The translations under genes were made by a program, and so were the position numbers. A stretch of 64,000 nt of DNA from Liolophura sinensis (Eukaryota > Mollusca > Polyplacophora > Chitonida > Chitonidae): contig NC_088300.1 in assembly GCF_032854445.1 (NCBI RefSeq), forward strand, positions 28,317,608 to 28,381,607, written 5' to 3'. Below, in pieces: positions 1-64,000 of this stretch. Position 1 is the first letter of the stretch. Each line of letters opens with the position of its first letter. The notes under the pieces are model-generated. The model saw only the letters and a program-made list of their open reading frames with translations. It did not search any database and had not been told where the DNA came from.

Positions 1-3000
1 AGTTACTGTGAGTCCGGGAATGAAATGAGGACAAAAAACAAAAATAAACAACAAAACAAAATGTTTTACGTTGGTTTACAAAAAACGTTCAGCAAATATG
101 ACACAAGGATGTATTCTAAGGGGACAAAACTGAAGGCTGTGTGAGCTGATGAGCCTACATTGTTATATATGACAGGTCTTAGCCGGAGGCAAAACAGGAC
201 AGTAATAATTGTTTCGCCGCATCATTCACAATATTGGCAGCTGTCATTCAGCTTCCGAAATTATACACGGGCTATATCGGTTTTTCAACTTGTATTTTAT
301 CATACATGTACAATGATCGTTGTTAAAGGGATATGACTAGGGAATTCAAGGTACACTGGGCCCGCTTTTACAAAACTTCGTAAGTTATATGTCTCGTGAA
401 AACTTGTCCAGGAATTATTGCACCATAATTTTAAAGAAATTTTGAGTCAGGCCTATGACGTTTTACTCCTGGGCAGCAATATTCTGTAGAGAAGAGCACC
501 CGCTCTTGCGCGGTCCACTTTCCCCCCCACTCTTTCGCCTCGACTAAATTTTGCAAACCCTTATAGGTTCATGGGAAAATTCATGGAGGAACGATTTAGA
601 TTGCAGATTTTGTATGCTAGAGATATTATTTGGAGTAAAATGAGTAAAGTATCATGAGATTTAAAGCTGATATGATGAGCATATATAATTCCAGTAAGAA
701 AGCATTGTTTTTGCTACTTACCATTTGAATTTACTCCAAAAATGCGTTAAATTTAACAGAAAGTCTGTTTTCTGGAGTGATACTAGAACATATATTCTGT
801 TGTTGCAGCAGATTATTCTGTGAAATATAGCACATATTCTATTAATTCAACATGAAGATTGTATTAGACTAACAGGACATTGTCTGGACTTTGATTGAGT
901 GTTATGTTTTAATAACAGAATACATTCTAGCCTGAGAAACTCACACAGCATACAGACTATATGTTAAAATTAACAACTTGTAACTTTTTGGGGCGTACTT
1001 TTTATGCACGTAAAGCTATCTCGACAGTCGTAAATATTTGTTAAATAGGCCTATTTGCATATTGTTTGTTATTGTGAATTCATTTCCTAGATAAGTTTTG
1101 AATGTATTTTCAGCTGTGAGTACATCTGGCAATGCCCCTTCTTTAATTACCGGTCTTCTATATTATTATCTAGAGCGCCAAATGTTCACATTGTATAGAC
1201 CCATCTATGTTAGAATCGATCACAACTGGACTAATTCGTGCAAATTCCAGGCTTGAATATTTCAGCTTTATTAGAGGGAAAATTGTCCCGAATTGAATAC
1301 AAATGCATTTATTTCTTCAGACATCATTACGCAATGGAACCTTTAACAGGCGAAGAATCGATAAGTGGTAGGAGAGCGTATGTGGAATTTGGCTGGAAAG
1401 GCTATATGTTGACAACAAACGCGACCCTAACTCCAGGCTGGACTCCTCAATCATGTGGAACTGCTACATCAGGAGCCATCCAGGAGGATATAATGAGAGC
1501 TGGCTGATATTATAACAGGCCCAGCTCTGACAGTCAGATAAACTTCGTGGCACACTTGCTGTTTTCAATCAGATCAATAATAGTTTGTTGTTAGCAGGGC
1601 TCTATCACATTTTCTGCCTCAGCGCTTCATATTCGGAGCGCCGTGTATACAGTGACGAGCATGCCGCGCTAATTCAGCAGCAATCTATGCTGTGTCACTG
1701 ACTGCTTGAAACGGGACCACTTCACATGAAAATAAAACTCATTCAGAATGTGAGGAAATTTGACCGTTTTTTTCCCCACTTACATATCGATCAGCAAAAG
1801 GGTCAACGGTTTATCCAGCCATATGTCGAATCGCATTAAGGCAGTAATGGGTACGCGTTATTTGAGTGAAGTAGGAAATGTAATTTGTAAAATTGCAGAT
1901 AATCCGTTGGTCTATATATCCATCTAAATGACTTGCTACTATTTCTATCCCAGACTCCTGACCTTTACCATTAGAATGCGTGTTTATAGACGGCCGAGCG
2001 AAACCTAAGTTGTCAAATCTACACGGTTAGGTGGTCAGTTGACGGCAACAATTGGCCTCTCTGTAGCTGATATCGCTGATAATTCATCTCGCAGTCCACG
2101 ACCACGGCTGATATACTCATAATGCTATCCAAGCAGGCACCGTCACCCTGAGAACGCTAGCTTGGTATGTCAGCCCCGGCCAGCTTCAACTCTATATACA
2201 TCTTTTGGACATTTTGAAAATGTGTACGTCACTATAGTATACGTCTAAAGGGCATAGAAAGGAACAATGTTAATGCAACTTGATTAGTTGCCAGTTGGTT
2301 TAATAATAATTTTGTTATCTTCCAAAAACCTGCGTTCTGAATATCATTTGAACACCATGGAAATTCCTTAATTTTACCTTTTTTTTCTTTTGAAAAAGTA
2401 TGGTGTTGAACATCACACGAGGTACCGGTATCACTCGAGGACATTTCTGTCAGTGCGACATTTCAACCATTGCGACATTTCGGCATACAGTAGAAACATT
2501 ACGTTTTAGCACACGCCATTTCTGTACATGATGTTATTAATAGTACGGAATGCGGCTTCTCTTCTACATAATATACATGCAACCTCCATCTTGCCATCTT
2601 GTCCCTTCTTGGCACTGGATTGGTTTAGATGTGTTTTTACTTCATGTTTTTTTTATCTAAGATTTTGCATTGCTAAACCCTAGTAATTTAGTTTTGTTAT
2701 AAAAATTTGGTGTTAAAACTGTGGTTATACTGTATTGAACTGCGAGATAAGATGCTTACACGCAGATTCGTGATGTATGACCTCGATACATGCGCTAGTT
2801 ACATGTTGTATATTGATACTTGCCTCACGGCGTATGCACAAGACTTCTTCACTTACAAAATAGCGGTCACTTTTATAAGTGGAAGAAAGAGGAGTACTGA
2901 GAGTAAATTATTGACTTATATGTGACTCGCTTAAGCTCTTACGCATACTAAATTTTCGTTAATTAGTTTTGATATATAAAATTTTTCAAAGAAATAAACA

Positions 3001-6000
3001 TTATGCTGACAAGATCATGCACATATAATGGGGATAATTCCTGTATTTAATTACCAACGTATACATAACCTTATATAGAGGGGTTGCACGTGATATCATC
3101 ATCCTCACAGAACCATAGCCAATCACCCATAGTCCTGTTTACATGGACTGTCCACGGTACTCCAATATGGCTGCCGGAAATTGGTCATGCAACTTTCTAA
3201 AAGTGCTGAAATATTTTAGTGGCTTAACTTTTGGCACCAAGCACCCCCCGTCCCTGGTCATACATGGCAGAATTCATGTCTCGTGTTAACGTGTTTTAAT
3301 GAAGTGTCATATTCTTGACTAAGCATCTACATGCAAAGTGTTGACAAACAAATTGAATGCTGAGAAACTTACTACAAACAGTTCGTGATCATCATGACTG
3401 ATCAAATATATTATATCCGCACGGTAAATTATTATGTGCAGCCCCGAATGTAAACTTTTAATCACGATCAGCTGAAATTATTAGTTAGTGTGCCCTTGAA
3501 GTAACGAGGTGAATGGTTTGGCATCAGAAATACAAACATCTGTTTTCAAACAAAACCGTCAAATACTCTTGCTAATTCACTTATTTCCCCTTACCTTGTA
3601 TTTGGTTGGATCAAGTCAATTATTTGTCCATTTATAAACTGCGAACTGGATGGCTAATTGGTTTGTCTTATTGAGATAGCTCCATGTCTCTGTCCCCCGC
3701 TGTATGTCACGGCAGCCCAGCAGACACGGGCACCGGTTGTTATCGATCCTGGGAAACTAACAACAGGCAATTCAGCCCAAGAGCACATCACATGATGTAA
3801 CTAATAACGATGGAGTACACAGGAAATCAATTCGAGACTGGATTTCCAGAATCGTGCATTAAGCAATGAAACATTTAAACCGGTGAAGTTGATAAACACG
3901 CAAACAGCCAGTTATGTGTATCAAGTTCTGTTCAATACGCGTGTCTCCTATATCCCGGCTTTCCAAGGAATGCTACCTAAACCTGGGACGTGCAGCTTTG
4001 AATCTGGCATTTCTTGTGTCACATTGGGCAAAGCCAAACTAATGATTGTGGGACATCAATGTCCCTCCTTTTAGTATCGACTTTGTCTCCCATGTTGTCC
4101 CTTTTCCTTCTTTTTTTTTTTTATTGATGTCCTGTCCGGGGTTCAACAACGGCAATTTAAGACCACAATTGCGTACTCCTCATAGCGCAGGTTTTTAACG
4201 ACTGCAATTGTGACCCTACTCTTGCCCAGCGAAACTGCCTGTCAGCGGGATCACCACCGAGCGATGAAACAGATGTTCATCGTGAAACTCGAGACTGGAA
4301 ACATTAAGCCATTTGACTCAATGAAGCCCATTGTGAAGCGAAACAGTGGTGGCATATAAAACTAAACCAAACTGGCTCACTGGTGAATTTTACTCGTTTT
4401 AACCTTAACTTATTTATACCACACTGAGAACTTAATTACAACTTCGCCATTTGAAGTTGTTATCCAGCCTTGTTCGCCATCTCATTTTTTAGTTTGTCTT
4501 GTTCAGAGAATTTAAAATTTGCACGCGGGATTATCCAAAAGGGCTTTGAAATCATTTCCAGTGAGTATGCCATTATAGTCCAAAAACTAACCAGTTCAAC
4601 TGACGGAATCCTGTATTTTCTGAGTGATGGCAAAATAGATGATGTTATTGCCACAGACTATTATGTTAAAGGTGGAGAAAACATAAAAATTACATTAAGT
4701 TCAGATGAAAGAGTGTGAAAATTTAGGCGCAAATGTGGTCTTCAGAATTTTTTTTAGATTTTTCTTTAAAGACAAAAAGTTAGTTGAAAATAATTTTTTG
4801 TACGGTGGGTATTTAGGACCACCCTTTCGTATATATAGTCTTCGTGTTAAAATGTTATAAATAAGAATGTAACACATGTTTAATAAATACATCTGCACTA
4901 GAATTTGGTCTTTTCAGCTAACAAATGTGTACAACCTGGATTTTGATCATATTTATAATTTTAATATATTCATAAATATTATCACAATTCACATTAAATG
5001 CATATGTTTGTATATAAACAACAAATTTACATTCAAATAAATTTATTAGACATGCATCACATCCTTATTTAGAACATTATTATGCAACGTCGATAAGTAC
5101 CAAAGGTGATCTCAAATACCCATTATACAAAAATATTTTCAAATACCCTTTTCTCCAGAAAAAAATGGAAAAAATAAGTTCATATTTGCACATAAGTTTG
5201 ACGCTCTTTCTTCTGGTTTTGACATCATTTTTATGTTTTCTTCTCCTTTAATATGACAGATTTGCTCCGTTATTTCAGCAGAATAGATTACGTATGTTGC
5301 AGTAGAATGATATCTATTCTACATGACATGTTAAATTTAGCAGATAAGTTTTTAGAGTGTACATGCTTGGTGTGGCTGAATGATACGGATTATCCTTCAG
5401 CTTGTTTAATTTGATCACAGTTCATAAAGACTTTACAAGTGCCACTGGAGATCAGTTGTACAGAGTTGTGTCACTGGTGAATGATTGAATGATTACAAAA
5501 CTGGTACCTTCGATGACCCTGTAAAACCTGTTACCATATTCAGTAGCACTTAAAAACACTGCTAAGGTGCTGAAAGTTCTATACGTAAATTGCCTTTCTG
5601 AATAGAGGAGTTAAACAGGCTTTCACTGTGACTCTAATAGAAGCTCTGCTAAAGTATTGATAATGGTTGACTTATTTTCTACGTAATTCCAAATATGTGC
5701 AATCGATTTTACACCATTAAGAAGCGTTGACATGCAGGCCAAAAATCATGTATTCTGTATGATTAATATTGATCGGTGCTGCCTGTTTCCTATAAATTAG
5801 CTTTGTTACTGGCTTGTTTGGGCGTTCTTTTCAGTGCATTTCGAGGTAATGTTATTGCTTTGCTTAACCTTTTCCTGTTCATATCTTCTGGGAACGATTA
5901 AATTCAGCTTTATAGCAAACCAATAATATAGGCGTGTACACACGTACGAGAAAACCGACGAGCGTGGAACGTAAAAGTCATAAGCTGAAAATCTCATCGT

Positions 6001-7107
6001 ATAACTTGATGATGACTCGAACACCCAGGTTGTTTGAGAGTAGCTGAACCGTACCGTGTGCTCTCTAAAAATGTCTATTTGCAAACACACACAATAATAT
6101 TTGTATCAGCGGTAAACAAATTTCACTACAGCTGCATGGTAAATAAAATTATGTGGATGTGTTTTTTGTAACAATACCCGTAACCACTCGTAACCAGCAT
6201 TTTTAGAGAGGACATCTTAGTTTTACCAAGTGTTTAACTTTGAAAAGTTTAATGTTAAAATTTGGGCCAATTAACCGACAGGCGCCACTGCGAAAAACGA
6301 TTATTTAACGATTGAATTAAAAAAATGTTTAAGGATTAAATATTATGTACGTGTCGGTTGTTGAAAGTTATCACACATGTTGATGTCAGCATTAATCATC
6401 ATATATATATATATACTCTGATTTTGATACTAAAGTGACTGGCACTTATAGTCTACACTAAAGTTCATACCGGGCTAAGCTGTCAGTACACTATTGTACT
6501 ACTGGCCCCAGACTGCTGTCTTTGTGGCCGAAGTATTAGAGACATTACTCTTCGTCGTAACGAGACATGTGGGACTAATTGTTTAGATAGGCTATCCGTG
6601 TGTATTCCATGTTGGGCTGACACATCATGTGGACGCCTCTTAATGTAGAGAACTAGAGGATCAGTATGTACCGATGTTGCAAGATGAAAAGATGCGGAGA
6701 CCGAATGCATGTTTCCTGCTGACGCAACTACTATAATGTAACCCAGATGGGAGGCCGCGAACAAAGTTCGAACTTAATGCCGCATTACATATAAATAAGC
6801 GGTTTACTGTTACAGCTCTGTACATGCATGTACCGGTATATAAAGGGTGTAAGCATCCATTTTAAGACCTTAGCACTGTAAAGACGGTTTTACTTTATTT
6901 TGCTTACCAGCTATGAAAGAATGCTGAATACTGTGAAAATTACTGTAATTTCTTGAAAATTACATAATAAAGTTTAACATCGAAAGTAGTATAATTTCCC
7001 AGTATAAATGTGCCCATTTCCTATATAACTGTATTCCATGGGTATGTTTCTCGTTTATGTCGCTCAACGGCTTATAACTTACTTTTACATTCCTCATAAT
7101 TATTCCC
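1..7107. other. Intergenic, no gene recognised
   Basis: I read both strands and see no coding region that looks real. Open frames are all under about 95 codons, and several open with GTG or TTG rather than ATG. The stretch is AT-rich with short runs such as a small (AT)n near 6402-6416. Introns or regulatory DNA of a gene outside the window cannot be excluded. Confidence 0.6.
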
Positions 7108-7475
7108 CTTCAGTATTTTCCTTCAGTGGGCCTTCACTTTTCGGATTTCCCTTCAGTATTTTGCCTGAATGTATCATACCTTTCCGGATTCAACTTCATT
7201 AGTCTCTTCAGTGTATTCTAACCTTCCAGATTTAAGGATTTCTCTCCAGTTTGTCTCATCAGTGGATTTTAACTTTAAGGATTTAACTCCAGTTTGTCTC
7301 TTCAGTGGATCTTAACTTTAAGGATTTGTCTCAAGTTTTTCTCTTCTGATCAGTGGATCTTAACTTTAAGGTTTTCTCTCCAGTTTGTCTCTTCAGTGAA
7401 TCTTAACTTTAAGGATTTCTCTCCAGTTTGTCTCTTCAGTGAATCTTAACTTTAAGGATTTCTCTCCAGTTTTGC
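7108..7475. repeat. 43-bp minisatellite, degenerate at the left
   Basis: About five units of roughly 43 bp run from 7232 to 7472. The unit starts AAGGATTTCTCTCCAGTTTG and continues TCTCTTCAGTGAATCTTAAC plus TTT. The two units nearest 7381-7460 are almost identical and those to the left are increasingly diverged. The segment 7108-7231 contains only loose pieces (CTTCAGT, CCGGATT), as expected of an array decaying outward. One unit near 7321-7365 carries a small insertion (CTGAT). I see no coding role. Confidence 0.85.
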
Positions 7476-10400
7476 CTTTATTATGTCTCATCAGTATACC
7501 CCGTAAAACCCCACACAGACACAGCATGGTATAACATCAATTGTCTGTGTCGCCTTGTCACTCATGATACAGATAATGGCTATATGTAATACAGAGGTTA
7601 TGATCCGTGAAGAAAAACATTCCTCGCTATCTAATTAGTGTCATCTTCTCGAATATTTACGTGCTCTGATAACAAGAGGGGTTATCCCGTGTAAATTGCT
7701 GTTTATCAGCGGCATGCTGTAGCTTCACATCTTGTGGATGCAGTCTGTGCAGCCAAGCAAAGCGTAATAAACGCAGGAAGAGCAAAAATAACCCGATTTA
7801 CCAGAAGAAGTTTGCCATTTCACGCTGTGATGATTGGCATAACGACCCAGTTATCTCCCTTAGCAACATGGAATTGACACCTCAGTATATCAGCGAAAAT
7901 AGTGTGATTTTTCTTGGATTCTCTGGGGAACATGTATGCATATATATTTATACATGTACAACGGTAGCTGCACTTAGTTACACCCTAATCACTGAACACT
8001 TTTTGTCAGCTGTTTACTGAGTACACTTTCAGTTTTGTTGCCCGCAGTTCACCCGATGTCGATTTATAAGCATACATTCTAAGGTCACGTGAGGCTGTGC
8101 CGGTACCATGCACGTAAACTTTTGCTGGAGATCCCGTTCACATTGCCGATGACTTCACGCCTCTACACCTGGATGATTCATCACCTCTGTCCGTGACAGC
8201 TCACATAATATAACTGCTTATCTTATAACCGTCATCAGAGATCTCTGAATAAAATACTAATTTACTTTCTTATTGGACACGTGAAGAAACCCGGTAGGTG
8301 TACATGAAAGGGACTTACAGGTTACAGGTGTCACCTTAGTACTCTGCTAGATCGCTTTTCGTTTACTTGTTGTCCAATATTTGTATTATTGTTTGTTCTG
8401 TGATGTGTGGTTGTACATGTACAGTCTGTCACATGTGGCATAAATAGTACAATGAAATAATATTGAATTTCTATTCTACTCTTGGACCATTCCATTCATT
8501 GTTTTGCTTGGTCATATCGCAAATGCATCAAGTTTTTCGGTGGAACGTCCTCTGACGTTGGTTTGGGGAAATTCTGGGCCGAATAAAATTTTACTAGACC
8601 TAACGTCAAAGCAATCCCGGATTAGGTCACAGTCAATTCGGTTTCATTACAGCCAATGACCATAAACCGTATTCACACTTCTCCTCGCGATTCTGTCCCG
8701 TCCGGGAATTCGTAACGCATCGTTTTGGATTCCTCCGGTTTAATGGCACAACATCGTGAACTGTATTTAAATGTTGCCAGGCCAATTCGTGCAAAAAGCA
8801 ATCGACAAATGGTTTTAATAATATCGAAGTAATAAAAACTGACTGCCCGAATGAGTCATGGTCTCTTTTAACGATGGCCATTTTTGTTTTCCTTTAAAAA
8901 TTAGCTTTTCACCGATGGCATTTAAAATGTATGCCATTATTTTAATGAATGTCGTGGTGATTCACAATGGTATCTGAATTCCACAAAATTCCCATGACGT
9001 CAAACGCGAGACTTTTAAACTGACAGAGACTGAATTTATCATGACGTCTCATTGTCACCACTAAAATAAACACCTAGACACGCTATCATTCTGGCGTCTG
9101 CTCAGGGTTAGAGGTTGATTAAAATGCGTACCCTTAGCGTATACATCATGCTAAACCATTACCCCCCGGATTGTTCAAACGTCGTTACGAATGAATGATC
9201 TAATTACCATCGACTTAATGAAATACAGAACGAAGATGCTGCTTTGTATGCACGCTATGTTCCCATATTGCATGTCACTTATGCAGGTGATGTATTTGTA
9301 TGCATAAATCCTCACCCCCACCTGGTCTAGCTAGACATGGACGAAAGGACAAGACCTCGAAGAAAAATATTATACAGATCTGATCATAGGAGTTAGTCAG
9401 GGTCGGCCCAGGTTGACTGTCAAAGGTATTTCCCAGGAGACACCAGGAGACAAAGCGGAAGCAAAGTGTATTACGACCCCAACATCCCCACCCAAACAAA
9501 GCGGCATGTCTAACCACCCGACTCGTGACTCATGAATGGGAGTTCCCTAGACTTTTCCCAACCCTAACTTTTTTGACACACATTTCCACATTTTTTCGTT
9601 ATAGCTATGTTTGATAAGATGTTCGATCTGTTTTTCTTATCGTTGCGCCTCATATAGTTACATATGTACACAGGCGAGATTTTTTCGGTGCTTATAGAAT
9701 TCCCCGCTCCTTTTCTGTATTACACGGTTGCTAAAACGGATCTCCTGATCAAAGCTTACGAGTTAAATCTTGTTTCTTTATATACCTCAGAACAGCATTT
9801 TCCGGTACAAATGCCAGGCTCGCTAATTAGGATCGCAAAACAAGATTTGGCAAGGAGGACGAATCGATGACATTTCATATCTGATCGAGACATAATCTGT
9901 ACATTTGTCGTAAGACATCGATGGTAATGAAATAGTCTTATATAACATCAAAATTTTACTGTGTTCTTTCATGATCTAGCAACGATCAATTGCGGGCTCA
10001 CAAACTGGTTACCATATATAAATCACAAAGAAGAAAACCCAAACCTGTCTTTTCTGCTGTATTATATTCTTAAAGCGATAGATCAGTCATTCTGGGAGGA
10101 CTAATGTATGAGATGGCTCTAATTTACTCAAAAAAGAAGAATGATATTCACATTAACAGAAAAATTATAGTCAATTTAGATTGGCTGAAATTTATATTAT
10201 TTCTACCTTACACCAAACTTGCCATAAGAGTCCATAAAATCTTGCCGGTCAGTGAATTACTTAACTCATGCTAGGGCAGCACACATTGCGTGTTTCCTTA
10301 TACTGCAGACTGAAGAAACACTTATCAACATTTTTTTGTAATAGAAGATGCGTATGTTTTTCATTAATCATGCAATCTCTTCCCTGTATATCTGAATGTC

Positions 10401-10973
10401 TGACTATCCTCTGGCTATCTCTAGCCCCCGTGTAGGTGGAGTTAAAAAGGCAGCAACAAGGCAAGTGCTTGACCTAATTACCTAATTGTCAATTAACGTC
10501 TTGACACCTAGAGATCGAAATCCTTCAGTGTGGAAACGTTTTTATTTTCATCACGTTAAGTAAAACATTTATTTTAACGACGTTTTTTTTAAAGATTGTG
10601 AGATGAATCAGCTTTGACCTTCACAATACAATAAGCAAAAAAAATTGCTTTATGAAAACAAGAGCGGGTATGGTGTTCTTACAGCCCTGTCTGTCACGCC
10701 ACGAGAAGGCTTCATGACACTGATAATGTGTTTTTACGCTTAATAACGCTAAACACATAATTAATAACCGTTTAAGCACTTGTGTTATCTGGTCGAATCT
10801 GTTTGCCTACCTGTTGGCTATATCTCATTCATTATGAATTGTGAGCGAAGATTACCACTGATAACTACAATATAAACACGTACCTCGCCAGTAATTAATT
10901 TTTATCTGTATTTAAGTATATATTGACATCTGTTTATGGAAGTGCAAAAACAAACTGCCATTGCCTGATTTAT
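7476..10973. other. Intergenic, nothing recognised
   Basis: There is no convincing gene, RNA or element here. The open frames are short and lack family signatures. Confidence 0.55.
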
Positions 10974-11031
10974 CACACAAAGCTGCGTGCAGTCAAACAT
11001 GCCACACAAAGCTGCGTGCAGTCAAACATGC
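10974..11031. repeat. Perfect 29-bp tandem duplication
   Basis: A 29-bp unit (CACACAAAGCTGCGTGCAGT then CAAACATGC) occurs twice head to tail with no mismatch, at 10974-11002 and 11003-11031. Perfect identity suggests a recent slippage or duplication. Confidence 0.95.
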
Positions 11032-11159
11032 CATTTTGAACAACGACATGTTTTTAGATATACTCTGCATCATCATCGGAGAGATCGTGTACATGACAAA
11101 GTAGAAAAACACCCATAGGAATGATCTTGTACGAAAACAGTCGGTTGTTGCCTTTTACA

Positions 11160-11615
11160 TGAATCTGGCAAAAAGAAACTCCTTAACAATCGTAGATAAG
11201 TTGTTCCCTTCTATTTCTATGGCAAAAATAACTCATTATCAACTAGGGATTACGTACAGGGCAAAAATAATTCAACGACCAGGCTTGCGTTGTTTTTGTT
11301 ATTCATATGACAACAAATGACTGTATTAGTCAGGCACGATGTGTTTTTATTTATATGGCAAAGATTAACCCCTTTACATTCAGTAAGGTGAGTTATTTTT
11401 TATTTATCTATCTGTTTCATCGATGTTTTTGCACGGTATACTCAAGAATATGTCACTTATACAACGGCGGCAAGCATCATAATGGTGGGAGGAAACCAGA
11501 CAGAGCTCGGAGAGCCTTTTTTTGTATGGCAAGAATTAATCCCTAATAACCTGGGATCAGTTGTTGTCTTTCATTTTTTGTTGTTGTTTTTTGTTTAAAT
11601 GACGAAAAATAGCTC
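11160..11615. repeat. Degenerate tandem repeat with TATGGCAAAAATAA core
   Basis: The core ATGGCAAAAATAA recurs with changes near 11168, 11219, 11259, 11306, 11354, 11523 and 11598, at spacings of roughly 40-75 bp apart from the interval that holds a SINE. The SINE at about 11395-11522 splits the array, so the array is older than the SINE. Alignment is by eye, so unit length and limits are approximate. Confidence 0.4.
11395..11522 (-). mobile_element. tRNA-derived SINE fragment, minus orientation
   Basis: Read on the plus strand, the copy begins at the A/T-rich tail and passes through ACTCAAGAATATGTCACTTA, ACAACGGCGGCAAGCATCAT and AATGGTGGGAGGAAACCAGA. These match the conserved 3' half of the SINE family also seen at 18.4, 39.3 and 40.3 kb. 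The tRNA-like head is missing, so it is 5' truncated. Confidence 0.8.
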
Positions 11616-12906
11616 TGTGACAACGAGAGAGGAGCATAATACTCAGAATATGGTTTCAAAGTTGACCATCATACGGGCATATAGTAACAAACTATAATCT
11701 ATTGTTCCCAAACGAACAAAGTATCTCGCATCATCACACGTATTTAGGGAACAGTTGTCCGCATCACTGATAGCATTGTAAGCCTATGCATGGTTGACCA
11801 TTGAGACAGAGACGTTATCTGATAAGACTGATCAGTCACAATGGTGTGTCGACCAAGTATCAGCCTATATCCAGGAAGGGATTGGGGGTACCTAAATCGT
11901 TGGCTTCATGGGTGATTGACCCCTTTCCCCAGCCCCTGGGAACCCCATCCAAGCGAAAGGGGGCGAGAGTGATCAGTTTTAGAAGTCAAATGTTTAGAAT
12001 TAAGAGTGCATGTTAGTTAAGTGATCTGTGTTTGTTCATTGGCACAGCATGCGGGCTTAGGAAGCTATACCTGACACTGACCATGGTCCACTTGAGACAA
12101 CATCAGGGTATTGTTATCATAAAGCACCATCTGTAGCTGACGCCAGCCGTGGTCAAGGTTTGCATGGTGGACCCTCATTGAGGACCGTCTCTAGCACACC
12201 ACGTTTGTATTCTGATCACCTCTTGACCACATCGACTGGACCACCTTGGTATCCCTGAATCTGACACTTCTGCGTATGGAAGCCCGTTAAGGACATCAAC
12301 ATGGCGCGAAGTGAATGAACGATGGAGAGAAGCTGTATGGTCATCACTTCATTTTATCGTGCGTTCGTTTCATCGCTTCGTATTTTCACGTCATCGCTTC
12401 GCATCATCGTACCCTCATCTTCGAGCGATACGACGATGGAACGATGGTATAGGACGATGGCCTTTAACGTCTTCCATAGCCAAGCGATCCGGCCATAATG
12501 GCATGCTCAGTCTGTGGACATAACAGTTGCTTGTTGTAAGGTTTCCAACTCGATGCTCTCTCTTCCATGGTTTCCCCTATTGTCTCTGTGTGTTGACTTG
12601 TGAGCTTTATTCCACTGGCGTCTCTATGGCTTGCTTTTATGGGTATGGAGTCTGAGCCAGGATTTGCCTTGGTCTCGATGCTCTGTGGGAGCCAAATTAC
12701 AGCCATTGCTCCTTTCTGCTTGACTTCCGGTATTGCTATATTTACATCGTAATTAGCTGCGAGACTCCTTAGTCTGGCGATTCGAGGAAAGGACAAAGGG
12801 ATGCAATTAAATCCATATAGAGCTAACTCATCCACATCAACGGGGATACCTTACATTTCCAGATGTTACACATAGAATAGGACGGCTCTGTTGTACTACC
12901 ATGCAA
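11616..12906. other. Intergenic, nothing firmly recognised
   Basis: The segment 12350-12470 is rich in CATCG, TCGCTTCG and ACGATGG words in both orientations, which resembles a degraded simple or palindromic repeat. A minus-strand frame at 12464-12835 is open for 123 codons but starts with GTG and matches no family I know. Confidence 0.45.
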
Positions 12907-13155
12907 TGGTTCGGCATCAAGAAGCTGTTTTAGACTTAAGTCAGTCTTATAGTCTTAACTTGTGACATTATTCCTGAACTTACATGTCAATTTTAAAGCT
13001 AATTTTCAATTTGGTTATAAACCTTCACGGACTTGTCTAAGTTTTATCATAAATTTCTGTAAGGTAAGTCACAATTTTAGCGCTGTAAAATGTTTTAAGG
13101 TTAGGGTCAGGCCTGACTTAAGTCTAAAAGACAGCTGCTTGATCCTTGGACCTGA
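12907..13155. mobile_element. Palindromic MITE, about 250 bp
   Basis: The two ends are imperfect inverted repeats of about 40 bp. The left end near 12909-12944 reads GGCATCAAGAAGCTG then TTTTAGACTTAAGTCAG. The reverse complement of the right end near 13113-13152 reads GGATCAAGCAGCTG then TCTTTTAGACTTAAGTCA. There is no transposase frame inside, so this is a non-autonomous DNA element. A shorter relative lies at 22341-22472. Target-site duplications were not identified. Confidence 0.7.
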
Positions 13156-14639
13156 TCTCCGTACAGCGCGGACAAATTTGCTGTAAAACTGACCCATGCA
13201 TGTAGAACGTGTAACCTTGAATATGTTAAACAAATGAGAGTTTATTTTGAGATCATTAGGTTCGGATACAATCGCTGAAAATGTCAACATCTAGGTTTTG
13301 CTGAACGACTTAATTCCACAAAAGCAATCTTTTTATCCTCATGGATCAGTAGCGCTTTATACATCTCTTTGTACACAAAGGAGAAACTTGATGTTTTAAT
13401 TCTGATGTTAGGTTGCTCACTCCACAAAATGGGAGACACAGGGTAAAGCCCATATACCGAATTTAATGACAGTTTTATAAAAGGGATGACCAGCTCGCTT
13501 TTGTGTAGATTACAAGGTTCAATGAAATGCTATCCGGGTGATATTGACCATATTGGCATCACTCGGTCGGTCCCGTCCTTCCTCATGGGAATGATCCTGT
13601 GAAAGTATAAGATATGCCAAAGTGATTGAAGGCTAGTGAGATAAAGCCATTAAAGCTATAATAGAGCTGTCCCCTGCGCTCTGCTATCTGGCTATTCCGG
13701 GCTGTCAGGCCTGACGTACACCATGGTTACAAATAGACAAATGGTAGGTTTTACATGTCCAGCTATCCAGGCCATGCAAATCCGGACAACCTTGTATCTT
13801 AATTTCTGACACCCTCGGGTAATCCCATGAGAGTTTCAGACCTCGTGCTGAATATAGCCTGTGCAATTCTGTAAGTTTATTATAACACTGGATGCATGGG
13901 CGTACTGGGAGTATGGCTGCATGGATTGATTGTCACATCTGGGTTGTGACATAAAACCATGTAATCTGATACCTTTATTAGGCCCAAGTTTATCCGTTTC
14001 CATTAGTAACGGCCTCGCACTTTACCCTAATTACGTTTCCGCCGGGCTAATGTTAAATTTTGCGATTCTGGTGTGTATGGTGTGTACTTGCACCGCAATT
14101 CACTGGTTATTACCAAACTCTGGTCGGCAAATCAACTGTGCAACTATCTACTTAAACTATCTGTATTTTTACAATCAGAATGTATCTATGTCAGTAATCC
14201 CACTAACCTTTCATCATCCAGAGATGAAATTACTCTCGTTAATCATATCATCATTACATCTTTTTACAGGCTTTGCTAGCTACGTGTTACGAATAGGAAT
14301 CTGGTGATTCATTTCAAAAACGCGATCATGCCAGATGGTGGTAAGCTAGATACCATCATACAGTTCACACAAAAACAACATTAAGTATTAATATTAGACG
14401 AGATTCTACAGTATAGAAAGCGATGACACCTCATTCTTGATAGCCCTATCCTTGCTGCCAAAATACTTTACGCTTTTGACTTTCGCTCAATATGGCGGAA
14501 AGCGAGTTTTCATAGAGCCATTCAAATAATTTTCCGACTTTATTTATTATAATTAAATACAAAACAATATGTTGTCGTTTACGTGTAGTGCAACGCATTA
14601 ATTTGCAGCAAAATATCACACTCACTTCAGTTTTAAACA
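13156..14639. other. Intergenic, nothing recognised
   Basis: The longest plus-strand frame, 13930-14307 (125 codons), is hydrophobic in parts but has no recognisable domain, and a second frame is open across the same DNA. I see no RNA gene or element. Confidence 0.5.
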
Positions 14640-14850
14640 CTACAATCACCTCGGTTCTAAAATACACTCGCTTTGGTTCAAAACACTACACTCGCTTCGG
14701 TCCTAACCACTACACTCACTTCAGTCCTAACCACTACACTCGCTTCGGTTCGAAACACTACACTCACTTCGGTCCTAACCACTACACTCACTTCGGTCCT
14801 AACCACTACACTCGCTTCGGTCCGAAACACCACACTCACTTCGGTTCGAC
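14640..14850. repeat. 24-bp minisatellite, octapeptide-like in every frame
   Basis: About eight units of 24 bp (consensus CTCGCTTCGGTCCTAACCAC then TACA) run from about 14665 to 14850, with more diverged units to the left. Because 24 is a multiple of three, every frame without a stop in the unit stays open. Two plus-strand frames read through it, one as Y-T-x-F-G-P-N-H repeats and one as L-T-S-V-L-T-T-T-like repeats. The longer frame has no ATG before the repeat. A minisatellite is the simpler reading. Confidence 0.85.
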
Positions 14851-16345
<1,495 letters not shown>

Positions 16346-16885
16346 TTACCTTCCCGTGTGCATTAGTACAATGGACTTGGTGAACACTTTAACCATGGAG
16401 TCATAAGTATTAACAGAATATCCTTCGCTCAACAATGAACTTGGTGGTAATGGAGATGTTGAACATATAGTTGAACAATCGGATCGTGGGATTAACGTAG
16501 CCAGTGACCAGGAGCTCCCCCAGTGTCCTGCCTTGAAATGAAAGTAAACAGAAGAGAGGGTCCTGGTACGTGACTGCCAATACGATTCATCGTCTCTCGG
16601 TAACACAGAAGAAATCCCGGGGCATGCTAACAGACCCCAAACAAACGGATAATGGGAGAATGAAAGGTAATGATAGCCTAGCAAAGGTGTGAAGTACCGA
16701 CTTTTCCCTTTTAATGCAGTCCACGGGAATTTAAAGCCCGAGTAAGCGGTGGTCATCTTTAACTTTAATCCTGCGTGGCAATAACAATAGGGCTGCTGGA
16801 CTGTTGGGAGTGGACATATGGGGCGTATTGATGTGCATCGTTCACACCAACACTCTTTATAAGCTTCTTCAAACGCAGACAACAT
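16346..16885 (-). CDS. Unclassified 179-codon open frame, doubtful
   Basis: This frame starts at a true ATG and runs 179 codons to a stop. The first 40 residues are cysteine-rich (C-W-C-E-R-C, then Y-C-Y-C). The rest is rich in Ser, Tyr and Trp, with no signal peptide, membrane segment or domain I recognise. The base at -3 of the ATG is T, a poor start context. At this base composition, a frame of this length is expected by chance at a rate of some tenths per 64 kb, so it may be spurious. It is listed because it is the longest ATG-started frame in the window after the LRR-Ig gene. Confidence 0.12.
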   Translation of the reverse strand: MLSAFEEAYKECWCERCTSIRPICPLPTVQQPYCYCHAGLKLKMTTAYSGFKFPWTALKGKSRYFTPLLGYHYLSFSHYPFVWGLLACPGISSVLPRDDESYWQSRTRTLSSVYFHFKAGHWGSSWSLATLIPRSDCSTICSTSPLPPSSLLSEGYSVNTYDSMVKVFTKSIVLMHTGR

Positions 16886-17478
16886 TAAAATGAAGTATGT
16901 GTGAGATGAAAAACCATTAAGTACTGGTTTAAAAAATAGATTTTTTTTTACAAGTTTTCAACGGAGTAAACTGCATTTGAAACACTGGATTCTAGATATG
17001 GTGATTTAACACATGCGCATTTTTTTGAAATAGTTCATGAGTTTGAACGCAGAAATGTGAACGCAGTCTAAGTGTTGAGTGGAAATAATTACCTGCAAGG
17101 GGTAACGTCAGTGGTCACAATATGGCATGAAAATTCCACTGTAGAACATAACGTCGCATTAAATGCATTTTACTAGGTTGGAAACATTAAAAAGACTAGC
17201 CTTTTCACTGGTTACCTTTAATGACTTTTCCTCTGCATGGCTGATACTTTATATTTGTGTATGTTTTGCTTTTAAAAGTTTCTAACTCTCAATAGCCATG
17301 GTTTTACCACACACTCAGGTAGCCGTTCGATCTATACCTTTTTATAGTATTTTTATAACCCTCGCTCAGCCCTGAACGGTTTTGCCAACCCCATACGTGA
17401 TAGAATCATGGCCTCGCCTACTCAGGATCCAATAGCCATCTTTAGCAGATAATCTTAGTTTATACAAAGATAAACGTG
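16886..17478. other. Intergenic, nothing recognised
   Basis: Sequence between the doubtful 179-codon frame and the first copy of the secreted-frame family. I saw no gene signal. Confidence 0.5.
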
Positions 17479-17935
17479 TTATTTATATAAGTATTTTCTG
17501 AGGGATTTTATTCCATCATATTTTGCCTGTGTCAAACGTGAGAGAATCTGAGAAGCGTCTAAGCAGACATTTGAATACCAGCCGTCAACCAAAATGGACG
17601 TTCCAGGTCAAAAATCGCAAAGCCCAAAACGTTTAGCACAAACCATCATGCTAAGAACCAAGAAAGTATATAATGTACGAAATCTAGACGGAATCGTGTA
17701 AAGAGAATAAGTCAACAGTTTTCAATGACGCTGAAAAGACGCAAGAAATGTTCTAGGCGGATGAATGAAGTCAATATTCAAATCGTGTACCATTCTAATG
17801 TATAGGTTGTCAATAATCAAAATACGTATCTCAGTTGCACTTTGATTGCAACTGTTCATATATCTGACGCGGCGATCTATTTCAATACGATTAAGATACC
17901 GCCCCTAACACCGGGTTAAACGGAAGTTTAGATAA
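17479..17935 (-). pseudogene. Secreted-frame family, copy C (one in-frame stop)
   Basis: On the minus strand the upstream module (17700-17935) contains ATATGAACAGTTGCAATC, CACGATTTGAATATTGAC and GTCATTGAAAACTG. It runs into a 73-codon frame at 17697-17479. The first codon is ACG where copy B has ATG. A hydrophobic stretch (T-L-Y-T-F-L-V-L) follows, then R-F-G-L-C-D-F, one TGA, P-G-T-S, G-W-Y-S-N-V and L-D-A. After the TGA the frame stays open 42 codons to a TAA at 17479. Copy A aligns codon by codon across the core (CDY.LGTPF...WYMNVGHD), with CGA where this copy has TGA. The lost ATG and the stop suggest a pseudogene or an internal exon. I do not recognise the family. Confidence 0.6.
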
Positions 17936-18402
17936 AATTATCAAACAGAGGGTCAGAGGTTATGGACGCCCTGGGTTTCAGCAGCCGAGGAGAAGATCCT
18001 ATCAAACTAGAAAGCGTTATCTTCGTATTATATTTGGCAAGGTTATTTACATTTCACACAGGTATACACATAACAATGACAAAGCAGCAGTTCGCTTATA
18101 TATGCACATATGTTTACTAAAACCAGAACTTATGCCTAACCTTGAATCAAAGTTCAGGAATAAATTTCCATTTCGGATGTGAGTATCCAGATCAAATTGC
18201 ACACCTGCTGTAGCCTGGATGTCTAACAGAAATGAATATAGACCTACCAAGTCCTTTTTTCTATTGAAGCTTATGTATATATGTGGGACATGCATATAAT
18301 CTCCTATTACTTCTATTCCAACTTCCTATATACATATATAGTGGTTATAGCAGGCTAGCTAGCTTAGCAGAATAACCTACGTGTCTCTCACCTATCTATT
18401 TG
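17936..18402. other. Intergenic, nothing recognised
   Basis: Spacer between copy C of the secreted-frame family and a SINE. I saw no gene. Confidence 0.5.
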
Positions 18403-18597
18403 GTGTGAGTCCAGCTGTTGTTGGCTTCCTCTCCAGCCGTACGTGGAAAGGTCTGGCAGAAACATGCGGATGACCGCAGCGGTTTTGTCCGGGCTCTACC
18501 CGGTTCTCTCCAACCACAGTGCTCACGGGCTTGGTATAAGTGAAATATTCTTGAGAACGGCGTATCACTGCAATCAAATAAATACATAAATCCTATA
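18403..18597 (+). mobile_element. tRNA-derived SINE, nearly full body, plus orientation
   Basis: The copy runs from GAGTCCAGCTGTTGTTGGCT through TTCCTCTCCAGCCGTACGTG, GGAAAGGTCTGGCAG and GGGCTCTACCCGGTT to the tail AGTGAAATATTCTTGAGAAC and CAATCAAATAAATA. This is the best-preserved body of the family in the window. The promoter end of the tRNA-like head is missing or diverged. Confidence 0.88.
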
Positions 18598-19304
18598 CAT
18601 ATATGTTAATGAAAACTGACCCATGCATTTAGACGGATGTTGGGGTTTATGTGAAAAAGTCAGCTATAGACACTGAGAGAATTAGCCAACATACTTCATA
18701 CATGCTCAGTTACTTGTCCTTCTGATTCCACCTAAATCAAAAAGTCCAATTACATATGGGTGGCCTCTTTGAAGTCTCTTGCGCTCCACTTCATACTTGT
18801 GTCCATAATTCTTTTAGAGGGTTGCCTATATTCAGCTGTCTGTAGAATCCGTCATACCCGCTACCAAAATTGCCTTTACCCAGTGTCACGTAACAACCCA
18901 GGCTCTACACATTGATATTTTAGACGTCCATGTTATATGTAATAAATTGCAGTTAGAATACTCTTTCTAATTCATAATGTTAAAATCTATAAGCTTAGTT
19001 TCGACACCAAGAACTCATTGCCTCGGGTGACGTCATGATTATCCAAAAACAAGTTGCATGCTGGACATTGGACGTGGAAAGTAATTTGTTTTACAATGGC
19101 TGCATCAACAAGCGGGTAGAACAAACTCCATGCAATAACAAAGCCTAAACTACTGTCTCTGAGAATAACTAGATCGCTTTAATTTCCTAATATCCATCTC
19201 TACAACTGTACTGAGATCATATACCACAAGAGAAAAAGTAAAATTCATTTATTAAGTTTATATTATATTAAAACGTGCGCACGATTTTAAATATGGCGAT
19301 GTCA
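18598..19304. other. Intergenic, nothing recognised
   Basis: AT-rich sequence without a gene or a repeat that I could pair with another copy. Confidence 0.5.
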
Positions 19305-19445
19305 GGAACAGAGTTTCTGGAATGGAGGGGGGTAAATATGCATGGTGTTGAATGTAAAATCGCCACGTTGGATATATGAACAGTAGCAATCAAAGCATAA
19401 CTGAAATACATATTTATGATCAACAACAACTAACATAGTCACGAT
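19305..19445 (+). repeat. Upstream-module fragment of the secreted-frame family (copy H)
   Basis: TGGAGGGGGGTAAATATGCA, AAAATCGCCACGTTGGATAT, ATGAACAGTAGCAATCAAAG and AACTGAAATAC match in order the module at about 63120-63230 and its other copies. No leader or coding part follows, because unrelated sequence and then a MITE begin within 100 bp. Confidence 0.7.
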
Positions 19446-19544
19446 TTAGATAAATTTATGAGCCCAGGACATTTCTTTTTTTTTTTTCGCCGAACGTTCC
19501 ATTTTGGTGGAGGGATTCATAAGACAAATATCTGTTAAGACGTC

Positions 19545-19811
19545 TACACCGAGAAAAAAAGTTTGGGTCAAATGACTTAAAAATTTGAGTTATACAATTG
19601 AGTTAATTCAACTCACAAAACTGGGCCATATGAACAGATCAGCTGAGTTATGAAACTCATCTGGTTATATTATTGACTCATTTCATTAGTCGGAAAACGC
19701 ATAGGAGTCTTTCATGACTCAGTGGATCTGGTCATCAGCCCAATTGTATAACTCTGATTTATAAAACTCTAATTTTTGAGTCAGTTAACCCAAAACTTTT
19801 CTCTCATTGTA
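19545..19811. mobile_element. Foldback MITE with TA target duplication, about 265 bp
   Basis: The left end CACCGAGAAAAAAAGTTTGG (from 19547) continues GTCAAATGACTTAAAAATT then GAGTTATACAATTGAG. The reverse complement of the right end reads CAATGAGAGAAAAGTTTTGG, then GTTAACTGACTCAAAAATTA and GAGTTATACAATTGGG. The repeat continues inward (GATCAGCTGAGT against GATCCACTGAGT), so nearly the whole element can fold back. TA lies directly outside both ends (19545-19546 and 19810-19811), as for Tc1/mariner-type MITEs. There is no transposase frame. Confidence 0.8.
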
Positions 19812-20114
19812 GAGAATGCATCATTATGCAATGCAGGACGTTCCCAAATTACCAGACATATGAGCCTATATAACGTGTAGGGATTTATTCGGAACAGCCA
19901 TTGCATTATCACACATATCTTACAAATCAGTCTGTTCTCTGCGTGTGTAAATGTGTAGGCAACCCGAGGCCGTGATTTACAATTCATTGGTGTAAATGAC
20001 ATGGATATGTTACTGCACGGAATGAAGAACTTATTCACGATTTTCACATATACGTCTATCTTATACAATCTACCACCGCATTTATATTAATGAATGGGTA
20101 CATTATTGCTGTCT

Positions 20115-20464
20115 GTTTTTGAAAGCTTACTTTTATTTAAGGCTCACTTAGAGAACTAAGAAAGAGCATGTATAAGAAGAAATTAGGACGGATTCATGTA
20201 AAGAAAAGTAGTCAGCGGTTTTCAATGATTCATGCTGGAAAGAAGCAAAGAATGTTATAGGCATCTGAATTACGTCAGTAGGCCTATCCAAAGAAGTAAA
20301 AAAAAAATAGAAAAATTGTATCTCAGATGTGCTTTGATTGCAACTTGATCATATAATCAACGCGGTGATTTCATTCATGTGAATGAATATGTGGCCCCCT
20401 ATATCCCCAGGATACCAGGAATTACACACGATTATAAAGCAAGTCATTGTGTCACACATTCTGA
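20115..20464 (-). pseudogene. Secreted-frame family, copy D (truncated by stops)
   Basis: On the minus strand, TTGCTTTATAATCGTGTG, TCCTGGGGATATAGGGGG, CACCGCGTTGATTATATGAT, AAAGCACATCTGAGAT and ATCATTGAAAACCGCTGAC follow the module in order. They lead to a short leader-like frame (F-F-L-Y-M-L-F-L-S-S-L) at about 20183-20151 that soon stops. Copy C has the same order with close wording over about 200 bp. The far upstream part is interrupted by a SINE at 20464. Confidence 0.6.
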
Positions 20465-20570
20465 TTGAATGATTGTTGTTTAATGCCACACTCAAGCATA
20501 TTTGACTTATAATTACGGTGGCCTTATGGGAGACCGGAGTTCCCAGAGGAGACCGGGGATTTGGCAACTT
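20464..20570 (-). mobile_element. Diverged SINE fragment, minus orientation
   Basis: ATTGTTGTTTAATGCCACAC, TCAAGCATATTTGACTTAT and TATGGGAGACCGGAG match the reverse complement of the SINE 3' half with many changes. It lies within the upstream module of the repeat copy at 20.1-20.46 kb, so it inserted after that module was in place. Confidence 0.65.
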
Positions 20571-22340
20571 GTATATGAAATATATAGGCCTACATATATG
20601 AAAGCCCATAACTGTGTATATATACAGATTCACAGTCCATGTTGGTAGAAAAGGGGAGTAAAACTGTGCCTACGACCCAACGGACACTGTTAACTGTTAA
20701 ATATCACCAAGGCCCATAGGAGCAGTAATAGTGTGGATATCTACAAATTCTCTAAGACCGACATTGAACCCGCGCTTCGTGTATCTAGCCGTTGGTTAGG
20801 AATCGGGTACTTTATACTCAGTTTATAGCTTCATCCCACTCCCTTCACATACCGTGTTGTTGTGCTAATCACAAAACTTGGCCGTGAGCTTCACAAAAAC
20901 AGTAAATTATCTCCTGGTGCTTGAGGCATTCTTGTCTATTCTCCTTGATTCCTCCGCCTTGGGCCTTCCTGAATACTCAGTTCCTGCCATCGAGAAGCTC
21001 GAGCCAGGATAGGTACTTGACGGCGGTGTAGAGGAATAAATCCGCCGGCTTCCCAGAAACGCCATGAGCCACGTCTGGAAAATTCTGCTACACACAAACC
21101 ACATGGTGCTGACACGAAATGGCTCAGGGATATTTACTCCTGTCGTTCGGCTTACGTCCTTATGAACCTCTTCAAACAAACAGTTTATATAAAAGAAGCA
21201 GTCACGGCAGTCTGTAGTCGCAATGAGCACGTGTCCATGTGAAAGCTGAAGGAGATTGTGGTTACAGATAATGGCCTGTGTTTTGTACACCCTGACAACA
21301 TGTAGGCAACATGTAGGTTAATAAAACAGCACGACATATAATTCATGTACACGTATTAACATCGTTGTAATTGAGTTAAAAAATATACCAAATAAAATGC
21401 GATGTGTAGCAATGAATTGTCCTGGGCAACAGCTAAAATATGGTCACGAAGGCCCTTGCAGCGGAGTTGTCTTGAAAAAATTATGTATTGACTTGGTCAT
21501 GCTTTTTGCTGTTCAAGACAGACTCTCATGTAACATGTCAAAATGATTTATATCACAATTTTTTATTTTGTATGCAAGATTGTACAATGAAAAGCACATG
21601 TTATATTCAAAGGGCTAATAAAATCCAGATATTCCAGGGACTGATCTCTTCGCTTTTCTTTATACCAAACCACGAATCGGAGGTGGTTCTTTGTAGTCTC
21701 TGACTGTACAGGTGTGATCAATCTTATGATCAATATATATCGGGTAGACTACACAAAGTAGCTTGTCTTTACGTGACCCTCGAATTAATGCTAACCTACA
21801 GTGCCCGAGCGCTACCATAATGAGCTCCCGTGCCGTGAGGCCAATGGCCATACCACCCAGTCCACTCATGTAATATTCATGTACACCTGTCACCTATGAT
21901 TCATTTACCACATCAAAGACTCTGATTGTAGGCCGCCAAAACGTATGCTTTATATCACCGTGTTTTTGTGCACTCATGAAGCTTACTTCATGAGTGCGTT
22001 AATTATATTCCGTTACACACTCGACTTTGTTAATTTCAATTAGCATACATATTTCTCAAACGATTGAGTTAACAGGTGAATTAAGTGATCCGTTAACCTG
22101 TTGTATACGTGTACGTTGTGGCTTCTTCACTTGGATGCCTGCGAATCGCTTTCACAAAGCACGCTTTTGTTTCGGTCTCTATTCTTTACGCATCTGCAGA
22201 TTCAGTCATGCGCTTATAATCCAGGCTGACATGCAGGCTGCTGTCAATCAGTTAATGATCATCGGCTCCTCACTTCCGGAACTTGTTAAACATATTCAAA
22301 ACATGATTTTAAGACGACCCTTACAAGTTGATTATTCCTG
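20571..22340. other. Intergenic; one short perfect hairpin
   Basis: There is no convincing gene. A minus-strand frame at 20907-21290 is open for 127 codons but has no recognisable domain. The only structured signal is the hairpin at 21970-21997. Confidence 0.5.
21970..21997. repeat. Perfect 12-bp hairpin, 4-nt loop
   Basis: GCACTCATGAAG (21970-21981) and its exact reverse complement CTTCATGAGTGC (21986-21997) are separated by CTTA. Two G-T pairs could extend the stem. It is too short to be a microRNA precursor. Confidence 0.9.
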
Positions 22341-22472
22341 ACCTGGGGGAAAACAAGCTGTCCTTGACTTAAACCAGACTTAGTTGAATATCTTACATTG
22401 CTCTAAAATTAGGAAACCACAGGTTAAAACTAAGTCTGAATTAAGTCTGGATTTGCTTGATCCTCGGGCCTG
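22341..22472. mobile_element. Palindromic MITE, about 130 bp, related to 12907-13155
   Basis: The left end reads ACCTGGGGGAAAACAAGC, then CCTTGACTTAAACCAGACTT and AGTT. The reverse complement of the right end reads CAGGCCCGAGGATCAAGC, then AGACTTAATTCAGACTTAGT. The words GGATCAAGC and AGACTTAA are shared with the element at 12907-13155, which suggests one family in a long and a short form. Exact ends and target duplications were not determined. Confidence 0.65.
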
Positions 22473-22523
22473 TTATAAAGCTGTTCATAGCTTTCTGTAT
22501 GTGTGCGCTACATTGACACGTCG

Positions 22524-22810
22524 TTAACCATGATCGGTGCTGCCCGTCGTTGTTGTTTCCATTATAACAGCTTTAGTATCAGCACTGTCGCAATTGCAAT
22601 ATATATAAGCGTCATGTCCGACATTCATATACCATTCGTAGTCCGTAAAGGGCGTTCCAAGTCGATAATCGCAAGATCCATTTCCAAAACAATGTTTAAC
22701 ACTAGCTCCCAAAGACAAAGGTATGTAAGAAATTATACAAATAAGAAATAAAGCCGGTAACACACCCGAGAGAAGCGGCCATCAGTTTTCAATGATGCCG
22801 GGCAGACAGT
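22524..22810 (-). CDS. Secreted-frame family, copy A (best open frame)
   Basis: The frame runs 79 codons from 22763 to a stop at 22524 and is the longest uninterrupted copy. It opens with GTG at the position where copy B has ATG, so this copy has lost its start or is part of a spliced gene. Residues 1-19 (MLPALFLICIISYIPLSLG if initiated) look like a secretion signal with a cut before A-S. Then come K-H-C-F-G-N-G-S-C-D-Y, G-T-P-F, Y-E-W-Y-M-N-V-G-H-D-A and Y-C-N-C, that is four cysteines, then a Thr-rich end. The upstream CATCATTGAAAACTGATG is shared with the other copies. A MITE ends about 50 bp past the stop. The family and function are unknown to me; expression is unproven. Confidence 0.4.
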
Positions 22811-25411
22811 GGATATATACCATGCCTCGGATTCAGTACGGAGATGAGTCATACGTCAGTTTTAAATCACCGTAGCAATGGCCTCATCATAATGATTCAC
22901 ACTACCAACAGCTATATACTGACCTTCGCGTAGGCCACACTTCTTTATTAAAACCATGTAAAGATAGGCCGTGGCATCGTATGCATGGCGATGTGAGAGA
23001 CTTTAACCTGTAAGCCACTTCCCAGATGGTTTCCCAATCTGCTTACCTAAACCCTTGTGTCGCGAAAGCATCGCTGTTTATTGTAGTTTTTGTCTGTTGA
23101 TGGGAAATTCTGTAAAAAGCTTCATTAAAAATTTACCACTTTCCTAAGCTCTCCAGAATATCGGAGTTTTATGGTATCGAATTGTAAGACGAACGCCACA
23201 TTACCTGTTCCGTTATGGTACCATGTTAAGAGTATATAATCCAATTTAAAACCGGTCCTCTTCCATTTTCCCGTCCACAGAATGAATTTATGGCGCAAAT
23301 GAAAATTTGTGCTCAGTGTAATAGCAGATAAAAGGTTTGTTCCTTGTCATGTTGTCATTCCCATGCAAAATATGTCTGAAATACCTCCGATGCGATGCTA
23401 ATACGCCCCTACCGTCCTTCCATTATGATATTGTCCCTTTCTGCAAGATATTCAAGCAGTCTGTCAGCAAGCAGATACGATGCAGCATTGTTACATCTGA
23501 ATAAGATCATGATCTACAGAAACCGTCAATCTTTGATTTTAAAGAGGCTCTATACCGGAGAAAATCCATATTTGCTAAGGAAATCAAATTTTCCCTATTT
23601 ACCGAGAATAGCTTAAATTATTGCCTTTCAGAAAATATCAGACTCATAAATGGGGACCCGAATTATAGATCTACGAACCTAATTACCGATTTTAAATAGA
23701 CGGAAATTTTGTGAAAGGTAATTATTTGACCTATTCTAAAATCACAGCAAAAAAATTCGATTAGATATGCCCTCATCGATTTTTTGCCAAAATACTCCAG
23801 CATAGTCCCATTTAACCGTTATAAATTATTATAGCGGAGTAATTTCCATTGTCACAGCGCATTATTTATAACTCCTGGAATTTGGTTTTGTTTTTGCTGA
23901 CGACCCAATATGAATAATTTTGATTATTTCTGGTTTGGTTATTAAATTAACACTTGTTGCTTTACGGTGAAGGTAATATAGCGAAGTTTTCTCATTGTAG
24001 AGTTGCCATACTACTACAACCCTACCGTTATGACTGTATATTATCGACTTAACCATTTAGAGTTAACAATAAAAGCGCAAAATAAATAGTCAGACAGCAC
24101 GACAGAGCCCACCTCATGGAAAAAGATCCATCTAATTCTGTTCCTTGATTTTGCTCATTTTTTTACACGTTCTCTTGAATCAGTCTGTTATAAAAATGCC
24201 ACAGTTGTCTCTGGAATAGGAATTTTCTTCAGTGGGGAAGTGTTTATTTTGAAAAGAAGATGACCCACAATAGAACAACGTGAGGAGAGACATCACTGAA
24301 TTCACCAGCGGAATTCCGATAACAAAAATAAACGATCGTGAGGACGAGAGACGGGATGAAAAGGAACCGAACTCCGCCTCGAGGATAACAATGTGGACAT
24401 GATACCTCTGATTACGGCCTGGCTTTGCGTCACCATAAAGACACACTTACTTGCAACGGCGAAAACAAATAAACTTATGCCAGCACCTAACCATGCTAGT
24501 CTTTGACAGAAACATGCATTTTAGGTACCAGTAAATCTGCATATGTTACTTTTGCCTTCGCACTCAATGTTTCTGCTCACCCTCACTATCATTCTGTCAC
24601 ATGTACATATACCTCGGTAGTTTCACCTGATATGCGAGGATACAATGCACCTTTTCTCGTAGAATCTCGCATGTCTCATGTTACATAGCGTCCTAAAATA
24701 GGATTGACTCTATCGCTAACGCCGAGATGGCTGCCCTGGCATTCTACATGAACATCTTGTTTTTACCGTCATATGCTGAATAACCTCAAATTTGAACCCT
24801 GCTTTTGATTTGTCAGATGGAAAGGCGGATATGGACGTTTTTGTTTGAAATTGTGATCTACAAATGAAAAAACATCTACTTGTTTGAGTTTGTGGGCTTA
24901 CGACCAACAACGTGAGGACCATTTTGTCATCAGGTCATCTGTAGCCTTTAGCGATCTCTTCACCTGACTCGGATTCCAGGCACAGAGCATTGTCACAGAT
25001 GTCCAGTAGTGGATAGTTGAAAAGATTGACAAATTACAACTGTTAAAACTTCAGAACTCTATTGGAGACGATTTGATTACTAGTTTACGTACGTGAGCCC
25101 TTTTACATTGTAGGGCGGGAAATCGATTGGACACGATTTGAACCTTACTGCGGATAACCAATCAGAGTATACCAACGTCATGTATTGCTGTATTGTAACG
25201 TTGTGGATGCTCCTCTACACGACTAAGCACTCGACAGTAACACAGGAGACAGCCTGAGGTTTTGTTAGGCTAAATGGACAGAGAACATTTATAAACAACA
25301 TACACTTAACTTAAAAGTGGCAGATGGGGATATCGGTAGAGCTGCACTGTGTTGCTTGTCATCTTTGTGAGATTTTCCACAAAGTTGAGGTACGAGTGAC
25401 ACGATATCATG
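22811..25411. other. Intergenic, nothing recognised
   Basis: The frames here are short and unconvincing, and I found no RNA gene or paired repeat. The far upstream module seen with other copies of the secreted-frame family was not clearly recognisable next to copy A. Confidence 0.5.
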
Positions 25412-25492
25412 TTTCCGCCCGCCGCCGTATAAGTGAGATATTCTTGAGTACCACGAAAAAGGCTAATCAAGTAAAAAATAAATAAATCATGT
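25412..25492 (+). mobile_element. SINE 3' end, plus orientation
   Basis: CCGCCGCCGTATAAGTGAGA, TATTCTTGAGTACCACG, GGCTAATCAAG and AATAAATAAATC form the conserved tail of the SINE family. Body and head are absent (5' truncated). Confidence 0.82.
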
Positions 25493-27494
25493 TTCCGCTT
25501 TCTTTAACATGGTGTGTCGGCTTTTACTGGTTAAAAGTTGATTTATAGTAGAGTTATCAAGCACGTCAGGACAAAATGGTTGTTACTGTTAAGATCTGTT
25601 TGCATCCATCTACCAAAATTAAGTTCGAATTATTTGCTGTCTTCTTGTACATAAATTGAATATAAAATAAAGAAAAATGACAAGAAAAAAGAAAAAAATT
25701 TATTTTTACTGTATGCTTATCTCTAAAAATATATTTACAGTGCTTGCGCGCCTGGCAAGGTTAGGAATGTTGTTTCGAAATCTTCCGGCTGACTCCGGGG
25801 ACGAACATAAGGTTGGTTTTCCTCAGTCCAATACTGAGTCTGGAAAGTTTTCCAGGCTTTGCCTCCCAGCGTCTTCTGTGAGTCTGTCTCTTCTTTATCT
25901 TTTGGAAATCGGATTCCAATTTAAGCCGACTCCTCACTGCTAACGTCTCCGTTTCCGTGAAGGTCGCCGAGGGTTATCTTAGGACTGCCACTTCCTCCGT
26001 AATTTCATCGTAATGTTAACCTGTGCGTAACGAGTTTCCAGGGTTACTGCCATTTCAGTGAAATGAAACGGAACGACAAAAGCGCCTGATCTGGCCAAAT
26101 GGAACTCCGCAGGGCTCTATTTATACCTACTCAGTAATGGACCCTGACATTAGCGCTGTATCCAGGGATAGAGACATACAGGAGACCCCATGCTGACGCT
26201 CTGGGTGAAAAAGAGCATTACACCACTAGACTCTTCCCCCATGGAGATTGTCCCTGACTCCATGACGCTATGGGTGACGGAGATTGATAATTGGATACGT
26301 ATACAAACGGTCGTCAAAACCTGATTTACTTATCTCAGTCCCAATTTGCCTATTTTACTATCCTATGTCGACTCGCCTCACTATTAGATCCTAGTAAGTG
26401 AAGAGCGGGCCTGTGTAAAACAATGTTGATAACTGAGTCCGGCAACTATTTGGAAATCTCAAGATAGGGAAAAACGCTTCTCCGTTGTTTCCCACAACCG
26501 CTTAATTCATTGACCAGAAATCGATTTGATTGTTTTATCTGACATCTGGCATTGGTTTGGAAATTCCATCTGGTCCCATGGCTGTTTACTCTATATGTCA
26601 TTTACAAGATGTGGGTGATAATGTCGTCTACAGGGGAGACTGACCATGGTAAATACTAGCAGAGCGGGTATCCCCCTAAGAGCATAGTATTACTAAACCC
26701 ACTAAAAGCTGGATTACAGATGATAGTACCAAGGCGTACATCGAAAATGCTCAGGTTAAAACCTTAAACCATATATTTTATCTATACTGGCATATATAAT
26801 TGAATTGTGCGTGGTGTTTTTGTTGCTTGCTTTGTTTGCTATGGGCAACAGAATAAAATCAATCATATTCATGATATGTGAAAGGGTTGTTTGAACATTG
26901 ACTTCTCGTTTTACACCTTGGACTCCTTAAAAATGTTCATAGCGATAGTCACAACTACACTGATTCTTCGTCATTCTAACTATACTGCCTTGTGCTTGTT
27001 GCGTCTCATTTGGCTTGTGTACTTATATTTTACTTATGTATGTAAGCATTAATTTTGGGGAACGTCTTCTTCGTCTTCCTGTTCCGTAATGGGTGGTACC
27101 TTATATCAGGAATCATCAGACCGACATCTATACTCGCATCTGACGAGCTGTAGATACGAAGTCTTTTCCCGGAGATAGAGTAAAAAAACCTTCTGGTCCA
27201 ATAGCCTTTGCCGAGTGAGTTCTGTATCTTCATCCGAGTTGTCAGCTAACATGACAGGCAGCTCGTTGATTATCTTTAGTCGTGAGTTGTGATGTATAGG
27301 TGAAGTGTACCTAGAGGCGCTGTACACAAACGCCTGACCTGCGTATCTGGCCCGCCTCGGGCTGTATGTAGAGAACTGAGTTTCATTCGTAACAAAAGTC
27401 AACATATACACAACGCATATAGATATACTAGTAATCCTAACTCTGTTTAACTAATAGTAACAGAAAAGAACTGCCCGAAATGCACTGAAAACCA
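25493..27494. other. Intergenic, nothing recognised
   Basis: No gene or repeat could be supported in this stretch. Confidence 0.5.
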
Positions 27495-27560
27495 GTGTTT
27501 GTTATTGATTTTTTTATTGATTGATTGGATTAATGTTCCACAACATATACTCTAGAATTT
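27495..27560 (-). mobile_element. Possible SINE tail remnant
   Basis: TTTATTGATTGATTGGATTA, ATGTTCCACA and ACTCTAGAATTTTTAG follow the order of the reverse-complemented SINE tail with many differences. It could be a chance match in AT-rich DNA. Confidence 0.3.
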
Positions 27561-27590
27561 TTAGAATGACACGTACGTCTTCGGTCAGGT

Positions 27591-27895
27591 TTATTGGTGG
27601 TGGAAACCGAAGTTTAGGGTAAATCCCTGTTCTTCCTGACCTAAAGCCACGACCAAACCAAAAAGAGCCGAATTCGATTCCGTGACCATATAGGGGAAAA
27701 TAAATATATTAGCGTCAAATCCGACAATCGTGTACCAGTGGTAAACAATGAAGGGAAGGCCCCCCTTCCAAAAGCAACCCAAAGACGCGCCAGTTTCCAA
27801 AGGAATGTGTAAGAAATGTCATCTAAATGTTCTTTTAGAGTAAATAAAGCTGGTAACATGTAAGTCATCAGTATTCAATGAGTGGTCGGTCTGCT
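27591..27895 (-). pseudogene. Secreted-frame family, copy B (frameshifted)
   Basis: A true ATG at 27859-27857 opens M-L-P-A-L-F, the same start as copy A. The continuation of the family is in another frame: I-P-L-E-T-G-A-S-L-G-C-F, G-L-P-F-I-V-Y-H-W-Y, I-V-G-F-D-A-N-I-F, then 40 more codons to the stop at 27591. An indel between the leader and the core therefore breaks the frame. The upstream ATCAGTATTCAATGAG (plus-strand wording) matches the start-proximal motif of the other copies. The cysteines C-D-Y and C-N-C of copy A are not kept. It is most likely a pseudogene, unless an intron removes the frame difference. Confidence 0.5.
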
Positions 27896-28309
27896 GCTCG
27901 TCCAGAAACGTGCTTTTTATCGACGAGCCAACGAGTGCCCCCAAATGGTTTTAAATAATTATCTCTTAATTCATTACTTTGTAAATATATTTCTTTAAGA
28001 ACTATAAAATCGTTTCGGGCTCTATAACGTCTTTGCTTTGATCAACCCAAGGGGTGGCAAATCAACACGTACTCTCAATGGATTTTTCTGTAACATGACA
28101 AACCAAGCGAACTTTCCTATACTTTTTTCACTTTCCATTTAGCCTGAAGGTGATTTATGTCGCTGTTTTTCCTTTAGAGCCACTTTAACTGTGGTTCATT
28201 CATCACGCTTGTACCTTGATTTTTTTTTAGCTTTGTTCGCCGGAAACATTGTATCTCAAGCACTCGCCATCTCAATTTCCTGTTCTTAGCTTCAGCGCTT
28301 GTCTTGTTG
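27896..28309. other. Intergenic, nothing recognised
   Basis: Spacer between copy B of the secreted-frame family and a SINE. No gene was seen. Confidence 0.5.
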
Positions 28310-28525
28310 AATACCTGGGCCCTTACTGGCCGAGTAGTCTAGACTATCAAGAGTAGATTCACGCCAAGACTGCGCGTTCGAATCCAGCCTGCACATAGAT
28401 TGACCTGGCGATTCCTCCATGATCTGCACCGTTTCCTGCAGGCATAAACCTAACTGTGGACATGTAAGTGAAATATTCTTGAATATATAGTGCGAAATCC
28501 CAATCAAATAAATATTTATAAACCC
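28310..28525 (+). mobile_element. SINE with tRNA-like head, plus orientation
   Basis: TGGCCGAGTAGTCTAGACTA (about 28327) resembles an internal A box, and GCGTTCGAATCC (about 28373) a B box, with spacing close to that of a tRNA gene with a long variable arm. A shortened body follows, then AAGTGAAATATTCTTGAATA and CAATCAAATAAATA. This copy keeps both the pol III promoter-like head and the tail. The head is part of the element, not a tRNA gene. Confidence 0.75.
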
Positions 28526-31500
28526 AATTTACCAAATGCGATTGTTCATACGGACCCAAGTAACTCCCATACAGCACATCCGTCAACACAAAATATGTGG
28601 CTCAACTATCAGGTACAAGAAACCCTTTTTTGCCTAAAAAACTACAGTATCCTTTCATGTTGTAACGGTATATAGCGCACATCTGATACATCCGCAAGCA
28701 CGCTGCATTCATTGAAAAAAAATATGCATTGCATGCATCTTTAGTAATAGGCGAACGTACGCTAAACGGCAGAAACAATACCATATTGTGTGAGATAGAT
28801 TTACTACCATCGTGTAGTTTTTCTTGGTTTGTATAGCCGTGTACTTTTTAAAACATGCGTATATATGATTAAAGACGAACGGCATAGTGTGTCAAACCAT
28901 GCAGAGCAGCGACCTCAAAATTTACCTCGGTTTTAATCTAACTGTTCGTGTAAATGATTAAATGGTATACCCCATAGCACCATGTTGTATGGTGAATTAG
29001 GTAAAAAAAAATGCAGTGATATTAATTGTAATTTAGACGTCACTAGTGTAGAATTACTCAGAACTGTGTTGTGTTTTGTCAGCAGCCATCACATTTAACA
29101 GACAAGATCATTAACAGAACTTTGGTTTGGACATTGGCGTGGCCATTCGCATGTATGTCAGGCCTACACATCTTCAAAAAGCTGCCTGAATCAGTTTTGG
29201 TTTCGGTGCCGTTCTTAATTCCTTGAGTTCATGTCCCTGTATTTTGCCGGCTGTCAGTATACCCATACTGTATATACTCTCAGTATAAATTCCTGGAGGC
29301 AGGAGGATTATTATTAAAGCTCGTTTGGCGGGCTTGGAGTGGTAGGCCAGCTGTTGGTGTCACTTCTCATGCAGAGGAGGATATAAGCTGTTTTAAACAC
29401 TATCGCCTTCGTCTACAAAGTCACGCAAGAGCGGAATAGTTATAAGCGCTCATGACATGAAGCGTTTCGAATATCGCATTATATACGGTAGGCCATTTGC
29501 GTCATTTCGATAATTAGAGTGTTATAATAATCCTTTTCTCCTGGACAATCATGATTCTTTTTAGCACACCAGTTAGTATAATGTATAGGCATGTAAGATG
29601 TCCATATCTATGTAACAAATCAGCAGTTTGTGGAATATGAACGTCCTGCAATGTCTTCATGGCGGACCGTTATACTAATTAGAGGACGGCATGTTGGATG
29701 GTTTACAATCTTTGAGTTTATTGCTTCAAAGGGCTGAAAGGAGATTAATAGAGAGAGAGTTTTGCCGTTTGAAAGCAAACCCGTAAATTATCCACCGCGG
29801 GGCTGATAACCATCTCTTCTGTCTGCTATCATCACAGGCTGATGCGGCGGAGGACGGATTCCCACAAACCCCACATCGGTATGTTTTTTAAACGCTCTAT
29901 CGTTGTATAACAGCGGCAGCTATTTGTCGTCACCAATATCATATCTCCTCGTCTAACAAACGGCCTGTTAGATGTCAATCACGCAGCGCCATCTATCCTA
30001 TGTAGAAAAGAAACGCGGACGTAGACTTCAAACGCTGAAGGAAATAAGAGGACTGTAGGGGAGGTAGCCTTATTAACCGTCCTTGATGAACAACACTACC
30101 CGCTAATTCGTCCGGGCACCGCCATTTTCCACCAGCACCTTGGTGATTGTTAACGCAGAAGGGCGTCTGGCGTTCCACCCACAAGTATATATACACAGTA
30201 CAGCTGATAAAAGCCTACACTAGATAAAGCATATAGAAGATATCCAATTCATCAGGGTCACATGAAGATGACAAAAAACAAAACTTTCTTGAAATACTGA
30301 AACATGAACAATGCGTCCTCTCAGTTTATTCGGACTATCTACATGCTTTCCACATTATGTTCGGTCAACAATATCCACTTTAGAACTGAGCCTAAATTCA
30401 GGATCCAGATAACATCCAAAAATTTGACCAGACAACAGATTGATGCCCAGTGTAGTCTGTAGATCAGATCTTTAAAGAAACTTGCGCGAATGTTGATTAA
30501 CAACCATTCATGTCAACCCTTATCCATAATGTCAAAAGATATACCTCCGGGTTATTACAGAAGTTCGTGATTCATCTAATTCTTGCAGATCCGTTTTTCA
30601 ATGGCCCAAGATCCTATAGATCCCGTGTTCCATCCACATGATCAAGTGTAGGAACATTTCTCATCTGTTATCGCAGCAAACAACACCTCTCCATGTCATT
30701 AAACTGCCAAGACCTAAGAGCTGTATTAGATCCTGGATCGGCACATCATTCATGTTAACAGACAGTGTAGTATATAAAAAGTGCTACCACTATTCTACCT
30801 CAGCTCAGAGGTGGGTCTGAACTGAAAAGCCAGTATTACACCGTTGTTTGTGTGAAAATTACATGTTTTATGTCAAGCTGAAAGATCGGCCAATAACCTT
30901 TTGATATTTCGATGTAAAACTAGTATTAGGATATATTTGTGATAACGAGATGTTAAATTGTACAAGCGTTATCTTATGGTCATATATTGACTGACACCGA
31001 CAAGCGTCTTGTGATCAAGTGACCGGCCTTTGATGGATCGCAAGCCTCATCTTTGGACGTTGTTATACTATTACCCACGTCTCCGGCGTATAAACTACAT
31101 GGTATTTTAAGCCCTGTTAAATTAGCCCTGTCCGTGTCGTGATGGACGGCCAATCTTAACCCCTCGGGTGCTGAGGCAAGACGATGCGGCAGCAATTCCT
31201 GTCAGTGGAACCTCTAAAGCTGCCAGGGGGTGACTGCCTCCTACAAATGCTGCTTTTTTTGCAGATAGCATCTCATTTTCTGACTCTTTTATTAAAAGAG
31301 AACGGCTCGGGGCATTTTTCGCGCTTACCGAACGCTCGGGCTGTTCGTGAACGTTAATCAGAACTGACAGGTTCACAGCTCTTCTAACTGTTTTGGCCTC
31401 TGTGCTGAAGATGCGTGATCGTCTCTCCACTCCATGTAGTCGTGAATCCCAGAGTTCCAGGTCCATGGATTACTGGGAAGAGCCGACACAAAGCGGCACA

Positions 31501-34500
31501 CACTATAGACAACGTGATGTAATGACACACTGAAACTAGAAATGAAATCGTACATATATGCTTTACTTTTTTAGATATAGAAAAGTGTTAAACAAACTTA
31601 ACGCCATTAACGCTGTCAATATTGCCTGTAATTAAAATTTTAGAGTAAGTTCCATTAGAAAAAATATTACTGTATTCCAAAGTAAAGTACGTTCATCGCT
31701 ACATAATGCAGGTTAACTTGCATAAAAGCTCAAAGTTTCAGCTTCTTCTATGACTCAGCCATATTTACAGCTTCTCAATTTACACACAAAAGTGTAAAAG
31801 TAAAAAAATAACTGAGTGTAGTTTTTGCTGTAAAATTACACCATCATTCATGACATTGTATGTGAATAACGTTAGAGGTTTTGTCGCTCCATTTGCGTTC
31901 CTTTGTAGATGGAATGTGAAGAAGTTCCTGAAGACTACCACGGTGTCATTTACTTATTACTAATAATACCTTAGCTCCCTGCTCCGTAGAGCGCTGTAAG
32001 TACAGGGTAATGGAACCCCATTAGGGTCATGACCATAGGAGGAATGCTAGCTACTCTAACCACAACACTAACTCTCCTCCCATACATCAAAACCGTCTTA
32101 AGTATTGTACCGCCTCTAATTGGATTAAATAAGTTCCGGTGGTTAGAGAGCCTGGTCTAACGAAACACAGAGTGGACAAACTTTCGATTGGCGACTTCCG
32201 CTTGGTATTTCAGTTATATACTGACCTGAGTTGTTGTGTCTATGGTCACAGCTCACCCATCTATCCTTCGAAAGACGAGAAACACACATATGGCAAAACT
32301 CCGAGATACCCAACACGACATGCATCTGCTTACAAGTTTCACTGACAAAATGTTAGTTCAAATGGTAGACATATGGGTGTATAGAAAGTTGGCATCACTG
32401 CTGTTTATTGTGATTTACACGTATAAAGTTCATTGTGGCATATGCGGAGAAAAGACAGGGTTGATATCAGGGCTGCACAGATGTCGTCTCAACAATACGT
32501 TGTATAACTGCTGACATAACTTATATTATTGACAACTGGACAACTACAGACAAAATCTATAATTCATGACATCCTCTTCCATCAGAAGACAGGTTTCGCT
32601 TTTTTAAACAAAACCCTATTACAACTACCTATTGGTGACATGTGTTTAAAGCAATCTTGTCATCTCTCCTCTAGAGGGTTTAACATAAGGAACAAGCTTA
32701 TCTAAGTGGTTGATCGGTCTTTTGGGGTATGGATTTTCTATACATTGCTTTTGTTTGGTAGATATACGTCTTTTCAATAGACCTTTCTGGCCTTTAAGGG
32801 TTCCACTGACTGATTCCCTATCGGAACACGTGTCCTTTTCCTGTGATACCATCAACAAGCACACAGAAAAAATAGTTGTACATGACTAGCTTAAATATGT
32901 GGCGTTTGAGTACTAGATAGTTTGGAAGACTCGTTCCGGTCTAGAGACAAAGGAAGCACTTATATTAAATAAAGAGTATTAAACACTGTCCAGAAAAATA
33001 GTTTGACTGATTTTTTAAAAGAACTTTTCCAACAATGCAAAATGCCTTTGAAACATCGAATTCCACGATGGATGGTCGGAATCCAGTGGCCATCAATGAC
33101 CTTATACGTCTATATTGTTTTGGTTGAAATAGTTCGTTTCAAGGCCCATTAACTGAATGTTTTCATATATAATCGCCTAAATATACCTGCAATTTGAATT
33201 CAGAATTCTAGTACATTGTATATGTTAGGTTACGAAAACCTCTGGTGTGACTTCAGTGACTACAGTATGCTCAGAAAGGCTAACATAGAGTCCAGTGTTT
33301 CAAATGTATTTTTCTCGGTTGAAAAACTTCTGAAACAATAATCAAAACATTTTTCCATTTAAATTTAATGGTCTGTCAACCGACACACTTCATCTTAAAG
33401 TGCTCTGGTTGCCTTTAATGCCATTATGCACACAAGTGGTATGCAGGTTTGACGTCAGGACTCCTTCACGTGTATATAGGCTGTAAAGGTGATTTGGTTT
33501 GCTGTGTAATGTCGATCACGTCATCATCATTGTGTAGTTATGACACAAGGTAAGCAGACGGACGTCAATGAGGGACAAGTTTAAACTCACATCAGACAAA
33601 TGTATCATCTGTGAGAGGGATCGGAAAGCTGTGAACGCACAGTCTTAACGCCTCACTAAGTGACTTCAGAGACGCGGGGAGTGAAGCTGAAAGCTCAACA
33701 CAGTTTACTGACGTGGAGCGAGACTGTATAAAGGTGTTATTGATTACGCGCGAATCTGTAACATCAGTCTACTGATACAGGCTCTACGGCTATACGTTGC
33801 CTGCCTGCAGCTGCCGCACGGAAATCATGAAGACTTTCACAGATGAATCTTGTGGATGCTGCAAATATCTCGCAAAGCAGCTTGGCCTAGGAACTCTGGC
33901 TGACTTGCTCAGTTGCACAGTTCTTCAATGTACCTATTCAAAATTCCCGGATGTACTATATTGGCGCGCTGATGTGAGATATTTATCAGGGGCGACGAGT
34001 TTTGTGAAAAACCCAGCTCTGATTGCAAAGCCATACACGTGCATGACGGGTTGCCGTGAGGACGGAGAGATAGTGATCCCTGGGTGTGCACATTGGTAGA
34101 CTGAATGGCGGCTGTTTCACACATTATAGGCCCCTACGATTATTAAATTTAATAAAGCTAAAATAAAAGCAAACAGTAATATGTAGATTGGTAGCCAACC
34201 GTGAGATTAGGACGTTACTTCTGAGAGTCGTCTTAAGTCCTCAGACACAAACATTCCATTCATCGTTCATGGATCGTCGGATATGAAAAATAGCTTCTTT
34301 TGTGAAGGGCCAATTGAATCGCACTGGCAAGAGAACACGTTACATATAGAAGTGAGGCACCCCGTGGTATATATGACAGCAGTTCCTAACAAATACGATT
34401 TGCTAAATTCTGTTAAAGAATGCAACAGATACCCGGGATTGAATTTTGTTTGGCTTAACCTTCGAAGCTATTCACGCGCGTTCTTTAAATAATTTATATA

Positions 34501-37500
34501 TACACTCGTTTTAATTTGATCCAGTCCAACGCTATGCATTACGGACGTATCCACTTGGACGTCAGCCCCTGGCAAAGAAAAACCCATGAGAAAAACACTT
34601 AAAAGTAAAATACTCTTATGTAGCTACAAAAGATTTATATCTCGGTTTCAGTGTATTTCAGTCACAGTGAACCCAATAACCTTGGAGTATATTGTTGCCA
34701 CAGTTTAACCCCAGATGATGAGAACGCGCACAAGTTAGTCACCACTGAATATCATTTCGCCTTTCTTATACAGTGCCTTTGTGTTGGACAAGTAAAACAG
34801 ATTAACCTCGCTGAGAAAAGTTTCATTGCTTACAACATGCCCGAACATTCCTGTTCCCAAACCGAGCATACCAGAGTGTACTGTGACACCTGGGTGACAC
34901 GCAATCATCGGCAAGTTTGATCAGTCAGCGTATATGTAATACACCCACTTATCATACATCAACCACCCTGCGCATGGATACCCATTCACCGTGACAATAA
35001 CAGTTACCATAGCGAGAAATTACTAAAGGTGTGCTGGTATTTATTAATTTTAGAGTCTATCATGACACATTAGTAAAGCAATTATCCCCCACCACGTCCC
35101 CATCATCCATCCCCCGCCATGCCTAAATATAATATTTTCAAACAATCACTTGGCAACATTTCACTCCTTTTTAATACATTTACAGCTGTAGTTACTTTAC
35201 TCCAGTCAAAAATGATACTACATGTCGACAAAATAAATCCTATATTTACATATGTATGTACGTGTGCACCTCTATTATAACCATGCTCACATTTGACGAG
35301 GTCACGTGATAAAAATTTTACAAAGCCCCGCTAGATATACCTGTCAGTCAGTCACGTGAACTCCCTGCAATATACACTACTGCAGTTCACGATTCACGCT
35401 ATATGGCTCCTATTCTTAGACAAACAGTCGATGCATAGCATTTTATTACATTCAAACTGTGAAAATATCAAGACGCCATAGTTCAGTACAGATGCGTATG
35501 TTCGTATGAGTCTATAACATTTGAGGAATACAGATTTTTCTGTTTCGCTTTGTTCAAATAAACGAGATGACAAAAAAATTATTTGGATGCGTTGATATAG
35601 TATAGCCGTGTAAAGAAATTAACGATACTGTTTAATACACAGTTGTACTCTGTTATTAGGCCAAAGCTTGATCTTTTATATCTATATAAGCAGTGAAAAG
35701 AAATAGTTGGCAGCTGTCAATTAACAATAAACATCGATATTAAAAGTGTATAAAATGTTAATTATTGCCTTGGTTGATTATGGACAGAATGATTGCTGTG
35801 TCTTCATTTATCAATTGCTAAAGCTGAAACGACCAAAACAATTTCTATGAGATTCCGGATTCAGAAAATATCACATCGTGTTTATTTATTGAAAGGTTCT
35901 CCGCGCCACATTATAAGTTAATGTGTGGGTTCCGTGTGTGTCATCGTATAATAGCAACAGCACGCACGCTACTTTATGCAAATAAAATCATCGCGATGCT
36001 ACGCAAGCGCAGTTCATACACCATGTATGAACTTAGAAATGTGCTGAGGTCCTGCAGATCTACCCCACACTGACAGCAGCAGATGCAAGTTCTTTGTCAA
36101 CTTAGACAAGGTTAGGTTGCCCTACAGTCTCTCTCTGTACGCTGTTTTGTGATTCAGCTCAAAGTAAACAGGCATTATAAAGTACTGCAACAGAAATGCA
36201 TTATAAAGTCAATATATCAATACGCCGTGACGTCACCAAGCAGGTGATGCAAGTTGTCCCGCCTACCTTTATACAGGAGGCGGGTGCTAAATGAAATGTT
36301 AAGGCAGTCAACATTCTTCTTCGTCGTTAATATATGGCTTACTTCTGCCAGGAATCCGGCACCGTGAAGCCATAAAATATCTAAAAATGTCACTCAAGGA
36401 AGGCTACATAAATATGACCGAAAAAGCAAAACAAGTCAAAAATATCTTAGTTATGTTATGATAAAGACTTTATGTCGACTTTATGCCCTTTTAATGTACG
36501 CGTCAAGAAAACCCCGCATTACTTTATAAATTAACGACACTGATATTAATCTCCCATGACATTGTATTAAAATCCAGCGTAAAAAATTTAAATTGCTGAC
36601 ATCGTAAATGTGTTAAAGTCCCCGGGTGCTTGGGATATTTCGTGGGTAACATCACAGGGACCACCAAACAGAAACGCAAAACTCAGATGTTTACAGGTTT
36701 TGAACATATAACATGACCTCAAACCTGTATTGGTAGCCATGAACAATTCTGTCTCTGGCAAAAAGTTGATTTTGTAGCTACATCCACAATAGTGCCACAA
36801 GTAATGTTGGATGACTACGTTTTGATAGCATATCAATACGAAGAATCTGCTTTGGACGAATACGAAATGATAAGAGAGACAGTTGAACTATTTATTGACT
36901 TGGTTTGATGACCACCAGGATTCAGATGGCCACGGCTAAGCATCTTAAAACAAGGAGGGCTATTTATACCGCCTTCCTTGAGGTTGCGACGCGAACATTC
37001 CACATGGCAATCTTCTTTTCCCATATGAAGAATTCCAATGAAGATTTACCTCAGTTGTATCGCGCGATCCTTCATTTGGTTCGTCATATCTTGAACGATG
37101 ACAGCTTATCTAATGAAATGGACGTTCTGCTTTCTTTCATATTATCGTGGATTTCTCCCTATCTGCAACAAGAGGAAATTTTTCTTTTGTGAAATCTAGC
37201 AAGTGAAAAGAATAATACTTGTATAGATTTACGGGCTTGATAATTCATACTACCAAAAGCATTCCGAAATTCTCGCCAAGATGACCACCAGAAGAGTACA
37301 AACCTAGCGACAGGCATGTATCTGAACCGGAAGTAGGCCGATTATGGTCATAAATAGCAAGCTTGAAGAGCTCTCGATCAGGCGACTCCATTGACCAAGG
37401 CCTGATGGGCTACACTAAGAGTCCAGACGCCACCAGATGCTTTTAAAGTTTTAAATGTTTGCGACCAGTGGTCAATTTATGCAACATATTAAACGTTGCA

Positions 37501-38489
37501 ATACGGAAATAAAGTCTCTAAAGAGTCAATATCTCTCTATAAGGAGCAAATCTGCGGCTCTAATACTATAAGAACTCTCTAAGCACGAATCTCTGCCCTG
37601 TTTCTTCAGTGAACCGATAAACCACTGATGCGTGTGTTGAAAATTTATGAGGCAAACTACTGGTCCGTCACTAGAGATAAATTCTGGGGCAATTGGAAAG
37701 GTTGCTACAGCTTCTGTTTCAGCCTAAGCCCGTGCCTGACAATTTGAAGGCGTCCTAAAGCCGTACTTAGCCAAATGAGGGGCTGTTGATCGATGAAACC
37801 AGCGAAGAATGGTTAGATGTGTGCTTAAGTATCTATTAACTCATGGTAATGACTCTCCTAGTTTTTACCAAACGTGAATAGACGTTCGCCGGCTTACTGG
37901 TGGACTAGTGAATGTGTTCTGCTGGGTGTAGTTTAAGGGCAGCGTCGAGTTGTACCCGGCCGGCAATTCCCCATTGTTTGTATTGCTTAATAAGTGGCTT
38001 TTTTGGAGTGGAAAATTAGCTGGCTTGTTACGTCAGGCCTTTGCAAGGCACTTGCTCTTCATTCAGAATTTCTGTTGTGTGCTCAAATTAAACTTCCTCC
38101 CACTTGTAATCTGCTTACAGCGCGTGGCATGTAAAAAAATCAATTTCCCTTTGTGATTTATTTGAAATCTATATGTGATATGTGATAGTAACTACGTTTT
38201 CCATTAACTCTTGAATTGTTCCTGGCATATTCCGTTACTGTTCTATGAATAACCCACCAGATAAACCCAATAACATGTATGTAACTCCATAATCAAAACA
38301 GAACGTTATTTTGTTTTATACACTGGATGAACTCTAAAGATAAGCACGCGTAATTGCGATAAGAGGAATTACATCCTTTAGCTGGTTAGACTATGCGTTG
38401 AGTTTTCATGTTACAGGATTTCATGTTTCTGCGTCATAACCTTCCATTAGAACAGGGTGCGGCCAACAGAGTGTGTTTTCCTGGCCAAA
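28526..38489. other. Ten-kilobase stretch without a recognised gene
   Basis: I see no gene of known family, SINE or MITE here. The most gene-like spot is 33727-34099: a TATAAAG box about 100 bp upstream of an ATG that opens a 90-codon frame with eight cysteines and no known domain. Other frames are short. An intron of a gene with exons outside the window would look the same. Confidence 0.45.
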
Positions 38490-38509
38490 GGGGGGGTGGG
38501 GGTGGGGGG
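38490..38509 (+). repeat. G-rich tract, possible quadruplex
   Basis: Three G runs of about 7, 5 and 6 bases are separated by single T residues. Four-stranded folding is possible because the long runs can be split. Confidence 0.6.
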
Positions 38510-39309
38510 TTATACGTCGGAACGTAAAACCTATCTCGATTGACCGTAGGAGAAATCTGCATGAATTTACCTCACCTGCATGAATAATGACTCACCTGAA
38601 TTACTTCAAAGAGCCACCGCCTTTATATACCTTCTGGTAGATATTCCGCCCCCTTTACCTGTATAATGCACGCGTGCTACACACGGAGTACTACTTTATT
38701 TACTCTGACTATACATCTAACTGAATACAATATCTTGATATTTTCATATCCACGTTTTCTTAGGCACATTGTCAACACAAAAATAAAAATCCAAACATTA
38801 AGTGAATCACTTATGACACTGCATTATACACCATTAGATATTGAACATGAAAGTGGAAGTAAACCGTCGGTGAACGTCAAAAAGGTGTATAGAATTTTAT
38901 ACAAGCCTTCCCGTCCAGACGACGGCCGTGATAACAAAATGCAAAAGGCCACAACCGAAAATTTCACATGGCGATTTTCTTTCGAAAAGAGCTAAGGAGA
39001 AGGAAGAAAAGGGTATTTTCCACTGCGCTGCCTCTTGGAATACAAAATGATACGTGCGACTGTAGGGCGCCTATTACTGTGTGGGTGAATGCTTTTAAAA
39101 CTATACACAGTCGTGGACCATAATTCTCCCTCCTGAATATTCTCAGGATTTGGACATTGCGGTATTGGTTCCCAGTTGATGGCGCCACAGATTGCTAAGT
39201 TAATAGATCTCGTGTTCTCATGTAAAGAACGGTATATCCTAAAGGCTCTCTTTGTCTCTGACCCCGGACGTTGTTAACATGTTAGACCCTTAAGCCGGAT
39301 GACCCTTCT
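38510..39309. other. Intergenic, nothing recognised
   Basis: A frame of 109 codons at 38666-38995 has no recognisable domain. Nothing else was seen. Confidence 0.45.
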
Positions 39310-39437
39310 TGTACCGTCTAGCTCAGCTTCCGCAGTGGTAAGGTCAAGCACATCTATGCTGCATACCCACATATAGTTATTGGTTTGGAATATTCCTGAG
39401 TATGGCGTAAAACACCAATCAAATAAATAAATAAGTA
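39310..39437 (+). mobile_element. SINE, short body, plus orientation
   Basis: GTCTAGCTCAGCTTCCGCAG at the left may be the rest of a tRNA-like head. The tail GAATATTCCTGAGTATGGCG then AAAACACCAATCAAATAAAT is very close to the family consensus. The central body is largely missing. Confidence 0.78.
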
Positions 39438-40267
39438 TCTGCTTCGAATACACCCAAGGCTGAAAATGTAAATCACAGGATCAAGGATAGGTCACTAATG
39501 AAAGGAAAAATGAAACAATTATATCATTAATCAAGTTTCGGTTAAAGTGGAAAGGATGTACAAGCCACTACTACTTACAGATATGTATGAACAGCTTCAA
39601 TGAAACCATAACGGAAGCAAATTGCCAAGAAGTTGGATTTCACCAGTAAGACGTACGTTTGTCAACTATCACGCTGTGTTCGCTGCTCTGACTTTCCTCT
39701 ATCGTGTAGTCTTATATTATTATACCATAGTTTCACCAACCACTTTATGTATGTTTTCCCCTGTCCCAAGCCGTTTTCGACTTCCCACGGCCACGGCCTT
39801 TTCCTTTCTGTGTTCGTGCAAAGCGCTATCTTGATACAATGACCTATATCTGTATACAACGTTATAGTTTTTATACTGGTCGGATTCACCAGCTGTGACT
39901 ATGTGTCAAACCACTGACGGACCATATGTGTAAATTTATGTACATATACTTTCTGAGTTAGCTGATACAGTTATCTCTGCGGATAATAAGCCAATTGGCC
40001 AGTCGTGACTGTTAGTATCCTTGTTCACATATAATGCGCTTCATTACAATATTGCCAAACCCCAGGGCTGTGGGTTTCTCAGCTCATAACGTATTCTGCT
40101 CTCCTGTGAATAGCTTCAGATATTACGTAACCAGCGAGAGGGGATTGACGAGTTTCAAATGTAGGTCAAGGTCACGGTTCTGGCCCTCAATTAAGAGCAC
40201 ATGATGTAATACACATACATGACATTAACTATATAAGACTTCTCATATTAGTGAAAAATTGATTAGT
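39438..40267. other. Spacer between two SINEs, nothing recognised
   Basis: The two facing SINE copies at 39.3 and 40.3 kb are in opposite orientation about 830 bp apart. I saw no gene between them. Confidence 0.5.
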
Positions 40268-40382
40268 ACAATTTATTTGTTTATTTATTTGATTGGTGTT
40301 TTACGCCGTACTCAGTAATATTTCACTTATACGGTGACGGCCAGAATTATGGCGGGACGAAACCGGGCAGAGCCTGGGGGAA
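40268..40382 (-). mobile_element. SINE 3' half, minus orientation, well preserved
   Basis: TTATTTGATTGGTGTTTTAC, GCCGTACTCAGTAATATTTC, ACTTATACGGTGACGGCCAG and GGCGGGACGAAACCGGGCAG closely match the reverse complement of the family. The low divergence suggests a fairly recent insertion. A (GTAT)n array begins 25 bp downstream. Confidence 0.88.
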
Positions 40383-40407
40383 TTTAAGTAACTTAAAACC
40401 CAAGAAT

Positions 40408-40635
40408 ACATGTATACATACATACATACATATATATATATATACAGACATACATATATATACATACAAACATACATATATACATACAGACAGACATACA
40501 CACATACATACATACATACATACATACATACATACATACATACATACATACATACATACATACAGACATACAGACATACATATATATACATACAGACATA
40601 CATATATATATACATGCTTACATACATACACACAG
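40408..40635. repeat. Compound (ACAT)n/(AT)n/(ACAG)n microsatellite
   Basis: About 225 bp of ACAT repeats with ATAT and ACAG variants, including an uninterrupted (ACAT)n core at about 40500-40562. Frames over it (Y-V-C-M repeats on the minus strand, Y-I-H-T on the plus) are artefacts of the repeat. Confidence 0.95.
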
Positions 40636-41500
40636 ACATCACATGTCCTGCTGAATAATACAGCATAGTTTGCAGTTACTGGATAAGAAATCAGAAAATC
40701 ACACTATATTTTGACTATTAATGAACACAGTTGTATGTAAATAAGCGACTTTTGCATGCGCACTAAACTGTGTGTTGTGAGTTACATAAATAGCATGCTG
40801 CGCGATTCCATCATCAGAAGATAACAGATATGTCGAGATAACGGATCTTCGATTACACGCCCATACATGTATGCACATTACATATATATGTATGTGTGTG
40901 CACGAAGGAAGTATTCCTACTATAGTCTGTCCTCACTAAAATGATTACACGTAAATGTACCATTCACGCAGACGGAAAAACACCAAAACTGTTTACACTT
41001 GGCATACATAGGCCATTTCCACTAACATTGATTAGCTTAATTATGAGTGTTAATCATATAATGACTTTATTACAAGTAATAAGTTTACACAGCACGTGAT
41101 GGTATATACAGCATGTGTAACGACACTTAGCCGAGTGTAAGATATTAGCCACTTAAGTACACACAACACTTCCACCTAGAAAATAAATAGTCCGCGCACG
41201 CGCTGTCAGTTGACCCTTAACTACGCGGATTAGACAAGTCACCTGTTTGGCCGATTCCGCGGGTTAGCTGAGACAGGTAAACACAAATTACACCTGTTTG
41301 TGACAATTACCGGGGCAGAGTATGTTAATGAAGTGATGGGTAAACATGGCTATAACGTGACTAGGGTGGCTGAAACTGAGTTACGCTTTTGTTTCTCCAC
41401 GGTACGATATTATCCATGTTATTAACGTAGTATCTCAAGCGAAATGCGCGAGTCGATGCAAATCACCGCATCCACCATAGTGATGATAACCTGTGTGAAC
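40636..41500. other. Intergenic, nothing recognised
   Basis: Spacer between two microsatellites. No gene was seen. Confidence 0.5.
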
Positions 41501-41610
<110 letters not shown>

Positions 41611-44600
41611 ATACACAGTACAGGTTGCCATATTCTCACAACCTTCAGTCAATAAAACCGCCCCTGGCCGTTCTATAAGCTTGCCATGCAGACTGGAAGT
41701 CACCTGTACCATGACGTAGTCGTTGACCTTGGTGAAAACTTGGTGGAATAAGGTATCCAGGCGGGGTGTCCTTGGCATCGAGTTATAGGTTTATTTCACA
41801 GTTCCGTACAAACGCTTTTAATGTAATCTTGCAAGCGATGAAAAGGAGCTTGATTCCAGTTAGCATTGTAATCTCCTTTGGGATAAATCACTCACGTAAA
41901 TGTATAGTTAATGAGGATAGAAAAGTGAATCTGCCTTGTACATTGGCGTGTATTATAAGCCATGAACTAGGAGTACGTTTACACTCTTGCTCCCGTTGGT
42001 ACATTAAATAAGATGAAAAAATATAATAACATGAACTCACATTACAAAAGAGATTTCGTCTGCAGCACAACCCCCTGAAATAGTTGTCACTATCAATATT
42101 TCACAACTATATATATTTCCCAGGCATGATATTGCCTGAAGTAAAAACCGTTTGCTTCAGGCTGGTTGAACACACGTCAAGCCTCAGATGACTGCATCTG
42201 TCAACACAATTACACACTTCGGCTTACCAGTGTATGCTACACTTGATTATGTAGCAACGTGATTACGCGCCACGGATTCTTAAGCTTGGTTACTGTTGCA
42301 CGGTTCTGACAATATGATTACACTATATATGTACAGAATCTCGACCTAGCTTATAGGCCTGCTTGTTTCTTGGCTAGAATAACACTGCATGCTCCAGCGG
42401 CTTCAAGGCGATTACACAAAACACATATCCGAACATCCCACACCGCTTGCATAACGCCTAAGCTATTTAGGTTACTTTTTAACCGAATTACGTGCCGATA
42501 TTTATTTAACATCCGCACAAAAAATAAAAGATTTCTTCACGGTTTACTGGATTAATACACGAACGAGAAGACATGTTCCGCTGTGAGAAGATTTAGCGAG
42601 ACTTAAATGTATATAAAGCCCTGCGATTTAACCCTGCCTAAGACTATAGCCGTCATACACATGTACTTGGGGGTAAACCACTTCCAGTACAGTGACATTG
42701 TATATCTTTATAAATCCACAAAAAAGAGAGAAAAACTAAACATTCTACTCTACGATTTAAGTGCAGAAGTGGATGGGACTAATTGTTTTTATCCGTTTGA
42801 TGTTTAAAGAGTATATTTCGATGTATTAGATAAAGAAGTTTTAAATTAAAGCAACACTCGATGACAACGAAGCTCGTGAAGTCAGGTGCTGTTGACCTGG
42901 AAAAGAGCCTGGCCCTAACTGATTTGTTAGTTGTGATGGCTGAAGGCGAGGTTACGCTTAATTAGCGAAGTGTTAATGGTAATTAGGAACAGATTTGGGT
43001 TTCTTATTGGAGACAGACGTCCACAACTGTTCCCGTTTATTCTCGTATAATCACGCGCTGGCACTAGACGTTCATACACGCCGTTTTCACGTCTGCTCGC
43101 GACTCAAATTTCATATAAGCAGGCGAGCAACAGCTTGTATACTGTCACAATGATCACGAAAAGAGGAAAAACGTGCCGATTTGTAGACCTACACATGCAT
43201 GTTCTAGAAATAACACCCATACGTAGTGGAAAAAAAGTGTACTGTTGTAAAACAAGCCAGTTGGGGGTTGCAATAATACGTCTGCACCGCCATGCATAAA
43301 GAAGGCTTTTGCCAAGAGACATATGCACTCCATATCTCTGGGATAATCTGTTATAATCGTCCCGAACTGATATTAAATAGGGAATCTTTCCCATCTTAAG
43401 TGATGTGGGTCTAAGTTATATAGTCTGTTGATTATTTCTGCCTTTGAGATGACGTTTTGTGGGCAAAGTAGTCACGTATTACTTATTCACTGGAAGAGAA
43501 CAATGATGTATTCAGCTTGGACCCGAGTCGCCAGTGCTCGGAAAAAGTATGCCACTGAGACGTAGGAAAGTCACATGAATGTAAATGAACTGATAGGCCC
43601 ACGTTAAAATAGTATGAAATGGTCACTGTTGTGAAACATAAAGGGCCTATTTTTGCAAGTTTGAATCAAGCTTCTTATCTCCCCCAAAACACATGTTCAT
43701 TTACTTTCACTGGTACATATCTCACTGTCTGGACCTTTGATTTTAAGCCTTCTATTTTTTGTTTTGTGCAGTCAAGCTCTTTGTGCATCAATGGCACCGC
43801 TAAGAAGCTGTCAAGTAGGGGGTCTAAGTAGCTGACGGGATTCCATATCTTCCGTCTAGACCCGCTGATGCAATAATGCCCCCTTCAGTTTATCGTTCTT
43901 TACGATTAGCGAGAGCAGAGTTAAGTAGCAAACACCCAGCCTCCGTGTAACAGGGCCTGTTTTATTTGCTGTCATATCAGATACAGTTTCCAGGCCGTCC
44001 AGCTTCGCTCCTTGAAATGCCAGGGACACCTGTCAAAGGTCAGATCCTATCCTCTAGCTGAATAGTGACCAGTACTCTAATTGTGATCTCTGCATGGCCT
44101 GCACCTGATAAGATCCCATACCATGTGGGAAGTGCCTATCGCGCCGAGAGACACCGCTTGAAACAAGTGTGTTACACAGATCCTGCGCTCTGTCAGATAA
44201 CTTCTATCATATACACCGATAGCGCCGTGTTTGCATTCATATTAAGTACAGGGTGTAAGTGAGTCAAGTTGGCAGTTACAAAGATTTCACCTTTAGTAAG
44301 GTTACACCATAACGTATTGTACCAAAATTAAATGATTGACGCTTAGGAATGTGGCTTTAAACCCTAATCAGTCATTTTTTCGAAGCTGAGGAGGGCCTAT
44401 TAGATGGCGATTGTTGTATAATACCCAGTCTGCTGAAAAGTAACCAGTGCGCTTAATGCATTTTTAATATTATACCGCCTCGACATATGTCGCTTTGCAG
44501 AACCAATCTGTCATCTCGAGTCGCTCCACAGCTATAGAAGTGGAACAGACTTATCAGCCATTGTGAAACTCCGCTGAAAATAGCAGTAATCTTGGACGCC

Positions 44601-47600
44601 GAATTTGAGAGAATATGTGCTGTTTTTTGTTGTTGTTGTTTATTTCTTTTATTTTTTTTTAAATGTATAGATTATAGAGGTAAAAAAGGCGAAATATTTC
44701 AGATTTTATCTGGAGTTTTTCTCGTTAATGAATACTAAATCATAGTTTGGTTTGTACGAACACGTGAGTATGTATTTGAGTGGTATGAACATTCCTTTAT
44801 TTCTGAAATTCTAAACTGACTCGTCACAAAGTTCATTTCTATCCTTGTATAAGTGTGGAAAAAAACACAGTAAAGAAGTAAATGAAAAGTAAAAATCCTA
44901 ATTTTAAAATCAATCAGAACTTCGAATTTCTGCACTGGAAAGACAAGAGTACCCTAAAGTCATATGGGACATTGTCCTTGTGTATACGAAGGGGTTATTC
45001 AACGATACCGTAATATATAATCAGATGAACACAAAATAAAAAAGAATCTGTCAGAATATAAAAGACTACAGCATTAGAGCTTCTGTTTAAGTTAATCTGT
45101 ACACGGAGGGCAAGATAGTTAACATCTGGCAGATAGGGCAACGTATTGACATAAATATTTATACACCAGTGTTTTCCTACAGTTCTTTATCAGCTGTAGG
45201 GAAACGCGTGGTTTTCGTCTGGCTAAGGATGTGTGAAAAGGGCCAAGTGCTCGCTACGACTGTATCCACATATCCAGTTTTTACGCGGCTCCCCTGCCCT
45301 CTTCTTCTTGTCCAGCCACGGGCTCCCTTGTGGTATATACACAGGTTTGTCAAGAGAAATCCAAAGCTGGCGGGATCGCATTCACACAACGCCGCCAAGG
45401 AAGAATTTCTATAAGCACCTACAGGCCTACATTTTCCCATTCATGAGGCAGTACAAAAGAGACAAATTACAACGCTAGGGCGAGGCCGAAGCGGTCACGG
45501 GGCTTTTATAGCGGTCAGGTGTGAGGGAATAATTTGGCTTTGAGCCGTCATTTAGCGTCTTGACACCAGGAGTTAGCACGTCTGGTTGACGAAGTCTATA
45601 CCAGGCCACAAACAGTGCAAGCTCTCCGATATCACGGTGAGGTGGGAAGTGACAAGACTTGGATAACAATGTAACACTCCTCGCACATCCTGGCACTAAA
45701 CTGTTCAGTTTTACACATGGTTTTCTCAACAGTTTTGTGGGACAATCAGGACTGTCCAATATAGTTTATGGTGTGTAAATTCTTTAACACGTAATTAGGC
45801 CTTATAGGAATCCACCCACGCCATTGGTATGCCACAGATTAAACTATTTTCTTATGCGATGTGATTGACATAGTGTGGAGTCCGATCCGTTATCAGACGA
45901 AAAAGATTTCACCCGGCCTCTTATTTATGACGTACGCCCAAATATTACAAGTCGTGTCTTGTGTTGTAGTAAAATAAACCTGTCAACTGGGGATGGAACA
46001 GAACTGGCATAACGACGTAACGTCACATTTTGAAGAAGATAACGTGACCGGATCCCTGTGACTTGCAGATTTGTACTTGTATTTTATCTGTCTGTCATTG
46101 TTTCATTTTCATATCATTTCATGGTTGCCTTATTGCCGAAATGTCGTTAAAGCACAATCATTCATCCATTTGGTGGATTCTTTACGTTTTTGTTGATACT
46201 TGCACCGAATGTGACGCCACAATATGTGTGCTTCAAAGAAAAAATATACACAACAGGGTGTAAAGATTTACACATAAGGGTGGTGTATTTTTCGCGACAG
46301 ACTTAAAAGTATGAATGTTGGCGACAAAAGGTCGACCAACCAAAGACTTGCATCCTTGGGTATATCATGTGTTAAATATTTCAGTACAGTCAGTACAGTG
46401 AAAATCGACTGCATACGCAGAATAAAAGTTTCGACATGTTATAGAGGCAACCTTTTTGTCTTTTTATTGTTTGGTTCTACGCCTAGTACACCAGTTGTAA
46501 CATAAAAAAACACGAGCGCCTGGCAACTTCAAGTCCACATGAGCAGTAGTCAAACATTGATCAGCTACACATATACTGGCGGTGTTTCTTTGCCTGACCC
46601 AGCAATTCATTCAAGGCCAGAGGAGAAATCGTTTATATCTGAAATCATTTAGGGTTTAATCTGGCTTAGTTATGATCGATTGGCTACACTGGTTCTACAC
46701 AGATTCCCAGAACAACACAGATCACGTGACATCTCGCGAGGTAATTATGTTCACTGGCTTTAATAATGTCTCAGCTTGACCTGGTTTTTCAGTTGAGGCT
46801 GGCGTTGACTGGAGACCATGTCTTTACACATTAAAGCAAGAGTCTCAAAATTAGTTGACAAAAAATTTAAAAAAATCAAAGAACATCTGAACGGCCTGTG
46901 AAAAATAATTGCATCTTGGTTCTTGGACCAGCTTTTTGCCTTTTATATTTGAACGACGGTAAATCTTGTTAGAAATTTAGATTTGATAGGAATAGGTCTT
47001 TTTTATGAGGCATTGGAAATTAGCAATAAAGCTCATATTATCGATCTGACAATCAACCAGTGCACCTCCATCAAGACAAACGTGGTTGTTGGCGACTTAA
47101 GGCTATTGATTAGGAAGAAATGGGAAATTAGCGGCGCTCCGTATCTCAGTCACGGGTAAGGGAAGCCCCCACTAGCCAATATCACAAGCCCAGAGCGTAA
47201 CTCGCTGTTATACATGGACGCTCATATTGCACTCGATCATGCTGCATGTATTATTCGGGCAGTCTGTAAACCATGTCGGGTTCTGCCAACGCCGTAACAT
47301 TGGCACGCAACTCTAATCTCTATAAAGTCTGATAGACGTGCTTGGTTTATCCAGCTACCAGAAATAAACAGAGTTACCGCAAGAGCACTTTCATACAATT
47401 GATCGGCTGTGGATTGACGGAGGCGGATACAATCTGGTAAAAAAGCTGATACTTGGAATAAAGCTCTCTCTCTCGGCCTGGAAACACAAAAGCTTTCTCA
47501 TGTTACCGCCAACTGTTGTGCGCTCGCCAGATATGAAAGTGTCGTGTTCCGCATAGATATGAATTGACCACACGGTGTCAACACAAACAATTACACACAA

Positions 47601-50600
47601 AGTCACAGGCTGTTTGAGGACAGGGTCCTAACGGTTTCCAAGGTTACCGTCGTCAAATCATCGATACTTCACTGGAGGTCGGATGAATTAAGAAGAGGGG
47701 AAGGATGATGGGAGGGACGGAGGGGAGTGGGTGGATCCAATGAGTCACGCGATTTTAATTTTAGCTGATGAAGCTTTTTATGCAGGTTTTTGGGTTTTAT
47801 TTGATTTGTGTCGCGTCGTATATTATGTAAGCCGCCACGGCTGCGCAAGTCTTGACAGCCGGTATGATAGTATCTGCACAGTGACACTTAATACACCGCA
47901 GGCCAGTCAATACCTCACCTGATGATGTTCACACCGTCTCGCTGACTAACTCTACTGACATCGTCTTACCCCATGTGACACCAACACCCCATTCAGCTGG
48001 TTACAAACAATTACGGAACAGTGCTGACTACGAGACCTTAAGAACAGCGCAGCTCATGTTTCATTTCTTACTCTTTACTTCGACGGTATTTCTTTTGTTA
48101 TACATGGTACTCGTATATGACAAGTCAGAACTCGGTTGCGTTCACGCTCTAACCTGGATTATGGTTTTTGAAATGACGCTTTAGCAGACGGCTTTTTCAG
48201 ACAGTCCGTGTTTCAAGCAGATATATATTAACCAACCTTTTACAAGAGTGTTGGATTACGAGGTATGATAACAGACCGTTCCAATCCATCAGAGCGAGCA
48301 ATGGTCGAAGAGAGCGGTATTATCTCTGTAGTTATATAGACAATGTCAGTGGATGACACTGTCAACTGCGTATAGATGTGTATGGGGCCACACCCTGAAC
48401 AAGCGTCATGAAAGCAGTGTGAAATCACGCGTACCATTCAGGTACACAAATAAAGCATGAAAATCCGTTTTCTTCATTTAAAGAACATACGTGTACCAGT
48501 ATATGCAATGTTTTACTCGTCTCAAGTTTCATTATATAAGCAAAAAGGCAAATTGTGAAAAAGCAAATGTTCCGGATTTTGACAATTAAAAAAGTACAAA
48601 CTAATGGATCAAGCATACAAAACCTATCGATCACTGTTAATCATTGTCAACTGAACTGATAGAAAGAATCGTGGGCGACGTTTATATTTCCTCCACCTGC
48701 ATGTGATGGTCAGTGCGCTTGTTACATTTCTTCTCATATCCGCCTGACATGGCATCCTATACATGGGCAAGACGATCCGAGAACAGGATGCCCACTGGGA
48801 AAGAGTACCAAAGATCCGCCGGCTACTTCAGACAGAAAGCTCTCTCTCAACCTAGCGGTGACACTTATCCCTTCCACAGTTGTTGCTCGCCGGAAGGACA
48901 CGTCGCACAGAACGCTGCGGGCAACTGGGATCATTAGCGAAAAGCAACTAGCAACAGAATTAAAAGCTGACAGGCCCAAGAAAACCTTGCCCCCGATCTC
49001 CTCAATTCTGCAGGCTGATTAATCGATAATAAGACGAACAGGTCATTTCTCATTTTTTTTCCTTCTAAATTTATGACAGCAATCCGCCGAGGACCAACAA
49101 CATAAAGAGGTCTTCCCATGACGGGAAGAGAAAGTGCACTGTCTGAGAAGTCTCTGTGGTACAGCCTTATGTGAAGCAACATATGGAAGGTATACCTTTG
49201 TGGACACGAGAGGATATGGAGAAATTCAGATATTCCCTTTCCCACGTCAAAACAACAAATCAACCTGTAATTTCCCACCGTTATGCAGACAATTTAGAAG
49301 TCAGGCTGATATAACTATATACCTCAAAGGTTGAGACAAAATACAACCCCTCAAAGTCGCCCTTTTGCAATAAATTCTTCATTAACTTTCCAGGGTTAGC
49401 ATAGTATAGATAAACGCTAAAAACTGCGAAACATACAAAGCTCTTCCCTTGGGACAAAGCTGAAGTCTACAAATAATTTATTGGTGTTACAAACAGTTTT
49501 ACTTTAATCAACCAGGGTGAACATTGCAAATTGGAACTGACAAAGAGGTAGCCACCCAAACCGAATGTCTGATAGCAAAGACATGCAACTCTACGTGATA
49601 GATGAACTAAAATGAACTGAGATTAGATTGTTTGAAATGCCCTAAGATGCAGGGGAGAGACAAAACCATGCTAAGACAAAGTCGACAAGCTATTGTTCTA
49701 GCAAAACTGTCATTGTCTCGGACTGCGATCTGTTAATTAATTAAACATGTCCCCCTGAGCTCTTAGTATTTAGCGTCCGTCAAAAAGATTCGGGCAAAGA
49801 TCGATCGGGTACCATGGTGGTTAAGCTTATATGTGAGAGTATACCACTCGCTCCTTGTTTATTGGCATAAAGTGGAATCGATACCAATAGATATGACAAT
49901 AAATATAGTACCAGGTCCTAGATACAGAACAAATGAGCTGACGAGGATGTGTGTGCGCGAAACCCCGCCTACCAACCGTCAATCCGTGTGTAGCATTGTT
50001 CCATTATAGTGGAGGAGACTGGAGACGACCCTCATTCGATACAATCTCAACTCATTACCTCACGTTATAAGGGGGAAATGAGCGACTGGGTAGAGATGGC
50101 CCTTAAAATTACAAACGTCCACAGAAAATGGCCCCTGCTTTATCTTCGTTCTTTGTCTTCAGCATTGAGTTTGCAGCGCACATATAGAAAGCGTGATTTG
50201 ATCCCTCTTCATTTCAGCGACCTGTGAGCCGTGGGTATTTAAATTACCATAATACACGCAGCATATGAACAGTCCAGCATCAGTGCGGCCCGAGATTAAG
50301 TTACAATCTCAAAATTTCATTTGAGGATTGAGGTTTCTTCAGGATTAATGTTAAGTGTGTTATAATAAGGTTACTGCGACAACAACGAACACATGAAGTC
50401 CTCGCTAACAATCACTGAGAATAAAGCTGATATGTACAAATCGAAACTATATAATGTCCATCATTTTGTATGAATAATCAATAATCACAATATATAACGT
50501 TTGATAATAGTTTTAAGCAACAAAGCATTAGTCAGTGATCAACAGCTTGGGAAAATTTACGGATAAAAAAAACACCTAATTAAGATTGTTAACAGCAGGA

Positions 50601-53600
50601 AAAAATGTTTTCGTACAAGATCACGCCACTAAATCGTTTGAACAATGCGAAAATAAAAAGTTGCACGAACAGACATTTTTTATTTTCGGTTCATTGAGCA
50701 CTCGGTGAAATGTGAAGGTGGCAGATACAAAATGAAGGTGTTATCTATGTGTGTAGTATTCTATAGCTCTGTTTAACATCACTGTAGTGATTAATAATAT
50801 TGCCTGGGAAACGATTTTACTGGACCAACACTCCAACAACATCTGTAACAGACTGCCTGAATAAGCGAACTTGACACGTTAAACAAAAGTTACAGCTGGC
50901 CACAACACGAGGGCTTGCTTGGAGAACGACATCATGAGTTGAAGAAGGTCATGGTCATTACTCACAAAACAGAAACACTGTCCCCCTCTAAACAGTTTTT
51001 ATGATAATACTTTCACGAATATGTATAAAGTCCCTACACTTGGTCACCTCGGTAGTATGCATTCCATGTGTATAACGTACACTTCAGTGCTGTCAAAACA
51101 CTGTGGGTAGACCAAACATGCTTCGGGTTAGTGTTTGTTCTCAACGTTGAACACAAATATGAAATGTCACGTGTAAAGACTCAATATAAAAGGTATGCTA
51201 TCTGTGTTTTGTACGTAGATAGAAAAAATTATTTTTCACTTTAATATCTCAACTGTATGTATAATAGATATGTCTGCATATAACTGTCACCACACAAAAA
51301 CTAAAACTTTCAACTAATATATCAACACTGTCACCAAACGCTTTATGATTTACATAAAATACAGAGATAGTAAAAGTTTGCCGCAATACAATTGAAAGAG
51401 GAAGAGGTCAAAACAGAGGACTGTTTAGATCTTTAAATGCATCTATTTTTCATGGTTAAATACCATCACTTACCAAGCTAATTATATCATACTAACTGCT
51501 CATATAGGTTGCCTCTGTAGTTCACATACTCATCACGTGTTTATCACATAGAATACTTATCACAGGACGTTGACAGTTGCATGTACACAAATAAGTGTTA
51601 TACATACTGGCAACCACACAGTGGAATAGAAAATTGGTATGTCCGAAACTACTGAGGAGTCTAATAATGGGAAAGGATATATAAACGTATTATTATTACT
51701 TGTCCTTTACTACTCACCCATTACCAGATAATATATCACGTTTATTTCCATCACTTTAATACCGATATTTTATGAACTCAGTTGTTTTTACCGATACTAT
51801 GCACATGTGCACGTATGGGTCAGTACGTTGGGCCTTTAGATTTGCCTTACATTTCACATTTCCCGGAAGAAAATTAGTATAAAGGAAAGTAATTTAATAA
51901 TTGCCACGTATATAATAAATAACTTTTGCATTATCATAGGTTTGGTCAGGAAGAATGGGAGCTTTGTTATCTATTAAATTATATCCGGGTTGCAAAAGTG
52001 ACATGGCGATGGAAAATGTCCTTCCCAATATCGATCCAATATCACCCTTCCCAATAAATACTGTCCGGGGAGAATACTTAATTAGACAGATGGGATGGGG
52101 GTATCTCAGACCGAGGTCCAAACGGTCAAACCTTCCGCTAGCTGACCAACCGGGATCGGCTTGCCAGGGACACCGAGCTGTTTGTACCTCCCGACCCTAG
52201 AGAGCTGGACATCCTCGTTGAAGCTCACTGATGTGACTTGAACGCGGGATATAAAGATTCCGACAAAATATTCTCATGTCCCTGTATTTACTAATATATC
52301 AGCCATACAACCTTAATGTAAAATCTAATTATGAAAAAGAAATTAATATCAGATATATCCAGGTTTCTGTGCAGTTTTATCACTGCATGTAACTAACACA
52401 CTCAACAATTCTAGACTTTGTTTCTAAAACTTCAAAAGCATGCAGACCACCTTGATCATGAGGTTCAAGTTCTGAGCATTTTGAAGTGGTACATCGTCTA
52501 ACAAATTATGCAAGGCCATTATTTTCATGGCTTTATACACGTAGTTTGGATAGAGTGATAAATTGTTACAGATATAAACATTGCGAAGTTCTCTGTCGAT
52601 TTGACCCAAGTTTGGACATTTTTAACAATCTGTACATTGTTTTTCACATCATAAATGTTCAAGGATAAACTGAATGGTGACATTTATTTAGACCATTGTG
52701 GAATTATGCCAAAATTTTTTGATTTCCCACTGCTATTTTGTTGTATGCATCAAAGAAATATTGCTATCAGAATACTGGGTTAAAGAGAGGTTAGGGAATC
52801 GATGGACGGAAGCTTTGAAGAAAGGTTCGAAAAAATTTTTGTCATGATAAGTGTAGACAAAAATATATAACATATTTCCTGTGTGACAGTTTTTAATTTT
52901 GTGCTCGTTTGGATATGCTACAACAATTCCACCAAAAAGCGGGGCAATAAATACGTGTGGCTGAGCCATATATTACAACTCGACCTGCGGACGGCTGATA
53001 AAAATCGCTGCATAATAGATACGAGGTAGATAAATTAAGTCGTGATTACAAACAAAACATCGAGGAAGATAGAAAAAATATACAAAATAAAAAGGCAATT
53101 ATTTTGGTGCACGGGCCTAATTAGTGTTGTTATGGTCCATTGTCACATAAGGCATAGACAAACAAACACTGATGCAGTAAATTATAGGAGAATCCTTCTC
53201 GGTATATATGCCCCTAACCACATAACTGTACTGTCTGTGCTCTCCTATCTACCATCTAGAACCATTAAGCGAACAAGGAAGACACCCTAAATCTGAATTC
53301 CTCTCTTCTGAACCAATTAGGGCTGTGCTCGCTGACTGTATGGCCCCGGGCACCGCTACAAACAGTGTTTGTTTAGCCAGCTACTAGAAGTGGGCACATG
53401 CAAACTGCTGCATTGTGTGCCGCCTCTCTGGACTCCTCACAACCACTCAAATCTGCCCTACTCCAAACTAATTCCCAATTACTGGATTCACATCCCATCT
53501 CTCCAATAGAAGCAGCCGGATGGTAACTGAATAGACGACAAATAGTACCTGAAACAGGAACATTTCTGCACACATAAAGGCAATACAAATCGGGGTTTTC

Positions 53601-54314
53601 CAATATCTGGGATCTAGTCAACACATGTCACTAATTCTATACCAAATTATAATACAACAGATGTTTTTTTCCTTTCAATATAAACATAAATGTTAACTTT
53701 AATAAATATGCAGATTTCAGCAACTTTCGTCATCTTAGAGAATCATAATGTATACGTGTTAGTCAGTGCATGTAGCACATAAAACATAGGTAGGAATGGC
53801 CAAGTCAGCCGTGCAGGCCATAGCATGTGAAGTGGCTCTGCTATACAGTTGTAAAAGGTCACAGTTATGACTTTTAATATGCTATTGGTCACGTTCCCAT
53901 AATCCATACAGCGTCGAGTTTCCTGGCATAAACTGATGGGTGCAGGGAACAAGTAGGCATATACCGCCGGCGTATAAGTACGGTCACCATTAAATCCGCT
54001 CTTCTGAGGGATCTGATCCGTAACAACAGCCTGGACGTTGGTATGACACACAATGGCCGTGCATATACCGGGCGCAGGGATACATGACCGACAGACAGGC
54101 AGAGTGACTGGTAAATCCATGAAGGCGTGCTGTGTACCACAACCACCGCGCGGCTTGCCGATCGATTCTACAGCTGCCTATTGTGTGCTAGGGGAAAGGC
54201 GGGTTGACGGCAGCGGTTGAGACTCGCGCTTTTAAGTGACTAAACGAGAAAACATGAACCACCTTCAAAACGCATCACACAGTACTTATACGAAAACCAT
54301 GGCGAATGTTGGAT
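41611..54314. other. Gene-free 12.7 kb, nothing firmly recognised
   Basis: I found no known protein family, SINE, MITE or RNA gene. All frames are under about 126 codons and several read open on both strands. The only structured item noted is the pair of overlapping hairpins at 42121-42162. Distal regulatory DNA, introns, or sequence beyond the 3' end of the LRR-Ig gene are all possible. Confidence 0.45.
42121..42162. repeat. Two overlapping, mutually exclusive hairpins
   Basis: GCCTGAAGTAAA (42134-42145) pairs with TTTGCTTCAGGC (42151-42162) across a 5-nt loop, with one G-T pair. CAGGCA (42121-42126) can instead pair with TGCCTG (42133-42138). The second stem uses bases of the first. No transcript is known here. 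Confidence 0.7.
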
Positions 54315-55981
54315 TTTATTTTTCTCTGGGTTGGTTATCCCCAATGAGGACAATTAGTATATTCAATTAAAATGTTTCCTATAGCGAAAACAATTAATGT
54401 TACCATCAAACTCAGAAAATAAAGTGAATACTTGGTCATCAGATCTGGACAATAGGTTCTTCTATCAATAAAGCGTAGTTTAAACTCTGCAACATAAAAT
54501 GTAGCACAAACTGTTATACCAATCTTAAGTTTTGATTTGAGGACCGCTTCTCTCTTGTCTTTGCACTGACTTCCTTTGTGAAGTGGCTCACTGTCAGAAG
54601 TCGACAGTATGTCTGGTCAAATCTTTACGCCTTTCGCTTTTACAGTTCGTCCGACAGTGAACTTCAAGGCAAGGCCGCCCTAAATTATTACGGTCTGTGA
54701 ACAGATAAAATTTTACACTCACACACAGATCGACACGAAAAAATGCCCCACGGCTAGCACAGTACATTAGCTCCAATTTGATTTGTAACGGTCCAAATGA
54801 CGAATAGCCTGTCTGGCCGGCATGAAGACCTCCCAACACTGAGAAATTTGACATGAGGGTGTGTGTGTAACAAGAGAGAAGCCAGTCCACTGCTGTGAAA
54901 AGACTGAATGAGTAAGCAAAATACGTCACACCTGTAATCAATGGCGACAGGTAAAATATTACGAGCATATGTCCAGTTCCTCCAGTTAACAATGTGTGTC
55001 TTTCACGAGTACTTATAAATTGATTTCTGTTAACACTAAACTGTCTCACATTTACACAAGGCCGAGCAGGAATGACGAGTGTATAGAGCACACCGCCAAC
55101 TGGTGTAATGTATACCCAGATACACAGCGGTATTTGTACAAGGTATAATAATGCCACGTCGGTATATTACATAGCCGTGACAGAACCTTTCTCGTTGACG
55201 TCGTCTAGGTAACAAGCAGTGCAGGCCGGAGCATCGCGAGATCTCCGACAAAAGGGTTACACATTACATATAGAACTCCGATCATAATCTCTAATAAATA
55301 TATCCATAATTTACATAATTACACATTATTTTAGTCGCTGTATATAAAGTCTCTTAGAGAACATATTTTGACATTAAACGTCTACAGCATATGTACACCT
55401 CCTTCAAGTATGTCGTCCTCCACATTCGTCAATGAAAAAAAAAGAACTCCAACACTCCACCGGTGATGAAGGACGAACTACTCCTGATCTGACACGTTAC
55501 CTAGTCACCGTTATAAACATTGCACATCAAAACACACACGCAATTAGCACATCAATGACGTTAGTACAGAAAAAATCTCCATACGGTATATGAAAGTTGG
55601 GGTGGATGGGAGTGAGGGGTATATCACCACCCCTTCCCGTCCCACGTGTTTACATCAGGACGACCCCCCCCCCCCCCCCCACACACACACACGATGGGCT
55701 GTGAAGTTGGGCGGGGATTGAGTATTTTAATATGACAATATTTTTCACGACAGCCGGGAGGTGAGAGGACAACAGAAATGAAAATGATGTCATGGAAATG
55801 TCTGTTTGTATCGAATACTGAGCTCTTTTTGGGATATATATATACTTCCAACGGCCCTACTATCTCAATGGTGAGGGGTCAGGCGGTATACCGCCCTGGG
55901 TATATCGGCACATCCCCACAGCTTGTCAGCTGTGTCGCCCATCGGGGTGAAGGGCGTGTAGGGTGGTAGGGGAGGTGGTGT
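54315..55981 (-). other. Probable 3' UTR of the LRR-Ig gene
   Basis: Downstream of the LRR-Ig stop on the minus strand there is no further conserved coding. An ATTAAA-type poly(A) signal is present (55726-55731 on the plus strand as TTTAAT), and an AATAAA signal lies further away (TTTATT at 54315-54320). Either could end the transcript. A GTG-started 187-codon frame at 54594-55157 has no domain and is treated as chance. Confidence 0.35.
55664..55692. repeat. C17 tract followed by (AC)6
   Basis: Seventeen C residues (55664-55680) run directly into six AC dinucleotides. It falls in the presumed 3' UTR of the LRR-Ig gene, where the transcript would read (GT)n then poly-G. The homopolymer length may be uncertain in the assembly. 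Confidence 0.95.
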
Positions 55982-57466
55982 TCAGCTCGGGGTTTCCTGA
56001 GGTTCGTAGGTTTCACCCGGTGTGGCGTAGTGATGGTGATGATGATGGTTGATCATCTTTATAGCCTGTTCACCGTCCAAATCGGACGTAATATACACAT
56101 TGTCCGGGGTCTTTTCTCTCTCTTTACTCTCGCGGAATATGACATCGGCCTGATGTTTGTAATACAGATGAAACAGAATGATGCACAAAAGTAGACTTAA
56201 CAGGAATGTGCCGACGATAGCACAGACAAGCTGCACCACGGTAAAACTTTTCTCTTCCTCTTCCTTGGCTGGGGTGGCGTTGATGGCGGACGTGTCCCCC
56301 ATTTGGCTCGGCTCGTACCCCTCCCATTTTTCGTACGGAGGTTTGCCTCCTCCTTCCTCTTGCTTATCAACGCTGATCACTTCGGGTTGGGGGATCAAGG
56401 GCCAGCTGACCAGCACGTTTACCCTGACATCTCCTGCAGGGTTCTCAGCAATGCAGGTGTACTTCTCCTTGTCTGTCCCCTCTCCTCGGGTAATCCCCAA
56501 CACAGCTGTGGTCACATGAATACTCTCATTTTGTGATGGTCCATAAGTTACTTTCTTCCCCGAGGGTTTGATCCACACGAGGGTGGGGGTGGGATCTCCG
56601 TTGGCCTCACACAGCAACTCTCCATCGTCTAATTCCAGCGTTATGTCTACCTCGCTGAACACAGGAAGCTGGCAACTGAATTCATCTCTGCTCATCTCAT
56701 TAAAAAATTTTCCTTTGAGTCTAGGCGGTGTTTCGCATGACGGGGGAATGGCGTTTGAAAACACTGAACTATTGGTTAGGTAAAAATCCCTCAGCCAGGT
56801 AATTTCACAGTTACAATGAAAAGGATTATGTCCGAGTCGTAAATGACTCAATGTGCGAAACACGTACAACCATTCTATACTAAATTTCTCAAAGTTGTTT
56901 TCGTCCAGCCATAATGCCCGAACAGTTCCATTGAGAGGTTTAAATATGTCCAGGGTAAAGTTACTTATTCTTGAGCTGTGAAGATACAGACCTGTCGTCC
57001 GCAGACCCTGGAAGGCATTAGGAGAGAAACTCAGCCCGTCATTGTCACTCAAAAACAAATTGTCCAGATTTAAGCCACGAAATGTGAAATCCTGTATTCG
57101 GACAAGCTTGTTGTTCGTGAGGTCCAGCCATTTCAGATTCCGTAAATCCGCAAAGGTGTCCGCTTCAATTTCCTGTATGCCACAATCACTTAGATACAAA
57201 TGTACCAGGAATTTAAACGCAGTAAAATTGGCTCTTTCGAGCTTTGGATTTTCAAAGTTGTTGTTGTTCAAATTGATCTGGCTCGTTGAAGCGGGTATTC
57301 CTTCGGGGATGAAAGGTAGGTTTTTCCTAGAGCAGTAGGCGATGCTTGTTACGGGATTACAGAAGCAGACGGAGGGGCAGGCGAGCGTACGACCCAGGCA
57401 GAAGACCAGGGCTAGCACGGCGTGCAGCACCACAACACTGGCCCTCACTCCGCCTAAGTAACACAT
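55982..57466 (-). CDS. LRR-Ig single-pass membrane receptor, single exon
   Basis: A complete 494-residue type I membrane protein. Residues 1-29 are a signal peptide. An LRR N-cap follows (C30, C34, C36, C45), then about six leucine-rich repeats (63-215; L-x-L-x-x-N-x-L/F pattern such as L-D-L-T-N-N-K-L) and an LRR C-cap (N-P-F-H-C218-N-C220, C244, C265). An I-set Ig domain spans about 270-355 (C286, W298, Y-T-C338). A Glu/Lys-rich stalk leads to a membrane helix at about 408-433 and a 60-residue tail with six histidines (474-479) and tyrosines 458, 480 and 487. N-glycosylation sites are N80, N169, N179, N232, N313 and N396. This is the kekkon/AMIGO/LRRC4-like design, known for cell adhesion and neuronal or growth-factor signalling; which subfamily, and its ligand, cannot be told. 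The ATG has G at -3. No intron interrupts the frame. Confidence 0.95.
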   Translation of the reverse strand: MCYLGGVRASVVVLHAVLALVFCLGRTLACPSVCFCNPVTSIAYCSRKNLPFIPEGIPASTSQINLNNNNFENPKLERANFTAFKFLVHLYLSDCGIQEIEADTFADLRNLKWLDLTNNKLVRIQDFTFRGLNLDNLFLSDNDGLSFSPNAFQGLRTTGLYLHSSRISNFTLDIFKPLNGTVRALWLDENNFEKFSIEWLYVFRTLSHLRLGHNPFHCNCEITWLRDFYLTNSSVFSNAIPPSCETPPRLKGKFFNEMSRDEFSCQLPVFSEVDITLELDDGELLCEANGDPTPTLVWIKPSGKKVTYGPSQNESIHVTTAVLGITRGEGTDKEKYTCIAENPAGDVRVNVLVSWPLIPQPEVISVDKQEEGGGKPPYEKWEGYEPSQMGDTSAINATPAKEEEEKSFTVVQLVCAIVGTFLLSLLLCIILFHLYYKHQADVIFRESKEREKTPDNVYITSDLDGEQAIKMINHHHHHHYATPGETYEPQETPS

Positions 57467-57502
57467 GGCTGAGCCGTACCCCGACAGTCATAACTTCCCT
57501 GC

Positions 57503-57545
57503 TCTGCCTTACGCACAGAGCAGACAGAAAAACACAACTTCCCAG
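57503..57545 (-). promoter_or_regulatory. Candidate 3' splice site in the LRR-Ig 5' UTR
   Basis: On the minus strand a pyrimidine-rich run (GTTGTGTTTTTCTGTCTGCT) is followed by TGCGTAAGGCAG. The AG at 57505-57504 would leave 37 bases of 5' UTR before the ATG at 57466. Intronless LRR receptor frames often have separate 5' UTR exons. The site is inferred only from its sequence. Confidence 0.3.
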
Positions 57546-57644
57546 TCAGATTCATCGTGAAAATTACCCAACACAAGCATTACATCTCCATGTTTATCTA
57601 CTGGCCCTGTGCCTTCCGCAGTGAGCAGGCTGGCTAGTGACGGT

Positions 57645-57661
57645 ACCTCCCTCTAGTGGCG
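57645..57661 (-). promoter_or_regulatory. CTCF-like site upstream of the LRR-Ig gene
   Basis: The minus strand reads CGCCACTAGAGGGAGGT, close to the bilaterian CTCF core CCA-C/G-T/C-AG-A/G-G/T-GGC but with A where the core ends in C. It lies about 180 bp upstream of the start codon. Chance occurrence is possible. Confidence 0.3.
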
Positions 57662-57890
57662 GGCAGCTGGTCATACATAATAACTCCATGCTGGCAAAGC
57701 TTGGCGCTGGTTGGCTGACGACGCCAGCCGATTGCTGAACCGTTGTCGTGAATGACCTCACGCGTAAATGCGATTCAGTCTGACCTAGTTCATGCACAAA
57801 GCCGGTCACATTCATATTTTATACAGAACTCAGTTAAAATCGAAGGACTTGCCATTTGAGAAATATTATTTGGTTAATGAGTTAAATTTC

Positions 57891-57917
57891 TTTATTTTCT
57901 TCAGTAAAGAAAATAAA
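57891..57917. repeat. A/T-rich 11-bp hairpin
   Basis: TTTATTTTCTT (57891-57901) and its exact reverse complement AAGAAAATAAA (57907-57917) flank a 5-nt loop. Low-complexity A/T sequence makes this only mildly notable. Confidence 0.75.
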
Positions 57918-58360
57918 AACAAATAAAAAGTATAAATTAACGAAAATATATATATAATGAAACACGAAAAAAGAAAATATAACCACGTATCATAAATGTG
58001 TTGACTTGACTTAAATTTAAGACCGATATAAACATGAATGTCATTTATTTCACGTAATATTACATCAATAAATTATGTACGAGCCCTTTTTCAGAAGACC
58101 CTACATACCTCCGAGAGTCCGTAGTAGTCTTTGATCCAGATTCTTTGTGTGTATCCATGATGGAATGTTAAAATATTGATTACATTGCGGACAAGTCTAT
58201 TGTATGCCTACAAGCTACGTGTGAGTATTTTGCGATTTGCATCAACGGCAAACCAGAAAAAGCAGCGAGTCAATTAACACTGTCCTATGTTAGACCTAGA
58301 GTGTAAGGGTATACCGTGTAAACAGTGGTCGGTTTGTATCCTGGGCTACAGGTTGTGAAT
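57918..58360. other. Intergenic, nothing recognised
   Basis: AT-rich spacer upstream of the LRR-Ig gene. No gene or repeat was identified. Confidence 0.5.
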
Positions 58361-59040
58361 GATCCATGTTTATTACATTAACATGCTTCTTTTATGAACA
58401 GTTGAAATCTAAGCCCGACTGAGATACCTACATTTGATTTCGATCTGGAAATTATCTACGGACTACGAGTTCTGTGATCCTCTGATCACAGATCACGATC
58501 CTGTGTCAAATGTTGTGATTCAGTCTAGTTCATTAGTCTTCAATTAAAACACTAGTGTGTCAAGGATACCCCCATCTAACGCCTTCACTCAAAGTAGCCG
58601 TCACATATAGTTAGGCACATACACGTATTTAAACCCGATTATCCCAGCAATATGGTGGGTGTATAAGCATTTATGTTTGTTACAGTGTTTCTTTGTGATA
58701 ATTCCACTTTACGCCACAAGTTGTTCATTAAAAAACTATTCTGTCAAGGATAAGCCATCAAACATCTTCACTCTGAGTTTGTAAAATTTTGCAAGCAGAG
58801 TAAAACTCTTTTTGGCAAATATGTACACAGCGTTCAAAATGTCTGACCACCTCTGTCATAATTGTATCTAATTTCGCTTAAATCAGGGCAATTATATTAG
58901 GGATGTATACGTAGTCATGTTTGTTACATTGACATTATGCTTTGTGAACAATTGAAGGACGACTAAAAAACCTAAGATCGTATTAGACTAAGAAATTATT
59001 TTGGGATTACGAGATTGACTTTTGAATTGAATTTCATGCC
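58361..59040 (+). repeat. Nested copies of the upstream module (copy G)
   Basis: At least two broken copies lie end to end. GAACAGTTGAAATCTAAG and GACTGAGATACCTACATTTG (58380-58430) match the middle of the module. GTGTCAAGGATACCCCCATC and CGCCTTCACTC (58557) match its start, as do CTGTCAAGGATAAGCCATCA and CATCTTCACTCTGAG (58741). GTGAACAATTGAAGGACGAC (58937) is the middle again. CATGTTTATTACATTAACAT and CATGTTTGTTACATTGACAT recur before the middle part. No leader frame was found. A 9-bp perfect hairpin (TCTGTGATC/GATCACAGA) sits at 58471-58492. Confidence 0.6.
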
Positions 59041-59161
59041 TAGAAAATCGAAAAATCTTCTTTCCATTTAGTTGAAAACTGAAATTTACTTGTTTACTTG
59101 CAATTCTTATATTATTTCTTATATGTTCCTTTGTGTCTCGTTTTATGTTCACACATTTATG

Positions 59162-59345
59162 TTACTCCGGCAAATTCTTCATCACAAGTTACACATTAAG
59201 TCGTTTACTCTGGTCTTTACTTCGTCTCCACGCACTGTCTGTTCGTCGGTTAAAAATTACTCTGGCAAATGCTTCATCACACGTTCACATTAAGTCGTTT
59301 ACTCTGGTCTTTACTTCTTCTCCACGCACTCTCTGCACGTCGGTT
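59162..59345. repeat. 95-bp tandem duplication
   Basis: A unit of about 95 bp starting TTACTCCGGCAAATTCTTCA (59162) is repeated from 59257 with roughly 90 percent identity. Weaker echoes (CGGTTAC, GGTCTTTAC) continue to about 59465, suggesting an older array. Overlapping frames with K-S-F-T-L-V-F-T repeats are products of the duplication. Confidence 0.85.
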
Positions 59346-59499
59346 ACCCCAGCCTATAGATACCTTCCTTTTCACATATTTATTACGTCCGCTATACCCC
59401 AGCTTGTATAGCCCTTCCCAACACTCTCATTATGCCGGTTACCAAGGTCTTTACCTCTTTGTTCTAACTCTACTCCAGAATAAAGACGGAACGTCGAAC

Positions 59500-59636
59500 T
59501 ATCCTGATGGTTAGCGCGTCCTCCTTGGTGTCGGGAGACTCCACAATCAAACCCTGGTCACCTAATGACGCGTCGTCGTCACGTGACTTCCAAGCATTCA
59601 TTCATTTATTCATTCATTCATTCATTCATTCGAATC
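59500..59636 (+). mobile_element. tRNA-like SINE with (ATTC)n tail
   Basis: CTGATGGTTAGCGCGTCCTC resembles an A-box region and CACAATCAAACCCTGGTC a B-box region, spaced about as in a tRNA. After about 40 bp the sequence ends in (CATT)n at 59598-59630. The tail differs from the CAATCAAATAAAT family, so this is another SINE type or a head-only copy. It is not a functional tRNA, because no cloverleaf with matched acceptor ends is visible. Confidence 0.6.
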
Positions 59637-61924
59637 ATCTACCTTATATATACTTTCACGTTAGGTATACCACCTTCACTTTGTAGGTTTTATAAGTATC
59701 CATATTCATTATATCAGCACTGTGCTCACAAGCACTGGTAAGTAAATCGACACTTAAACGCATTGATTCTGTTCCTTTTTATAACTCTTAATTATTAAGC
59801 CTTTATGTCTAGATTATTGAATGTCTTCACGACAGAACTGAAAAATACAACACCTGTTTCCATCTTTAACATGACAGCAGTCTTTTCCATTCATTAGTTG
59901 ATTTTACATTTCCTTTGGGAGTTGCTCTTAGCGTTGCCGTGTGGAAGAGGCTATCCATAGGATTGTCAACTTGAGACGGCCTCTTATTGTTAGTCAGCGG
60001 TCTATAAATTTTTGCCAAAGGCGCTACGATTTACGGCATCAAAGTCTCTAGACACCGTATGGCGACGCCAGGAGCAGGACCAAACTGACACTGTGTTTAC
60101 AGATTCTTCTCATTATTTTCGTAAATAAACACTTGAGAAGTACAAGCCCCTGACAACTCCACGTGTCACTGTGGGTACGGGACTCTAATTGGCAAGGCAG
60201 GCAGGGAGGATTTCAGTTGTCAGGCTTAAGTTCCGAAATGTGTTCAACATAAAATCGCACGTGTTGTACTCCACAACGCATTGCTATGCAAAGAACTGAT
60301 CACAATAGCAAACGTGAGAACAACACAGGTAGTTTTGATCGTTTCCTCACAAATACAGGGTACACAATGGGAAGCTCACGAAAAAAGTTTAAAATTCATT
60401 AATTTATTCCTCTTGAGAAGTTTACTCAAGCCGTACCCGCGGGCAGATCAAAGTCAGAGCAACTTTCTTTAATGAACGGTCTCGGTAGTTTTAGTGATTT
60501 TTGGCACGGTCATTACAAGTTTGAAAAACGGAAAATTTACAGAGAAACATACAATTGCATATGACGTGTTTGTTATCTTCTCATTTTTTTTTAATTTCAA
60601 TTTTAATTAACACGTGTCACCATTAATTAAGCTGCGGATAAGACAGTTTCCCTTTATATTTGGGCAGGTTAATTAACAAGACAAAAAGTAGACAATTTGT
60701 TTATTCCCGAAAACTCTTTTAAAAGTACAAAAGAACAATTTGTCAACGTGTAAAAGTCGTTTTGTAAAGGTATGAATGGGTAATAAAATGCAAGCTTTTA
60801 TGGTGCGATCCAAATTTTTTTTAGAACCCCATCCACCTAAATTAAAAAAACTATTTTGATTGACACTACCATCATATTTCTGATCAACTCAGGAACAGAG
60901 TAATACCATCAAAAGTATACATGTACCTAAAATAAACATAACCAAATCTCAGCCTGAGACCGGATCATGTTTTTATAGAACAGCTTAAAACAATAACCAT
61001 ATCTACAAGGGCAGTAACCAGTTCCAGCAACAAGCTCAGCAGAGTTGTCCCCCTGGAAACTATTTTCAGATAACTGCCTTGAGACACATATACACAAAAT
61101 TGGCATTTCTTTAGCTGCGGAATGAATACTTCACGAAATAGTGGTTCAGCCATTGACCACTTGTTGCAAATATGAATCATTTACAACGGGCATTGAACTA
61201 GCTGTTAGACTGAACTGAGTATTGGGATGAAGCTCCATTACACAAACAGAACAACTAAAGCCTTGCGTGTTTCCCATTGTAAATGGTTGGTGGGGATATT
61301 TTTACTTAGAAAATAAGTTAGGTTTTGCAACTTTGAAAACTGTCATATTCGAGGAAAATCCTCTATTTTACTGAACGGTAAAAATAAACCACTAAAAAAG
61401 CAACCTGTTCTTGTGACGTAGGCATATTATTGGGCGAAACAATATAATACTACTTGGATTTAAGCAGAACGCAAAGCGACAACAAGTTGCCATGTACGTG
61501 GCAAAAGTACTGACAGAGCATGCCGCCTCTTGTATGATATGTCTTTGTCTGATTCGTTACGTTGAAATTGTCTGCAATTTGGGTTTGGTTGATAGACCTG
61601 TGCGTTTCCTTTCGATCACTTTTCACCTGTTCGGCGATAGTATCATTTACAACATCGGGACGGGATGTACACTTATGTACATCAGTTAGTTTTCATTTGC
61701 TTACACGTTGGTAAACCCATATTCCAGTTCCCAATATAATTAAAAACAAACAACATGAAAAGTAAGACCAGAGCAGCGACGGCGGTGAGATAGCTGGTAA
61801 ATGGTCACACGTAACTGGTGAAACACGGCCTCTTGTCAGTTTACCTCGGTCAGGGTAAATAGGCTGTCGGAGGGAAATATACCCACCTTCACTGTCTTTC
61901 TGTCCCTTCACAAGTACAATATTA
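59637..61924. other. Intergenic, nothing recognised
   Basis: No convincing coding, RNA or repeat signal was found in this stretch. Confidence 0.5.
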
Positions 61925-62420
61925 TTGGGATAATTTCATTTTCGACGTTGTTAATTATCCTTTGTTATATGCATTTCTCGCCTTATATATTTCAATATGT
62001 CATTAAATTTTTACTACAAAAGCCAATGTGTCAAGGATATTCCATCATACGTCTTAACTCTAAGATTCTTATATTTTGCAGTGACTAAAATTTCCCCGTG
62101 ACCAAATTTGGACGTATTGTCCAGAATCTGTGGTGATCTGCTTTATCATTGCGTATTATTCAGCATAACCCAGGAGTAGAGGGCAGATTAGGCATCGTGT
62201 TTAATAAAGTCGTCATGCTGGATATATTGCCATGATTTTTGACATGAAAGCAGAACTGAAAGCGCAACTGAGATACAGATATATCTATGATTAAGGCCAA
62301 GATGTTAACTGGCATTGCACACGATTTGGATACTGATTCACGTTTTGGGGCCTATTGTCTATCCGGTGACACTGAAAACTGCTTCTCTTTATTTAACCGA
62401 TCGACCCTGGAGAGTTAACC
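61925..62420 (+). repeat. Near-complete upstream module (copy F), coding part decayed
   Basis: In order this copy has TTAATTATCCTTTGTTATAT (61950), GTGTCAAGGATATTCCATCA (62030), CTGCTTTATCATTGCGTATT (62139), AACTGAGATACAGATATATC (62266), CACGATTTGGATACTGATTC (62320), and CACTGAAAACTGCTTCTCTT near 62370, where the start-proximal motif belongs. No recognisable leader or core frame follows. It is the most complete module and shows that all landmarks belong to one unit of about 450 bp. Confidence 0.65.
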
Positions 62421-62599
62421 TCACCCACTGGCTAGTTAGCCAAGCACACATGCTAAAATTCATGGGAGATTCGAAACCAAATGTACCTCTGTAGCTGATA
62501 CGGTTAGGTTGAAAGAACTACCAGATAACATTTTTCCCTAATTTCGCCTACATTCCAACACTGCGATAAAACACAGAGCGTGAAGGTGTGCCAGGAACC

Positions 62600-62705
62600 T
62601 TCGGATTGTCGTGGGTTTCCCCTAGGCTTTGCCCGGTTTCATCCCACCATAATGTTGGCCGCCGTTGTGAAATATTCTAGGAACAGATGTAATAATTATA
62701 AAGAC
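62600..62705 (+). mobile_element. SINE fragment, plus orientation
   Basis: GATTGTCGTGGGTTTCCCCT, AGGCTTTGCCCGGTTTCATC, CCACCATAATGTTGGCCGCC and GTTGTGAAATATTCTAG are the centre and start of the tail of the SINE family. The copy lacks the head and the last part of the tail. It lies between the repeat modules at 62.0 and 62.8 kb. Confidence 0.82.
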
Positions 62706-62810
62706 GACCTTGGCTGGATTTAATGTAAACCACAGACTCTCCAGCCTGTACTAAGATGTACCAAGACCAAGACGGTAACCTCTCTCGCTGACTGTAAGAC
62801 AAGGGAGACA

Positions 62811-63455
62811 GTTTCAATTTTGACATTGTAAATTATCCTTACTTGGACAGTATTATACCGAAGGCTCCATGCAGCACATGGCGTGTACATAACTCGCTTT
62901 GCAGCATTTGTTAGATTCTGTGTGTTACGTGACGATTTCAATCAACGTCACAAGCTATTACTGCAAAAAGTAGTGTATCAAGGTTACTCCATCAAAAACC
63001 TTCACTAAAGTATCTTAAAATTTTACGATGAGTATAATTCTTTTGTAATTAAATATGGATAGAGCCTCCAGAATCTCCAGCACACTGCTTAATGATTGTC
63101 CCTAACTGTTTAGCCCGGGTCTGGGGGGGTGGGGTGGGGGCTGTATATTCACCGTCTCGATTTAGATCACCACGTCGGATATATGAACAGATGAAATCAA
63201 AGCTCAACTGAGATGATATTTTATTATCGGCAACTTATATATTAGTATGGTACATGATTTGGATACTGATTTCATTCATTCGTCTAGATCAACCCATGTG
63301 CCCTTCCAACATCATTGGAATGTGTTGACTTCTTTTTTCTGCACGATTCCGTCTTAATTTTGTAATTCATATAATTTCTTAGTTCTCTGAAGATTTGTAT
63401 TGAAAGTCGATTTGGGAATTGGCCTTGCGATTATTGACCTTATAGTCCAGCATAG
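62811..63455 (+). pseudogene. Secreted-frame family, copy E (module plus broken frame)
   Basis: The module landmarks occur in order: TTGACATTGTAAATTATCCT (62820), TGTATCAAGGTTACTCCATC (62974), a G-rich spot, CACCACGTCGGATATATGAA, AACTGAGATGATATTTTATT, CATGATTTGGATACTGATTT and CATCATTGGAATGTGTTGAC (63311). The coding part follows, with ACG at 63343 where copy B has ATG. Stops and a frameshift separate a leader-like piece (F-L-S-S-L) from C-I-E-S-R-F-G-N-W-P-C-D-Y, which is then cut by TGA at 63435, the same site as the TGA in copy C. This is the copy that links the upstream module to the coding part on one strand. Confidence 0.6.
63123..63140 (+). repeat. G-rich tract inside the repeat module
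   Basis: G runs of about 7, 4 and 5 are separated by single T residues. Copy H has GGAGGGGGG and copy D GGGGATATAGGGGGCC at the same place, so a G-rich spot is a shared feature of the module. Confidence 0.6.
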
Positions 63456-63461
63456 AAGTAC

Positions 63462-63560
63462 AACTTGTAACTTCAGACTAGTATATTAGGCTTTAAAGCA
63501 TAATCATTCGTTCATTCAATCTAGAACAGATAAACTAATGCTAAATTGAAGTTACAAGTT
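63462..63560. repeat. Perfect 14-bp inverted repeat, 71-bp spacer
   Basis: AACTTGTAACTTCA (63462-63475) and its exact reverse complement TGAAGTTACAAGTT (63547-63560). It could be the ends of a very small MITE just after the broken frame of copy E. No target duplication was identified. Confidence 0.7.
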
Positions 63561-64000
63561 TGCACTAACTAAACTCAAGGTTTCCATGAGCGATTTTCTC
63601 TGATTTGTTCGGTGACTTCCTATGCTGTAACCAGCACTGACTGTCGGAGATGTTAGCTTTGAGGTAATTTAGCGCGCTTCCTGATTGGCTAGAGATGATT
63701 CGGAAGGCGGGGCCGGTCATTCAAATTTATCCATTTTAATTTCTTACTTTATATACCTTCTTATTTCTTTTGCGGTCCGTGTTAACGTTTGTTTTAGATT
63801 AATCTTGTGATTATTTACCCAAAAACATCCACTGTGGTTGTCAGCTGGTATATATACGAATGACTGTTGTATCGCCTAGTTTTACATTATGATAACTGCA
63901 CACTCTATTTTGGTAGCTAAGAGATTTCTAAGAATTCCTCATTTCTAAGAATTCCTCACCATTTAGTATGATTTCTCTTATATCTGGACTTCTTCTTGCT
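63561..64000. other. Intergenic to window end; one 17-bp tandem duplication
   Basis: ATTTCTAAGAATTCCTC occurs twice in tandem without mismatch at 63924-63940 and 63941-63957. Otherwise nothing was recognised. Confidence 0.6.

Follow-up and report, generated by a model that had tools for sequence, protein, structure and literature searches.

A 64-kb stretch of the Liolophura sinensis genome (C6:28317608–28381607), analyzed here at its full length and called the window, contains several related copies of a repeated module that is followed in some of them by a small open frame. The question raised by this locus is what these copies are. The preliminary description proposed either small secreted proteins, forming a dispersed and decayed family whose members have a promoter in common, or a mobile element carrying such a frame. 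We are highly confident that the module copies represent the 3′ part of a retroelement that encodes a reverse transcriptase (RT) and is degenerate and dispersed, comprising the RT C-terminus, its stop codon and the 3′ untranslated region (UTR), and that the small frame is a chance reading.

The repeat family was visible in a self-comparison of the window, and the likeness of copies A and C, already pointed out in the preliminary description, was again seen when the two were compared. A two-copy nhmmer seed (the copies at 17.5 and 63.1 kb) recovered six further window stretches in the first pass, with E-values from 1.9e-25 to 5.5e-6. The 27.8-kb copy had an E-value of 0.27 at this pass and was recruited only after iteration. 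A profile that was started from one copy, extended leftward and iterated grew to a model of 586 positions, which matched 11 window stretches at E 1.2e-13 or better; these values overstate the significance, since the window copies themselves had served to train the profile. An independent model was built from seven genome copies, none of which came from the window; L026 and L027 were omitted from it for their large UTR inserts, and L027 also for the loss of its 3′ end. This model matched 14 window stretches at E ≤ 1e-3, among which the 63.7-kb piece was absent. Three of the 14, at 58.7, 61.9, and 62.7 kb, consisted of RT and then UTR, in that order. When 200 kb of other genome sequence was set against a single first-order Markov control, the control gave no match with either of two profiles, compared with 10 and 13 matches in the real sequence. 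The window family is genuine and far above chance, and the earlier claim of related dispersed copies was confirmed by all of these searches. The stretches are listed in Table 1.

Table 1. Window stretches, the part of the predicted retroelement to which each was assigned, and the basis of the assignment.
Feature	Position	Strand	Basis
Copy C, 3′ UTR part to the element 3′ end	17553..17973	-	Iterated profile and independent model
Copy E, internal 3′ UTR fragment	19316..19492	+	Iterated profile and independent model
Copy D, 3′ UTR fragment without the 3′ end	20138..20464	-	Two-copy nhmmer, iterated profile, independent model
Copy A, last part of 3′ UTR, holding the FGN..CDY..GTPF..WY..VGxDA reading	22600..22845	-	Profiles and comparison with genome loci
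Copy F, 3′ UTR end, decayed	27707..27889	-	E 0.27 at first pass; iterated profile, independent model
3′ UTR fragment	58340..58471	+	Iterated profile, independent model, DNA match to genome RT loci
RT C-terminal coding fragment	58497..58596	+	Iterated profile, independent model, DNA match to genome RT loci
RT C-terminal coding fragment	58693..58851	+	DNA identity of 74.5–77.7% to 9/9 genome RT loci; independent model
3′ UTR after the RT fragment at 58693	58860..59145	+	Iterated profile and independent model
Further weak 3′ UTR fragment	59694..59983	+	Independent model only (E 7.9e-05)
RT C-terminal coding fragment	61927..62144	+	Reading frame, DNA match to genome RT loci, independent model
3′ UTR after the RT fragment at 61927, breaking off at an apparent insert start	62157..62391	+	Iterated profile and independent model
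Copy H, RT C-terminal coding part	62709..63099	+	Reading frame, protein and DNA matches, independent model
Copy H, 3′ UTR part, within the apparent break in the 61.9–62.4-kb copy	63105..63469	+	nhmmer, iterated profile, independent model
Probable continuation of the 62157–62391 copy past the interruption	63729..63875	+	Two-copy nhmmer and iterated profile only

The window copies were clustered at 17–28 and 58–64 kb, and the interval between was nearly empty (a single iterated-profile match, E 0.62). Such clustering would suit a local tandem array of duplicated pseudogenes restricted to this region, but the family was found far outside it. Of 20 further 10-kb stretches, 5 and 6 were matched by the two profiles (10 and 13 matches, respectively); these included three of ten stretches distant from the window. 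A search of the genome (609,464,459 bases in 632 contigs) with the DNA of copy C gave at least 41 matches (40 of 4,941 candidates scored) over many large contigs, with identities of 72–79% apart from the match to itself. These distributions refuted the tandem array, to which we attach a negligible probability. By extrapolation, not by a count, the genome probably holds thousands of mostly old, truncated pieces.

The module reached ~290 nt further to the left than in the first model of this analysis, into protein-coding DNA. Leftward extension of the 62.9-, 62.0-, and 58.7-kb copies revealed one shared reading frame with the conserved string ...QK...QG..I..LHS...KF..., which we took to be the C-terminus of the RT frame of animal retroelements and used as the starting lead for the tests. 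Over 42 aligned codons in three window copies, the differences by codon position were 44/35/57, summed over the three pairs. When the columns of the left-end coding DNA were shuffled, the sense frame alone stood out (reached by 1.7% of 1,000 shuffles). Four window stretches were such RT remnants (Table 1). The ordered non-coding module of the preliminary description is therefore a real repeat, but it is only partly non-coding: its left end extends into RT coding DNA, the remnants of which had escaped notice.

Pfam and PDB searches with short pieces of the RT C-terminus gave nothing beyond chance matches, and a literature text search on the RT motifs gave no match. A degenerate motif pattern searched against prokaryote genomes hit one contig, NZ_JAQRMS010000102.1 (4.4 kb), which was binned as Candidatus Thioglobus. 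An alignment query found no RT relatives in prokaryote genomes, and there were none among viral contigs or plasmids. The content of the contig looks eukaryotic, and it is probably animal contamination. Its 199-aa frame was collinear with the two RT pieces of copy H (18/35, E 5e-10; 20/67, E 1e-4). When this protein was searched against the window and 200 kb of the same genome, only two matches fell below E 1 (window 62765–62869 and L008:61–195), and each coincided with the left end of a copy of the module. The relative, itself a fragment, shared 40–42% identity with the RT frames found in the L. sinensis genome.

In a search of the whole genome, the same 199-aa protein gave at least 150 matches (150 of 2,199 candidates scored). 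Nine RT loci were read: six (L023–L028) were found by the RT protein alone, and three (L029–L031) were fetched for their long frames. Open frames of 441–740 residues were present at the five loci L027–L031, in which RT motifs could be recognized by eye, for example YIDD in three (L028, L030, and L031). The Pfam RVT_1 family matched three of these five frames, with E-values of 2e-4, 1.9e-3, and 0.026, all under the curated (gathering) cut-off, and it gave no match in L028 and L029. The RT model of PADLOC matched all three of the long frames tried (8.4e-07, 8.7e-07, and 4.9e-04). The NCBIfam search gave no match, and PDB searches with P0001, the L029 frame and the alignment gave one chance match at most. 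The two pieces of copy H were identical to the L028 frame at 46/69 and 27/38 residues, and at the DNA level its positions 62757–63077 showed 72.8–76.2% identity to the RT frame of all nine loci. The element is an RT-encoding retroelement, dispersed in many copies.

In all nine RT loci, the module was located 3′ to the RT stop, with strand and order conserved. Its distance from the stop was about 200–240 nt in seven loci and ~1 kb in L026 and L027, both of which contain inserts. The 3′ UTR measured 619–650 nt in the seven genome copies without large inserts. Window stretches matched the nine loci as DNA in both the RT and the UTR. Positions 22600–22816 of copy A were 88.9–94.9% identical to the nine loci (L027 only over 22646–22816), and positions 17553–17860 of copy C had 66–67% identity to four of them and shorter matches to four others. 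In the three window copies with both RT and UTR, ~235–250 model positions after the RT stop were absent in comparison with the genome copies. This suggested that these window copies belong to related, older subfamilies.

The copies also shared a 3′ end. Copy A and L017a, which lies on another contig, resembled each other closely as far as GACGCTTAT, beyond which they were unrelated. In the alignment, L023, L024, L025, and L028 diverged just past the same place, and the similarity between copies at different places in the genome ended just after GACGCTTATA. Matches reached the end of the model except in L027, which has lost its 3′ end, and in L025, which stopped at position 344 of 346. A 5′-truncated copy of 1.3 kb (L032) had the same 3′ end. 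The mobile-element alternative of the preliminary description thus proved correct, since the module forms the 3′ terminus of a retroelement with an RT frame. Judged from the sequence, the shared part of the copies is 3′ UTR and not a promoter with a gene.

The small frame has to be read against this 3′ end. Its core, FGN..CDY..GTPF..WY..VGxDA, came from translating the final ~90 nt of the 3′ UTR, and the frame as a whole corresponded to the final ~200 nt. The preliminary description had reported a leader and core in five copies. In copy A this held, as an open stretch of 85 codons with a hydrophobic leader, but of the five window copies extending to this point it was the only one in which leader and core were open in one frame. 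Copy F had them in different frames, and stops interrupted the frame in the other three (copies C and H and the 63.7-kb piece). Since the similarity between copies ended after VGxDAYI, the rest of the open frame of copy A was unrelated flank.

The open stretch of copy A with its leader, together with similar open readings in L023, L024, and L025, speaks for a decayed family of small, cysteine-containing secreted proteins. Six genome copies and copy A were compared on this point. No in-frame ATG preceded the core in five of the seven, and in the other two (L027 and L028) one was present because an indel shifts the frame in each. No stop within the element was common to the seven copies, and the frame entered unrelated flanking DNA. 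The copy-A frame had no match in Pfam and one chance match in PDB (E 1.4). What had been taken for a promoter corresponded to 3′ UTR and RT coding sequence.

Substitution patterns pointed in the same direction. Pairwise differences by codon position were 15/37/22 in the small frame (62 codons in L023, L024, L026, and copy A; L025, L027, and L028 were omitted for indels, and L029–L031 were outside the count), compared with 63/38/112 in the last 130 codons of the RT frame (six copies, L023–L028). These pairwise counts are not mutually independent, but the two frames differ in opposite directions. The pattern in the small frame is the reverse of that of purifying selection, of which it gave no sign in the four copies. 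A column shuffle of copies A, F, and C gave 0.0455 in the frame of the preliminary description and 0.0335 and 0.0505 in two other frames, hence the signal was not frame-specific. The family is a repeat without coding selection on the small frame. Because the copies compared share neither a start nor a stop, show no sign of purifying selection and have a core that stops where the element does, the proposal of a secreted-protein family with a shared promoter failed, and we regard it as very improbable. What looked like a protein frame is an accidental opening in the final ~200 nt of the UTR, which continues past the 3′ end of the element into the flank.

Most copies of the retroelement are short 3′-end pieces, in which a little of the RT C-terminus and the stop codon are joined to part or all of the 3′ UTR. 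They may have been copied by reverse transcription that started from the 3′ end and often stopped early, which is an established route for LINE-like elements. A common 3′ end with truncated 5′ ends, as in L032, is what this process is expected to leave. The locus alignment showed no poly-A tail at the 3′ ends. The preliminary description had named common ends and target duplications as marks of a mobile element; the common 3′ end was found, but no clear target-site duplication was seen in the two copies examined. The copies may also be nested. In the iterated profile, the 61.9–62.4-kb copy ended at model position 460 and the 63.7-kb piece resumed at 466, which suggests that the stretch with copy H was inserted into a copy spanning 61.9–63.9 kb.

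Most window stretches showed UTR sequence alone, and SINE families that share the tail of a LINE are well known. Many window copies could accordingly represent a non-autonomous element with a borrowed 3′ end of the RT element instead of truncated copies. However, four window stretches were RT coding DNA, in three cases with UTR next to it in the expected order, and the left ends of the module matches varied. A borrowed tail is very unlikely on these grounds, and truncated copies of the RT element itself remain the preferred reading.

The RT may be of the LINE-like or the Penelope-like class, and both are kept here. The element resembles LINE-type (non-LTR) retrotransposons in its RT frame, common 3′ end, 5′-truncated copies and dispersal. 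It differs from them in that no endonuclease was recognized in the frames read and no poly-A was seen at the aligned 3′ ends. Pfam gave no match to an APE- or RLE-type endonuclease in the five long frames (L027–L031), which cover the 5′ ends of the elements only in part. A LINE identity is compatible with the data at a level above the clade. Bivalve genomes contain many and diverse LINE lineages (PMC10294476).

Penelope-like elements (PLEs) are similar in having the RT in one long frame. Some RT motifs of the element presumably also resemble those of PLE RTs. Canonical PLEs carry a hammerhead ribozyme and a GIY-YIG endonuclease, the latter located C-terminally in the Penelope/Poseidon clade (PMC11167929). 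No GIY-YIG match was found by Pfam in the frames of L027–L031, the N-terminal ends of which were partly covered. These frames stop shortly after the RT, so that a C-terminal GIY-YIG is absent. Rfam at the gathering score gave no hammerhead ribozyme in the window and L023–L031, which include the 5′ regions of the elements only in part. Of the tandem or partial-tandem arrangement of PLEs, a repeat of ~40 nt of the 3′ end in L026 was the sole sign seen. A canonical Penelope-like element was unsupported, as neither feature was found in the sequence read.

A literature search on endonuclease-lacking clades gave no match. We consider it unlikely that the RT comes from an animal retroelement lineage that is barely recognized by standard domain libraries and has no recognizable endonuclease in the frames read. 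The element could then represent a class with little description so far, whose insertion needs no endonuclease or relies on an unrecognized one.

The result keeps a spurious "novel secreted protein family" made of retroelement tails out of the annotation. Gene finders and secretome screens could pick up many such tail frames in the L. sinensis genome, and the lesson is to trace a repeated module as far as its ends before assessing whether it codes for protein. For the repeat library of this genome, the element is a useful addition.

A SINE-like repeat, probably a mollusc-type SINE, was found in seven stretches of the window. Its tail resembled ..CACCAATCAAATAAATAAATAA (seen at 39386-39434), and six of its seven stretches also matched sequence of L023 or L028, two loci elsewhere in the genome that carry the RT frame of the element and its downstream 3′ UTR module. 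At a third such locus, L026, the final ~40 nt at the 3′ end of the element seemed to be doubled in tandem. The two long imperfect palindromes are perhaps fold-back elements.

Other features of the window
Feature	Position	Strand	Remark
Long imperfect palindrome	4663-5254		70% identity to own reverse complement
Long imperfect palindrome	19543-19813		67% identity to own reverse complement
SINE-like repeat	11393-11510, 18358-18591, 25413-25487, 28411-28514, 39386-39445, 40273-40382, 62592-62678
Short tandem array	7102-7484		~43-bp units
Short tandem array	14609-14873		~24-bp units
Gene-like frame, single exon, 501 aa	55982-57487	(-)	leucine-rich repeats and Ig domain

The gene-like frame matched Pfam LRR_8 (2.5e-22) and I-set (3.1e-09), and a transmembrane segment was recognized in it by eye.

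The contig with a 199-aa frame related to the RT of the element (NZ_JAQRMS010000102.1) was included in a Candidatus Thioglobus MAG. It contained animal-type RT remnants and simple repeats, and its presence in this MAG probably reflects host contamination.
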